Assembly: GCF_032854445.1 (NCBI RefSeq)
Contig: NC_088303.1
Location: forward strand, 2,053,501 to 2,117,500
Direction of reading: 5' to 3'
DNA length: 64,000 nt
DNA from: Liolophura sinensis
Lineage: Eukaryota; Mollusca; Polyplacophora; Chitonida; Chitonidae
In this document: in pieces, positions 1 to 64,000 of the stretch
How the letters are laid out: every line of letters starts with the position of its first letter
Numbering within the stretch: position 1 is the stretch's first letter
Position numbers and translations under genes: made by a program
Notes under the pieces: model-generated
What the model saw: only the letters and a program-made list of their open reading frames with translations
Database searches by the model: none
What the model was told of the DNA's origin: nothing

Positions 1-315
1 CATCAGTCACTGATGGACCAGCAGTGTTCTGGTACCTTCAGTGGCTGAAAGAACAGCAATATTCTAGCACCATCAGTCACTGATGGAGCAGCAGTGTTCT
101 GGTACCATCAGTGGCTGAAAGAACAGCAATATTCTAGCACCATCAGTCACTGATGGACCAGCAGTGTTCTGGTACCTTCAGTGGCTGAAAGAACAGCAAT
201 ATTCTAGCACCATCAGTCACTGATGGAGCAGCAGTGCTCTGGTACCGTAGATCACTGACGGAGAAGAAATGTCCTGGTACCATCAGGGGATTCAGGAATA
301 ACAATGTGCGAAGCA
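1..315. repeat. 70-bp tandem repeat built from two diverged 35-bp halves
   Basis: About four copies with a 70-bp period, starting at 1, 71, 141 and 211, then decaying by about 315. Each 70-mer is two related 35-mers: one begins CATCAGTCACTGATGG, the other CTTCAGTGGCTGAAAG. The repeat is therefore a dimer that was amplified as a unit. It is cut by the left edge of the window. No coding exon is recognisable next to it. Confidence 0.9.
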
Positions 316-1912
316 TGGTGCTTAGTGCAATCACACATGGAAATCATTTCATACCAGTCACAAAATCAGTCGCACTATAAACAACAAAGGATAGATACAC
401 TGTATCACATCATACTGTTGTGATGTACTACATGCATGACATGTGTGAATTTACTGTTGAAACTATGCATGTTTGGACTAACCTTTTAACGGGGTCTGTG
501 TGATAGGTCATATACATTTATCAGAGGATGGACTCTTAACCTGTGGCATAGACATTACTTGTTGCATACTTTTTGTTTTGGACAACAAATATAAAATGTC
601 ATTGGAAAATGGAGTACAAGAGGACAATCTGTTCAGTTGTAGGTAGCATTCTGTCAGTCATGTCACAGAACTGTAAGAAAGGCGTGGACAAAATCTGTGT
701 GGTTGGCCAGGAGTTTAAGTGGTATGGATGGGAAGATTTATTGTAGAGGACAGATGGACTACGCCCCCTGATCACAGCTCACAAATATTATCATACATCT
801 TAAGTTTATATTCTCTTCCAAATTGAAAGAAGAGAAAAGATGTAGCTTTTCTTGATCAGCCAGGTGCCTGTTTTACTAAGCTTTTACCTGGCGTAATTGT
901 TATGACAACATAAAGTGAAGGTATTCATGTGCATGACCATGGTAATGCACTTAGCATAGTCTTGCGACAATTTGTAAACCTCGACTAAACTATGAGGATA
1001 ATGATTTGCTTGTCAGACATCGGGCCAAGGGCAGTGGTTTGTTTTGGGCATTAATAATAACGAAAAAGTTACTTTTTCTCTGCATGCACGCAGAATATCA
1101 GCATTTTTTTTTTCTGTCCATTCAGGGTCGATATCATCTTTGTAATGTTAAGGTTGACATGGTAATTCTGTCGTATGGTGTGGCGGCACTTTTAGTTCCA
1201 TCGTTGTCAGCTTGTGCTGGGATGGATATCGTGTCCATGTCACTGTTGGCGAGGTGTTTAAATCTGTGAATTCCATTAAACTTCAGAGGAAATTATATTA
1301 AGGTTTAAAAATGAAAAGCTTTTTTGTAGTAGGTTATATTCTCTATTAAGACAAATTATACTATTTGTAGGTTTGTACATATTGTAAATATGTGTACAAA
1401 TTTTGTTTTTATCTTTACTTCACATTGTACTACAATGTTCTGGATTTCATTACATTTTCTTTCAGAAGAGAGGAAATTTTTTGTTGCGTTTGCTTTGTCT
1501 CACTGCCAATATAGCACATACAGTTTCTGTATGAAGCCCATCTGCTCAGTTCATAAACCTTTATTTTGTTCCACAAAGCCATTTTAGCCATGAAAACACT
1601 CACAATGTGAATGGACTTGTGTTCTTCACAAAGAACAGCTTTTCAGACAGTGATGCAAGGTTTGACTGAAATTTTGATGGAAAAATCATACAACTTTTGG
1701 GTGTTTGTTTTATTCTGAAAAAAATGCTTATTTATAGTTGAACCTTCATTGTTTTGTTATTTCTCTTTGAGTTTCCTGATTTGAGCCTGGTGGTTATGTG
1801 ACTACAATGAACCATGATTTACATATTGATCAGATTGTCATGTTTCTACTGGGGAATTGAACCCTGGTTTTGTGGCTAATGTTTTTTTTGATGGCTAATA
1901 TAGGAGGGTATC
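316..1912. other. No gene recognised
   Basis: AT-rich sequence with only short open frames and no protein similarity that I recognise on either strand. It may be intergenic, or intron or UTR of a gene lying to the left. Confidence 0.5.
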
Positions 1913-2262
1913 AGCCCCATTAGCACAGTTTGTAGCGCATCTGCTTCAGGAGCATTAGATCTAGGGTCAATCCTGTGTCGAGTCACACCTCAGACCTTTA
2001 AAGAGGAAGTTGTAACTTCCTCGCTTGGCGTTCGGCATGAAGAGGATAGTGCAACAACTGATTGACCCGTATCAGTACAATGGCTTGGGCAGGGCAGCTT
2101 ACTTGCCTTTGGTAAGGCATGTCAGTGAAGCAGTACTAGATAAAAAAGCAATTCATCCTGCAACAAGGAGGCACATTACATGCACTGTAAACTTTCCTTC
2201 GTCATCATATGACTGAAAAATTGTTAAGTACCACGTTAAATCCAAAGCACTCACTCACTAAC
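1913..2262 (+). mobile_element. tRNA-derived SINE, family I, full length
   Basis: The head reads like a tRNA promoter: an A-box-like TTAGCACAGTTTGTAG, then a B-box-like GGTCAATCC about 40 nt further on. The body contains the family signature GAGGAAGTTGTAACTTCCTC. The 3' end contains ATGACTGAAAAATTGTTAAG, a CACGTTAAA motif and a (CACT)n tail. The same family recurs in reverse at 13640, 15108 and 54098. The 3' end matches the LINE at 54643-59990. Confidence 0.85.
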
Positions 2263-4188
2263 TAATACAGGTGTAGGTTCAACCCCTGAATTTGTAGAAC
2301 CCCTTGCTCTCATTTCTTGTGGGGCCATGGTGACAATAAGCAACTGATGACTTTGCGTTTAGCCGTTTGTGCAGTGTAACTTTCATTCCAGAACAGTTGT
2401 CTTTCACCAAAACAGAGTGTATATCTGTATGTCACTAGTGGGATAGTTCATTAGTAACTTAACATTTCCAAAGGTTTGTTCTTTACACTGATCACTTCAG
2501 TTTCGACCATCCATAAAACTGATCTCCATCATACAAGGGGAAAATTCTTGAGTGTGGTGTTCATAACGGTCAAGTAAAAAAAAAGTAAAAATTACTTGTA
2601 TCTGACCGTCAGATCCTACAAAACACTGCAGCAAGACAAGGGCCGGTCATTCTACAGTGTATTAAGATTTAAACCAGCCTAGTTCTAATACAAAATTAAT
2701 GGAACTTTAGTCCTGACTAAATTTAATGCAGGCCTGAAGTGATAATACATTTTTAAACAATTGGGTCCCAGACACTCGGATGGAGTTTTTGTTGACATGT
2801 CTGATCGCCTTTAGGCTTAGCCGGTAAGGAAAAGCCTGCAGTACAAATGTGGAGGACATGTACATGTAAGCATACTGCAAGCTGAACCATGCGCAGGAGA
2901 GAAAACCTTCCACAAAACCCGATACTGAATATAGTATAATTTAATAACAAAATTACCTTATCCAGCTAAGCCATCATCTTACAGCTGCTCAAAAGGTTTA
3001 CCATGGTTGACAATTGATGCCAAAAAAGTGCTGAAGTACTAAAAAAATCACACGTTTATTTTACAAAGGTGTGAAAATAAACCCTCTTGCCAGGTCATGT
3101 ACATTTCAAATCGGGATTCACACATGATTTTAAACAGCACTGTTAATTATTTACACTTTATACAAAAGAATTCTTAGAAGGAAACAATATAACCTAGACC
3201 AGCTGTTGGTGTAAGCATTTTGAGATTTCTCCAGACATACCAATGTTCACAAAAAACCTTTGAATACACATCACTAACAATTTGATATAAGGTAGTCCTA
3301 CAGCTATTTTTCAATTTTAAATGCCACAATTTTGCACATTTAAAAAGACTATGAAAAAATGTTAATTTTCTTTTTTTCAATAATCTATAGAATGCCAAAT
3401 ATACGACTTTATTTCAACAATTTCTTTCCGTGAACGACTAAAATAGTGATTCTTGGTGAAAAAGGACTGGATTCTCTGCTATAAGGACTCTGAATGCGGG
3501 AATCTTTCTCACTAAACTCTCATTTTCACATTCAAAACAAAATCTTTACACTTAATGATGAATAACAATCAGTTAAGTTTTAACTACAGTATATATGAAG
3601 TCAAGTCAGTCCACTGTCCTAACACAACACTCAGCTAATTTAGTGTTCCTAGGAACATTTTCATGATGGAAAATGTCAGACAGACACTGTCAATCTCTGC
3701 AATCTATAACAAATGGACTTTCATATACTGTATTCGTTAATGACGCAAAGTGTGGTTTTACAGATGTAATTCCCCGAAAAGGAAGAATGGTTTAATAAGT
3801 ACATGCAACTTTTTTGCATGCTCAACTAAGAAGTTCTATTTAGATTTTTTACTTCTGATTTTCTGACCTTTTTAGTACCTTAAGGGATTTTTTAGGTGAG
3901 AACAACAAGACACACTAATTTGTGTGATCTCAACTTCCAGTGTTCACGACATGGTTGCAGATGCCTCACTGTGTTCATGAGGCCATTTGCCTAGTCAAAT
4001 GGTGTTTGGATACGGACATGGTCCACACATATACATAATGTATGAACTATACATATACAGCATACTGTACAGTGAGGCAGCATGTATACTGGGCCAGAAC
4101 AATCCCATACAACAGAACATCAGTTGATCATTTAAATGTGCTCTTAACTTAAAAATATACCACATCATGGCTACTACAGCCAGAAGTG
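2263..4188 (-). other. 3' flank of OXA1L, probable 3' UTR
   Basis: This lies directly downstream of the OXA1L stop codon on the minus strand. No other gene is recognised. Minus-strand AATAAA hexamers occur at 3413-3408 and 3060-3055, giving a 3' UTR of roughly 0.8 or 1.1 kb. Confidence 0.5.
3408..3413 (-). terminator. Candidate poly(A) signal of OXA1L
   Basis: AATAAA on the minus strand (TTTATT on the plus strand) about 780 bp past the stop codon. A second hexamer lies at 3060-3055. Which one is used cannot be told from sequence. Confidence 0.4.
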
Positions 4189-7100
4189 TTACGACTTGGA
4201 CTTAGCACTGATGGCTTTTGTGGGTGTCTGTTGCTGGACTTTGGTGGGGTCATACTTATAGGTCTTCTGTAATGGCCCTAGTCCTGCCTCTCTGAACCTG
4301 ATAGCATCCACACGCTCTCTATCCTCCATCTCATTCATCAGCTTAGCATTGTTCATACCTGCAAAATGAAACCATTTATGACTCAAAGGTGAAATATCAA
4401 AATTTCAGAGATAATAGTAAATAACACAAACATTCTCCCAGGACGAAGTTGTATACAGGATATGTATCTCAAAGCTGCCAGAAATCTTCTTCTCTAGAGA
4501 ACGTCAGAACACCACATAGAGTAGCTTTTGCTATTGTCGAGTTATAGATCGGCCCACAGTATGTGTACCAACTGGTTCTGTAGAATGTCTATAGATCAGC
4601 CTGCAGTATGTGTACCAACCGGTTCTGTAGTATGTCATTAGATCAGCCCACAGTATGTGTACCAGCCGGTTCTGTAGTACATCTATAGATCAGCCCGCAG
4701 TATGTGTACCAACCAGTTCTGTAGTACGTCTATAGATCAGCCCGCAGTATGTGTACCAACCGGTTCTGTAGTACGTCTATAGATCAGCCCACAGTATGTG
4801 TACCAACCCGTTCTGTAGTACATCTATATATTGGCCCACAGTATGTGTACCAACCGGTTCTGTAGTACGTCTATAGATCAGCCCGCAGTATGTGTACCAA
4901 CCAGTTCTGTAGTACATCTATAGATCGGCCCACAGTATGTATACCAACCGGTTCTGTAGTAAGTCTATAGATCAGCCCGCAGTATGTGTACCAACCGGTT
5001 CTGTAGTACGTCTATAGATTGGCCCACAGTATGTGTACCAACCAGTTCTGTAGTACATCTATAGATCAGCCTGCAGTAGGGGGACCAACCGGTTCTGTAG
5101 TACGTCTATAGATCGGCCCACAGTATGTGTACCAACCAGTTCTGTAGTACATCTATAGATCAGCCCGCAGTATGTGTACCAACCGGTTCTGTAGTACGTC
5201 TATAGATCAGCCTGCAGTATGTGTACCAACCAGTTCTGTAGTACATCTATAGATCAGCCCGCAGTATGTGTACCAACCGGTTCTGTAGTACGTCTATAGA
5301 TCAGCCTGCAGTATGTGTACCAACCGGTTCTGTAGTAAGTCTATAGATCAGCCCGCAGTATGTGTACCAACCGGTTCTGTAGTAAGTCTATAGATCAGCC
5401 CGCAGTATGTGTACCAACCGGTTCTGTAGTAAGTCTATAGATCAGCCTGCAGTATGTGTACCAACCAGTTCTGTAGTAAGTCTATAGATCAGCTCGCAGT
5501 GTGTGTACCAACCGGTTCTGTGGTACGTCTATAGATCAGCCTGCAGTATGTGTTCTTCTTCAAGATCCCATTCAAACATTGTGCACATTTTTCCTGATTC
5601 TGAGAGTTTTCCTGATCTTAGGAAAGGTTTATAAGGTTTGTTAAGAAACTAAGGCGATATCCTACTGGAAAATTTTCAAGCATGATTTACCGCTATTTTG
5701 GGGCAAAATTTTAGGTAACATATCATATTCACCAACGTAAATAATAAATTTGATGGGGGGATTAATCTTGAGTACCAAGAGGACATGATGCTAACCATAT
5801 GAGAATCAGAAAGAGAAAAGAATTTGCCAAGACATGTCAGACATGTGAAAGACATCAAAATGGGCAGTCTTGATACATCCAGGTACATGCCAGGTTCATA
5901 CACTATTAGCTTGCTAAAATTCCCTGAATTTTCAATGATCTTCCAGGTGTATAAATAGAAATTAATGACACAAATAACAGCGCACTGGAATAATCCAATA
6001 TGTTCCACTGAATGCTGGACAATGTGAGACAAACAAAGCTTCAACCAGCTATCCAAATGTAAATAACTGGTGAGAAAGCATGTCACCTGTCTTCAGCATG
6101 GCTTCCAGTGAGGCAGTGTGTCTCATGTCTTCAACATGGCTTCCAGTGAGGCAGTGTGTCTCATGTCTTCAGCGTGGCTTCTAGTGCGGCAGTATGTCTC
6201 ATGTCTTCAGCATGGCATCCAGTGAGGCAGCATGTCTCATGTCTTCAGCATGCCCTCCAGTGAGGCAGCGTGTCTCATGTCTTCAGCATGGCTTCTAGTG
6301 CAGCAGCATGTCTCATGTCTTCAGCATGCCTTCCAGTGAGGCAGCGTGTCTCATGTCTTCAGCATGCCCTCCAGTGAGGCAGCGTGTCTCATGTCTTCAG
6401 AATGGCATTTCAGTGAGGCAATGTTACAGCCATGTTGGTACACAGAGTGATCTACTATAGCAAAAAATTTGTGTTACACCATGAAAACCAAATATTAAAC
6501 TAATCCCTAACAAAATTAACATTAGTTTGCTGTTGACAATATGGAGGGATGAACTTACTGCTTCTGAACCCCTCCACAAATCCCTTCTTCTTTGGCACTG
6601 TAGAGGGCTCGTGTTTGACAATCTCGGGTATTTCAAAAAATGTCCTGACAGTTGGTATCTTTAGGAAAAGGACTTGAATCAGAGAGAATGTGTTGGAGGT
6701 CATCCAGTAACACAGCATGGCCTGTGAACAAACAGATTCTGTTGTGGGCATATTTGACACAATATTTGTTAATGCTTGAATCTGAGAGAATGTGTTGGAG
6801 GTCATCCGGTAACACAGTATGGTGTGTCAACAAACAGAGTCTGTGATTGCTGTATTTGACACAATATCTGTTAATACCTAAAACGACTGCAGTCAGATGG
6901 GGAAAGCAAACCCAAGGTACCATGTACCTGACATTCTGCTTGAAAAAGCTGCAGCCAAACCAGCAAGATTTGGAATAGAAAGTGCCCAAACTGGCCAACC
7001 AATCACCTTGATCCACCTGGAAATGCAGCTATAGGACTGATCAGTGATGTGATCAAGCAGGTGATTTCTCATTTGAAAACATCTCGCAATTCAGTTCAGT

Positions 7101-10100
7101 TCCATTTTATGTAAATGTACCAGATTCTAAACAGTATTTTAAAGTATTTTTGTAAGTTGATGTTTTTTAAACTGGCTGTACTTACCATTGGGAAATTACA
7201 CATGTGAAAAATGGCTGTGCTTACCATTGTCTAGTTACCGATATGAAAACCGGCTGTAATTACCATTGTCTAGTTACAGATATGAAAACTGGCTGTGCTT
7301 ACCCTCAGGAAATTACAGATGTGAAAACTGGTTGCACTTACCATCATGTAGCTACAGATGTGAAAATTGGCTGTACTTACCATGGGGAAGTTAGAGATGT
7401 GAAAGTTGGCTGTACTTACCATGGGGAAGTTAGAGATGTGAAAATTGGCTGTACTTACCATGGGGAAATTAGAGATGTGAAAATTGGCTGTACTTACCGT
7501 GGGCAAGTTAGAGATGTGAAAATTGGCTGTACTTACCGTGGGGAAGTTAGAGATGTGAAAATTGGCTGTACTTACCGTGGGGAAGTTAGAGATGTGAAAA
7601 TTGGCTGTACTTACCGTGGGGAAGTTAGAGATGTGAAAAATTGGCTGTACTTACCATGGGGAAGTTAGAGATGTGAAAATTGGCTGTACTTACCATGGGG
7701 AAGTTAGAGATGTGAAAATTGGCTGTACTTACCATGGGGAAGTTAGAGATGTGAAAATTGGCTGTACTTACCGTGGGGAAATTAGAGATGTGAAAATTGG
7801 CTGTACTTACCGTGGGGAAGTTAGAGATGTGAAAATTGACTGTACTTACCATGGGGAAGTTAGAGATGTGAAAATTGGCTGTACTTACCGTGGGGAAGTT
7901 AGAGATGTGAAAATTGGCTGTACTTACCATGGGGAAGCTACAGATGTGAAAATTGGCTGTACTTACCATGGGGAAGTTAGAGATGTGAAAATTGGCTGTA
8001 CTTACCGTGGGGTAGTTAGAGATGTGAAAATTGATGTGAAAATTGGCTGTACTTACCATGGGGAAGTTAGAGATGTGAAAATTGGCTGTACTTACCGAGG
8101 AGAAGTTAGAGATGTGAAAAATTGGCTGTACTTACTGCGGAGAAGTTAGAGATGTGAAAATTGGCTGTACTTACCATGGGGAAGTTAGAGATGTGAAAAT
8201 TGGCTGTACTTACCGTGAGGAAGTTAGAGATGGGAAAATTGGCTGTACTTACCACGGGGAAGTCAGAGATGTGAAAGTTGGCTGTACTTACCATGGGGAA
8301 GTTAGAGATGTGAAAATTGGCTGAACTTACCGTGGGGAAGTTAGAGATGTGAAAATTGGCTGAACTTACCGTGGAGAAGTTAGAGATGTGAAAATTGGCT
8401 GTACTTACCATGGGGAAGTTAGAGATGTGAAAATTGGCTGTACTTACCATGGGGAAGTTAGAGATGTGAAAATTGGCTGTACTTACCACGGGGAAGTTAG
8501 AGATGTGAAAATTGGCTGTACTTACCATAGGGAAGTTAGAGATGTGAAAATTGGCTGTACTTACCATGGGGAAGTTAGAGATGTGAAAATTGGCTGTACT
8601 TACCGTGGGGAAGTTAGAGATGTGAAAATTGGCTGTACTTACCGTGGGGAAGTTAGAGATGTGAAAATTGGCTGTACTTACCGTGGGGAAGTTAGAGATG
8701 TGAAAATTGGCTGTACTTACCGTGGGGAAGTTAGAGATGTGAAAATTGGCTGTACTTACCGTGGGGAAGTTAGAGATGTGAAAATTGGCTGTACTTACCG
8801 TGGGCAAGTTAGAGATGTGAAAATTGGCTGTACTTACCATAGGGAAGTTAGAGATGTGAAAATTGGCTGTACTTACCGTGGGGAAGTTAGAGATGTGAAA
8901 ATTGGCTGTACTTACCGTGGGGAAGTTAGAGATGTGAAAATTGGCTGTACTTACCGTGGGGAAGTTAGAGATGTGAAAATTGGCTGTACTTACCGTGTGG
9001 AAGTTAGAGATGTGAAAATTGGCTGTACTTACCGTGGGGAAGTTAGAGATGTGAAAATTGGCTGTACTTACCGTGTGGAAGTTAGAGATGTGAAAATTGG
9101 CTGTACTTACCGTGGGGAAGTTAGAGATGTGAAAATTGGCTGTACTTACCGTGTGGAAGTTAGAGATGTGAAAATTGGCTGTACTTACCGTGGGCAAGTT
9201 AGAGATGTGAAAATTGGCTGTACTTACCGTGGGCAAGTTAGAGATGTGAAAATTGGCTGTACTTACCATGGGGAAGTTAGAGATGAATGGGAAGATGAAT
9301 ACAGGCATAGCTCTCATGAACCATTTCATGCCATGTGTCATCGTGTTTGCTTTTACGCCGTCAACTCCCACCTAACACAGACAAAATCATGATCATCACT
9401 CGCTGGATCGTCAGGTCCACACTCAAGAATTTATACCCAGATACCCAGATTCAAGTTTCAGAACTTAACATTTTGAAACTCTGATCACAAATTTACTGTA
9501 ATTCGCTGACCTTTTCAACTGATAGGCCGCAAAATTTGGCACTTTTTCATCAAATGATCGAAACTCAAAATGGTGCCTGAATGGTGGCACGGGTGATTGT
9601 TTTTCTCGTGTAGAGCAATGGCTAAACAAACATCACCACGGGAGTTCAACGCACATGCTTGGCGAGTAGAAAGTAGTCCAGTGGGTACAGGCTTGACAAC
9701 ACCTATGCTATATCCATGAATGAAAATGAAGAAAGTATCAATCTACAGTTTGTTTACAAACTCGGCTACAGTGGCTCGTTTTTAACAATGTTGTGTTCAA
9801 CATAAAAAAAGTCCAAAAAAAATCAAGTCTTAGAAACCACACAGCGAGTCGATCAGGTTACAGGCAACACACAACTACTTTTACTTCACGTTTCATCGCT
9901 TCACATGTTATCAAGAACGACCAAGGTCTGTCTTTAAATTTAGTGTCTCACTAAGATGTTCGCTGTAGCTCTACCTGCATATGTGTTGTTGGTTTGCTGC
10001 ACAAACTCTTACAGACGAGCGTATATACTAATAAACAGTTTGGCATCCGTCATTGCCCGTAGTGAACAAATGATAGTACGCAAAAGACAATGTGGCTCAG

Positions 10101-13100
10101 GAAATCACCTCAGCGAAGAGGCCCACATTTTTGCCTCGTGTGTTTGACAGACTGACCGCTCAAAGCCTACGCCACCCTATCACCGGCGAGAGTGTATCCA
10201 TGCACATCGCCCGACATGTGCAGACTTTCTATATTGTCTATAGTTATATGGGTGAGAGCCATCAACCCGCTGTGTGCTATTCAACTTCTCTGATCAAATT
10301 CCTCTACAGCCCCTGACCCCGTTTTGTCAACTTTCCCTCGAGCATTCCAACCACGAGTGCTGCTCAGCTGGTCGAAAAGGTGAACGAATTACTACACATA
10401 TCATGTTACAATAGCCTACAAACAGTCATCAATAGATGAGATAATAGGTAGATATATGTAGGTTATGTAACCTACAAACAGTCAACAATAGATGAGATAA
10501 TAGACAGATATATGTAGATATATGTAGGTTATGTAACCTACAAACAGTCATCAATAGATGAGATAATAGATAGATATATGTAGATATATGTAGGTTATGT
10601 AACCTACAAACAGTCATCAATAGATATATACAAAGGTATTTGAAATTCAGCATACATATTTCATTGTAAATTATTACAGAGATGACTTAAAGCAGGTACA
10701 TTTTCTGTGTCACATTCCACAGACTTGGGAAGAGTCTACCAAGGAACAGAAATAATGAGAACCAAAACCGTATTTCAGAGGCGATCTCTAGGCAGGTGTG
10801 TGCAAAGGTAAAAATCTGTCTTTCCACTGTCTAAAAAGTTTTTGCTTCCTGTCTTTTCTTGTGTTCAGAGGTGACAGTATAATAAAAGATAAAGGATAGT
10901 CAGTTGAACAGCTCTGGTGTTGTGATGCTTACTTCTACAGTTAAGAGGAAAGTTGCCATGGTGAGCAATGGCAGGGCATAAAAAGGGTCTGCTACAGTCA
11001 GATCTGTGAACCAGAACATTCCCCCAGTCTTCATGCTCTCAACCGGCAGGTTAGCCATCTGTCTCAGACCCACAAACATTGACACGAACACAGGCAGCTG
11101 AAACACGTGCACAAAACAAATATAGCATTGGGTTAACAATGACCAGCGGTATACTGGTCAAACAATTTATTGATTTATTTGATTAGTGTTTTACGTCATT
11201 CTCATACGACTGCAGCCAGTTTTATGGTGGAAGGAAACTAGACAGAGCCCAGGTGAAACCCACGACCACTCACTGGTTGCTAGAAGATCTTCCCTAGTAG
11301 GGCCAGAGAGGAAGCCACTACGAGGTGGGCCTAAGCTCACATCAACTGCATCGTAGGCTCCTGAGTCATGGTGCAATGCTGACATGCCAACCCATGGCCA
11401 CAGAGGCCTCACTTGTCAAACAATAACTTATATGCACGACAATCAAGCTATGACAAAATGACAGAATCTAAAAATTCAATTTGCTGCACAGTTAATAGCC
11501 CATAAGGTTCCAAATTTTGCTGCACTGGGCTAAAACAAAGCTTATACCAGGTTTCCCATTTTAATTACTTTTGTTCCAAAACAGAAGTAGATACACATAT
11601 CCAGTTAAACGTTTTGGCTCATGAGTCTAGGGAACAAGTTTAGTGAACTGAACCTACTGAAGTCCTGACAAACAAACTTGTAGGCTGGTTGGTACCTGGC
11701 ACAGTGTAGAAAGTTACCTTGACAAGGAGCAATCAAGAGTTGAGAAGTTTTATCTCCTTTCATGCCACATCTAATTTACGTGGCTGGTTTCTGCGTGGAT
11801 TACGCTACTTTCAACAATAAATGACAGAGGTTTTCGACTTTCCCTGAGCAACAGTTACAATAGCAGCCACTCCAGGTACAGACCTGTGCCAAGGGAACCA
11901 AGAAATTCTTGAATGGTTTAATTTCATTTCTTTTCATGAAACTCATCAGTTCTTCCCCAGCTCGGGCAGCTGAAAAAAGTCAACAAATTACAGCATACAA
12001 TGTATCATTTAGTTACTGTTCAAAGGCATTTTAATAAGAAAAACAACGCTTTTGTTAAGTTCACTTGCCCTTGACAATGTTCAACATCAATGGAACTACT
12101 AAAACAGAAATTTCAAGTACAGGCAACTTTGACACAAACCTGAGAACTAAAAAATTGAGAAAAACGTTTTAATGGTTGAACATTACGCAAATGAAAAGTG
12201 TCTGAGAATGTTCATTGATAAATCTGTGCTGCTTGCACGGACAAATCTTTTTTCTGTTACATTATCTGCTTCAAATGAGGGTGAATGAGAATTTACATTT
12301 CTAAGTTGTAGCAAACCCATATGCCTGCCAGATAATATTGTCAGACAACAGCGTCACAGGATAGTGTCAGACTTCCAGTCATTCACAACAGAATGGCCGT
12401 CAGTTTTATGGGTGGAGAAAACCAGAGTGACAGGGGCAATTCAAACCAACTTTCAGCTTCAGCACACCACAGCCCATGATCGTCAGACTGTGTGAACAAT
12501 AACACTAATATCACGGACTGCTTGTCGCCAACATTCAAGAATGTAACATCTTCTAAAATTTGATACTCACAGCCCAGAATTAGTTTTACTGGTAAAATAC
12601 AGTTGTTTAAGTTTTGCCAAACTATTTGTATCTAGTGTGCGTATATGACAAACCTTCCAAGGTATTTCCACTCATCCTGGCCTTGGAGAACCTGTCCTGT
12701 AGCCGTGCCATGGTGGGCATGTGGTTGCTGAGGTTGGCTGCATTCCTCTGAGACTTAATCACCAGGGGAAACATACACAGACGGAGAAACACTGTGACTG
12801 CAAACAAGAAAATCGAATCATGCACAATCCATCCAACTGAGATTATCCTGTTTGGAAAACTTTCACGCAAACACATAAAACAAAAAATGTTTGTTTGCTT
12901 GGATGTTTGTTTGCTCTGGTGCTACCTCACAGAATTGCCATGCTAAAGACACCAGATATGGTGCATCAACCACCATAATGTCCCCATGCAGAGCTATATT
13001 TGGCACATTCTCAAACTAAGATTTTAATAAATTATACAGCTAAATTCAATACAGTGAAAATTTTTAAGCAATATGGAAGTACAAGCAGTCGTCCTTAGGT

Positions 13101-16100
13101 GACAGTTTAACAGATGTGAATATCTTACCTATTGCTGGAGTAGTTGACCAACAATTTGTGAAAAAAGCCTTATGATATAAAAGTCCCGGGCACAGTTGTT
13201 CAAAAGCAGTGTATCTCCTATTATGCCTGGAATTAACTTCAATCTGCACTTAAATCACCTTAGATTTGTATTTGAATAAGACAGGTATTAAGATTTAAGT
13301 GTGGATTAACTTCTAATACTTATTTGAACAACTGGCCCCTAGATGAGGAATATTTACATACAAAATCACTAGGCGTAACTCACAGACTGCAATAGAACCC
13401 CACCAGGGTAGGCCAGCCGAGACGTGCAGCATCTCCAAAGATGACTGCACGAGTCCACTAGGCCACATGCCAGCCAGTCCTAAACTCTGTAAGGTGGGTT
13501 CCCCCAGGGCATTCAGGCAGTCTGCGATCTCTACCGGTTCAGGCAGAGGTGGGGGCTCAGGGATATAGCCAGCTGGAACATCTCCTACTGCTGAACTCTG
13601 AAGGTAAAGGTCATGGGAATTTTTAACACACAACAAAGAGTGAGTGCTTGGGGTTTAACGTTGTGCTCAACAATTTTTCAGTTATATGACAACGAAGGAA
13701 TCCTTAGGATGTATGTAATGTACCTTCTTGTTGCAGCCAGATTTCCACCCCTCTATTATCTAGTTCTGCTTCACTGAGACGACCTACCGAAGGTAAGTAA
13801 GCCACCCTACCCGAGCCATTATACTGATACGGGTCGTTGCACTATCCCCTTCATGGTGGTAAGGGGACTGCCGTATTTACTGCAAGAATGAAATTTAATT
13901 CAACTACTTTTCTTTTTAATCTGTCGGAAGATGCTATACAGATATCACTGATCATCATGCCTATGAGTCACCATACAATAACCAAACTGGAGAAAATGGG
14001 GACGTATCCAACAGAAACTGATACGCTGTAGTATTGTAGACGTTACAATCCATCTTTGATGTAACAATGGCTTAAAGTCTAGCTTCTCACCTGTGCCACC
14101 TCAAGGAATAAATAAATATGCCACTTCACAACTGGCATTCTGCTAAGGCATTCTACTACCACTGACTTCACTACGAGCAACATTCATGAATGTTATCAAG
14201 ACAAATTGATCTATGTACGTACAAAGGATGACATCATTAATTAAATCCATCATCACAGATTACACATGTCCACACATTGAACTGGATAACTGGAGAAACC
14301 ACACATTGCTCTACATTCATATCATTATCCTTATTTAGTTTGTCTTTGAATAACTGGAGAAACCAAGTAATCATTCTCTAACCATCACTTTAAATTTTAA
14401 ATTTATTTATTTCATTGCTGCTTCATAACGCCATACTCAAGAATTTTCCACCTGTATGATGGCGGTTAGTTTTATGGGTTGTGCAAACCTCAGTGAAGTG
14501 GAAGCCACCAGCTGGCACACTACTGACAAATTCCCCCCCTTGTAAAGTACATGTACAAATATGCACACCATATTGGTGGAAGACCAGTGATCTTCAACAA
14601 AGTCCATAAATGGACACATGCCACAACAGCTGAGAGCAGTGTATTCTACAAAGTTCCTGTCCAACATATCCAAGGCCAGGTTTGAACCTGGAGCTTGCCT
14701 GTCCTAGTGACTAAAGAAAATGACTTACTGGTGTGGCTGAGGAGGGGGTCTGGGTGCTATTCCATCGCACTCCACACACTGCCACAAGTAGTCTGTCATT
14801 GTGACACTTATGCCGGTGAAAACACAGAGATTTTAAACGATTTCTTTCCCTTCCCTGAGCCAGGAAATGATGAGTGCGACATTTTCCTGTGAAATTTGAC
14901 TATAAAGAAAACAAAATAGACAGAAAAAATGACACATATAAACTGTTAATATTTTCACAATTAGCATTGCATCTTCAAATAATAGCTCCAAAAAGCCAGC
15001 AGACAGAAGAGCAGTCAGTGACAGAAGAACCATAATAAATAATATTCACTTGTGTGACAGCAGGATTCTGACAAAAAGCATCAGCAGAAGTACATACAGA
15101 GAGGTGTGAGGGAGTGCTTAGGATTTAACGTCGTCCTTAACAATTTTTCAGTCATATGACAACGAAGGAGTCCTTAGAGTGCATGTACGTGTAATGTGCC
15201 TCCTTGTTACAGGACGGATTTCCACCGCTCTTTTATTTAGTGCTGCTTCACTGAGACGATTTACCGAAGGCAAGTAAGCCATCCCACCTGAACCATTAAC
15301 CAGGTCAACCAGTCGTTGCACTATCCCCTTTAATGCTGACTGCCAATGCAGAAGCTACAACTTCCTCTTTTAAGGTCTTAGGTATGACCCGGCACAGGAT
15401 TGAATCTGAATCTACCGCCCCCGGAGCAAACCCTCTACCATCTGAGCCATCTGGGCTGGTGAGAGAAATGTGCCACACTCTCTTTATACCATTCCCCATC
15501 TCCGTACTCCCACTCTACACTGATTGGTAGCCACTGAAACAGATGATCTGACATGTGACTTCTACTTAGAGTCAAATGTGCCACAATGCATTCTGGCAAA
15601 ATTGACACTACTTGCTGTTCATGACACTCATGCTACAAATTATTTCCCATCATTCCTCAGTATCGCCTTACAGATTTTTAGTAACATCGCCCCAGTGACC
15701 TATCAGATGAGACAGAGTGCTAACAAGACTAACTATCATATAACACAGAGGCAAACCTGCCTCTCTTTATGTAGTTATGGCAGCAGGCAATTAAAAGGGA
15801 GCTGTCATCTGCTGTGAGTTACGACCTTTGGTAATAAGTAACTTTTGCATTTCAGAGGGCCGCCATTTTTTTAACAGAAATGTCGCGAGATCTTGCATTA
15901 CACGGGAGGTGGGTGCTAATTTTCACTCAAGAGCTTTCATCTTTCTGACATTTTTACTGTATTTTAAAACATGTTGTTGTTACTGTCTTTGGTCTGAACT
16001 AAAAAAAAAAATCATTACCACAAAAAAGCGAGAGCTTGTCACTGGGATTTTTAGTCTCGGTGAATCCATACATACACTCTGGACTCTCAGCACAACTTCT

Positions 16101-17216
16101 GCTTGACTGCTATAATTACTGACAAATGTGCTCAATCAGAAAGTCGACATTTTAGGACGGTTTTCGGACTGTAACAGTGATCTGTTAATGTGAGTTTAGA
16201 CGTTGATCACAGCCGAGCAGTCTTTCAGGTTAAAATATTGGAATTTAAAAACAGCCTAGCATGGAGAAACTCTGCACAATAAAAATCCGTGCAAAATGAA
16301 CAAATACACGCATTAACCAGGCAAAACACCAATTAATCATGTTCACCAAGACATTCTCTGTTCCTCTGTCAATTTTTTCCACATTCTGTAGCCTTTACAA
16401 CCAGTAAATCCAAGATAATTCACACTTGTGACACTTACGCTGACATGCTGTGTCGACACTGTCACCTAATAAAACGGGTTGTTGCTCCCCGCAAATGCAT
16501 GGTTGATCTTTCACTGCGCTACTGTGTTTAGATCTGCTGGCTGTCAGTTTTGACAGACAGAAGGCCATTTACTGCGAAGGCACGAATTTGCCATTGACTG
16601 AAGGCTATGGAGCAGAATGACAGACAGTTTGTGCGAACTGTCAAATTAATCTTGCAGTAAAAAAAAAAGGGGGTTACTTTCACGCGCTGTTGCACAAGCA
16701 CGCCTCACTGACCCGGATTTCAAAAACATGGCAGCACACTGTGGCCTGCTCAATATGTGCCTATTTTCGACTTCGGCTAAGATTTACCAGAGAAGTTGCA
16801 AAATGTGCGTAATTATTTTATCTTTCAGAATTGCCGTGCTTTATGTGTGTTCAGGATCTAACGTGCCTGTACGGGAATTGAATGAGGAGGTAGATCTTAC
16901 TCTAAGCATTATACCGGTATCGGGTCTACATAACTTTCGGCCTACGAGTGGCCAGCGGTCACGGCGTATCAGAATATATAAGCCAGCCTTAGACGGAGGT
17001 GTCGGGCTACCTGGTGCTCAGTTTCCGATACTAATCAAATGCTGTCAACAGACAATTGACTGTCGCGATAAACGAGTGCAGTGACAATAAACATGCCATA
17101 CTGTACATATTAAGCAGACAAACCTTAAAGAAGTTTGTAGAGAGATCACCACTGCAGAGATGAACATATGTTAGTTTGACACTTCGAAACGCATGCGGCC
17201 GCAGGAGTCCTGCCAT
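4189..17216 (-). CDS. OXA1L: OXA1L, mitochondrial inner membrane protein insertase
   Basis: YidC/Oxa1/Alb3-family insertase that places mitochondrially encoded and other proteins into the inner membrane. Exons on the minus strand: 17216-17124, 13597-13384, 12797-12654, 11969-11884, 11097-10933, 9371-9267, 6721-6559 and 4358-4189 (TAA). All junctions are AG/GT and in phase, giving about 379 residues against roughly 435 in human OXA1L. Residues 1-31 look like a mitochondrial presequence (MAGLLRPHAFRSVK, Arg/Lys-rich, no acid before residue 24). Five hydrophobic segments fall near 94-116, 171-193, 213-234, 254-269 and 270-292. Recognisable family blocks are GLPWWGSIAV, LRQMANLPVESMKTGG, FTDLTVADP and YWMTSNTFSLIQV. 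A basic C-terminal tail follows, as expected for the ribosome-binding tail. ATG at 17216 is chosen over an in-frame ATG at 17246 because it starts the presequence cleanly. Three introns carry minisatellites, and the donor after exon 6 is itself amplified. An extra 27-nt exon at 16465-16439 is possible. Confidence 0.92.
4530..5560. repeat. 47-bp minisatellite, about 22 copies, OXA1L last intron
   Basis: Head-to-tail units containing CTATAGATCAGCCCGCAG and ACCAACCGGTTCTGTAG with a 47-bp period. It lies inside the last intron of OXA1L, at least 170 bp from the last exon. No splice-site copy is visible in the unit. Confidence 0.93.
6080..6420. repeat. 38-bp minisatellite, about 9 copies, OXA1L last intron
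   Basis: Units carrying CATGTCTTCAGCATGGCTTC and CAGTGAGGCAG with a 38-bp period, sitting about 140 bp downstream (in gene sense) of OXA1L exon 7. An overlapping 136-codon open frame at 5676-6086 has no recognisable similarity and is not called. Confidence 0.9.
6671..6878 (-). repeat. Two-copy duplication of the intron/exon 7 acceptor of OXA1L
   Basis: The stretch from inside exon 7 through its acceptor into the intron (6671 to about 6772) is repeated at 6775-6878. The functional copy reads CTGTTTGTTCACAG then GCCATGCTG on the minus strand. The second copy keeps the exon-like MTSNTFS coding but its acceptor has mutated (TTGACACACC), so it should not splice. Confidence 0.8.
7170..9290 (-). 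repeat. 39-bp minisatellite of the OXA1L exon 6 donor, about 53 copies
   Basis: On the minus strand the unit is CTAACTTCCCCATG followed by GTAAGTACAGCC and AATTTTCACATCT. That is the end of exon 6, its GT donor and the first intron bases. The array begins exactly at the true donor (9267/9266) and runs down the intron. Most copies keep a GTAAG donor; a few have lost it (for example near 8134). Units at the far left (7200-7350) are the most diverged. The 39-bp period equals 13 codons, so both strands show long spurious open frames. Confidence 0.95.
9372..10404. other. OXA1L intron 5, no feature seen
   Basis: Unique-looking intronic sequence between exon 6 and the repeat at 10405. Short open frames only. 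Confidence 0.6.
10405..10640. repeat. Three-copy tandem repeat with a short palindrome
   Basis: Three units of roughly 65-75 bp containing CCTACAAACAGTCATCAATA and runs of GATATATGTA. Most carry the palindrome GTAGGTTATGTAACCTAC (8-bp arms). It is intronic in OXA1L. Confidence 0.85.
11167..11414 (-). mobile_element. tRNA-derived SINE, family III, with target-site duplication
   Basis: The reverse-oriented element starts with the A/T-rich tail and GTGTTTTACGTCATTCTC, and ends in a tRNA-like head (GAGGCCTCTGTGGCC on the minus strand). It is flanked by identical 10-bp direct repeats GTCAAACAAT at 11157-11166 and 11415-11424, the mark of target-primed insertion. It lies within an OXA1L intron. 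Related copies lie at 39783, 42360, 50690 and 52690. Confidence 0.85.
13640..13870 (-). mobile_element. SINE family I, partial
   Basis: Begins with GAGTGAGTGCTTGGGGTTTA (reverse complement of the CACT tail) and follows the family I body through the TATACTGATACGGGTC region. It is lost before the tRNA head. Intronic in OXA1L. Confidence 0.8.
15108..15459 (-). mobile_element. SINE family I, near full length
   Basis: On the minus strand the head reads CCAGCCCAGATGGCTCAGAT (A box), followed by a B-box-like GATTCAATCC, the family body and the GTTAAATCC/CACT-like 3' end. This is the best preserved head in the window. It lies in OXA1L intron 1. Confidence 0.85.
16439..16465 (-). other. OXA1L: Possible 27-nt micro-exon of OXA1L
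   Basis: On the minus strand TTTTATTAG is followed by 27 nt (nine codons, VTVSTQHVS) and a perfect GTAAGT donor. Length and phase would fit between exon 1 and the exon at 13597 without disturbing the frame. Exon 1 also joins directly to 13597 in phase, so this exon is not required. RNA evidence would decide. Confidence 0.3.
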
Positions 17217-17464
17217 CTTTTCTCCCTCTACTCTCTTCACAAACATGTTTAAATCCCTAAAAGGTTATTGTTGACAAAAAAGTCTAAAAATTCATAATTT
17301 CTAGCTAGCAAAATATTATAAGTACTCCAGTTACTTTGATTTAGTATGTTTAAATTTTAAAAATTCCCAAAACAGACCCTGTATCTTTTGTCTAGAGACT
17401 ATAGCAGACGAAATTGATTGCGCCGTCTATCGGGAGTCTCAAACACTATTTGCATTGTGAGAGT
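17217..17464. promoter_or_regulatory. Shared head-to-head promoter region, OXA1L / SLC7A6OS
   Basis: Only 248 bp separate the two divergent start codons (17216 minus, 17465 plus). This arrangement is typical of a bidirectional promoter for two housekeeping genes. No TATA box is obvious. Most of the gap is AT-rich. Confidence 0.6.
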
Positions 17465-20400
17465 ATGGCGGCTATCATAAGAGTGAAGAGAAAGCGAGAC
17501 GAAGATCCAGCAGAAGCTTTGATTCTCGCCTGCAAGAAGCGACGGGATGACGAACCCAAGACAGATACTTCTAGCAGTCCTGAAATTACAGAAGTTTTGA
17601 AATTTGCTGGCACTATCCCTTCAAAGGTAAGGGAACCTTTGATCCATCGTTACAACAACGACACCATGACACCAGTCATTCCTTACTCAATTAGTGAGTT
17701 ACTGAAAGTGGTACCTTTCACTCCATGATTCCTAATTAGGTAACATGAAATGTAGAAACTGCTATACGTGCTTGGTGGGGATATCTGTCTAAATAGACAA
17801 AAAATATACACCGATATCTGTCAGTTTTATACATGTATTTCATTGATGTTTTACGACGTACTCAAGAATACGGCTGACACGCTAACCACCTCAGCCATGG
17901 AGGTTTGTCAGTTTTATAAAGATGAGTTGTCAAATTGACAGCTCACTGTTGATCTTGTCCTATACAGTATGACCCTGTGTTTCATAGGTCTGACTTGACA
18001 CCAAGTCATGTCGCTGACATACTTTATTCCTGTTCAGATAACATCTACCGTTCAAGAACAACAGCATACGCCCAGCAAACATCATAAATTTGGATCCATT
18101 GTAAAACCAAATACCTAAGGCATCAGTACCAGTCAGCCATTTCTTCCATTATGGCAAATTATGATGAAATGACCAAAACAAACGTGGGTCAGAATACTTA
18201 GCGAGGACCATTCTGGTTGTATGCGATACTGGCCCAGACACATGAGCGCGCAGGTCAATTCACTGTTTACTAAACCCAACTTGACTAGGAACCTTCAGTA
18301 AAGTACAGTAAATTCAGATGGACTGCTTTACATGTCTACTCTCACTGCTAGAACCAAAGCAGTAATTTTGCCTGCATTTCTCCCTTGTAGAATTTGTACG
18401 TTTAGGACCAAGTTTGCATACACGTAGCTACATTGCCAGCAATCAGTCGCTGTGTAAATGTGTAAATAAGACTCAAGAAGACAACATGGTTGCCCATAAT
18501 CTGTGCCCATTTCAGTGTTTCTTGTAGGTGTCTGTGGCAGTCGTAAAAATTACAGGTTTGACAGTTTTGACCTCAAGTGGTAAGAAGGATATCACATGGT
18601 GTTGGATTCATGATAATGTATACATTTGTAACTGACTATAGACTGTTATTGTTTCCATTTTAAACATCATTCTGTTTGTGCATCATTGTGTTTGTTTTAA
18701 GATTTCAATATGATGTATTTTGAGATACTGTAATTATATACCTCTGCCATAGTATTCAGGTTATTATATCATTCAAGATTGACAATTTGGAGATACTATT
18801 CTTTCTGTTGTCAGGATGTCAGTGTGTCTTCTAAGATTAGAGATGCCATACGCAAAGAGAAATTACAGAGGGAATACAAAAGACATTCAACTGACATACA
18901 TAACAGAACGCGACAACATGTGCGAGCTCGTTCAGGGAGAAACCGCTACCAGGTCATCACCAGTCACAGAGCCATTCTCCTGGACTCCTTAGATGACGTG
19001 GATGAGTGTAATGAAGAGCACACGGCTGTGGACACTGACAAAACCAGGTGTGTGACTGGCTGCACAGAAGTATTAGCAGTGTCACAAGCTGCAGCTTCCA
19101 GGAATAAGGTCTCTGCTGTTGGTGCTGAAGGTTGTGTATCAGATGTTACTGAGCTAAAGTCAGAGAGGGTGTTCTGTCTGTATGATGTGGAAAATGTGCG
19201 TTCAGAAAATGGTGACATATCAGTACAGGTAAGTAATGTACAATAAAAAGTGCCAGTTTGACCAATGGCTAGGCTTCATCCAGCACTGTGGCTAAAGGGT
19301 CTAAATTGTTTGTAACCACATGAAAAACTTTTATCCACATTTTACTGTAGTTTTAAAAGCTACCATTGATAAAGAAAAAGATGTTTTATTTGTGAGTTGG
19401 AAGCCCAAACTAGACCCTCTGAGTCTTTGGGACACAGGGTGTTAAATCCAGACTGGTATTCCTTTATTTAATCATGTCAAAACTGAAAGGGTCCGGCCCA
19501 GTTGCAGTTACATGTTTTCATTTACCACACATTATGGAAGCCAACCCTTTATTGTTGTTCATAAGTAATCTCACACACTTTAAAGTCAAACTTTCCACCT
19601 TACTTCTGGATCCATGCACCAACTTGTAAGCTATGATCTGCATGCTAAAAAAAAGTTTCAAAACCTCAAAAACAGCCAAGCCCGGCAGATCATTGGCCAT
19701 TGTGTAAAGTGATGACAGCTTATACATTGGCCTATATATATATCTGTGATGAATCTAACATTATATTCATCCCAGTATGTATAAACCAATCATAGCACTC
19801 GTCTTACCACAGCACCCTACAAGCCAATGATGCCCCCTCCCTCCCCCCCGCCCCCATTCTTTAAAATCTCAATTCAGTCAGCACATGTTCCTCCATAACG
19901 CCTGTAATTTTCTCATTCAGCTTGCAATTTTCTCCTTCAGCCAGCCTTACCTACCAGTGACTTGGGTGAGGTTACGTGTAATGACATGCCAATGATCCGT
20001 GAGCGTGTGCAGACCACGAGAGAGCCTGAGAACGCCATGGCAGCATCACATGGGGCCGACTTTGTTTACGACCTTTACTACACTAACAGAGAGGGGTTTG
20101 ACTTCCAAGCTCTGGAGAGAATCCTGCGGATTGAGGCGTGTGGGGAAGGTGATCTCCAGGCCGAGTTGGTTGATGATGTTGATGAAGAGGTGTACGAGGA
20201 TGACGATGACAGCAATGATGAAGGCAACTGGAGAAATGATTACCCAGATGAGGACCCCGACTTCTACGAGAATGAAGAGGATGACTTCCTTAATGATGAT
20301 GGTAAGATTTACATGGCAGATCTGGACACAGGGTTCCTGTGGGTGAGTTGAAATACTTGAAAGCACTTAAAGTTTGTTGAAAGATTTTTAAGACCGTCAA

Positions 20401-22667
20401 ACACCAAAAGAAAAGTTTATTTTGGGCCAGACCTTGAAAATACTTGAAGTTTTAATGCAGATAAACAAGCTACCAGAACATTATCCATAAATTTCTTCCT
20501 GAAGGTTTGTTCTTAAATTAAATGGTCCATAAGAGCTGAGAAAAAGGGATTAAGAGGGATTGTGGGAATCTAAAATTATACATGTACAAATTATCTTAAT
20601 GTTTAAACAATGAAACATAAATGGTTATGATTTTTAGGCCTGAACCAGGACCATATGTTGATGGAGAACGGGTACAGCTTGGAGGATTACATGGCATCCA
20701 GATGTAATTTAGGTATGTGGATGTAGCACGTAATATAGCGCCGTCATCAGCAAGGTGTTCCCGTTAGGCAGCACTTTTCCTGTAGGCATTGAATCTGGTC
20801 AACAGAAGTGAGTGTATTAAAACTTGCTTTTTGATGGTCTGGACTATCTGTTATTATGCTACTGCGTGGTATTTTACAGTGTTATTTAGAACATCGGCTT
20901 ATACTGTCATTAGATTCCCATGCTTCCATTATTCTTGTGGCCATGGCAACAATTTGTGGTCAATGGTGATCTCAAGTTCAGCAGTGGAGAGCACCTGTAG
21001 GAGAGATTCCACCCATATTCATTAGACACCATTGTACAAGTGAAAAACTATTGAATATGCACAACAATCAGATAAATAAATCAGACAAATGAAGTGGTGT
21101 GGTGTGGACTGAAGAAGATCTGAAAAAGTTGTTTTTGTTGTGTGTGTGTTTTTAGCCGTTTTTCTTGTTCAGAAGATCTGTGTTGGTGGTGTTCAGACTA
21201 TCTCTATTTAATGTAATTCTTTGTTTTGATTATGGTGGCGCCATGTTTTGTGATGTTCAGCTGCTCTGCTGTAGGTCTTTACTAAATGTCATTCTGTGTT
21301 TTGATTATGGTGTTGCTGTGTTTGGTGATGTTCAGCTGCTCTGCTGGAGGTCTTTACTAAATGTAATTCTTTGTTTTGATTATGGTGTTGCCGTGTTTTG
21401 TGATGTTCAGCTGCTCTTCTGGAGGTCTTTACTAAATGTAATTCTTTGTTTTGATTATGGTGTTGCAGTGTTTGGTGATGTTCAGCTGCTCTGCTGGAGG
21501 TCTTTACTAAATGTCATCCTGTGTTTTGATTATGGAGGTGCCGTGTTTGGTGATGTTCAGCTGCTCTGCTGGACGTCTTTACTAAATGTAATTCTTTGTT
21601 TTGATTATGGTGTTGCAGTGTTTGGTGATGTTCAGCTGCTCTGCTGGAGGTCTTTACTAAATGTAATTCTGTGCTGAAAATATCAATAAGGTTTTGCCAG
21701 GTTTGCATTGGTGTCTTCTGTTTGTGTTATCTGTTATCTTGTTCAGTTTGGTGTCTTCTGTTTGTGTTATCTGTTATCTTGTTCAATTTGGTGTCTTCTG
21801 TTTGTGTTATGTTATCCTGTTCAAATTGGTGTCTTCTGTTTGTGTTATCTGTTATCTTGTTCAATTTGGTGTCTTCTGTTAGTGTTATCTGTTATCTTGT
21901 TCAATTTGGTGTCTTCTGTTAGTGTTATCTGTTATCTTGTTCAAATTGGTGTCTTCTGTTTGTGTTATCTGTTATCTTGTTCAAATTGGTGTCTTCTGTT
22001 TGTGTTATCTGCCTTCTGTTTGTGATATCTGTTATCTTGTTCAAATTGGTGTCTTCTCTTTGTTTTATGTTATCTTATTCAAATTGGTGTCTTCTGTTAG
22101 TGTTATCTGTTATCTTGTTCAAATTGGTGTCTTCTGTTTGTGTTATCTGTTATCTTGTTCAAATTGGTGTCTTCTGTTTGTGTTATCTTGTTCAGATCTG
22201 TATTATATATCTTGCGTCATTCAGAAATTGCTGTGTAGGACAACTGTATTGACTATATGTTATATTGTTCAAGTGACGTTGAGAGATTAAGATGTTGCTG
22301 CACTTTGTGTTGTTCAGAAGATCTGTAATTATGTTATACTGTTCAGATGACCCTGATGATCTGAATAAGATATTACTGCACTTGGTGGTGTTCCGAAGAT
22401 CTGTAATAAATTTTATTCTGTGTTGTATTATTCATAGGGTGTGGAAAACATCCTACTGCATTTTGTGTTGTTGAAATATATTGAAAATCTGTACTAAATG
22501 GTAATTCTGTGTTCTGTTGTTCAGAAGATGCTGAAGATCTGTCCAGTGATGATGATGAGGAGGAAGATGGGTGTGTCCAGGGGCCGACAACACAGAGGTC
22601 GTATGACTCCTACCTGAGAAGTGTGAAGAGAGAGCTGGGAGGAAGCAGAGATGGATGTAAAACCTGA
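17465..22667 (+). CDS. SLC7A6OS: SLC7A6OS / Iwr1, RNA polymerase II nuclear localization protein
   Basis: Iwr1-family adaptor: in the known family it binds assembled RNA polymerase II and carries it into the nucleus through an N-terminal import signal. Exons: 17465-17626, 18815-19228, 19941-20301, 20638-20712 and 22525-22667 (TGA). Phases are consistent and predict 384 residues (human about 309). The N-terminus RVKRKRDEDPAEALILACKK is the family hallmark and contains the basic import signal. The conserved core FVYDLYYTN is in exon 3, followed by a strongly acidic stretch and NWRNDYPDEDPDFYE. The tail is again acidic (SSDDDEEED) and includes SYDSYLRSVKREL. An in-frame upstream ATG at 17414 would add 17 residues, but ATG 17465 matches the family start. 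Intron 4 is filled by degenerate repeats resembling the exon 5 acceptor. Confidence 0.93.
17835..17915 (-). mobile_element. SINE family III remnant
   Basis: Tail-like ATTGATGTTTTACGACGTAC and CAAGAATA joined directly to a head-like GCTAACCACCTCAGCCATGG. The middle of the element is deleted. It lies in SLC7A6OS intron 1. Confidence 0.55.
20935..21085 (+). mobile_element. SINE family III remnant, diverged
   Basis: Weak match to the family III body and tail in forward orientation, ending TACAAGTGAAAAACTATTGA and CAATCAGATAAATAAAT. It lies in SLC7A6OS intron 4, just before the acceptor-like repeats. Confidence 0.45.
21150..22524 (+). repeat. Two adjoining arrays with acceptor-like units, SLC7A6OS intron 4
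   Basis: From about 21190 to 21675 there are roughly seven units of 75 bp (GATGTTCAGCTGCTCTGCTG and TCTTTACTAAATGTAATTCT). From 21695 to 22200 there are about twelve units of 40 bp (GTGTCTTCTGTTTGTGTTAT and CTTGTTCAAATTG). Degenerate single units continue to the real acceptor at 22524. Copies of TTGTTCAGAAGATCTGT at about 21168 and 22310 resemble the acceptor plus start of exon 5 (TTGTTCAG then AAGATGCTGAAGATCTG), so part of the block seems derived from that junction. Confidence 0.8.
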
Positions 22668-22774
22668 TGTCCTCTATAACATACTCTACCAAAACGTCTT
22701 TCATCAAACAGAGCCAATTAGTCAGCAGTAATGACAAATTCCATCTCAGTGCTGGTCCCTTGACATACCTGAAA

Positions 22775-22955
22775 AGGAAAGCAGTGCTTTCTTGTGCCAC
22801 TGTGGTTACTAGTGCTTCCTTGTGTCACTGTAGCTACTAGTGCTTTCTTGTGTCACTGTGGTTACTAGTGCCTTCTTGTGTCACTGTGGTTACTAGTGCT
22901 TTCTTGTGTCACTGTGGTTACTAGTGCTTTCTTGTGTCACTGTAGTTACTAGTGA
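22775..22955. repeat. 28-bp minisatellite, about 6 copies
   Basis: Units ACTAGTGCTTTCTTG plus TGTCACTGTGGTT with a period near 28 bp, about 110 bp past the SLC7A6OS stop codon. It is probably inside its 3' UTR. Confidence 0.85.
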
Positions 22956-23224
22956 AACACATGTACATAATCTTTTGCATTGTTTTTTTACTTACATGAA
23001 AACATTTAGGTGCATTTATACCACTTTCCTTGAACAAGAATGCTTGTCTTTGATAAGTGTGACCTTTATTGCAAGATTTTTGTAAGTTTTACAAACACAT
23101 TATATTATGCTGCAGAAAGACCCCAGGCTACCTGGCTTTTGCATGTGGAATATTTTATATCAGATTTCATTTCCTGGAGCATCCTTTGTCACTTATGAGG
23201 TAAACGCAGTATCCCAAGAAAGAC

Positions 23225-23345
23225 TTTTAAGTCACTAATCCCAAGGTTCCTGGCTCCCAAGGAAGACTTTGGAGTCACTAATCCCAAGGTTCCTGGCTCC
23301 CAAGGAAGACTTTGGAGTCACTAATCCCAAGGTTCCTGGCTTCAG
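23225..23345. repeat. 43-bp tandem repeat, about 3 copies
   Basis: Units with CTAATCCCAAGGTTCCTGGC and TCCCAAGGAAGACTTTGGAG. The array abuts the SINE fragment that follows. Confidence 0.85.
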
Positions 23346-23492
23346 TGGGAAGATCTGTGAACAACTTCCGGATGATTGTGGGTTTCCCCTGGGCTCTGCC
23401 CGGTTTCCTCCTTCCATAATGCAGGCCGTCATTGTATAAGTGAAATATTATTGAGTATGGAGTAAAACACCAATCAAACAAATAAATAAATG
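23346..23492 (+). mobile_element. SINE family III, 3' half
   Basis: Forward-oriented body (GTGGGTTTCCCCTGGGCTCT, GCCCGGTTTCCTCC) and 3' end (GTAAAACACCAATCAAACAA then ATAAATAAATG). Its tail contains the first AATAAA that I find downstream of SLC7A6OS. Confidence 0.8.
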
Positions 23493-23621
23493 TAAACTAT
23501 TTTTGTAAATACAGCCTGGGGCCTATTTCTCACTGTAAGCAAAACTTGTTACAGTTAACTAATGTGTCGATGTGTTACTCCCTACACTAGCTGACATGGA
23601 AGTGACTTGCAAGGTAATGTT

Positions 23622-23853
23622 ACTTTCTCAAATGGGGTCTGTCAGCCCTGTACAAAGGGAAGCAAATCGTGTAACTGATAAAACAGCAGTGCCCTCTACC
23701 ATAATAATAACAATACCACTGAATTCAATACCAACAACAGTAATCATGAATGAAAGCTGACCTTGTTATTCAAATAAATTGAGTGCACTGCTGTTTTATC
23801 AGTTACAAGATTTGCTTCCCTTTGTGGAAGGCTGGCAAACCCCATTGTGAATA
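23622..23853. repeat. Inverted-repeat (foldback/MITE-like) element
   Basis: Two arms of about 72 bp (about 23626-23699 and 23779-23850) are reverse complements of each other with a few mismatches. Both contain AAAGGGAAGCAAATC and GTAACTGATAAAACAGCAGT, read on opposite strands. The roughly 80-bp centre is A/T-rich and unrelated. No transposase is encoded. This fits a non-autonomous DNA transposon or a foldback duplication. Confidence 0.75.
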
Positions 23854-24112
23854 CAGACTTTAATGGGGTATATTTATCTGTATCAGGAGATATCAAGCAA
23901 ATGTATCCATGTAACAGTTGAAGTTCAGCGTAATATACAAGCATATTTTCCATCAACATCATGTCTGCAAGTGACACATGGAATTTTTTCCAGTAACTTG
24001 CCAAGGATAGTCCAGATGGACCCAGGCGTTCCAAGTTTTCCAGTAACTTGCCAAAGATAGCCCAGATTGACCAAGGTGTTCCAAGTTCCTGCACAAAGAA
24101 AACTGGTCGCCT

Positions 24113-27100
24113 TTATATAAGTGACAAGATCCTGAGTGGGATGTTGATCACCAGAACAGTCAGAATTGGGTAAATAAATACAGACCTAATTTGCTCAAGT
24201 TGATTGAGGACCAGAGAGCATAGTCCCAAAGAGTAAGTGTAAAAACTCCTACTGAGTGGGATGTTGATCAGTACAACAGTCAGAATTGGGTAAATAAATA
24301 CAGGCCTGATTTGCTCAAGTTGATTGGTGACCAGAGAGCATAGTCCCAAAGAGCAAGTGTAAAAACTCCTCCTGAGTGGGATGTTGATCACCAGAACAGT
24401 CAGAATTAGGTAAATAAATACAGGCCTGATTTGCTCAAGTTGATTGGTGACCAGAGAGCATAGTCCCAAAGAACAAGTGTAAAAACTCCTACTGAGTGGG
24501 ATGTTGATCACCAGAACAGTCAGAATTGGGTAAATAAATACAGGCCTGATTTGCTCAAGTTGATTGGTGACCAGAGAGCATAGTCCCAAAGAGCAAGTGT
24601 AAAAACTCCTACTGAGTGGGATGTTGATCACCAGCACAGTCAGAATTGGGTAAATAAATACAGGCCTGATTTGCTCAAGTTGATTGGTGACCAGAGAGCA
24701 TAGTCCCAAAGAGCAAGTGTAAAAATTCCTACTGAGTGGGATGTTGATCACCAGAACAGTCAGAATTAGATTAATAAATACAGGCCTGATTTGCTCAAGT
24801 TGATTGGTGACCAGAGAGCATAGTCCCAAAGAGCAAGTGTAAAAACTCCTACTGAGTGGGATGTTGATCACCAGAACAGTCAGAATTGGGTAAATAAATA
24901 CAGGCCTGATTTGCTCAAGTTGATTGGTGATCAGAGAGCATAGTCCCAAAGAGCAAGTGTAAAAACTCCTACTGAGTGGGATGTTGATCACCAGCACAGT
25001 CAGAATTAGGTAAATAAATACAGGCCTGATTTGCTCAAGTTGATTGGTGACCAGAGAGCATAGTCCCAAAGAGCAAGTGTAAAAACTCCTCCTGAGTGGG
25101 ATGTTGATCACCAGAACAGTCAGAATTAGGTAAATAAATACAGGCCTGATTTGCTCAAGTTGATTGGTGACCAGAGAGCATAGTCCCAAAGAACAAGTGT
25201 AAAAACTCCTCCTGAGTGGGATGTTGATCACCAGAACAGTCAGAATTGGGTAAATAAATACAGGCCTGATTTGCTCAAGTTGATTGGTGACCAGAGAGCA
25301 TAGTCCCAAAGAGCAAGTGTAAAAACTCCTCCTGAGTGGGATGTTGATCACCAGAACAGTCAGAATTAGGTAAATAAATACAGGCCTGATTTGCTCAAGT
25401 TGATTGGTGACCAGAGAGCATAGCCCCAAAGAACAAGTGTAAAAACTCCTACTGAGTGGGATGTTGATCACCAGAACAGTCAGAATTGGGTAAATAAATA
25501 CAGGCCTGATTTGCTCAAGTTGATTGGTGACCAGAGAGCATAGTCCCAAAGAGCAAGTGTAAAAACTCCTACTGAGTGGGATGTTGATCACCAGCACAGT
25601 CAGAATTGGGTAAATAAATACAGGCCTGATTTGCTCAAGTTGATTGGTGACCAGAGAGCATAGTCCCAAAGAGCAAGTGTAAAAATTCCTACTGAGTGGG
25701 ATGTTGATCACCAGAACAGTCAGAATTAGATTAATAAATACAGGCCTGATTTGCTCAAGTTGATTGGTGACCAGAGAGCATAGTCCCAAAGAGCAAGTGT
25801 AAAAACTCCTACTGAGTGGGATGTTGATCACCAGAACAGTCAGAATTGGGTAAATAAATACAGGCCTGATTTGCTCAAGTTGATTGGTGATCAGAGAGTA
25901 TAGTCCCAAAGAGCAAGTGTGAAAACTCCTCCTGAGTGGGATGTTGATCACCAGCACAGTCAGAATTGGGTAAATAAATACAGGCCTGATTTGCTCAAGT
26001 TGATTGGTGACCAGAGAGCATAGTCCCAAAGAGCAAGTGTAAAAACTCCTCCTGAGTGGGATGTTGATCACCAGAACAGTCAGAATTAGGTAAATAAATA
26101 CAGGCCTGATTTGCTCAAGTTGACTGGTGACCAGAGAGCATAGTCCCAAAGAACAAGTGTAAAAACTCCTACTGAGTGGGATGTTGATCACCAGAACAGT
26201 CAGAATTGGGTAAATAAATACAGGCCTGATTTGCTCAAGTTGATTGGTGACCAGAGAGCATAGTCCCAAAGAGCAAGCGTAAAAACTCCTACTGAGTGGG
26301 ATGTTGATCACCAGAACAGTCAGAATTGGGTAAATAAATACAGGCCTGATTTGCTCAAGTTGATTGGTGACCAGAGAGCCTAGTCCCAAAGAGCAAGTGT
26401 AAAAACTCCTACTGAGTGGGATGTTGATTACCAGAACAGTCAGAATTGGGTAAATAAATACAGGCCTGATTTGCTCAAGTTGATTGGTGACCAGAGAGCA
26501 TAGTCCCAAAGAGCAAGTGTAAAAATTCCTACTGAGTGGGATGTTGATCACCAGAACAGTCAGAATTGGGTAAATAAATACAGGCCTGATTTGCTCAAGT
26601 TGATTGGTGATCAGAGAGCATAGTCCCAAAGAGCAAGTGTAAAAACTCCTCCTGAGTGGGATGTTGATCACCAGAACAGTCAGAATTGGGTAAATAAATA
26701 CAGGCCTGATTTGCTCAAGTTGATTGGTGACCAGAGAGCATAGTCCCAAAGAGCAAGTGTAAAAACTCCTGAGTGGGATGTTGATCACCAGAACAGTCAG
26801 AATTAGGTAAATAAATACAGGCCTGATTTGCTCAAGTTGATTGGTGACCAGAGAGCATAGTCCCAAAGAGCAAGTGTAAAAACTCCTACTGAGTGGGATG
26901 TTGATCACCAGAACAGTCAGAATTAGGTAAATAAATACAGGCCTGATTTGCTCAAGTTGATTGGTGACCAGAGAGCATAGTCCCAAAGAGCAAGTGTAAA
27001 AACTCCTACTGAGTGGGATGTTGATCACCAGAACAGTCAGAATTGGGTAAATAAATACAGGCCTGATTTGCTCAAGTTGATTGGTGACCAGAGAGCATAG

Positions 27101-28805
27101 TCCCAAAGAGCAAGTGTAAAAACTCCTACTGAGTGGGATGTTGATCACCAGCACAGTCAGAATCGGGTAAATAAATACAGGCCTGATTTGCTCAAGTTGA
27201 TTGGTGACCAGAGAGCCTAGTCCCAAAGAGCAAGTGTAAAAACTCCTACTGAGTGGGATGTTGATCACCAGCACAGTCAGAATTGGGTAAATAAATACAG
27301 GCCTGATTTGCTCAAGTTGATTGGTGACCAGAGAGCCTAGTCCCAAAGAGCAAGTGTAAAAACTCCTCCTGAGTGGGATGTTGATCACCAGCACAGTCAG
27401 AATTAGATTAATAAATACAGGCCTGATTTGCTCAAGTTGATTGGTGACCAGAGAGCATAGTCCCAAAGAGCAAGTGTAAAAACTCCTACTGAGTGGGATG
27501 TTGATCACCAGAACAGTCAGAATTGGGTAAATAAATACAGGCCTGATTTGCTCAAGTTGATTGGTGACCAGAGAGCATAGTCCCAAAGAGCAAGTGTAAA
27601 AACTCCTACTGAGTGGGATGTTGATCACCAGAACAGTCAGAATTGGGTAAATAAATACAGGCCTGATTTGCTCAAGTTGATTGGTGACCAGAGAGCATAG
27701 TCCCAAAGAGCAAGTGTAAAAACTCCTACTGAGTGGGATGTTGATCACCAGAACAGTCAGAATTGGGTAAATAAATACAGGCCTGATTTGCTCAAGTTGA
27801 TTGGTGACCAGAGAGCCTAGTCCCAAAGAGCAAGTGTAAAAACTCCTCCTGAGTGGGATGTTGATCACCAGAACAGTCAGAATTAGATTAATAAATACAG
27901 GCCTGATTTGCTCAAGTTGATTGGTGACCAGAGAGCATAGTCCCAAAGAGCAAGTGTAAAAACTCCTACTGAGTGGGATGTTGATCACCAGCACAGTCAG
28001 AATTGGGTAAATAAATACAGGCCTGATTTGCTCAAGTTGATTGGTGACCAGAGAGCCTAGTCCCAAAGAGCAAGTGTAAAAACTCCTCCTGAGTGGGATG
28101 TTGATCACCAGAACAGTCAGAATTAGATAAATAAATACAGGCCTGATTTGCTCAAGTTGATTGGTGACCAGAGAACATAGTCCCAAAGAGCAAGTGTAAA
28201 ACTCCTCCTGAGTGGGATGTTGATCACCAGAACAGTCAGAATTAGATAAATAAATACAGGCCTGATTTGCTCAAGTTGATTGGTGACCAGAGAGCATAGT
28301 CCCAAAGAGCAAGTGTAAAAACTCCTACTGAGTGGGATGTTGATCACCAGAACAGTCAAAATTAGATAAATAAATACAGGCCTGATTTGCTCAAGTTGAT
28401 TGGTGACCAGAGAGCATAGTCCCAAAGAGCAAGTGTAAAAACTCCTACTGAGTGGGATGTTGATCACCAGAACAGTCAAAATTAGATAAATAAATACAGG
28501 CCTGATTTGCTCAAGTTGATTGGTGACCAGAGAGCATAGTCCCAAAGAGCAAGTGTAAAAACTCCTACTGAGTGGGATGTTGATCACCAGAACAGTCAGA
28601 ATTAGACAAATAAATACATGCCTGATTTGCTTAAGTTGATTGGTGACCAGAGAGCATAGTCCCAAAGAGCAAGTGTAAAAACTCCTACTGAGTGGGATGT
28701 TGATCACCAGAACAGTCAGAATTAGACAAATAAATACATGCCTGATTTGCTTAAGTTGATTGGTGACCAGAGAGCATAGTCCCAAAGAGCAAGTGTAAAA
28801 CTCCT
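24113..28805. repeat. 120-bp satellite-like array, about 39 copies, with higher-order repeats
   Basis: Very homogeneous units (GAGTGGGATGTTGATCACCA, CAGGCCTGATTTGCTCAAGT, AGAGCATAGTCCCAAAGAGC) with a 120-bp period. Indels are rare: 3 bp missing near 26770 and 1 bp missing near 28200. Shared variants show a 960-bp (8-unit) higher-order copy: 24361-25320 repeats as 25321-26280. Variants also recur every 480 bp near 27361/27841. Because 120 bp is 40 codons, one minus-strand frame stays open for 1357 codons. I treat this as a by-product, not a gene. Confidence 0.95.
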
Positions 28806-29049
28806 ACTTTATTACATGCATCCTTGATTTTGTATGTTTTGCCAGAGTAGCATTTTAGTCATTTATGATCATTAGTATGACATGAAAACGGAAGCACATG
28901 TATACCTGACATGCTAATGAATAAAAACTATTCAAGAAAATGTGTGTAATTTGTGTGTAATTTTTAATTAAATATGATATTAAGTAAGACATTGGTGTCA
29001 GACTGAGTGTTCTTAACTGACGAATGTTCTACACCTTTTCCAAGAAGGT

Positions 29050-29665
29050 AGCATGATGGCATCCAGCACAATTAGCATGATGGTATCCAGCATAACTAGC
29101 AAGGTGGTATCCAGCATAACAAACCTGATGGTATCCAGCATAACTAACAAGGTGGTATCCAGCATAACAAACCTGATGGTATCCAGCATAACTAACACGA
29201 TGGTATCCAGTACAACTAACACGATGGTATCCAGTACAACTAACCTGATGGTATCCAGCACAACTGGCACGATGGTATCCAGCACAACTAACACGATGAT
29301 ATCCAGCACAACTAACACGATGGTATCCAGCACAACTAACACGATGGTATCCAGCATAACAAACCTGATGGTATCCAGCATAACTAACATGATGGTATCC
29401 AGCACAACTATCATGATGGTATCCAGCAAAACTAGCATGATGGTATCCAGAACAACTGGCATGATGGTATCCAGCACAACTAACACGATGGCATCCAGCA
29501 CAACTAGCATGATTGTATCCAGAACAACTGGCATGATGGTATCCAGCACAACTGGCATGATGGTATCCAGCACAACTAGCACGATGGTATGCAGCACAAC
29601 TAACCTGATGGTAACCAGCACAACTTGCACGATGGTATCCAGCACAACTAGCACAATGATGTGGG
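29050..29665. repeat. 24-bp minisatellite, about 25 copies
   Basis: Units ATGGTATCCAGCACAACTAA plus variable bases with a 24-bp (8-codon) period, so both strands are open for more than 200 codons. The translations are low-complexity and start and stop with the array, so no gene is called. Confidence 0.92.
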
Positions 29666-29669
29666 AGAG

Positions 29670-31295
29670 CTCAGCGACAAAGACAAATCCTGTCACATTT
29701 CCTTTATAACAGCTAGACTATAACACGAGACAAAGTGACATTTAAGTTATATCGTTTCTGTTGGTCATGCACATAGAAGCAGTTTGTATGGTACATCTCC
29801 TGTACACTTGGAAGTGGCTTGCAGGGGTGTTTCTTGCTCTGCCGAGCCCCTCATAATTACATATCTACCTGTTATGATAAAACTACATGTACAAGTAAGA
29901 CATCAACGTGTACTGACAAAAACATTACACTGACAGGCCCAATGAGAACAGTATTGTGTATTACCAAAGACAACATTAAAAGCCCGACTTTGTTCTGTTT
30001 TCCTTGACCCTACATCAAGCCAATTATAAGTGCCTTTTGCGTGTTGTGCTTATTATCGGGTTTATATACTTGTTTATTTATATATATTTTTTTCATGTGT
30101 TTTTTTAATATTTAAGTTGCTGCTCAACCTTATGCATATTTTGAACAAATGTTTCTATATTTTGTATGCACATTCCCCATAGTTTGTGAATTAATAAAAG
30201 GTGTAACCCTCTTCCCCTCACAAGGTATAAAAAAAATAATCCCAATAAAGAAAATAAAAAACATAGTCATTCCGAATTACCAGAACAAAAAACGGGATTT
30301 TACAACTTAATTCTCTATTATTTGGTAGAGAAACAAAGGTAGGCAATTCCATTGATGACACTCGTGTAGAGTACTTGAACTGTGCAGTGTGGTAGTGCTA
30401 TCCCCTGTCCGCCAAAGCCCGGCGTACATCTTACTTCGTCTGGCTTCAGATGCGGCCTAGTGACCGGAATGAAAACTCTGAAAAGTGGTACCCAGGTATC
30501 TGCAAATGGCGATTACTGGAAAACTACTGTTCGTATCGTACCAAACTCAACGGCTTTAGAAAGACGGTTCCTAAGCTTTGTAGACATACTATATTTGTGT
30601 CATTAACCATCGAATTTAGGGCTTTAATCGTGCCTGGAGCGGAGTTGACTGTGGTGAAATGCGATTACGGTCACCGAACCTGGCATCGGCAGTGGAGATA
30701 ACTGTCGTGGCGGTCACCAGTGTATGTTTCGTTTCAAAGTATATAATACATCGAAATACAACTAAAGTTAGAGGTTATATACTACTGTTAATCATAGTGG
30801 AGGAAAATGAGAAAACGAAGGCTTTTTGAGACGTAAATATATTTTTAAAAATCGGTAAAACATATTAAGTAATTTCCATACCGGTACAGAGTATCTTTTC
30901 ATTAAACTTGTTACAAAAACCGACCTTTAGGTAATATATAGCTACTCCATTTCAGCTGAATTTTGAATATCTTTCGTTTATGACAGAATTTGCCAGAATC
31001 ATAAATTAATTTAATAAAGAAAAATAACATCTTACATTATTTTTTTTTAATATCAGTCAGCCTCTGATAATGTAAATATAGTGTAAAATATAAAGAGAAA
31101 GAAAAACAAATTCAAAGAAAGCAAGCAAATGTATCACTTTGTTGAAAATTTGTTCACAAGACATATGAAAAACGATGCATGATTACGAAATAAAGCGCAC
31201 ATGTTTAAGCTTTCCAGCTGGAGCGGCTATAGACGGATGTCATGGCCATTTCAGAGGAGATATCTTTGTGCTGTCTTCGCCCCGCAGCCACATCT
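29670..31295. other. No gene recognised
   Basis: AT-rich intergenic sequence. Two overlapping open frames at 30382-30701 (74 and 83 codons) show no recognisable domain. Confidence 0.5.
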
Positions 31296-31299
31296 AAAC

Positions 31300-31515
31300 A
31301 CAGTTTTTCAACCTTTGGTGCAAGTCTCTGGTGGCACGCTGCACTCTTTTTGTCACAGTTTTGTTAATGGTATCATTGGCAAGATGTGTTGTAGCTACAC
31401 ACGCATCCTTTTGGATGTTTTCAATTGCGGCCCATATCGTTGGGTGGGAATAGAATACACTGCAAGAACTGTATTCAAGGATGAGCATTATAAAAACTTT
31501 TTTAAACACGTAGAG
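31300..31515 (-). pseudogene. Possible MULE-type transposase fragment
   Basis: A minus-strand open frame of about 71 codons contains HPTIWAAIENIQKD followed by ACVATTHLANDTINK. This resembles the region after the catalytic domain of MULE-type DDE transposases, which have an H-P-x-I/L-W-x-x-I-E pattern. No catalytic residues are present. The call rests on a short motif and could be chance. Confidence 0.3.
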
Positions 31516-31679
31516 GAAAACAATCTCTTTCTGCTTAATATTGGTTATAGATTATATGTATGTTATGAGAAATTTGTTAACATCATTGAAAAGGTATATT
31601 TTTTCCGTATTTAGGGCAATTACAACACTTTCAGCCTGTTATCTTACATTTATATATATAACAAAAAAGAAAACAAAAT

Positions 31680-32085
31680 ATATGGATTACAACTTCCATT
31701 TATTCAGTAGCGACGTTTCGCTATAGGCACTAATACCCAAGACAAGGCATTGCTTATGCATTTACACTAGACAAGGCATTGCTTATGGATTTACACTAGA
31801 CAAGGCATTGCTTATGGATTTACAACTTCTCTTGATCTGTTGTCACGACGTTTCGATGCAGAAACTAGCATCGTTATCAAGTATCCGCTAGTATCTGCAT
31901 CGAACCCTCTTGACAATAAACCAAGAAGTTGTAAATCCATAAGCAATGCCTTGTCTAGTGTAAATCCATAAGCAATGCCTTGTCTAGTGTAAATCCATAA
32001 GCAATGCCTTGTCCAGTGTAAATCCATAAGCAATGCCTTGTACAGTGTAAATCCATAAGCAATGCCTTGTCTAGTGTACTTCCGT
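31680..32085. repeat. Palindromic element with tandemly repeated arms
   Basis: The left side has about three copies of GACAAGGCATTGCTTATGGA then TTTACACTA. The right side has about five copies in the opposite orientation. They meet around a centre carrying CACGACGTTTCGATGCAG and its partial complement. A related GCGACGTTTCGCTATAG lies at about 31710. On the minus strand the centre folds as CGATGC / GCATCG immediately before AAACGTCG. This recalls the GAAAC end of the hammerhead-like termini of Penelope-like elements, but the CUGAUGA core is not intact. Confidence 0.6.
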
Positions 32086-32089
32086 GCCA

Positions 32090-33889
32090 ACTTCTAAATG
32101 CCACTAAAACAAATAACAAGGCACTAATACAGTCATCAAGCATAATGATCAATTGGTTTTTGACTTCAAGATATGGACAAAGAGGAAACATAAAACAGAC
32201 AAGATTGACGAGAGAGGTTTGCATTACAGAGACGGTTCTCCATTTACTTTTACTCTCCTGGCTTTGTGGACCTTGTGGACATGTTAGCAACAACAGCAGC
32301 TTTAAATTTTCACAGAGCATACATCATTTATAATTTTACATGAATTATACCGTTTCTCATTTTGTGAATGGAAGCAGAACATTGATGATTAAAATTAATT
32401 TGTAAACAAAACAAAGGCAAATTTTATTACACATGATGTTCTTCTCTACATTTCACTGATTTTCACTCTTTCTGTTTTTAAGAAAGCTCAGTGATCAAAT
32501 TCTCTTATTTCTCGTTTGATTTCCAACGTTAAGCTTTGAAATTTCGTTCGAAATAAAAAACGGTCCGTCGAGTTTTTGATATCTTTTCCCAGTAATTTAG
32601 GAATTTGTATATAATTTCAAGGTTTTAATTTTAGTACCATCCTATTTCAGATGAGAATTCAATGTGGCATCACAAAACAGTATCGATGTGCAGATTGGAA
32701 GTAACCAGCTTTTTTGAACTTTCATAATCCCTCAGAATCTATTTCAAAATTGCAATTATGCCCAGATAACTGGAGTGGAAGTGACAGGTGAGCAGTGCCC
32801 GAGGTCGAGGTCGTGGATGACCATTACGGCACATCCTCTTCAGTAGATTGCCTCACTATACGGCCTCACTACATGTTGTTAATTACACGTGTTTTGGTTT
32901 TGGCTCCTGTGGTAGGCCTATCTGTTACAATGTGCCTTATGGATATTCTTTAAATGATGAAATCCATACAATAATTCTTGTAAAATAATAAGGAAAACTA
33001 ACTTATTGTTTTTTGTAAGGTTTAAGGATTACCACTCAAATTTACATTTACTTTAACAGTAATAGAATTTATTTATTTGACTGGTGTTTTACGCCGTACT
33101 CAGTAATAGAATGTATATTATATGTAGAATCGTGTTTAAATGTCCATCTCAAGAAGGGTCAGAGAAATTTTAAAACATCTTTATATATTTCTCTCAATGT
33201 TTGTCAAAACACAAATGATTTCAAACCTGTAGCTAAGAATAATGAACTTGCCTGACCTGAAATGTTCAATTTAGGGTGCATATGTATTGTATAGTCAGAT
33301 AAAATAGTGTCGGATGAGTATGGTATAGCCTGTAAATACATCGTTGTGTCGGATGAGTATGGTATAGTTTTGTAAATGTCGGCAAGGGTGAATATACCGT
33401 CAATGTTCAATAATTTCACATATGCTGTCTCTACCACTCCCCAACTCTAGGCACCAACTCACCCATCCCAGAGATATGAACATGAGGTTAATTGAAAAGC
33501 ACAAAGGGTTAACGGGAATAAGAGAATAAGAATACCAAAAAGGAAAGTAGTAGTGTCGTTTAGTGGTTTGGTACATGAATGTAATAAGGCGATTTGTAAG
33601 TTTGAATGCCTCAATTTTTATGAACTACCCAGATTAATATTAATTAATATTCCGAATATGTTCGGAATAAAGTTCTTTTTCTTTACCTTTTATTTTTGAA
33701 GTTTCAACAAAAGAAGCCCTGCGTGTCATACCTGACCCCTAATAAACATCCCCTACCCTCTCCTCGACTCGGTGTGATGGTTTTAAAAGAACTGGACATG
33801 ACACATTGCAAACTCTGTTTCCAGGCCAACAAAATGTACTGTTTATCTGTGCTATACACAGGCGGAACTAAATTTGGGATGGGAGAAAT
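32090..33889. other. No gene recognised
   Basis: AT-rich intergenic sequence upstream of the tan-like gene. It includes a 42-bp SINE III tail (33067-33108, TGACTGGTGTTTTACGCCGT) and a doubled GTCGGATGAGTATGGTATAG near 33310 and 33350. Confidence 0.5.
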
Positions 33890-33998
33890 CAGAGCACAGC
33901 CCGGCAGGGGAAATCCAAAATGCCCTGCAGGTTGCTGGAAGACCTTCCCACTAATGACCGGAGAGGAAGCCAGCATTTCTGTATATGGAAATGTAGCT
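33890..33998 (-). mobile_element. SINE family III internal fragment
   Basis: Contains GCACAGCCCGGCAGGGGAAA, GCAGGTTGCTGGAAGACCTT and GGAGAGGAAGCCAGCAT, the reverse-oriented body of family III. Neither tail nor head is kept. Confidence 0.6.
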
Positions 33999-34034
33999 AA
34001 GTTTGAAACAACTTCCCAGTGTTTATATTCATAA

Positions 34035-34350
34035 GATGAGCCCATCATTCTGAGCCAATCTGCACATTATTCTGAGCCAATCTGCACATTATTCTGAGCC
34101 AATCTGCACATTATTCTGAGCCGATCTGCACTTTATTCTTAGCATGCACATTATTTTGAACCAGCTTTGTATCGTTCTGAGCCAGTATGCATATTATTTC
34201 TGAGCCTTTCTGAGTTTGTGTAACAGTCTAAGCTAGACTGTGTATCATTTTGAGTTAGTCTGTGTATCGTTCTGAGCTAACCTGTGTATCATTCTGAGCC
34301 AGTCTGTGTATGATTCTGAGCTACCCTGTGTACCATTCTGAGCCAGTCGG
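34035..34350. repeat. 22-23-bp minisatellite upstream of tan-like gene 1
   Basis: About a dozen degenerate units of TTCTGAGCCAATCTGCACAT or TTCTGAGCCAGTCTGTGTAT. The array ends about 50 bp before the start codon at 34398, so it occupies the presumed promoter or 5' UTR. Confidence 0.85.
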
Positions 34351-34397
34351 CTAAGCTGCGGTTATAGCGCCACGTCACAGTCTTGACACGGACGATA

Positions 34398-37300
34398 ATG
34401 GAGGCTATTCCTGAGCTCTATGTTACAGGCACACACTTTGAGCTTGGCCGAGCCATCGTGAGTACACTTACCTATGTGTGATTTAGCTTATAACTTTAGT
34501 CTTTTAACTTTTCTTTTATATTCACTCCCTGTAATCAGTCGTATTCACTACCAAAACCTCTACACGTTGATATGTTGGATTTGCCTATTATTGTAAGGAA
34601 TATTCAGTCAGAGTACAAGCATCAGTTACCTAAACTGGTGTCAACTTCATTCTTAACCCAGTTTGTGACAGTGCCGTATTTACCGTATTTTTTTCACACG
34701 ATTTATTATAATATAACTTTAATAAACGAATTTTATTTTTTCAGTCATAGTTTGGCTATATTATTTCAGAACTGGATGTTAGTAAATTCTGTTATAAAAA
34801 AAGCACAACGTAGTCTTTTCGCGAAGCCTGCCAGGAGCTGTTCAAAACGCATGTTGGTGCAGCTATTGTAAAACAACTCTCCACGCTCATTGTTAAGTAT
34901 GCCACTCGCCTTGAATAACTACGACGTCATCTGCGGCAATGATTTCTCACTGTGTAAACCAAGCCGAAGGAGTTTAACATAATGAACTAGAAAAAGTGTT
35001 CTAACTGAATTTTCTTTGCAATAACATGGATGTCCAATATACCGATGTGTTGAGCTTGTGGTGTGACTAACGAAAGGCAATTTTGGTAGCACAAATACCT
35101 GAACATAGGCTAAAGATTTGTGCTGCTCTTTATTTCCTTATACATGGATTATACCGGGAAGGCCATTCCTTTAAGTACAACTTCGTCAATGTATTCAACC
35201 GTATACATGCATTTCTATAATAGTAGTCAACTTTTTGCTGCTGTCTCTTTCTGGCGTACATAACAACTTGATTGAATACAAACCATATCGATTTGCGTTT
35301 GTACGTTAACGTAATTAAGACCCTAGATCCTAAATAGACTTTTATTTCAATACAGTATATACTGGACATTTACACATTGACCAGTACATACATGATGTGC
35401 CATGCCTCTTTAGTATAAAGGGCATAAACTATATGCGGACACACGCACCGCCTATGTAGGACATGTTTGGTACAAGTCACGATAAGGGATGTAGGAACCT
35501 ATGGAAGGCCGGTCTGGCTGTTCCTTTGTCGTCTTGTTATTTTATCATATGATGGCTTAGACATTTAGGGGTTTAAGTACCGAGCAGAACTCAAGGGACA
35601 TCCGCGCATATTGACCAGTTTGTGGCAAAATTCCTAACTCTAAAGCGTCTAATAAGGAAGACGATGTTGGATTCGCATGAAGGGTCTTTTGTGTAACTGA
35701 ATGCTGAGTATAGTGCATGACACCAAATAATGTTAAGCTTTTCCAACACATGTATGGTTTTTTGGCATTTCACTCTGTTATAGATTGCTTGTTTAAATTT
35801 TGGTGCTTTACGCCACCCTTATTCAATCAATACAGAGCTGGTATCTCAATGGTGACCATATCTTGATGGGTGCATGAACATAGAAACAAAACGTGTAAAT
35901 GATTTAAGTGAAAAAATCCTCTTTAAGATCTTAAGATATAACAAAAGGATAAAGATTCTACAATATCTGGGATCAAACCCAGTTTGGGTTATATCAAACA
36001 CTTTAAAAATGGTACTTGTTGCTGCTTCGCTTGGCGCCCAGCACTGAGTATCAGTGTGATGTGATAGAAATGTCTGGTGTCTTCGACATGATACTTCAGT
36101 GACAGCAGCACTTTGGCGACATGGATTCGCTCTGCCACATGAAAACACAGTATATGTACACCCACACCCAATGATTCCTTGCCTTAATATGACTGAATGA
36201 TTGTAAAGTACGACACAAAACCCCAAGTATGCGTATCGGGCCTGCATACATCCTACCATCCTAATAAGAAATAAATAAATAAAGGCATCTTTGTGATCCA
36301 GGAGCCTATATAGGTATTTGAAGAAACAGACAAAACGGACTTCATGTCTCAATCCTACGTAAACCTGTTTCGAATATCATTAAAGGTGTACCCAGGTAGA
36401 ATCAGGCATTCGTAATACAATCCGTCAACCAAAATGGACGTTTAAGTCCATAACTGCAAGGCCATCTTCCAAAACGACGTTTAACACAAACCACCAAAGA
36501 ACTCAGAAAGTGTGCATAAAGTACGAAATAGGGACAAATCATTCAAAGATAAACAGTCAGGAGTTTCCAGTGATTCTGGAGAGATGCAAGGAGTTCTAGG
36601 CGATTGAATTAAATGGGTATCCAAATCGTGTACCATTCTAATTTGCAAAATGTTAATAATATAATAGGTATCTCGGTTGTGCTTTGATTGCATCTCTTTA
36701 TATATATATATGGCGATCTATTTCAACATGATGAATATACAGCCCCTTGCATGGGACACAATCGGAATTAGACACAATCATGAAGCCGAGTGCCAGAGGT
36801 TGTGGACGCTCTGACCATATTTACTTACAAAAGAATTATACTCATCGTAAAACTTGAAAGGTGAAGCGGCTTCATCGAATAATCTTGACAGACTAGTCTT
36901 TGTAGTAATAACTGGTGACGTTGTTTGGAATGGTCACACAACACAAAGGATGTAACAAGTGCTACAAGGCGAGATATGTACATGCCATGCAGAACCTTTT
37001 GGTATATTGCTATCCAAGTAAATATACAAAATTGAAACTATCCCTCTTGTCGTAACGTTGGTGATACAGGAAACCGGTTTGGTCTTTGTACAAATACAAT
37101 TCAAGATAAGATGTACCATCTGGAGAGTCTATGGTTTCCTTCAAATCCAACCAAGGCGGATATATATCTTTCACAGCCTTTGCTATACATGGTATATATC
37201 TTCTCTCCTCTAGACCGCTGAGAACCGCGGTATCAGAATCTCTTAGCTTTATTTCACGATGTTTCATTTGTATCTCATTGTTAGGGAGAACAGTTCTGTG

Positions 37301-40300
37301 AGATGATCATTGGCTTCATGGAAGACAATGACATCCTGAATGAAGAATTCCTCCCTTTTATTCGGACTGAAAAGGGACAACAGGTGAGGATACGCAGAAC
37401 ACTAATGCTGTAAATGACCTCAGTGTAGTAGCCTTCCCGTTTACTGACGATTCTGGTCCAAGTTGAATTAAACAGTCTTCTCTTGCTATGTACGAGTGAT
37501 GACAGCTGTTTGCCCCAAAATATCATCCCATAGGCATGAATGGACAACCAATTACACACATGTACACTTTACACCCGAATGACAGTCGGGAAAGGTCTCC
37601 TATTATATAGGAAGTGAACTGCTGAATTTTTAGTTGGCATTTTGTAATACTTATCTCGCAGTGTGAGACTACAATGTCTAGTAGGCGACCTCTTTACCTG
37701 TTGTTACGATACAAGTGGGTCATTTCGGTACCGTAATGGTTAGAACGTCAGGAGACCTTCGATAAAACCCGGATCAAATCCGCGTTGATCTAATACGAAA
37801 GACTTTAAATATGGTCCTGTTACTGCCTATCTTGGCGTTTAGCACTGAGAGGTCAGGGTATGGAGAGACGACTGGTTAATTGGCCTGCTTTCAGTATAAT
37901 GTGACTGTGAAGGGTGTCATGTCTGGTGTCTTCGGCGTGATACTTCAGTGGCGGCAGGACTTTGGCGGCATTGACTCGCGCCGCCAGAAAAAGGCACAAA
38001 TATAGTATATACACACACCTTATAACGTCTTGTCTTCATGTGACTGAAAACTTGTTCAGTACGACGTAAAAACACATGCATACACACATTTTGTCCCTGT
38101 TACCCGTTCGAGCGAGAAAGGGTCCTTATATTGACCCTTACATTTTTACCATTCCATGTTCACTACCATAGACTAATTCCATGTAGCTGTTAGCGGTGTG
38201 TATTAACATGTGTTTAGTCACAGGTGTACGATAGTTATCATGTATTTATATATGTCCATAGTTATACGATGGTTATTGTGTATTTATATATGTCCACAGT
38301 TGTACGATGGTTATTATGTATTTATATATGTCCACAGTTGTACGATGGTTATTATGTATTTATATATGTCCACAGTTGTACGATGGTTATTGTGTATTTA
38401 TGTATGTCCACAGTTGTACGATGGTTATTGTGTATTTATGTATGTCCACAGTTGTACGATGGTTACCTAAGGACAGTTCAGAAACATTACCCGCAGTATG
38501 TCGAGGAGCTGCGAGGAATGGCGGAGGCTACAGGTGTCCCATTCTCTAAGGTGAACTTCACATTTTACAGATGGTTGAGTGGGGCGGTGGGTTATGCAGG
38601 CTGCTTATTAATGTGATTTATTGATTTGGGGTTTTATATCGCCATGGTCAGAAATGTTTCACTTATAAGGCGAAAGTCAAATGTACGAGTTAAGGGATAA
38701 GGGTTCCCAGAGTAAACAACCACTCTTCGCCAGACAATTTATATTTAATAATGTCTCTAACATAAAAAGCCGCCGCCCAATCAGCGGCGGCAGCTGTATG
38801 ATTCAAACTTACGACTTCATTGATAAAGAACCGATCAACTTGAGCGAGAACTACGGTGTAGTCGAACGAGCCAGCCAGTTATAATGTTACATCCATGAAC
38901 AATTAGAATTATGACTGTTTTTACGTGGAAAGTCTCCTTCCCATGCCACCAGGTGGACAGGTGCGACTGAATCTGGAACACCATGCAGCAAATGATGCAG
39001 CTGTACTCATCATTTGACCGTTTAATCGATAAACCAGACCTTCCGTGTGTGGAAAACAGTTTGTTTTTTGCATGGAAGTCGCTGCGCTGATAAGTATTAC
39101 TTACAGATTTTACTTATTGCGTATATATTTCAGTTTTTTGCTGCTGCTTTGCGCCCCGAGTTATCATCAATAATTGACCTGGATAGACATGGTAACGAAG
39201 GCTGCACGGATATATATGTGAAAACATCCAAACAGGTAAGACTGCAGTATTCTATAGAAGTCTAGAATTCCTCCTTTCTCTGAAGTGGTATTGACTTTGA
39301 ACCGTCTGCAAGTGCATGGTTGTCGATTTGGCAATGATGGCCATACAGTCACAAACTTACATTGCATAGTCTTCACCCCCGTTTTATGCAATACAATTCA
39401 ATCGCTCTGTTTCACTATCTCGGTAGTTCTGGTGGCAAAACAAAAACAGATGAGTGGTATAACAAAAACAGTTTGATGGTAATACAAAAACAGTGTGGTG
39501 GTAAAACTAAAAACAGTGTGGTGGTAATGCAAAAACAGTATGGTGGTAATACAAAAACAGTTTGATGATAAAACAAAAACAGTTTGATGGTAATACAAAA
39601 ACAGTGTGGTGGTAAAACTAAAAACAGTGATGTGGTAAAACTAAAAACAGTGATGTGGTAAAACTAAAAACAGTGTGGTGGTAAAAGTAAAAACTAGTTC
39701 AGGAATCACATCGTCATGGAATTTGTTCTGTGAAAGAGGAGAGAATCCTGGAGAGGATGTGATATAAATGCACGCACTAGTGATTTATTTATTTGTTTAT
39801 TTATTTGATTGGTGTTTTACGCCGTACTCAAGAATATTTCACTTACATGTAGTTATATTTTAGGAATGTTGACCTATGGAGAAATACATCATTACAAAAA
39901 AATAATTAGTTATTTAATTATTTGATTGGCGATTTACTCAAGAATGTTTCACTTATACGACGGTGCCAGCATTTTGTTGTGAGGAAGCCGGACAGAGCCC
40001 AGGGTAGACCCACGACCATCCGCAGGTTGCATACATTACCAATAATAAACCAACATGTAAAAGGCCTGGAGCCTGAAAATGCAGACGTGTAACGTCAGTC
40101 TCTATAGAAATGCTTACTAAATCGGTGCCTAACATGGGATCTGTGCATATTTAATAGCTTCTACTTGGACACACTGAGGATTTGAGCAGATCCCAAGAAG
40201 GGCGGGTATTCATTCTTCACGCCACCATATCCTCGCAAACAGACGGACAGACTGACAACGCACAGGTACAGGAAAGATTCACGGCCATCACATGTGCAGG

Positions 40301-43300
40301 TTTGCCAACTGTTCAATTGTGGGTTGTCAGTTTTTACCTGAACGCTTCACTGGGGAGCTACGAAAGGTAACCACTCCTGGATGCTTCCACAATGCCAGGA
40401 AAGTGGGCGCTCGGTAGTAAAAAAAAAACTAAGGGACGTATTTATTTATTTATTAGAATTTTGTTTAACGCACTCAAAAATGTTAACAAAATGAACCAAT
40501 CATGAGACACGAGAGATTTCACTTGAATTAGCTGAGTTTTATTCTGACAACTAACTGCCGAAGTCATGGCAGTTGTGAACACTTTGAAGCCTACTGAGGT
40601 GATGGGACACTCTCGGTTTAACATTTGACCGTAAGGAGATAAACGATTTTGATTGCTCTAAAATGAATGTTATGAGCATCGAATACTTTTAATTGAATGT
40701 AAGGCTCTGCCTCTTGACCGAAATTAAGTATTTATGGGATGGGGCACTCTTGAGGGTAGTTAAGTGTTAATGGGATGAGGCACTCTTGAGGGTAGTTAAG
40801 TGTTAATGGGATGAGGCACTCTTGATGGAAGCTTAACATTGGGAGGGGTAGGGATGTAATAGTCCTCACAGTGGGCCTATAATGAAATTAAACTTGACTT
40901 CTTGAAATTTAATCCCTGTTTAGGTATGTTGCCAGGGAATACTTTCGGTTTATTGCCTGACTGCGGGTTGATTTACACAATCAATGATCTGTATCCGGTT
41001 GTTGTGGACATGGAGAAAATACGTAAGTCAAATTGTACGATGTGGATAACTTGTTGTTTAATGACTTTTTGCTGGTGGGGGTAGGGATTATGTATCGTTG
41101 AGTAAGGATGTCCATACAGAAATGGCGATAAGTATATGTGAGGTGCTCAGTTAGGTGATTCGTGGCTAACGACACAGTTGATTTGCTCATTTCATCATTT
41201 ACGAAATAATTAAGGTGGTCACCAGTATCAGACTAGACTTCCTTGTGGTGCTGTGTCTGGCAGTCAGTGGTCGCCAGAATCAGACTAGACGTCCTTGTGG
41301 TACAGTGTCCAACTATCAGTTAAAGAAGCTGTTGGTAGCCAGACAGGTGGTCACCAGTATCAGACTAGACTTCCTTGTGGTACAGTGTCTAGTTGTCAGT
41401 AACAGAAGCCGTTGATAGCCAGACAGTTGTTGGTCACCAGTATCAGACTAGACGTCCTTGTGGTGCAGTGTCTAGCTGTAAGTTAGAGAAACCGGTGATA
41501 TCCAGACAGGTGGTCACCAGTATCAGACTAGACTTCGTTGTGGTGCAGTGTCTAGCTGTCAGTTAGACAAACCGTTGGTAGCCAGACAGTTGGTCACCAG
41601 TATGGGACCAGACTTCATTGTGGTGCAGTGTTTATTTGTCAGTTAGAGAAGCCGTTGGTAGCCAGACAGTTGTTGGTCACCAGTATCAGACTAGACGTCC
41701 TTGTGGTACAGTGTCTTGCTGTTAGTGGTCACCAGCATTAGACTAGACTCCGTTGTGGTGCAGTGTCTAGCTGTCAGTGTTCGCCAGTATCAGACTAGAC
41801 TTCGTTGTGGTGCAGTGTCTAGCTGTCAGAGAAGCCGTTGGTAGCCAGACAGTTGGTCACCAGTATGGGACCAGACTTCATTGTGGTGCAGTGTTTATTT
41901 GTCAGTTAGAGAAGCCGTTGGTAGCCAGACAGTTGTTGGTCACCAGTATCAGACTAGACGTCCTTGTGGTACAGTGTCTTGCTGTTAGTGGTCACCAGCA
42001 TTAGACTAGACTCCGTTGTGGTGCAGTGTCTAGCTGTCAGTGTTCGCCAGTATCAGACTAGACTTCGTTGTGGTGCAGTGTCTAGCTGTCAGAGAAGAGG
42101 TTGGTAGCAGACAGTTGGTCGCAAGTATTTTATTAGGCATAGTTATACATGTAGCCCAGTAATCCTGTCTGTTAAAGGGATGCCGTGGGTAACCAGGCTG
42201 TAGCATTGGCATTTAAGTCGTGTTCAAAGGGTGCGATTTGTCTTTCTACTTCATTTATTGACACATCCGTCACCACCGTGACATTGGCAGACACTGGTAC
42301 AGCATTAACCATAAATCACCGATTTTTTGCTCATGCGACATGTAAATATGTTTGTGTACTATTTATTTGTTTATTTGATTGGTGTTTTACGCCATACTCA
42401 AGAATATTTCTCTTATACGACGGCGGCCAGCATTATGATGGGAGGAAACTGGTCAGAGGCCGATGGACACCCACGACCATTCACAGTTTTGTTTATGCAC
42501 CAGCTTAGCTGTATTGGGAAATATCGAATTCTAACGATTGTATGAAATACTGCGTCCGATGAATTTCCGTCCATTCGACTAGTTCACACCGAGTGAGAAA
42601 TCGTTCGTCAACATGGCTTTCGACATACATATAGCTTATTTTCATATCTCACGTCTTGTTTAAGTAAATATAATGAAGCTAATTGCAAACGACTGCAATG
42701 AATTTCAACGATTTATTTTTGTTTTTTTTTTGTCCAGCCCGCCAAGTGGTGAACCGAGCAATGCTAGCCTCTGAAGATTTCAGTGACATGCAGCAGAGGT
42801 GTGCTTGTCCTGGGGTTGGCATCGCTAACGGTTTCTGGTCAGTCTCATGTTTATGATGTGTGCTTACCCTGCAGTTGGCATCGCTAACGGTTTCTTGTCA
42901 GCTTCATGTTAATGATGTGTGCTTGTCCTGGAGTTAGCATCGCTAACGGTTTCTGGTCAGTCTCATGTTTATGATGTGTGCTTGTCCTAGAGTTGGCATC
43001 GCTAACGGTTTCTTGTCAGTCTCATATTTATGATGTGTGCTTGCCCTGGGGTTGGCATCGCTAACGGTTTCTTGCCAGTCTCATGTTTATGATGTGTGCT
43101 TGCCCTAGAGTTGGCATCGCTAACGGTTTCTTGTCAGCCTCATATTTATGATGTGTGCTTGCCCTGGGGCTGACATCGCTAACGGTTTCTGGTGGGTCTC
43201 ATATTTATGATGTGTGCTTGCCCTGGGGCTGGCATCGCTAACGGTTTCTTGCCAGTCTCATGTTTATGATGTGTGCTTACCCTGCAGTTGGCATCGCTAA

Positions 43301-46174
43301 CGGTTTCTTGCCAGTCTCATGTTTATGATGTGTGCTTGCCCTGGGGCTGGCATCGCTAACGGTTTCTTGTCAGCTTCATGTTAATGATGTGTGCTTGTCC
43401 TGGAGTTAGCATCGCTAACGGTTTCTGGTCAGTCTCATATTTATGATGTGTGCTTGCCCTAGAGTTGGCATCGCTAACGGTTTCTTGTCAGCCTCATATT
43501 TATGATGTGTGCTTGCCCTGGGGCTGACATCGCTAACGGTTTCTGGTGGGTCTCATATTTATGATGTGTGCTTGACCTGAGGCTGGCATCTCTAACGGTT
43601 TCTGATCAGCCTCATATTAATGATGAATCACAGATAGCTGTGTCCAGTTGAATTTAGAGACTTCGACAAATTGTATTTACCACAGATACCTTCATTTATG
43701 TTTAATTGGATATAATGAAATTCATTTATTTAAACATTTGAACCATATTTATAGTTACTATGACGTCACATGGTCTCGTTTTATTGGCAATTTACAAAAT
43801 TCTAGTTGAACGTGTTATGTGATGTGGATCAATACATACAAAGAGCTATTCAGACTGTAAACATGCGGAGTAGAGCGGACTACGTTCAGGACAGGTGTTT
43901 CAGGACTAAAAATATTAGACTTTAGCCCAATGCCGATTTGTGAAACGGGTGCCTGGGCTACATGGCTGTTTGTCTATTATCTAGTATACTATATGACGCT
44001 ATAGAAATCTTTGATCAGTCCGTAGCACATGGTAACAGCTACAGGATAGGAATCAGTTCAGTCTGAACCAGCTGATGCTGTAGTAAAGAATCGCCAGATT
44101 GATAAAATAATTCCTGACTACGAGCTGCAAATCGCTATGATTATTTGGGACCAGAGGAATCATGTAAAGAAAGCAACAAGCAGTTGCCTATCAAGCAGTA
44201 ACTCTCAGATTTTAGGTAATGAAGCTAAGCTAAAGATGGATATAACTTAAATAGCAGCAACTTAATTTAGCTTGATAAAATAATACCAAAAGTATTATAC
44301 TTTTGAAACTGAAACTTCACCAAGAAGAAAGTAAGGAGTTTGTTATCGATGTTTTAGTTTTTCTCTTCTTGCAGTGCTAATATTGGTAATCTTAGCCAAG
44401 AACCAGAGCTGTGGACCATCGAGGTAGCTCCAGTGCCGGAAGAACCTAGGTCAAGATTAGAGAAACGGCAATTCCAGCCGGCCTCCTCGGCGTCTGCTGA
44501 TGTCTTTGTGCACGTTAACAGGTATATCAGCCACAGTGACAGTTTTTATTTCTTGTTGTACAGATTTTAAATACTCCAGTTATTTACGGTATTTACTGGT
44601 GTTTAACGCCGCACTCAATGATTTTGTACTTGACGAAAGTCAGGTTTTATGGGTTTAGGAAATAAACCACCTGCCTTTGGCAGATATCTAACAAACCTGC
44701 AGTGCTGTGTAGTATTCAGTTCTTCATGAGATTAGTATAGTGTCACCTGTTTCTTGTATTCGTGTCGCACATAGTTCCCTGGGATTCTAATTAACTTTGT
44801 CGTCAAAAAAAAAAACAAAAAACAAAAAAAAAACAAGAACGCATCAACAAAAAACCTGCACCCATGGCAGCCAAATTACATTCCTGACAGACATTGTGCA
44901 CTTCTGATAGACAAGTAGCATTCTTTGTGGACAAAGCATTTTTAATAGACACGATGAACTCCTATTGGACAAATTGCTCCCATGAATGATCAATCTGAAT
45001 ATTTTTGTCCTGTCTGCTTACTGTCCGGTCCCTTCTCAAAGTTTACACTGTCTTTACTCTACCACTGTGGCTCCCAGGAGGAGTCCTCCAAAATTCTCCC
45101 CACTGCCTTATTCCTGATACCGATCCGATGCTTTACAGAGGTTCAAGTGTCAAACCTAGATCTTTGCAAATCTTGGGTTCGCAGGGCACTGTGAAGAGTT
45201 ATATACAATTATGTATGTCCGTTGTTGGTAAGCCAACGTCGTAAACAGTGATACCAATGTGATGGACGTACTACGCCATGCCCAGATTTATCATTATTCT
45301 TAATTAGCATTGGACATAAATATCAATCGATTTGTTGTAGATACGAGCTGTTGGAAGTCGAAGAGATTCCTGAGAGGTTGAAATCCTCCGCACAAAGATG
45401 TAAAAGAATATCAGAGTTACCTGCCCCTGCTGATATCCCCGGCCTTCAGCATATCCTTGGGGATGAGCAGGGAGAACACTTTCCCATTTTCAACCACAAC
45501 ATGAAAAGTGATGTGGAGACGTTGTTCGCTGGTTAGTAATGTCTATCATCATAGCAACCCTTTGTGTTTGGTAAATAAATGCGGCTAGCCCTTGAATTGC
45601 GCTAAACGGGCACAGCCCTAGAATTGTTCTCGCCGGGCATAGCCCTCTTTATGCCTGTCTAATGCAAACCTACATATGCTTTCATGTGTGATGATTGTCA
45701 TGATACACAAACAGTGAGTGGCAGGCACAATATACAAGACTACAGCATACAGTGTAAAACCAGAGCAGCGACAATAGTGTAATAATTGCCAAATAGCCAA
45801 AGTTTAACTTAACCGGTGAAATCCGGGATCTTGTTAGTTTCCATCAGTTAGGGTTTTATTCTTCAACTGTTCACGCAAATGCTAAAAAGGCAGCAACTGA
45901 CACTCCCCTAGCACCGAGGATTAGTAAACAGAAGAAGGTAAAAGGTGCCTTGATGTTAACGGCTAAAATACTCCACAAGGCCGTTATTACTGTAGGCTCT
46001 GAATACGCTATTTGTTTATCTATCCAAACTCTTCGAAGCTGTGTTTGAATTCTTTGACAGTTCTTGATACTTACTTTCTTGTTTTCAGTTATTGTTGATC
46101 TGACAAAGGCTTTGGTGTATGTCTACTCGAAGAACCCCAAACTGGGGCCGTCCAACATTCTGCCGATCTCGTGA
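34398..46174 (+). CDS. tan-like / acyl-CoA:6-APA acyltransferase-like hydrolase, gene 1
   Basis: Member of the C45 (acyl-CoA:isopenicillin-N acyltransferase) family of Ntn hydrolases. The family includes insect Tan, which cleaves beta-alanyl conjugates of dopamine and histamine. Exons: 34398-34457, 37285-37383, 38452-38550, 39134-39235, 40158-40299, 40924-41022, 42738-42837, 44375-44521, 45341-45531 and 46089-46174 (TGA). All phases fit, giving 374 residues; Drosophila Tan is similar in size. Motifs: IPELYVTGTHFELGRAI at the start, HYPQYVEELRGMAEATGVPF in exon 3, and Gly109-Cys110 (NEGCTD), the self-cleavage site whose Cys becomes the nucleophile. Exon 5 has LGHTED; exons 5/6 have AGMLPGNTFG; exon 7 has PRQVVNRAMLA; the C-terminal half has LQHILGD and VYSKNP. 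The exon 5 donor is a weak GTTTGC. The true substrate cannot be inferred. A partial paralogue lies downstream at 51385. Confidence 0.9.
35955..36230 (+). mobile_element. SINE family II, 5'-truncated
   Basis: B-box region CTGGGATCAAACCCAG, then the family II body (GCTTGGCGCCCAGCACTGAG, TGTCTGGTGTCTTCGACATG, CAGCACTTTGGCGACATGGA) and a 3' end near TAAAGTACGACACAAAACCC. It lies in intron 1 of tan-like gene 1. Confidence 0.75.
37718..38090 (+). mobile_element. SINE family II, full length
   Basis: tRNA-like head with an A-box-like GGTACCGTAATGGTTAG and a B-box-like CCGGATCAAATCC. The body has TGTCTGGTGTCTTCGGCGTG and AGGACTTTGGCGGCATTGAC. The 3' end is TGACTGAAAACTTGTTCAGT with ACGACGTAAAAACAC. 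That 3' end is shared with SINE family I and the LINE. Intron 2 of tan-like gene 1. Confidence 0.8.
38225..38475 (+). repeat. 38-bp array of the exon 3 acceptor, tan-like gene 1
   Basis: Seven copies of ATTTATATATGTCCACAG plus TTGTACGATGGTTATTGTGT in tandem. The last copy is the real acceptor (38449-38451) and exon 3 start. Five of the upstream copies keep the AG and the exon-like TTGTACGATGGTTA; the first two are eroded. Three units (114 bp) would keep the reading frame. Confidence 0.93.
39440..39695. repeat. 23-bp minisatellite, about 10 copies
   Basis: Units of AAAACAGTGTGGTGGTAAAA with variable spacing, in intron 4 of tan-like gene 1, about 200 bp past the exon 4 donor. No splice junction is included. 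Confidence 0.85.
39783..40035 (-). mobile_element. Two SINE family III copies, tail to tail fragments
   Basis: A short 3' tail (39783-39850, TTTGATTGGTGTTTTACGCC) is followed by a longer copy from 39905 with AGAATGTTTCACTTATACGA and CAGAGCCCAGGGTAGACCCA. Both are in reverse orientation and truncated before the tRNA head. Confidence 0.75.
40735..40840. repeat. 36-bp tandem triplet
   Basis: Three copies of GGGATGAGGCACTCTTGAGG plus GTAGTTAAGTGTTAAT in intron 5 of tan-like gene 1. Confidence 0.85.
41205..42125. repeat. Approximately 80-bp compound minisatellite
   Basis: Units combine GGTCACCAGTATCAGACTAG, CTTGTGGTGCAGTGTCTAGC and AAGCCGTTGGTAGCCAGACA. Some units lack the last block. Stretches around 41580-41800 and 41850-42090 are nearly identical, showing a recent large duplication. 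It is intron 6 of tan-like gene 1, distant from both exons. Confidence 0.9.
42360..42495 (-). mobile_element. SINE family III, 3' half
   Basis: Reverse orientation with TTGATTGGTGTTTTACGCCA, AGAATATTTCTCTTATACGA and CGGCGGCCAGCATTATGATG. It is truncated inside the body. Intron 6 of tan-like gene 1. Confidence 0.8.
42798..43625 (+). repeat. 59-bp array of the exon 7 donor, tan-like gene 1
   Basis: About 14 units of GTGTGCTTGCCCTGGGGTTG, GCATCGCTAACGGTTTCT(G/T)G and TCAGTCTCATGTTTATGAT. The first copy is the real exon 7 end (donor GTCAGT at 42838). About 40 bp of exon, the donor and about 19 bp of intron are repeated down the intron. Most copies keep a GTCAG donor. The period is not a multiple of three. 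Confidence 0.93.
43630..44374. other. Intron 7 of tan-like gene 1, no feature seen
   Basis: AT-rich intron sequence ending in the acceptor TTCTCTTCTTGCAG at 44374. No repeat family or gene is recognised. Confidence 0.6.
44570..44710. mobile_element. Possible SINE tail fragment
   Basis: GGTGTTTAACGCCGCACTCA followed by GTCAGGTTTTATGGGTT. This resembles the tail of the local SINE families, with a body shared weakly with sequence near 12400 and 14470. Family not assigned. Intron 8 of tan-like gene 1. Confidence 0.4.
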
Positions 46175-46437
46175 CCAAGCCCTTTCCGTTTATCTCATTT
46201 AAAACTGAATGTCTTGTTCTTTGTCCTTCTAACAAGTGACTCTGGTCTCTATGCAATCGGGATATTGATGGTATGTAAGTGATCATGTAATCGTACTGTT
46301 CTAAGAAGCATTTCCACAAAAATATTAAACCGAAGAATTAGAGCCGATATTCTCTATTCAGTTTACTACAAAGTACATGTATACATGTAACTATCCTCTA
46401 CTATCCACGGTGGTACTTTTTCGGTGTTCAGTATCAA

Positions 46438-46461
46438 ATAAATGAGAGCATATGTCAATAA
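46438..46461 (+). terminator. Candidate poly(A) signals of tan-like gene 1
   Basis: AATAAA hexamers at about 46438 and 46456, roughly 265-285 bp past the stop codon. An ATTAAA also lies at about 46324. Confidence 0.45.
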
Positions 46462-46539
46462 AAAAATGACAATCCACGTTCACTCGTTTATTTATTTATT
46501 TGATAAGTGCTTTTTGCAGCACTCGAGAATCAGTGGCTT

Positions 46540-48230
46540 TTGTTCCACCGCAGAGAATACATATAACAAAGAGACGGTGGTAATTAATACACCACAGAAA
46601 ATAACTAAGTTACGGTGGTAATTAATACACCACAGAGAATAACCAAGCAACGGTGGTAATTAATACACCACAGAGAATAACCGAGAGACGATGGTTATCA
46701 ATAGACCACAGAGAATAACCAAGAATCACCACAGAGAATAACAAAATGACTGTGGTAATTAATACACCACAGAGAATAACCAAGTGACAGTGGTAATTAA
46801 CTCACCACAGAGAATAACCAAGTGACCGTGGTAATTAATATAACACAAAGAATAACCAAGTGGTGGTGGTAATTAATACACCACAGAGAATTACCAAGTG
46901 AACGTGGTAATTAATATAACACAAGGAATAACCAAGTGATGGTGGTAATTAATACACCAAAGAGAATAACCAGGTGGCGGTGGTAATTAATACACCACAG
47001 AAAATAACCAAGATACGGTGGTAATACAGCAGAGAGAATAACCAAGATACGGTGGTAATTAATACACCACAGAGAATAACCAGTTGACAGTGGTAATTAA
47101 TTACACCACAGAGAATAATCAAGAAAGGGTGGTAATTGATACACCACAGAGAATAATCAAGATACGGTGATAATTAATACACCACAGAGAATAGCCAAGA
47201 GACGGTTGTAAGTCATACACCACAGAGAATAACCACCAGAAGACGGTAGTAATTAATATACCACAGAGAATAACCAAGTGGCGGTGGTAACTAATACACC
47301 GCAGTGAATAACCAAGAGACGGCGGTTATCAATAGACCACAGAGAATAACCAAGAATCACCACAGAGAATAACCAAATGACGGTGGTAATGAATACACTA
47401 CGGAGAATATCCAAGTAACGGTGATAATTAATACACCACAGAGTATAAAACCAAGTAACGATGGTAATTATTACACCACAGAGTATAAAACCAAGTGACG
47501 ATGGTATTTAATATAACACAGAGAATAACCAGGTGGCGGTGGTAATGAGAATAACCAGGTGGCGGTGGTAATTAATAAACTACAGAGAATAACCAGGTGG
47601 CGGTGGTAATTAATACACCACAGAGAATAACTAAGATATGGTGGTAATTAATATACCACAGAGAATAACCGAGAGACGGCGGTAATTAATACACTACAGA
47701 GAATAACCAAGATACGGTGGTAAATAATACACCACAGAGAATAACCAGGTGGCGGTGGTAATTAATACACCACAGACAATAGCCAAGTGGCGGGGGTAAT
47801 TAATACACCACAGAGAATAACCAAGATACGGTGGTAATTAATGTAGCACAGAGAATAACCAAGAGACGGCGGTAATTAATACAACACAGAGAATAACCAA
47901 GTTTCTATGGTAATTTTAATACACCACCGAGAATAACCAAGTTTCTATGGTCATTTTAATACACCGCCGAGAATAAACAAGTTTTTATGGTAATTTTAAT
48001 ACACCACCGAGAATAACCAAGTGGCGGTGGTAAATAATACACCACCGAGAATAACCAAGTTTTTATGGTAATTTTAATACACCACAGAGAATAACCAAGT
48101 TTTTATGGTAATTTTAATACACCACAGAGAATAACCAAGTTTCTATGGTAATTTTAATACGCCACAGAGAATAACCAAGTTTCTATGGTAATTTTAATAC
48201 ACCACCGAGAATAACCACAATATAATTCTT
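46540..48230. repeat. 38-bp minisatellite, about 44 copies
   Basis: Units ACCACAGAGAATAACCAAGT plus GACGGTGGTAATTAATAC, with frequent small indels. The last part (47900-48200) carries a TTTCTATGGTAATTTT variant. It lies between the two tan-like genes. It is related to the next array through the shared ACCACAGAGAAT...AACCAAGTGAC core. Confidence 0.9.
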
Positions 48231-48289
48231 ATAAAACACACATCTAAAATAACCAAGCGTCGCTGTCCTTCAATTTACGAGAAAACGTA

Positions 48290-49560
48290 AATATGCAAGA
48301 GATGTCAGATTTTCATGTACCAAGTGACACTGGTTTTCCGTTTGACACAGAAAATGTAGTTGACCAAGGGACGCGGGACAGGGTACATCATACCCAATTT
48401 TATCATTTATTTGAACGCTGTGCTGAAGAATTTTTCATTTATAAGACGATGACTAGGTTTACAGGCGAAGGAAACCCGAGATCATAGCGAAATGTAAATA
48501 AACAGATGACAATGGTTTTATGTACCGAAGAGAATGTAAGTAACCAAGTGACAGTGGTTTCCCGTATACCACAGAGAATGTATCTACCCAAGTGATGCTG
48601 GTTTCCCATATAACACAGAGAATGTAAGTAACCAAGTGACACTGGTTTCCCGTATACCACAGAGAATGTAAGTAACCAAGTGACGCTGGTTTCCCGTATA
48701 CCACAGAGAATGTAAGTAACCAAGTGACGCTGGTTTCCCATATAACGCAGAGAATGTATGTACCCAAGTGACACTGGTTCCCCATATACCACAGAGAATG
48801 TAAGTAACCAAGTGACGCTGGTTTCCCATATAACACAGAGAATGTAAGTAACCAAGTGACACTGGTTCCCCATATACCACAGAGAATGTAAGTAACCAAG
48901 TGACGCTGGTTTCCCATGTACCACAGAGAATGTAAGTAACCAAGTGACGCTGGTTTCCCATGTACCACAGAGAATGTAAGTAACCAAGTGACGCTGGTTT
49001 CCCATATACCACAGAGAATGTAAGTAACCAAGTGACGCTGGTTTCCCGTATACCACAGAGAATGTATGTACCCAAGTGACGCTGGTTTCTCACATACCAC
49101 AGAGAATGTATGTACCCAAGTGACGCTGGTTTCCCATATACCACAGAGAATGTATGTACCCAAGTGACGCTGGTTTCCCATATACCACAGAGAATGTAAG
49201 TAATCAAGTGACGCTGGTTTCCCATATATCACAGAGGATGTATGTACCCAAGTGACGCTGGTTTCCCATATACCACAGAGAATGTAAGTAACCAAGTGAC
49301 CGTGGTTTCCCGTATACCACAGAGAATGTAAGTAACCAAGTGACGCTGGTTTCCCATATACCGCAGAGAATGTAAGTAACCAAGTGACGCTGGTTTCCCA
49401 TATACCACAGAGAATGTATGTACCCAAGTGACGCTGGTTTCCCATATACCACAGAGAATGTAAGTAACCAAGTGACCGTGGTTTCCCATATACCACAGAG
49501 AATGTATGTACCCAAGTGACGCTGGATCACTATTTACCACAGATAATGTAAATAGCCAAC
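48290..49560. repeat. 44-bp minisatellite, about 23 copies, each with AG...GTAAGT
   Basis: Units GTTTCCCATATACCACAGAG plus AATGTAAGTAACCAAGTGAC and GCTG. Two versions occur: AATGTAAGTAACC and AATGTATGTACCC. The first 200 bp are degenerate. Several overlapping minus-strand open frames (up to 345 codons) arise only from the periodicity. Confidence 0.92.
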
Positions 49561-49689
49561 TGCACGACGGTGGCTGTTAAAATAAATGTACCACAATAAA
49601 ATGTGCAGGTGATCTCATAATACCAAATCGGTGCGTTTGCTTGGGTCTTAGCTGACCTCCATATCGTTCCTATTCAGGTGCCTCCATCT

Positions 49690-49850
49690 CTACAGAGCCG
49701 GTCTGATTGCTTATACCTGTAGTGCTGCCTCACTGAAATGCCGACATGACGCAGACACCACGTGCCTGGTAGGCGAAACATACCAACCAGACATAGTGTG
49801 TCATGTAGCAGTGCTGCTACATGACACTCAGCACAGTGTAATGGAATTCC
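49690..49850. repeat. Sequence with a strong hairpin, possible SINE II remnant
   Basis: A perfect inverted repeat with 14-bp arms, GTGTCATGTAGCAG / CTGCTACATGACAC (49798-49811 and 49814-49827), separated by 2 bp. The preceding GTGCTGCCTCACTGAAATGC and GCAGACACCACGTGCCTGGT weakly recall reversed SINE family II. Confidence 0.55.
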
Positions 49851-49859
49851 GCTCACGGA

Positions 49860-50221
49860 GAGAGGGGAGGAGGAGAATGTGGGTTGGGAGGGTTATGGGT
49901 TGGGTGGGTGGTAATGGGGTTGAGAAGGAGAAAGAGCGATGTGTGGTAAAGCCCCATTTCCACTAAAACGATTAGCATTCGTAGTCTTTCGTATTGATTT
50001 GTGGGCGTTCGTAATTAATCCGTGTTCTATTTTTTATATCGTCGACAATTTCATAAAGTTCATAAATTTCGTACCTGGACGTACGTTCGTAATGATTCGT
50101 AAGAGCTTGGTAAATATTTGCGAAGCTGTCGGTTGCAATCGACAAGGTAACGTAATCATTCTGGAGGCATCGCTATGTCGTAATGGTCCTCAAAATCCGT
50201 CGATTACGGCAGAATAGAATT
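49860..50221. other. No gene recognised
   Basis: G-rich stretch (GGGGAGGAGG, GGTTGGGTGGGTGG) followed by AT-rich sequence unusually rich in TTCGTA/TTCGTAAT words. A 92-codon open frame (49939-50217) has no recognisable similarity. Confidence 0.5.
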
Positions 50222-50365
50222 GTCTAGTGTTGCTTCACTGAGAAAGCAATGAACCGCCCGGCCGCATCCTCTTTTAACGTCACGTGTGACTCTGGGGTTG
50301 AACCTGGATCTACCGGTTCCGAAACGGGCGCTCTATCAACTGTGCTATCGGGGCCGGTCTGTACG
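50222..50365 (-). mobile_element. SINE head fragment, tRNA-derived
   Basis: The minus strand reads a tRNA-like promoter: CCCGATAGCACAGTTGATAG (A box) and AGGTTCAACCCCAGAG (B box), then GTTAAAAGAGGATG. The 3' part of the SINE is missing. Confidence 0.7.
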
Positions 50366-50689
50366 TGGTGTGATAGTATAGCTGTGAGATAAAATAGTTT
50401 AATTTAATGAGGTTATATTTTACATAATCTTGTAATTAATTACACAATGTCAGTGTCTCCTAAAGTAAAGTCAATCACATGCATGTCATTCCTTACGGAG
50501 CCCATTACCAAGCGTGTTACTTCTTTTTGAATACGGTAATAATGATGTCACTCGAGGCAATGCAGTTCGGGCTGAAAGGAAGCTTAAGGCGTTTAACATT
50601 ATGTATCAGAAAAATTATCCGTTTTCGTTCCATAGGGCGTATCGTTGTGTAGAGCTTATGGAGTTTTCGTGTCAGTAACGAATTTAACC

Positions 50690-50845
50690 AATTCTCATAA
50701 TCATTTATTTCATTCATTTCACTAATTTTTATACCATGTTTTGCGACATCGGCCAGCATTATGATGGGAGGAAACCCACTATCATCCGCAAGCGGCTGCA
50801 AGACCTTCCCACGTTCGACCAGGGAGGAAACCAACATGAGCTCAT
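50690..50845 (-). mobile_element. SINE family III, diverged
   Basis: Contains CGGCCAGCATTATGATGGGA, GCGGCTGCAAGACCTTCCCA and GGAGGAAACCAACATGAGC in reverse orientation. A separate B-box-like palindrome CCCGGGATCAAACCCGGG lies at about 50991. Confidence 0.6.
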
Positions 50846-51384
50846 TTTGATGAATGCCTTTACACAAAGCTAGATTATGGGCGACAAGTTAAACGCCTTG
50901 TATATGGACAGCAGCTGGTCAGTGTGTACACATCTCTGCATAAACCCGTTTGGTGGCCTAAGAAGATTGTCAGCCTCGACGGCGGCAGACCCCGGGATCA
51001 AACCCGGGTCGGATACTCGGAGTAAACTGAAAAACCTCTTGCACCCTTTCACACAACATATGAAAAATTAAGTCCATCATCATAACCACCATTTTTATTT
51101 CACCGATATAATGACGAATGTTGCGGAATTGACATATACATCACAACAACAGCCAATCAGCTTCCACTGCCATTCCCTATCATTTGTAGTTATATAGAGC
51201 ACGCATATATATGTTTACACACGCAGTTATTTGGTCATTCTGACCTTCCTTACATCCGTGCGCTGCTTAGTCATGGACTGGCCATGAGACAGGTGTCGTT
51301 TTTAACTGATATATCCTGTAGCTGTGTGAGTGAGTAACTCCCAGCTGTACCACACTGCCGTCACCAAAAAAACGTCCATTCAAC

Positions 51385-54300
51385 ATGATTCCATACTTCA
51401 CTGTATCCGGCACATATTACCAGGTTGGCAAGCAGATCGTAAGTACACAGGTCTTCCGTCCTTCCCAAACTCAATCCTGGGGGACTCAATCCTTCGCTCA
51501 CCTCCGCTATATCACCCATGATCATAGGTCTGTAGGGCTGTGATTACGTGTACTATCACAGCCCTATATTGTTCCATATGCTTGCCTTGAACACCTCAGT
51601 ACTTCCCTCGCTGGCTTCAGTATACTACTACAAGGCACCAAATAGGCGATGCACGTAGTCACAGTCGTCTCAGCTATCAATACCAGGTTGGTGTTCCCAT
51701 GTGTCATTACTAGTAAATCCACACCAGCATGAAACTATAGTGGAAACTATATTGCCTAGGCTGGTAAGGTTGCATAGTAGACACCGTCCGATTGCTGTCT
51801 GCTCCGGTGATCTTACTCTCACAGCCCCATCAGGCAGAGAGTACTCTCCGATCTACTCATGAATCGATATGCTCATTGTGAACAGTCTCTGATGGAGATA
51901 TTGCATGAACCGTAAAGTGTTTTTTTAGTGGTCAATATAGCTTGCACCCGAGTCGCCATATAGCGAGAGAAAAAGTGCCCCATTATAGGGAAGGCGGCGT
52001 TAAACACCACGGAAACATTCTGGAAGAGAACGAAAGGTTTAGGCCAGCGGAAAATGTCAAAGCCCACAACAGAAATAATTTTGCTGACAAAACGGGCCAA
52101 AAAAGGAACAAATTTTGTTCAAACTGGACAAGACGCACGACACTAAAACCTATATCCTGCAATTTGTCTCGGTGAAGTCTAGTATCGCCACAAAGTTTCA
52201 ATGCAGAACCAACCGTTGTGGACAAATGTCCGGAAAACTGCATGATTGGTAACAGGGTGACAGGCTTTAACACACTAGCACAATGTACTCTAAGTCGTCA
52301 CACAGCAATTTCCCTCCTAAAAACTTGAACAGGCGTATGTTGTGGATTATTCCATAGGGAAAGAAGTTCCGTGAGCTGATCGTGGATTACTATGGGGTAG
52401 ATGAGGACTTCAAAGATGTCGTGTTTCCTTTCATTCAGACGAAAGCCGGAGAGAAAGTAAGCGAATATGACAGACTGATAATATCCTCAAATATCTCGAT
52501 ATGTTGCAGGACATCCTAGACTAATGTATTGGCAGATTTCGCCTATTTTTATTGGGCAATGAGCGATGGCGTCACAAATCTTTCACTGTTACATGTACAC
52601 TTTCCTCGGCTATGAAATGAATGCTATGCGCAATACAGGCGTGCTATTTACACGGTGAGGCAGGTATGAATTATTTTCAGTAAACACGGTATATGTTTAT
52701 TTTTTATATGACTGAAGTTTTACGCCGTACTGAAGAATATTTCACTTATACAACGGTGGCCATCATGGTGGGCGGAAACCAGACATAGCCAAAGGGAAAC
52801 CCACGACCATCCGCAGGCTGCTGACAAACATTCTCACCGTACATGAAGCCAGTATGAGCGGATTTGAACTCACTTTGACTGCATTGGTGAGAGAATCCTT
52901 GGTCATTGTCCCGTGATAGCACACTAACAAGATTTCTTGAAGCATCAACTCAAATCAGTAAAATCAAACTGTTGCCGACTTATAAATTTGAACTCTGTCC
53001 CTATTTCAGGTATACATGGATTATCTCAACAACGTAGAAACTCTATATCCACAGTATGTGTCCGAGATGCAGGGCTTGGCTGACGGAGCCGGGCTTACCT
53101 TTAAACAGGTAGATAAAATGTACAGGTAGATACAGTCTTCTGTACACCTCTCCAGCTGACAAACAGGTAGATACAGTGTACTGTACATCTCTCCATCTGA
53201 TATACAGGTAGATACAGTGTACTGTACACCTCTCCAGCTGATATACAGATAGATACAGTGTACTGTTCACCTCTCCAGCTGATATACAGGTAGATACAGT
53301 GTACTGTACACCTTTCCAGCTGATATACAGATAGATACAGTGTACTGTTCACCTCTCCAGCTGATATACAGGTAGATACAGTGTACTGTACACCTCTCCA
53401 GCCGATATACAGGTAGATACAGTGTACTGTACACCTCTCCAGCCGATATACAGATAGATGCAGTGTACTGTACACCTCTCCTACTGACATACAGTGTGCT
53501 GTACCCCTCTCCAGCTGACATACAGGTAGATACAGTGTACTGTACCCCTCTCCTACTGACATACAGGTAGATACAATGTACTGTACCCCTCCCCAGCTGA
53601 TATACAGGTAGATACAGTGTACTGTACACCTCTCTTACTGATATACAGGTAGACACAGTGTATTGTGCCCCTCTCCAGCTGACATACAGGTAGATACAGT
53701 GTACTGTACCCCTCTCCAGCTGACATACAGGTAGATACAGTGTACTGTACCCCTCTCCTACTGACATACAGGTAGATACAGTGTACTGTACCCCTCTGCA
53801 TACAGGTAGATACAATGTACTGTACCCCTCCCCAGCTGACATACAGGTAGATACAGTGTACTGTACACCTCTCTTACTGATATACAGGTAGACACAGTGT
53901 ATTGTGCCCCTCTCCTACTGACATACAGGTAGATACAGTGTACTGTACACCTCTCCTACTGACATACAGGTAGATACAGTGTACTGTACCCCTCTCTTAC
54001 TGATATACAGGTAGATACAGTGCACTGTACACCTCTCTTACTGATATACAGGTAGATACAGTGTACTGTACACGCCTCCTGCTGATATACAGTTAGAGTG
54101 AGTGAGTGAGTGCTTGGGGTTTAACGTCGTACTCAACAATTTTTCAGTCAAATGACGACGAAGGAATCATTAGGGTGCATGCACGTGTAATGTGCCTCCT
54201 TGTTGCAGGACGGATTTCCACCGCTCTTTTATTTAGTGCTGCATCACTGAGACGACTTACCGAAGGCAAGTAAGCCGCCCCGCCCGAGCCATTATACTGA

Positions 54301-57300
54301 TACGGGTCAACCAGTCGTTGCACTATCCCCTTCATGCTGAACGCCAAGCGAGGAAGTTACAACTTCCTCTTTTAAAGTCTTAGGTGTGACTCGACCAAGG
54401 ATTGATCCTGGATCTACCGGTCCCGAAGCGGACGATATACAGTTAGATACAGTGTACTGTACACGTCTCCTGCTGATATACAGGTAGATACAGTGTACTG
54501 TACACTTCTCCTACTGATATAAAGGTAGATACAGTCTATTGTACATCTCTCCTGCTGATATACAGGTAGATACAGTGTAGTGTACACCTCTCCTACTGAT
54601 ATAAAGGTAGATACAGTGTACTGTACACCTCTCCTACTGATACAAGGGAGAGAGGTCGGACGGGTTGTTTGGTCGCTCAGTCTGTCTCAGTTAAATTTCA
54701 GCTGAAATTTCAGCTGAAATTTAGCGAATTTATCGTTGTTTTTGCAATCAACTGTTGCACCGAGTTGCGAGGATTAGTCGCGTATACTTTTCGTTGTAGA
54801 ATTTCATATTTTTGACCAGTTTATAGACATTTTTGTCTTAGATTCGTGTGGCTGTTTGGCCGGCCTGCGTGGCTTGGCTCAGACACCAGTTGTCGTGTGT
54901 CCTGTGTTACAGCGACTATACGGGTTAAGGCATAGGACAGTGAACGAGGTCAGCCTGCCCAATCGAGCTTTATTCAATCCCGGGCAAGCGGAGCAGACAA
55001 AGAAAAGCGTTTAAGCTGCTTGTTGTAGGTTCGTGCATCCTTGCACGAAGTTTAGTTGTTCTCTTGGCTAGTGGGTGAGAGGGGTTGTAAATAGAGTTAG
55101 TCCCTGGCTGGCCGTGGAACTAGCCTTTGTGCTCTCAGCTTTTGTTTAGTTGTCACCCAGTCTGAAGGTGGTGCGACATTATGTTCTGTCGCTCTTAGAG
55201 GCAGGACGTATTCACTAGCCTCTCTGTAAATAGCCTGTACATAGTTTAGTGCATTTCCACTTTGTAATATCGTATTTGTTTTGCACTCAGCATCCACACT
55301 GTGCCAAACGCATAGTTGTGGTCCTCTCTTTAGGGTAGTAGTTCTCGCCCTGGCCCACAGTGTTGTGGGCAGGGCGAGTAAATGGACCCTTAAGCCTTAA
55401 GCTTGTAATACAGGGAGGTGTACAACCGGTTGATGTATATAATCGGCTAAAGGAGTTAGTGGGGAGTGGGCCTAATGTCTTAAAGGGACTAATCAATGTC
55501 TCTAGAGATGTCTGGAATGTTACAGTGGCTACGCAAACTGTGAAGGAACAGCTGTTGACTAGCGGCTTCTCATTCAAAGGGGTAGATTGTCCAATATATG
55601 ATGTGGAGGAGCAAAGGGTCCTGGTTAGATCTCGATGTCCGATCGAGGTGCCCGATGACACTATTTGAGGTTTGATGTCCCGGCATGGCACGGTCCATCA
55701 CGTCAGCCGGGAACATTACCTTTTTGATAGGTCACTTGAGAATGGTATGCGCCGTATTTACATGAGTGGTGTGACCGAGATCATTCCACAATCAATTTCG
55801 GTTGGGAATTTTAGAATTCCTTTGTGGTACAGAGGTCAGGTCCGTGCCTGTCACATCTGTGATAGCGCAGAACATTTCAAGGCCGACTGTCCTTTAAAGG
55901 ATAAATGCCTCAAGTGTAAACAGGTAGGCCACTTTCAAAAGGACTGCCTGTTGAGCGATGAAAATGACAATGGCGATAATGACTATAACGATTGCAATGA
56001 TAATGATGATAAAGACAGTAATGTTTATGAAGTTGAAGGTGACAATAAAGATGAGAATGAAGGTCGAGGAGATGATGACGGTAATTATAGTGAGGGACAT
56101 GGGGATGATATGGAAATTGGGATTTCTGGCGAGTCTGTTCCTTCCAGTCAACAAAATAAGGGGACTTTGGATAACTCTGCTGCTGACAACGAGGAAGCTG
56201 GAGAGTGGCAAGTTGTCACTAACTCCATGTCCTCTAGAAAAAAGATTCGAAATAAGGGCATTGGTGCTGCAAATAAGGTCAGGAAGTTAAGCAAATCGCC
56301 AGTAGTAGGTGGGCCCCAGAGCCTTTGCGAGGCATCTCAGACGTCAAGTAGCCCGGAGTGGGTTGTCAGTATGAGTCAAATCTCGAATACCTCATCACCC
56401 CCTAGATCGTCAGAAATTTCGAATACTACGCCATCCTGCATTAAGGAGACACAATCCAGTGCCGCGACGCCCTCCAAAGGTGCACTTGGTAAGAGCCCGT
56501 CCATATGGGGTAGCACGTTCAGCCCTGACCCGTCTACAATGTCACAGTTATACACTAGAGATATAGCAGATTGCCTTGATCCTCAGGGAAGCTCTCAGCA
56601 ATCTGATATGTCTGCGGCTGGTGGAGAATCCAATATGGAGGAATCTCTTTCGGAAATGGATGCACCCGAAGACTTGCCTGCCTATACCAATGGCAAGGGT
56701 GAGGTCTTGGTACTTGTCTCAACATCTCTGGGGTCGTATTATCGCACATTGCGACGAGACTCTAAAGTTGACAAGGTTAAAAAGCAGAGGAAGTTGATAA
56801 CGTTGTCACAGGAGGATTTTGCTGAGCGTAGGGCAGCGATGTATAAGAAGTCCAGGAAAAAGAAAAAGAATAAATAAATATTAATAATGGCTACTACAAA
56901 GATCTTACAGTGGAACTGTAGAAGATTGAGTTGTAACCTCGCAGAGCACCAGATGTTAGCTCAAGACCTCAATCCTATAGCTTTTAGCTTGCAGGAAACT
57001 CTGATGACTGATCCTAGTTATCAATGTCGAGGTTATGTATCTCATCACGCTGTTGCCACGTCTACGAATGGAAAGGCATCAGGGGGTTCTTCTCTTTTGA
57101 TTAGGCAGGGTGTAATGCACAATAGAATGGCACTGAACACCGATTTGCAGGCGGTGGCGGTGCGTATCACACTGGGTATAGTATTAACAATCTGTTCTAT
57201 TTATATACCACCTTCTTCTACTCTTCACCAACAAGAGCTGCAAAATTTATATGATCAATTACCTAAACCGTGTCTTCTTTTGGGTGACTTTAATGCCCAT

Positions 57301-60300
57301 AGTGTTCTCTGGGGTGACTCTAAACGTAACCAGAAGGGCTCTGTATTGGAGGATTTTATATCTAATAACTCTCTATGCGTCTTAAATGATGGCACACATA
57401 CTTACCTTCATCCTGCAAAGGGCATTTATTCGGTCCTTGATTTAGCTCTGGCTGATGCAGGGCTAAGATGGGAATTCAGCTGGAGCGTCCATGATGATCT
57501 GTGCGGAAGCGACCACTTCCCCACCATACTTACCCTTGAGGAGCCGGTATCTTCCTCCCTTCCACGCTTTAATTATGATAAAGCAGGCTGGCCCCGCTTG
57601 TCTGTTCTGTGTGGTGAAACACTTACTAGCGACCTTTTTCTTGATGCAGTTGATCCTATCCAGTTATTCTCGGATCAGCTAATTGATGTAGCCTCCAAAT
57701 GTATCCCGAAATCTTGTGCGGTTCCCCGTATTAAGAAACCGTGGTTCACGGAGGACTGTAAACGAGCTAGGCGTTTCAGGAAACGTGCTGAACGCGTGTA
57801 CCGATGTAGACCATCTCCCGGTAATTTAGACGATGTTAGGCGTACTCGAGCTAAAGCCCGTAGGACTATCAAACAATCCAAACGTGACTCTTGGTTTCTA
57901 AGATTAATCATCGTACCCCTATGTCAAAAGTCTGGAATATGATCCAACGCATCAAAGGCAAGGGATCCATTGTCACTGTCAATCATCTTAAAGACGGGAA
58001 TAATTCTTTGACAGAAAAACTTGACATAGCCAATAGGTTGGGCGCTTCTTTTGCGCACCATTCGTCTTCAGATAATTACTTGCCTCAGTTCCAGCGTAAC
58101 AAGGAACGGACCGAGGCAAGTCCTCTTGATTTTACATTCTCAAATGAAGAATCCTATAATGCTACATTTTCTCTACATGAACTATCCGCATCCCTGAGCA
58201 AGGCCCATGACTCAACTCCAGGGCCAGATGATATCCACTATCAGCTTTTACGACACCTTCCAGAATCTTCCTTGAGGGTGCTTCTTGGAATTTTTAATAC
58301 CATTTGGATTTCCGGGAATTTTCCTGCCTCATGGCAAAACGCTATTATTGTCCCCATCCCAAAGCCCGGAAAGGATTCTACCGATCCAAATAACTATCGT
58401 CTTATTTCCTTAACCAGTTGTGTATGCAAGACTATGGAGAGGATGATTAACGATCGCTTGGTTTGGTTTTTGGAGACTAATGAGTTGATAAGCGACATTC
58501 AATGTGGATTTCGAAAGAATCGCAGTACTGTTGATCGCCTTGTTCGTCTAGAATGTGTTATTAAGAACGGTATCGTTAATCGCTCCCAGTTGAAGAAACT
58601 CAATACTGTACATCACCAGGCCCTACGGTTGTGCTTAGGTGCTTTCTGTACCTCTCCTGTGGAGAGTCTGTATGTTGAGGCAAACGAGCCTCCCTGGAGC
58701 TTCGAAGAACTAAACTATCCTTACAGTATATCACCAAGCTTAGAGCCAATCCATCCAACCCAGCCTTTGATTGTGTCTTCCATCCGGAATTTGAAGACTT
58801 ATATGCTCAGAAGCCATCCATTGTTCCTCCACTGGGTGTCCGCATCCAGGAACATGTGCAAGCAGCTGGACTTGGGCTGGATACTATCACCCCCATACGC
58901 ATCCAGGAAGATCCACCGTGGTTATGTCCTGAGCCTCAGGTTGATACCTCGCTCTCCTCCCTGAAGAAATCTTCCACCAACCCTTTAGTATACCAGCAGG
59001 AGTTTTAGTAATATGTGTTCAAAGTATCCATTTTATCACCGCATATTCACTGACGGTTCCAAGAATGATGATGGAGTGGCTTCTGCCGCTTTCCTTGGGC
59101 CCAGAACCATTTCACCTCGGTTTCCAAATTCCTGTTCTGTATTTACTGCGGAAGCCAAGGCAATTTTGTGCGCACTTCGGTCCATTCCAGAGCTAGGAGG
59201 TCGCAGATTTCTCATCTGCTCTGACTCCCTCTCCTGCCTCCAGGCAATTCGGGCTAGTTCGCCTGTACATCCAGACATTCTGTCTATCAGGGAGATGTTT
59301 AAACGACTTAATGAAGATTTTATCATTGTCTTTTGTTGGGTGCCCGGGCATATGGTATCCCTGGGAATACTGCTGCAGATGAAGCCGCGAAAGCGGCTTT
59401 GCATTCCGTTACTACCCAAACTGACGTTCCATATTCGGACTTGCGTTCACTTATTTGCTCCTATATCAAGCGCTTGTATCAGGCTCAATGGGGATGACCA
59501 GACAACCAACAAACTGCATGATATTCGTCAGTTTGTTGGTCCAGCGCCTTCCCTTTCACGGCATCGTCTCCGCTCTTGCATTTTGAGGTGTCGTATCGGT
59601 CACACACGTGCTACGCATGGGTATTTGTTGAAAGAAGATGCTCCTCATTGCTTTGCTTGTGATCAACGGTTCACAGTCAAGCATATATTGCTTGACTGTG
59701 GTGACTTTGCTCCTTTACGAGATTCCTTTTATCACGTGAGCTCTCTTTCAGAACTTTTCAGTTCTGTAGAAAGTGATACTATTTTTGATTTTCTCTCTAC
59801 CATTGATATGGCAGGAAAGCTGTGATTTTAAACTACCGTCTGTGTTTGTTATGTGACTTCTGGCGTCCTTTTTTTACTGAATAGTAAATGAATTATCCGT
59901 AGTAGATCGACTACTTGACGCTTTATTGTCGCGATAAAACTGAAATATTGTTGAAAGCGACGTTAAAAACTTTCACTCACTCACTCACTCCTACTGATAT
60001 AAAGGTAGATACAGTGTATTGTACACCTCTTCTACTGATATACAGGTAGATACAGTGTACTGTACACCTCTCCACCTGACATACAGGTGGATACAGTATA
60101 CTGTACACTTTTACTACCGATACGCAGGTAGATACAGTGTAATGTACACATCTCTTACTGATATACAGGTAGATACAGTGTACTTTACACCTCTCCTACT
60201 GATATAAAGGTAGATACAGTGAACTGCGCACTTCTCCCACTGATATACAGATAGATACAGTGAATTGTACATCTCTCCTGCTGATATACAGGTAGATTCA

Positions 60301-61289
60301 GTGTACTGTACACTTGTCCAACGGATATATAGGTAGATACAGTGTATTGTACATCTTTCCTGCTGATATACAGGTAGACACAGTGTACTGTACACCCCTC
60401 TTACTGATATACAGGTAGATGCAGTGTACCGTACATCTCTCCTGCTGATATACAGGTATATACAGTGTACTGTTCACTTCTTCTACTGATATACAGGTAG
60501 ACACAGTGTACTGTATACCTCTCCTACTGTTATACAGGTAGATACAGTATACTGTATACCTCTCCTACTGATACACAAGTAAACACAGTGTACTGTACAC
60601 CTGCCCCACCGATACAGGTAGTGAAAGCTAGCAACATGTAGCGATATTGGGCGCTAACTTAGCTGTTCATTCATGGATAGATGACTGAATTTTACGAACG
60701 AGAAAAAAACTAAGGACATAGCGTGCAATAAAACGCCTATTTTCAATAAACATATGTTTCGGCTCGCCTTTCAGTGTATAGTTAACCACCACAGCTGGTA
60801 ATATTTCTGCTCGACACGAGGTAACCCTCCCGTAATGAATAATCCGTGAAATTAATTGCACAAAATCAAGATAAAATATTAGCTGCATGAAGTTTGTTGA
60901 AATATGAAAACTTTTAGATGTTTGTTATTGTCTTTTCTTTTAATTCAAATTTATTATATCAATATGGCGTGAACGCATGAATAATAAAACACACAAATAT
61001 AGACATGAGTCACGAGGTAACACTCATTCGAGTAGATCAGTTTCGAGAGCTATAGATGGAGTGCCACCTCCACGAAGGTGGTGGTTTGTACGTTTTAACC
61101 ACCCACGCTCACTCCCAATGATTAACACCTTCTATTCCAGATTCTGTTTAACCCCATACTCATTAATGTCATTTGTATGTTCAACAGGTCTTTACGATGC
61201 ACCTGTCACGTGAGATTCGCATCGGTGTGGCAGTGAAGCAGGAATGGGGCTGCAGTGACCTGTTCATTAACTACCCTAAAACAGGACAG
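51385..61289 (+). CDS. tan-like / acyltransferase-like hydrolase, gene 2 (first four exons)
   Basis: Tandem paralogue of the gene at 34398. Exons found: 51385-51438, 52358-52456, 53010-53108 and 61188-61289, all phase 0, encoding 118 residues. Exons 2-4 have the same lengths (99, 99, 102 bp) and phases as in gene 1. Matching motifs: PYFTVSGTYYQVGKQI, ELIVDYYG, LYPQYVSEMQGLADGAGLTF and the catalytic Gly105-Cys106 in QEWGCSDLF. The start codon is placed by alignment with gene 1. Intron 3 is about 8 kb and holds a 41-bp donor array, a SINE and a LINE in sense orientation. Exon 4 is followed by a 92-bp donor array. Remaining exons are not found before 64000. They may lie beyond the window, or the copy may be incomplete. 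I cannot tell whether it is expressed. Confidence 0.8.
51540..52357. other. Intron 1 of tan-like gene 2, no feature seen
   Basis: No repeat family or protein similarity is recognised. Overlapping open frames at 51873-52273 (75-96 codons) look random. Confidence 0.55.
52690..52930 (-). mobile_element. SINE family III, nearly complete
   Basis: Reverse orientation: TGAAGTTTTACGCCGTACTG, AGAATATTTCACTTATACAA, ACCCACGACCATCCGCAGGC, then a B-box-like GATTTGAACTCACTTT and a head ending near GTGATAGCACACTAACA. Intron 2 of tan-like gene 2. Confidence 0.8.
53100..54642 (+). repeat. 41-bp array of the exon 3 donor, tan-like gene 2 (first segment)
   Basis: Units CAGGTAGATACAGTGTACTG plus TACACCTCTCCTACTGATAT. 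The first copy is the real exon 3 end and donor (AAACAG then GTAGAT, 53108/53109). About 29 units lie here and about 15 more after the LINE (60001-60625). It is interrupted by a SINE (54098-54433). The unit includes only the last few exon bases, so it is mainly intron plus donor. Confidence 0.93.
54098..54433 (-). mobile_element. SINE family I inserted into the 41-bp array, with target duplication
   Basis: Starts GTGAGTGAGTGAGTGCTTGG and ends at a truncated head (CCCGAAGCGGAC). It is flanked by the direct repeat GATATACAGTTAGA at 54084-54097 and 54434-54447. The shared T (array consensus is CAGGTAGA) shows this is a true duplication of one variant unit rather than array periodicity. It covers most of the family, lacking the first part of the tRNA head. 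Confidence 0.92.
55360..56877 (+). pseudogene. LINE ORF1, nucleic-acid-binding gag-like protein, one stop
   Basis: Two open segments, 55360-55668 and 55672-56877, lie in the same frame and are separated by one TGA at 55666-55668. The first has a weak RRM-like alternation. The second has two zinc knuckles of the form C-x2-C-x4-H-x4-C (CHICDSAEHFKADC and CLKCKQVGHFQKDC), an acidic Asn/Asp-rich linker and a lysine-rich C-terminus. ORF1 proteins of this group coat the LINE RNA. Without the single TGA the frame would be continuous, so the defect is a point nonsense change. Confidence 0.85.
56887..59825 (+). pseudogene. LINE ORF2 remnant: endonuclease, partial RT, RNase H
   Basis: Segment 1 (56887 to about 57940) is an APE-type endonuclease: LQWNCRR, a QETLM motif, GDFNAHSVLWG and CGSDHFPTIL. 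A one-base loss near 57895 shifts to segment 2 (57891-58964), which has RT motifs: STPGPDDIHYQLL, IVPIPKPGKDSTDPNNYRLI and CGFRKNRSTVD. It then jumps directly to the post-RT block VHHQALRLCLGAF. The catalytic aspartate region (xADD) is therefore deleted. Segment 3 (59013-59825) is RNase H (FTDGSKND, TAEAKAI, CSDSLSC, WVPGH) with a further frameshift near 59360. It ends in a cysteine-rich end CFACDQRFTVKHILLDC. ORF2 begins 9 bp after the ORF1 stop. Confidence 0.88.
60001..60625 (+). repeat. 41-bp donor array, second segment after the LINE
   Basis: About 15 more units of the array that starts at 53100, more diverged (GTAGATACAGTGTACTGTAC with changes). It is separated from the first segment only by the LINE. 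Confidence 0.9.
60626..61187. other. End of intron 3 of tan-like gene 2
   Basis: Unique AT-rich sequence ending in the acceptor GTATGTTCAACAG at 61187. No gene or known repeat seen. Confidence 0.6.
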
Positions 61290-63190
61290 GTGAGTAGACG
61301 GTACTGCACGGTTTGCAGGTGAGGGGCTAGGGATAGGGCTGCAGTGACCCATTCAACTACCCTAAAGCAGGAAAGGTGAGTAGACGGTAATGTGCAGTTT
61401 GCAAGGGGAGTGGCAAGAGATGGGGCTGCAGTGACCTGTTCACTAACTACCCAAAAGTCAAAGGACAGGTGAGTAGACGGTTTGCAGAGGAGGGGCAAGG
61501 GATGTGGCTACAGAGCCTGTTCTTGAACTACCCTAAAGTCAAAGGACAGGTGAGTTAACGGTACTGCACGGTTTGCAGGTGAGGGGCTAGGACTGGGGCT
61601 GCAGTGACCTGTTCATCAACTACCCCAAAGTCAATGGACAGGTGAGTAGACGGTACTGCATGGTTTGCAGAGGAGGGGCTAGGGATAGGGCTGCAGTGAC
61701 CTGTTCAACTACCATAAAGCAGGAAAGGTGAGTAGACGGTAATGTGCAGTTTGCATGGGGAGTGGCTAGAGATGGGGCTGCAGTGACCTGTTCATTAACT
61801 ACCCCAATGTCAATGGACATGTGAGTAGATGGTACTGCACGGTTTGCAGAGGAGGGGCTAGGGATGGGGCTGCAGTGACCTGTTCATTAACTACCCTAAA
61901 GTCAAAGGACAGGTGAGTAGATGGTACTGCACGGTTTGCAGAGGAGGGGCAAGGGATGTGGCTGCAGTGACCTGTTCATTAACTACCTTAAAACAGGACA
62001 GGTGAGTGGACGGTACTACACGGTTTGCAGAGGAGGGGCTAGGGATGGGGCTGCAGTGACCTTTTCATTAACTACCCCAAAGTCAAAGGACAGGTGAGTA
62101 GATGGTACTGCACGGTTTGCAGGTGAGGGGCTAGGAATGGGGGTACGGTGACCTGTTCATTAACTACCCCAAAGTCAAAGGACAGGTGAGTAGATGGGTA
62201 CTGCACGGTTTGCAGAGGAGGGGCTAGGGATGTGGCTGCAGTGACCTGTTCATTAACTACCTTAAAACAGGACAGGTGAGTAGACGGTGCTGCACGGTTT
62301 GCAGAGGAGGGGCTAGGGATAGGGCTGCAGTGACCTTTTCATTAACTACCCCAAAGTCAAAGGACAGGTGAGTAGATGGTACTGCACGGTTTGCAGGTGA
62401 GGGGCTAGGAATGGGGGTACGGTGACCTGTTCATTAACTACCCCAAAGTCAAAGGACAGGTGAGTAGATGGGTACTGCACGGTTTGCAGAGGAGGGGCTA
62501 GGGATGTGGCTGCAGTGACCTGTTCATTAACTACCTTAAAACAGGACAGGTGAGTAGACGGTGCTGCACGGTTTGCAGAGGAGGGGCTAGGGATAGGGCT
62601 GCAGTGACCTGTTCAACTACCATAAAGCAGGAAAGGTGAGTAGACGGTAATGTGCAGTTTGCATGGGGAGTGGCTAGAGATGGGGCTGCAGTGACCTGTT
62701 CATTAACTACCCCAAAGTCCATGGACATGTCATTAGACGGCGCTGCACGGTTTGCAGAGGAGGGACTAGGAATGGGGCTGCAGTGACCTGTTCATTAACT
62801 ACACCAAAATCAATGGACATGTCATTAGACGGCGCTGCACGGTTTGCAGAGGAGGGACTAGGAATGGGGCTGCAGTGACCTGTTCATTAACTACCCCAAA
62901 GTCAATGGACAGGTGAGTAGACGGTACTGCATGGTTTGCAGAGGAGGGGCTAGTTATGGGCTACAGTGACCTGTTCATTAACTACCCCAAAGTCAAAGGA
63001 CAGGTGAGTAGACGGTGCTGCACGGTTTGCAGGTGAGGGGCTAGGAATGGGGCTACGGTGACCTGTTCATTAACTACCCCAAAGTCAATGAACAGGTGAA
63101 TGGACGGTACTGCACGGTTTGCAGAGGAGGGGCCAGGGATAGGGCTGCAGTGACCTGTTCATTAACTACCCCAAAGTCAATGGACAGGGG
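61240..63190 (+). repeat. 92-bp array of the exon 4 donor, tan-like gene 2, about 21 copies
   Basis: The unit holds the last roughly 47 bp of exon 4 (GGGGCTGCAGTGACCTGTTC, ATTAACTACCC...GGACAG), the donor GTGAGTAG, and about 40 bp of intron with CACGGTTTGCAGAGGAGGGG. The first copy is the true exon end (61289). The codons for the catalytic Gly-Cys (GGC TGC) lie inside the repeated part. The donor is kept in most copies; some later units carry CATTAG instead. A 286-bp block (62057-62342 and 62343-62628) is itself duplicated. Confidence 0.93.
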
Positions 63191-63199
63191 AAGGGCTAG

Positions 63200-63997
63200 T
63201 GATGGGGTTCAAAAGGGTTGAAGATGCTGGAGCCACCAATGGCAGGAATTCAGGTTCACCTTCGTTATCGGGCGTCTGATCACTGACTGGCACATCTTCC
63301 CGACGAGATTCTTTCTTCCGTGCCTTGTGGTTGGTGTGACTTGAGGCAACTGGCTCTTCACAACACAGGAGCAAGATTCTGTGAATAACACGTATGGGGC
63401 ACTTACCATTCTCTGGTCTGAAGGGATAGGCAGGATTGTCTTCAATAGTCTGTTCCCCTACTACGGTCTATTGAATCTTCCCTGTTCCGGAGTTTCCCTG
63501 TTCCTCCTCGTTCATACAACATATGTAGGGTCACAACTCTCTCATGTTTTCTTTATGATATCTACTGCGAGTCTGGGAGATTTGACGATCACCAGGAAGA
63601 AAGGTGTGTAGCCAGCGGCGTCTTGCTTTGTTCTATTATCGACTTGAGTTATCTTATTCAGATGTCAATTCTACGACGATTTGTGAGTGTCGATCAGTTT
63701 TTAGCGTCTCCAGAGTGTTGTTATACCACTCAACATGGGCGTTGCCCTGGGGATGGTAGGGTGTCGCCCTTGAGTTGGCATTGTCACAATGCTGTTGAAG
63801 ACTGTGGAAGAGAATGTTCTCAGATTCACCCTCGTCGTGGTGAATTCGACTAGGGAATCAGAAGTGGAGTATGTCATCGTTGAAGAGACGGTCAGCTGCT
63901 GTCTTCCCACTTTTGTCCTTGGTCGGGTAACACCGGACAACACATAACCCATAACAGCCACTACATACCCATGCCCATTCTTGCTCTCCTTCAGATG
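63200..63997 (-). pseudogene. Ty3/Gypsy-type retrotransposon fragment (integrase C-terminal part)
   Basis: On the minus strand, about 63961-63690 translates (with a TGA inside) to a retroviral-type integrase core: FPSRIHHDEG, then ATPYHPQGNAHVEWYNNTL. These match the D and E positions of the D,D-35-E motif (H-x-D and Q-G-N-A-H-V-E). The first aspartate is not visible, as the window ends. A hydrophilic open frame at 63374-63177 may be the tail of the same pol gene. It is decayed, with no terminal repeats seen here, and is likely unable to move by itself. Confidence 0.65.
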
Positions 63998-64000
63998 CCG

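Follow-up and report, generated by a model that had tools for sequence, protein, structure and literature searches.

Why minisatellite arrays should lie on one splice junction after another is the question raised by the window analyzed here, a 64,000-nucleotide stretch of the genome of the chiton Liolophura sinensis. The DNA of one haplotype from this one chiton genome forms the evidence base throughout. Arrays with junction-spanning units are present in unrelated genes of the window (Table 1). We consider it likely that they are "mirages" of the kind described in amphioxus, that their founding units straddled a boundary by happenstance in a minisatellite-rich genome, and that such arrays form frequently and are tolerated, with donors overrepresented.

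Table 1. Exons, repeat arrays, and retrotransposon frames of the window (numbering from its first letter).
Feature	Positions	Strand	Basis and remarks
OXA1L exon 7	6559..6721	-	Reading; edges rechecked
102-bp duplication, two copies, over OXA1L exon 7 acceptor	6673..6875	-	TRF and reading
39-bp array over OXA1L exon 6 donor	7169..9285	-	TRF and column analysis
OXA1L exon 6	9267..9371	-	Three-frame reading; edges rechecked; donor ATG/GTAAGT
78-bp repeat, two copies, upstream of SLC7A6OS last exon	22256..22407	+	TRF
38-bp array over tan-like 1 exon 3 acceptor	38219..38465	+	TRF, 6.5 copies
tan-like 1 exon 3	38452..38550	+	Reading; edges rechecked; homologous to tan-like 2 exon
tan-like 1 exon 7	42738..42837	+	Reading; edges rechecked; acceptor TCCAG, donor CTG/GTCAGT
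59-bp array over tan-like 1 exon 7 donor	42799..43625	+	TRF, 14 copies
tan-like 2 exon 3	53010..53108	+	Reading; edges rechecked; homology to tan-like 1; donor ACAG/GTAGAT
41-bp array at tan-like 2 exon 3 donor, first part	53121..54097	+	TRF and column analysis
41-bp tan-like 2 exon 3 unit, between first part and LINE	54434..54642	+	TRF
LINE-type retrotransposon reading frames within the 41-bp array region	55669..59822	+	zf-CCHC, endonuclease, RVT_1, RVT_3
41-bp tan-like 2 exon 3 unit, beyond LINE	59988..60602	+	TRF
tan-like 2 exon 4	61188..61289	+	Reading; edges rechecked; donor ACAG/GTGAGT
92-bp array over tan-like 2 exon 4 donor	61240..63188	+	TRF and column analysis

OXA1L was named from its match to PF02096 (3.4e-27). 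The final 19 nucleotides of exon 6 form the exonic portion of the 39-bp unit, which is present in ∼54 copies, and column analysis of ungapped copies showed the donor GT to be kept in 54 of 54. A search with a 301-base query, in which very common words are skipped, returned 11 matches, all at the array's own locus, and no dispersed copies of the unit elsewhere. Assignment of the OXA1L array, the only one queried in this way, to a transposable element family was accordingly rejected. At exon 7 of the same gene, the duplication takes in the acceptor and 49 exonic nucleotides; the weaker form of array proposed for this junction in the preliminary description is thus real but limited to two copies.

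The two tan-like genes matched the NCBIfam model C45_proenzyme (1.5e-9 and 7.6e-11) under its curated cut-off, with only part of their exons entered as query; Pfam searches with single tan-like exons or joined pieces yielded nothing useful. In tan-like 1, the array at exon 3 includes 14 exonic nucleotides and retains the acceptor AG in 7 of 7 ungapped copies, and the array at exon 7 includes 39 exonic nucleotides and retains GT in 10 of 14. Each unit of the tan-like 2 exon 4 array carries 50 exonic nucleotides, and GT was kept in all 13 ungapped copies found. The first part of the array at exon 3 of tan-like 2 keeps GT in 19 of 22 copies, but only ∼5 exonic nucleotides resemble its unit, so this array begins at the donor with no copying of the exon. 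All five junction arrays originally named (OXA1L exon 6, tan-like 1 exons 3 and 7, and tan-like 2 exons 3 and 4) therefore exist, although exon and intron are combined in four of them. A further case, at the exon 5 acceptor of SLC7A6OS (named from a PF08574 match, 5.7e-7), did not stand, because the 78-bp repeat stops short of the exon, ending at 22407 when the last open frame runs from 22485. The short string GTTCAGAAGAT is common to this unit and the likely acceptor.

Within the window, arrays were found at 4 donors as opposed to 0.30 expected (P = 2.8e-4) and at 2 acceptors, the two-copy case included, as opposed to 0.28 expected (P = 0.033), with both the observed hits and the junction totals (16 donors and 15 acceptors) counted by eye. 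Since the window was chosen for its arrays, more weight is carried by an independent sample of kinesin exons. This sample comprises 72 of 132 matched exons, 60 being left out. Its first part consists of 51 exons taken in rough E-value order together with their neighbors; stop-bearing rows were skipped (1 of the 51 has a stop), and some rows with very long open frames were also passed over. The second part consists of 21 exons, 16 of which have in-frame stops. By our own count, such stops occur in ∼43 of the 132 rows and in 17 of the 72 used. Exon edges were corrected by eye in 5 exons, and for the 20 loci of the second part they were either placed by eye or taken from where the match ended.

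Minisatellites occupy 6.9 of the 68.6 kb beside the kinesin exons, in 25 arrays. An array was present at 6 of 72 donors versus 1.02 expected if arrays were seeded uniformly (P = 6.6e-4) and at 1 of 72 acceptors versus 0.74 expected; the split between donors and acceptors was decided after the data had been seen, and the combined value is P = 0.0023. Arrays cross the donors at loci L029, L059, L060, L071, and L076 and adjoin the donor at L078, and one crosses the acceptor at L032. The L078 array shares only ∼5 nucleotides with its exon, and without it the donor count is 5. Each part of the sample contributed three donor matches. At L071, L076, and L078, the family match continued past stop codons where the array lies; the inclusion of stop-bearing rows may therefore favor such exons. 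An array also lies over the donor of an apparent first coding exon (L012:5698-6632, minus strand; ATGTCTGACAAG...AAAG/GTAAGT). A donor-like unit at L024:5436-5738 begins ∼70 bp beyond the exon and was left uncounted, and the array at L009:4842-6150, whose unit is also donor-like, was excluded for want of a confirmed exon. Arrays at L030, L037, L058, L061, L064, L074, and L075 are near junctions, but none lies on one. A de novo exon finder trained on the kinesin exons scored most known OXA1L and tan-like exons near or below zero and was discarded.

The earlier proposal of recurrent tandem duplication of exon-intron boundaries is borne out for this genome beyond the window. The further claim, that junctions carry more arrays than chance would give, holds for donors in the window and among the kinesins but not for kinesin acceptors.

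An excess for donors was also apparent in a motif count. Arrays containing three exact copies of AGGTRAGT at 28-58-bp spacing numbered 19 in C1:0-5.47 Mb, compared with 5 for the reversed and 4 for the permuted motif, in a count of clusters made by eye at one chromosome end and with the reversed permuted control left out. Genome-wide, single matches to the donor motif number 50,967, similar to the 47,888 for the reversed one. The genome-wide totals of tandem matches were 2054 for the donor motif, 1126 reversed, 851 permuted, and 1986 reversed permuted; these totals are heavy-tailed and the last lies close to that of the donor, so it is only the array-level count that sets the donor apart. Acceptor-motif arrays numbered 14 versus 3 for the reversal on C1 and 9 or 10 versus 2 on C2:0-16.08 Mb, but as the acceptor motif is also commoner outside arrays (37 to 17 in 260 kb), the excess in arrays is ∼2-fold. 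An excess at donors is evident in a single sampled gene family and a single test of the motif.

These observations can be accommodated by the following minimal model. Where the duplication of a segment (30-125 bp among the arrays observed) took in a junction, the copies would expand into the intron, the exon-adjoining copy being held in place by its coding sequence. Splicing would normally select the exon-proximal copy and leave the mRNA unaltered. It is plausible, as the preliminary description supposed, that extra sites are tolerated through this copy, and regular splicing has been reported in amphioxus. The duplications presumably come from ordinary slippage or repair, an origin suggested by the lack of a fixed register of the unit at the junction: across 13 arrays, the exonic share of the unit ranges from 0.07 to 0.71 (values entered by hand), a distribution not distinguishable from uniform (Kolmogorov-Smirnov P = 0.19). 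Survivorship may account for part of the donor excess. An extra downstream donor would be transcribed later than the true donor, whereas an extra upstream acceptor would be met before the true one and should do more harm.

Donors might instead actively seed arrays, if transcription or splicing led to breakage or slippage at 5' splice sites; we regard this as possible but on the unlikely side. An excess at kinesin donors with none at acceptors is what such seeding would give, as is the ∼4-fold array excess for the donor motif, but the start and end of the unit vary relative to the junction, some array excess is seen for acceptor motifs too, and the same donor bias is predicted by survivorship. 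Nor do the data call for the process aimed at junctions that had been suggested for this lineage, given the density of minisatellites, the chance level of arrays at kinesin acceptors, and the unfixed register.

Pure chance, with dense arrays hitting junctions like any other position and no excess at all, is rather doubtful. Arrays with a period of at least 10 fill 77.3 of the 260 kb around the window (30%), and the kinesin acceptors, the near equality of the donor and reversed permuted tandem totals, and the absence of a fixed register all agree with it. Also in keeping with chance is that donor-like sites in array units exceeded the random range at only one of four cut-offs: a score of at least 6 was reached in 5 of 81 arrays in the 260 kb, 2 of the 5 being the window's own, versus a random-window mean of 1.33 (95% range 0-3), and the counts of 6, 2, and 1 at cut-offs of 5, 7, and 8 were within the random range (means of 3.07, 0.65, and 0.35). 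Chance alone does not, however, readily yield the sixfold count at kinesin donors or the surplus of donor-motif arrays over both controls.

Selection of the extra donors for stronger splicing or protein variants is improbable. The OXA1L array offers some encouragement, with GT intact in every ungapped copy, a unit length that is a multiple of 3, and a frame that stays open over just above half of the array (421 amino acids). Across the 12 arrays subjected to column analysis, however, splice-site columns were no better kept than the remainder of the unit. Among ungapped copies, GT was kept in 9/9, 8/8, 4/4, 6/7, 1/2, and 2/2 in the remaining donor arrays, and AG in 6/8 in the acceptor array other than that of tan-like 1 exon 3. 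In addition, 10 of 13 junction-array units (38, 59, 41, 92, 104, 64, 125, 73, 34, and 71 bp) are not multiples of 3; those divisible by 3 are of 39, 63, and 30 bp. Array copy numbers are difficult to assemble, but an artefact of the long-read data is hardly credible, given that the copies are mutually divergent, that exon-proximal ones hold coding sequence, and that the pattern repeats in unrelated genes on C1, C6, C8, C9, C10, and C11. The assembly was, moreover, built from HiFi reads (PMC11068029).

Our preferred reading, of mirages founded by happenstance, has parallels in known systems. In human CBS, a tandem repeat across an exon-intron boundary is known at a single locus. In amphioxus, mirages occur in Adh3, the globins BflGb6 and BflGb9, TnC, and PGBD5, and the reports describe minisatellite-like boundary duplications at donors and acceptors, with the splice signal in many copies (PMC3087553, PMC3902484); regular mRNA splicing and length instability are also reported for amphioxus. 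The chiton arrays share this anatomy. Exon and intron are joined across a real junction in the units of four window arrays and of those at L029, L032, L059, L060, L071, and L076, and many but not all copies carry the AG or GT signal (12 arrays). The statement that there was no named class for such arrays is thus wrong. We regard the chiton arrays as the same kind of structure, new in phylum and scale. Unlike the amphioxus cases, they occur in a mollusk and show a donor bias, they are found at 6 of 72 kinesin donors and 1 of 72 acceptors, and OXA1L has ∼54 copies compared with the 3 and 6 reported for BflGb6.

The chiton assembly contains 28,010 protein-coding genes (PMC11068029). If the kinesin donor rate were general, which extrapolates from a single family, arrays of duplicated donors would be expected in thousands of introns. 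What is an oddity of several amphioxus genes would then be commonplace in a second phylum. It would also supply a dense natural experiment on spliceosome choice among near-identical donors and on whether arrays contribute to intron gain. Chiton gene models and repeat catalogues may be off; a word-start search for "tandem" found no instance in the main text of the chiton genome paper (PMC11068029), despite arrays covering 30% of the 260 kb read. More tentatively, the chiton 5' splice site could be a preferred birthplace of minisatellites, driven by transcription or splicing, with arrays in several per cent of introns genome-wide; ready-made donors would then form a permanent reserve from which new introns and altered exons could be drawn. 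The AGGT model, in which introns are gained through tandem genomic duplication, is similar in that tandem AG/GT copies could be recruited as new splice sites (PMC3443670), whereas the chiton arrays adjoin existing junctions.

Repeat analysis by TRF returned 65 rows for the window, and the exons around the arrays were read by eye and their edges rechecked. The identities of OXA1L and SLC7A6OS are backed by Pfam, and the tan-like genes match the C45 model with a score below the model cut-off. All five arrays that the preliminary description had placed at junctions, each with a splice site in its unit, stand. TRF and exon reading together give ∼54 copies of a unit of 19 exonic and ∼20 intronic bases at the OXA1L exon 6 donor, 6.5 copies with 14 exonic bases per unit at the tan-like 1 exon 3 acceptor and 14 copies with 39 exonic bases per unit at the tan-like 1 exon 7 donor. 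At the tan-like 2 exon 4 donor there are ∼20 copies with 50 exonic bases per unit, 13 of them found ungapped by column analysis. The tan-like 2 exon 3 array begins at the donor and is borderline, only ∼5 of its bases being exonic. Of two weaker cases also proposed, the OXA1L exon 7 acceptor is covered by a two-copy duplication, but the SLC7A6OS repeat ends before reaching the exon.

The arrays had been thought to belong to no named class, but the chiton arrays share the anatomy of amphioxus mirages, minisatellite-like tandem duplications of exon-intron boundaries. The accessible text of PMC3087553 and PMC3902484 describes these in the Adh3, globin, TnC and PGBD5 genes and reports regular splicing; a related idea already known is that introns can be gained through tandem duplication (PMC3443670, accessible text). 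No report of mirages outside lancelets was recognised in the literature searched, which covered few subscription journals. Relative to the descriptions found, the chiton case is one of mirages in a new phylum and at a larger scale.

Arrays are dense in this genome: 113 arrays of period ≥10 occupy 77.3 kb of 260 contiguous kb including the window, and arrays of period ≥20 make up 6.9 of 68.6 kb beside kinesin exons. In another chiton the accessible part of PMC11545220 gives 9.21% by TRF. At such density some overlaps with junctions are inevitable, and a null model is therefore required. From 132 kinesin exon matches, 72 were taken with 300–500 bp of flank per side and 60 left out. Comparison of repeat rows with exon ends revealed donor boundary duplications at five loci (L029, L059, L060, L071 and L076), an array adjoining the donor at L078 and an acceptor boundary duplication at L032. 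Under a null in which array ends are spread evenly over intron sequence plus junction-spanning positions, 6 donor crossings were observed versus 1.02 expected (p = 6.6e-4) and 1 acceptor crossing versus 0.74 (p = 0.52), the donor/acceptor split being post hoc and some exon ends set by eye. The combined value was p = 0.0023; in the last batch of exons most rows contained in-frame stops, and three of these rows yielded donor cases. In the kinesins, donor crossings exceed this null and acceptor crossings are at chance.

The donor motif AGGTRAGT, searched genome-wide as three exact copies at 28–58-bp spacing, gave 2054 tandem matches versus 1126 for the reversed donor, 851 for a permuted control and 1986 for the reversed permuted control. 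Single-motif counts, which omit the permuted motif, were 50,967 (donor) and 47,888 (reversed). Because one long array yields dozens of matches, arrays were counted instead, by eye, in contig region C1:0-5.47 Mb, where the motif listings overlap. This count, which omits the reversed permuted motif, gave 19 donor, 5 reversed and 4 permuted arrays (binomial p = 0.0066 versus reversed and 2.1e-4 versus reversed plus permuted). The acceptor motif TTTTCAGR gave 755 tandem matches versus 329 reversed, and 14 versus 3 arrays in C1 and 9 or 10 versus 2 in C2:0-16.08 Mb. Outside arrays in the 260 kb, the acceptor motif occurred 37 times versus 17 reversed and the donor 15 versus 16, so that after this rough background correction the array excess is about fourfold for the donor and about twofold for the acceptor. 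A third, weaker sign of donor excess is that 5 of 81 array units held donor-like sites scoring ≥6, versus 1.33 in random windows; counts at cut-offs of 5, 7 and 8 were within the random range. The first ∼hundred of the 2054 tandem donor matches lie in C1:0-5.47 Mb, <1% of the genome, which suggests crowding of arrays at this, the sole chromosome end examined.

Splice-site columns were not better kept than the rest of the unit in 12 junction arrays, 32%–100% of equal-sized unit windows being at least as conserved. Unit length was not a multiple of three in 10 of 13 arrays, and the exonic fraction ranged from 0.07 to 0.71 (KS p = 0.19 versus uniform; 13 arrays, hand-entered values). Together these data argue that tandem duplication of the ordinary kind acted at varying positions, rather than a cut at the junction, and that the copies are not under strong selection. 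In OXA1L the array keeps the reading frame, which stays open through slightly more than half of it (421 aa), as can happen by chance with a 13-codon unit.

Boundary duplication in unrelated genes and a donor excess in the samples examined were seen directly. The exon-proximal copy would be the one normally spliced. In donor arrays this copy is transcribed earliest, whereas in acceptor arrays the unwanted copies precede the true site, so that acceptor arrays would do more harm, and the donor bias could arise from that alone. That the donor itself helps to cause the duplication, a direct role, appears rather unlikely.

Other repeats and elements in and beside the window
Feature	Position	Observations
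120-bp array	24132-28808	39 copies, 97% matches; 4.7 kb, very even; between SLC7A6OS and the tan-like genes; one minus-strand open frame of 1385 codons covers most of it
29-bp unit, two inverted arrays	31740-31824 and 31930-32078	∼100 bp apart
38-bp and 44-bp arrays	46563-48217 and 48529-49559	Related units; GTAAGT donor-like site within the 44-bp unit
LINE-type element	54643-59987	Interrupts the 41-bp tan-like 2 exon 3 array (domain search); frames with zinc knuckle, endonuclease, reverse transcriptase and RNase-H-like domains
52-bp array	L009:4842-6150, just past the right end of the window	25 copies; unit contains CCA|GTAAGTACAG; putative exon

Some myosin matches, on contigs C8, C3 and C11, lie within reported open frames of 1002–1870 codons, some of them at least 1 kb apart in a single frame.
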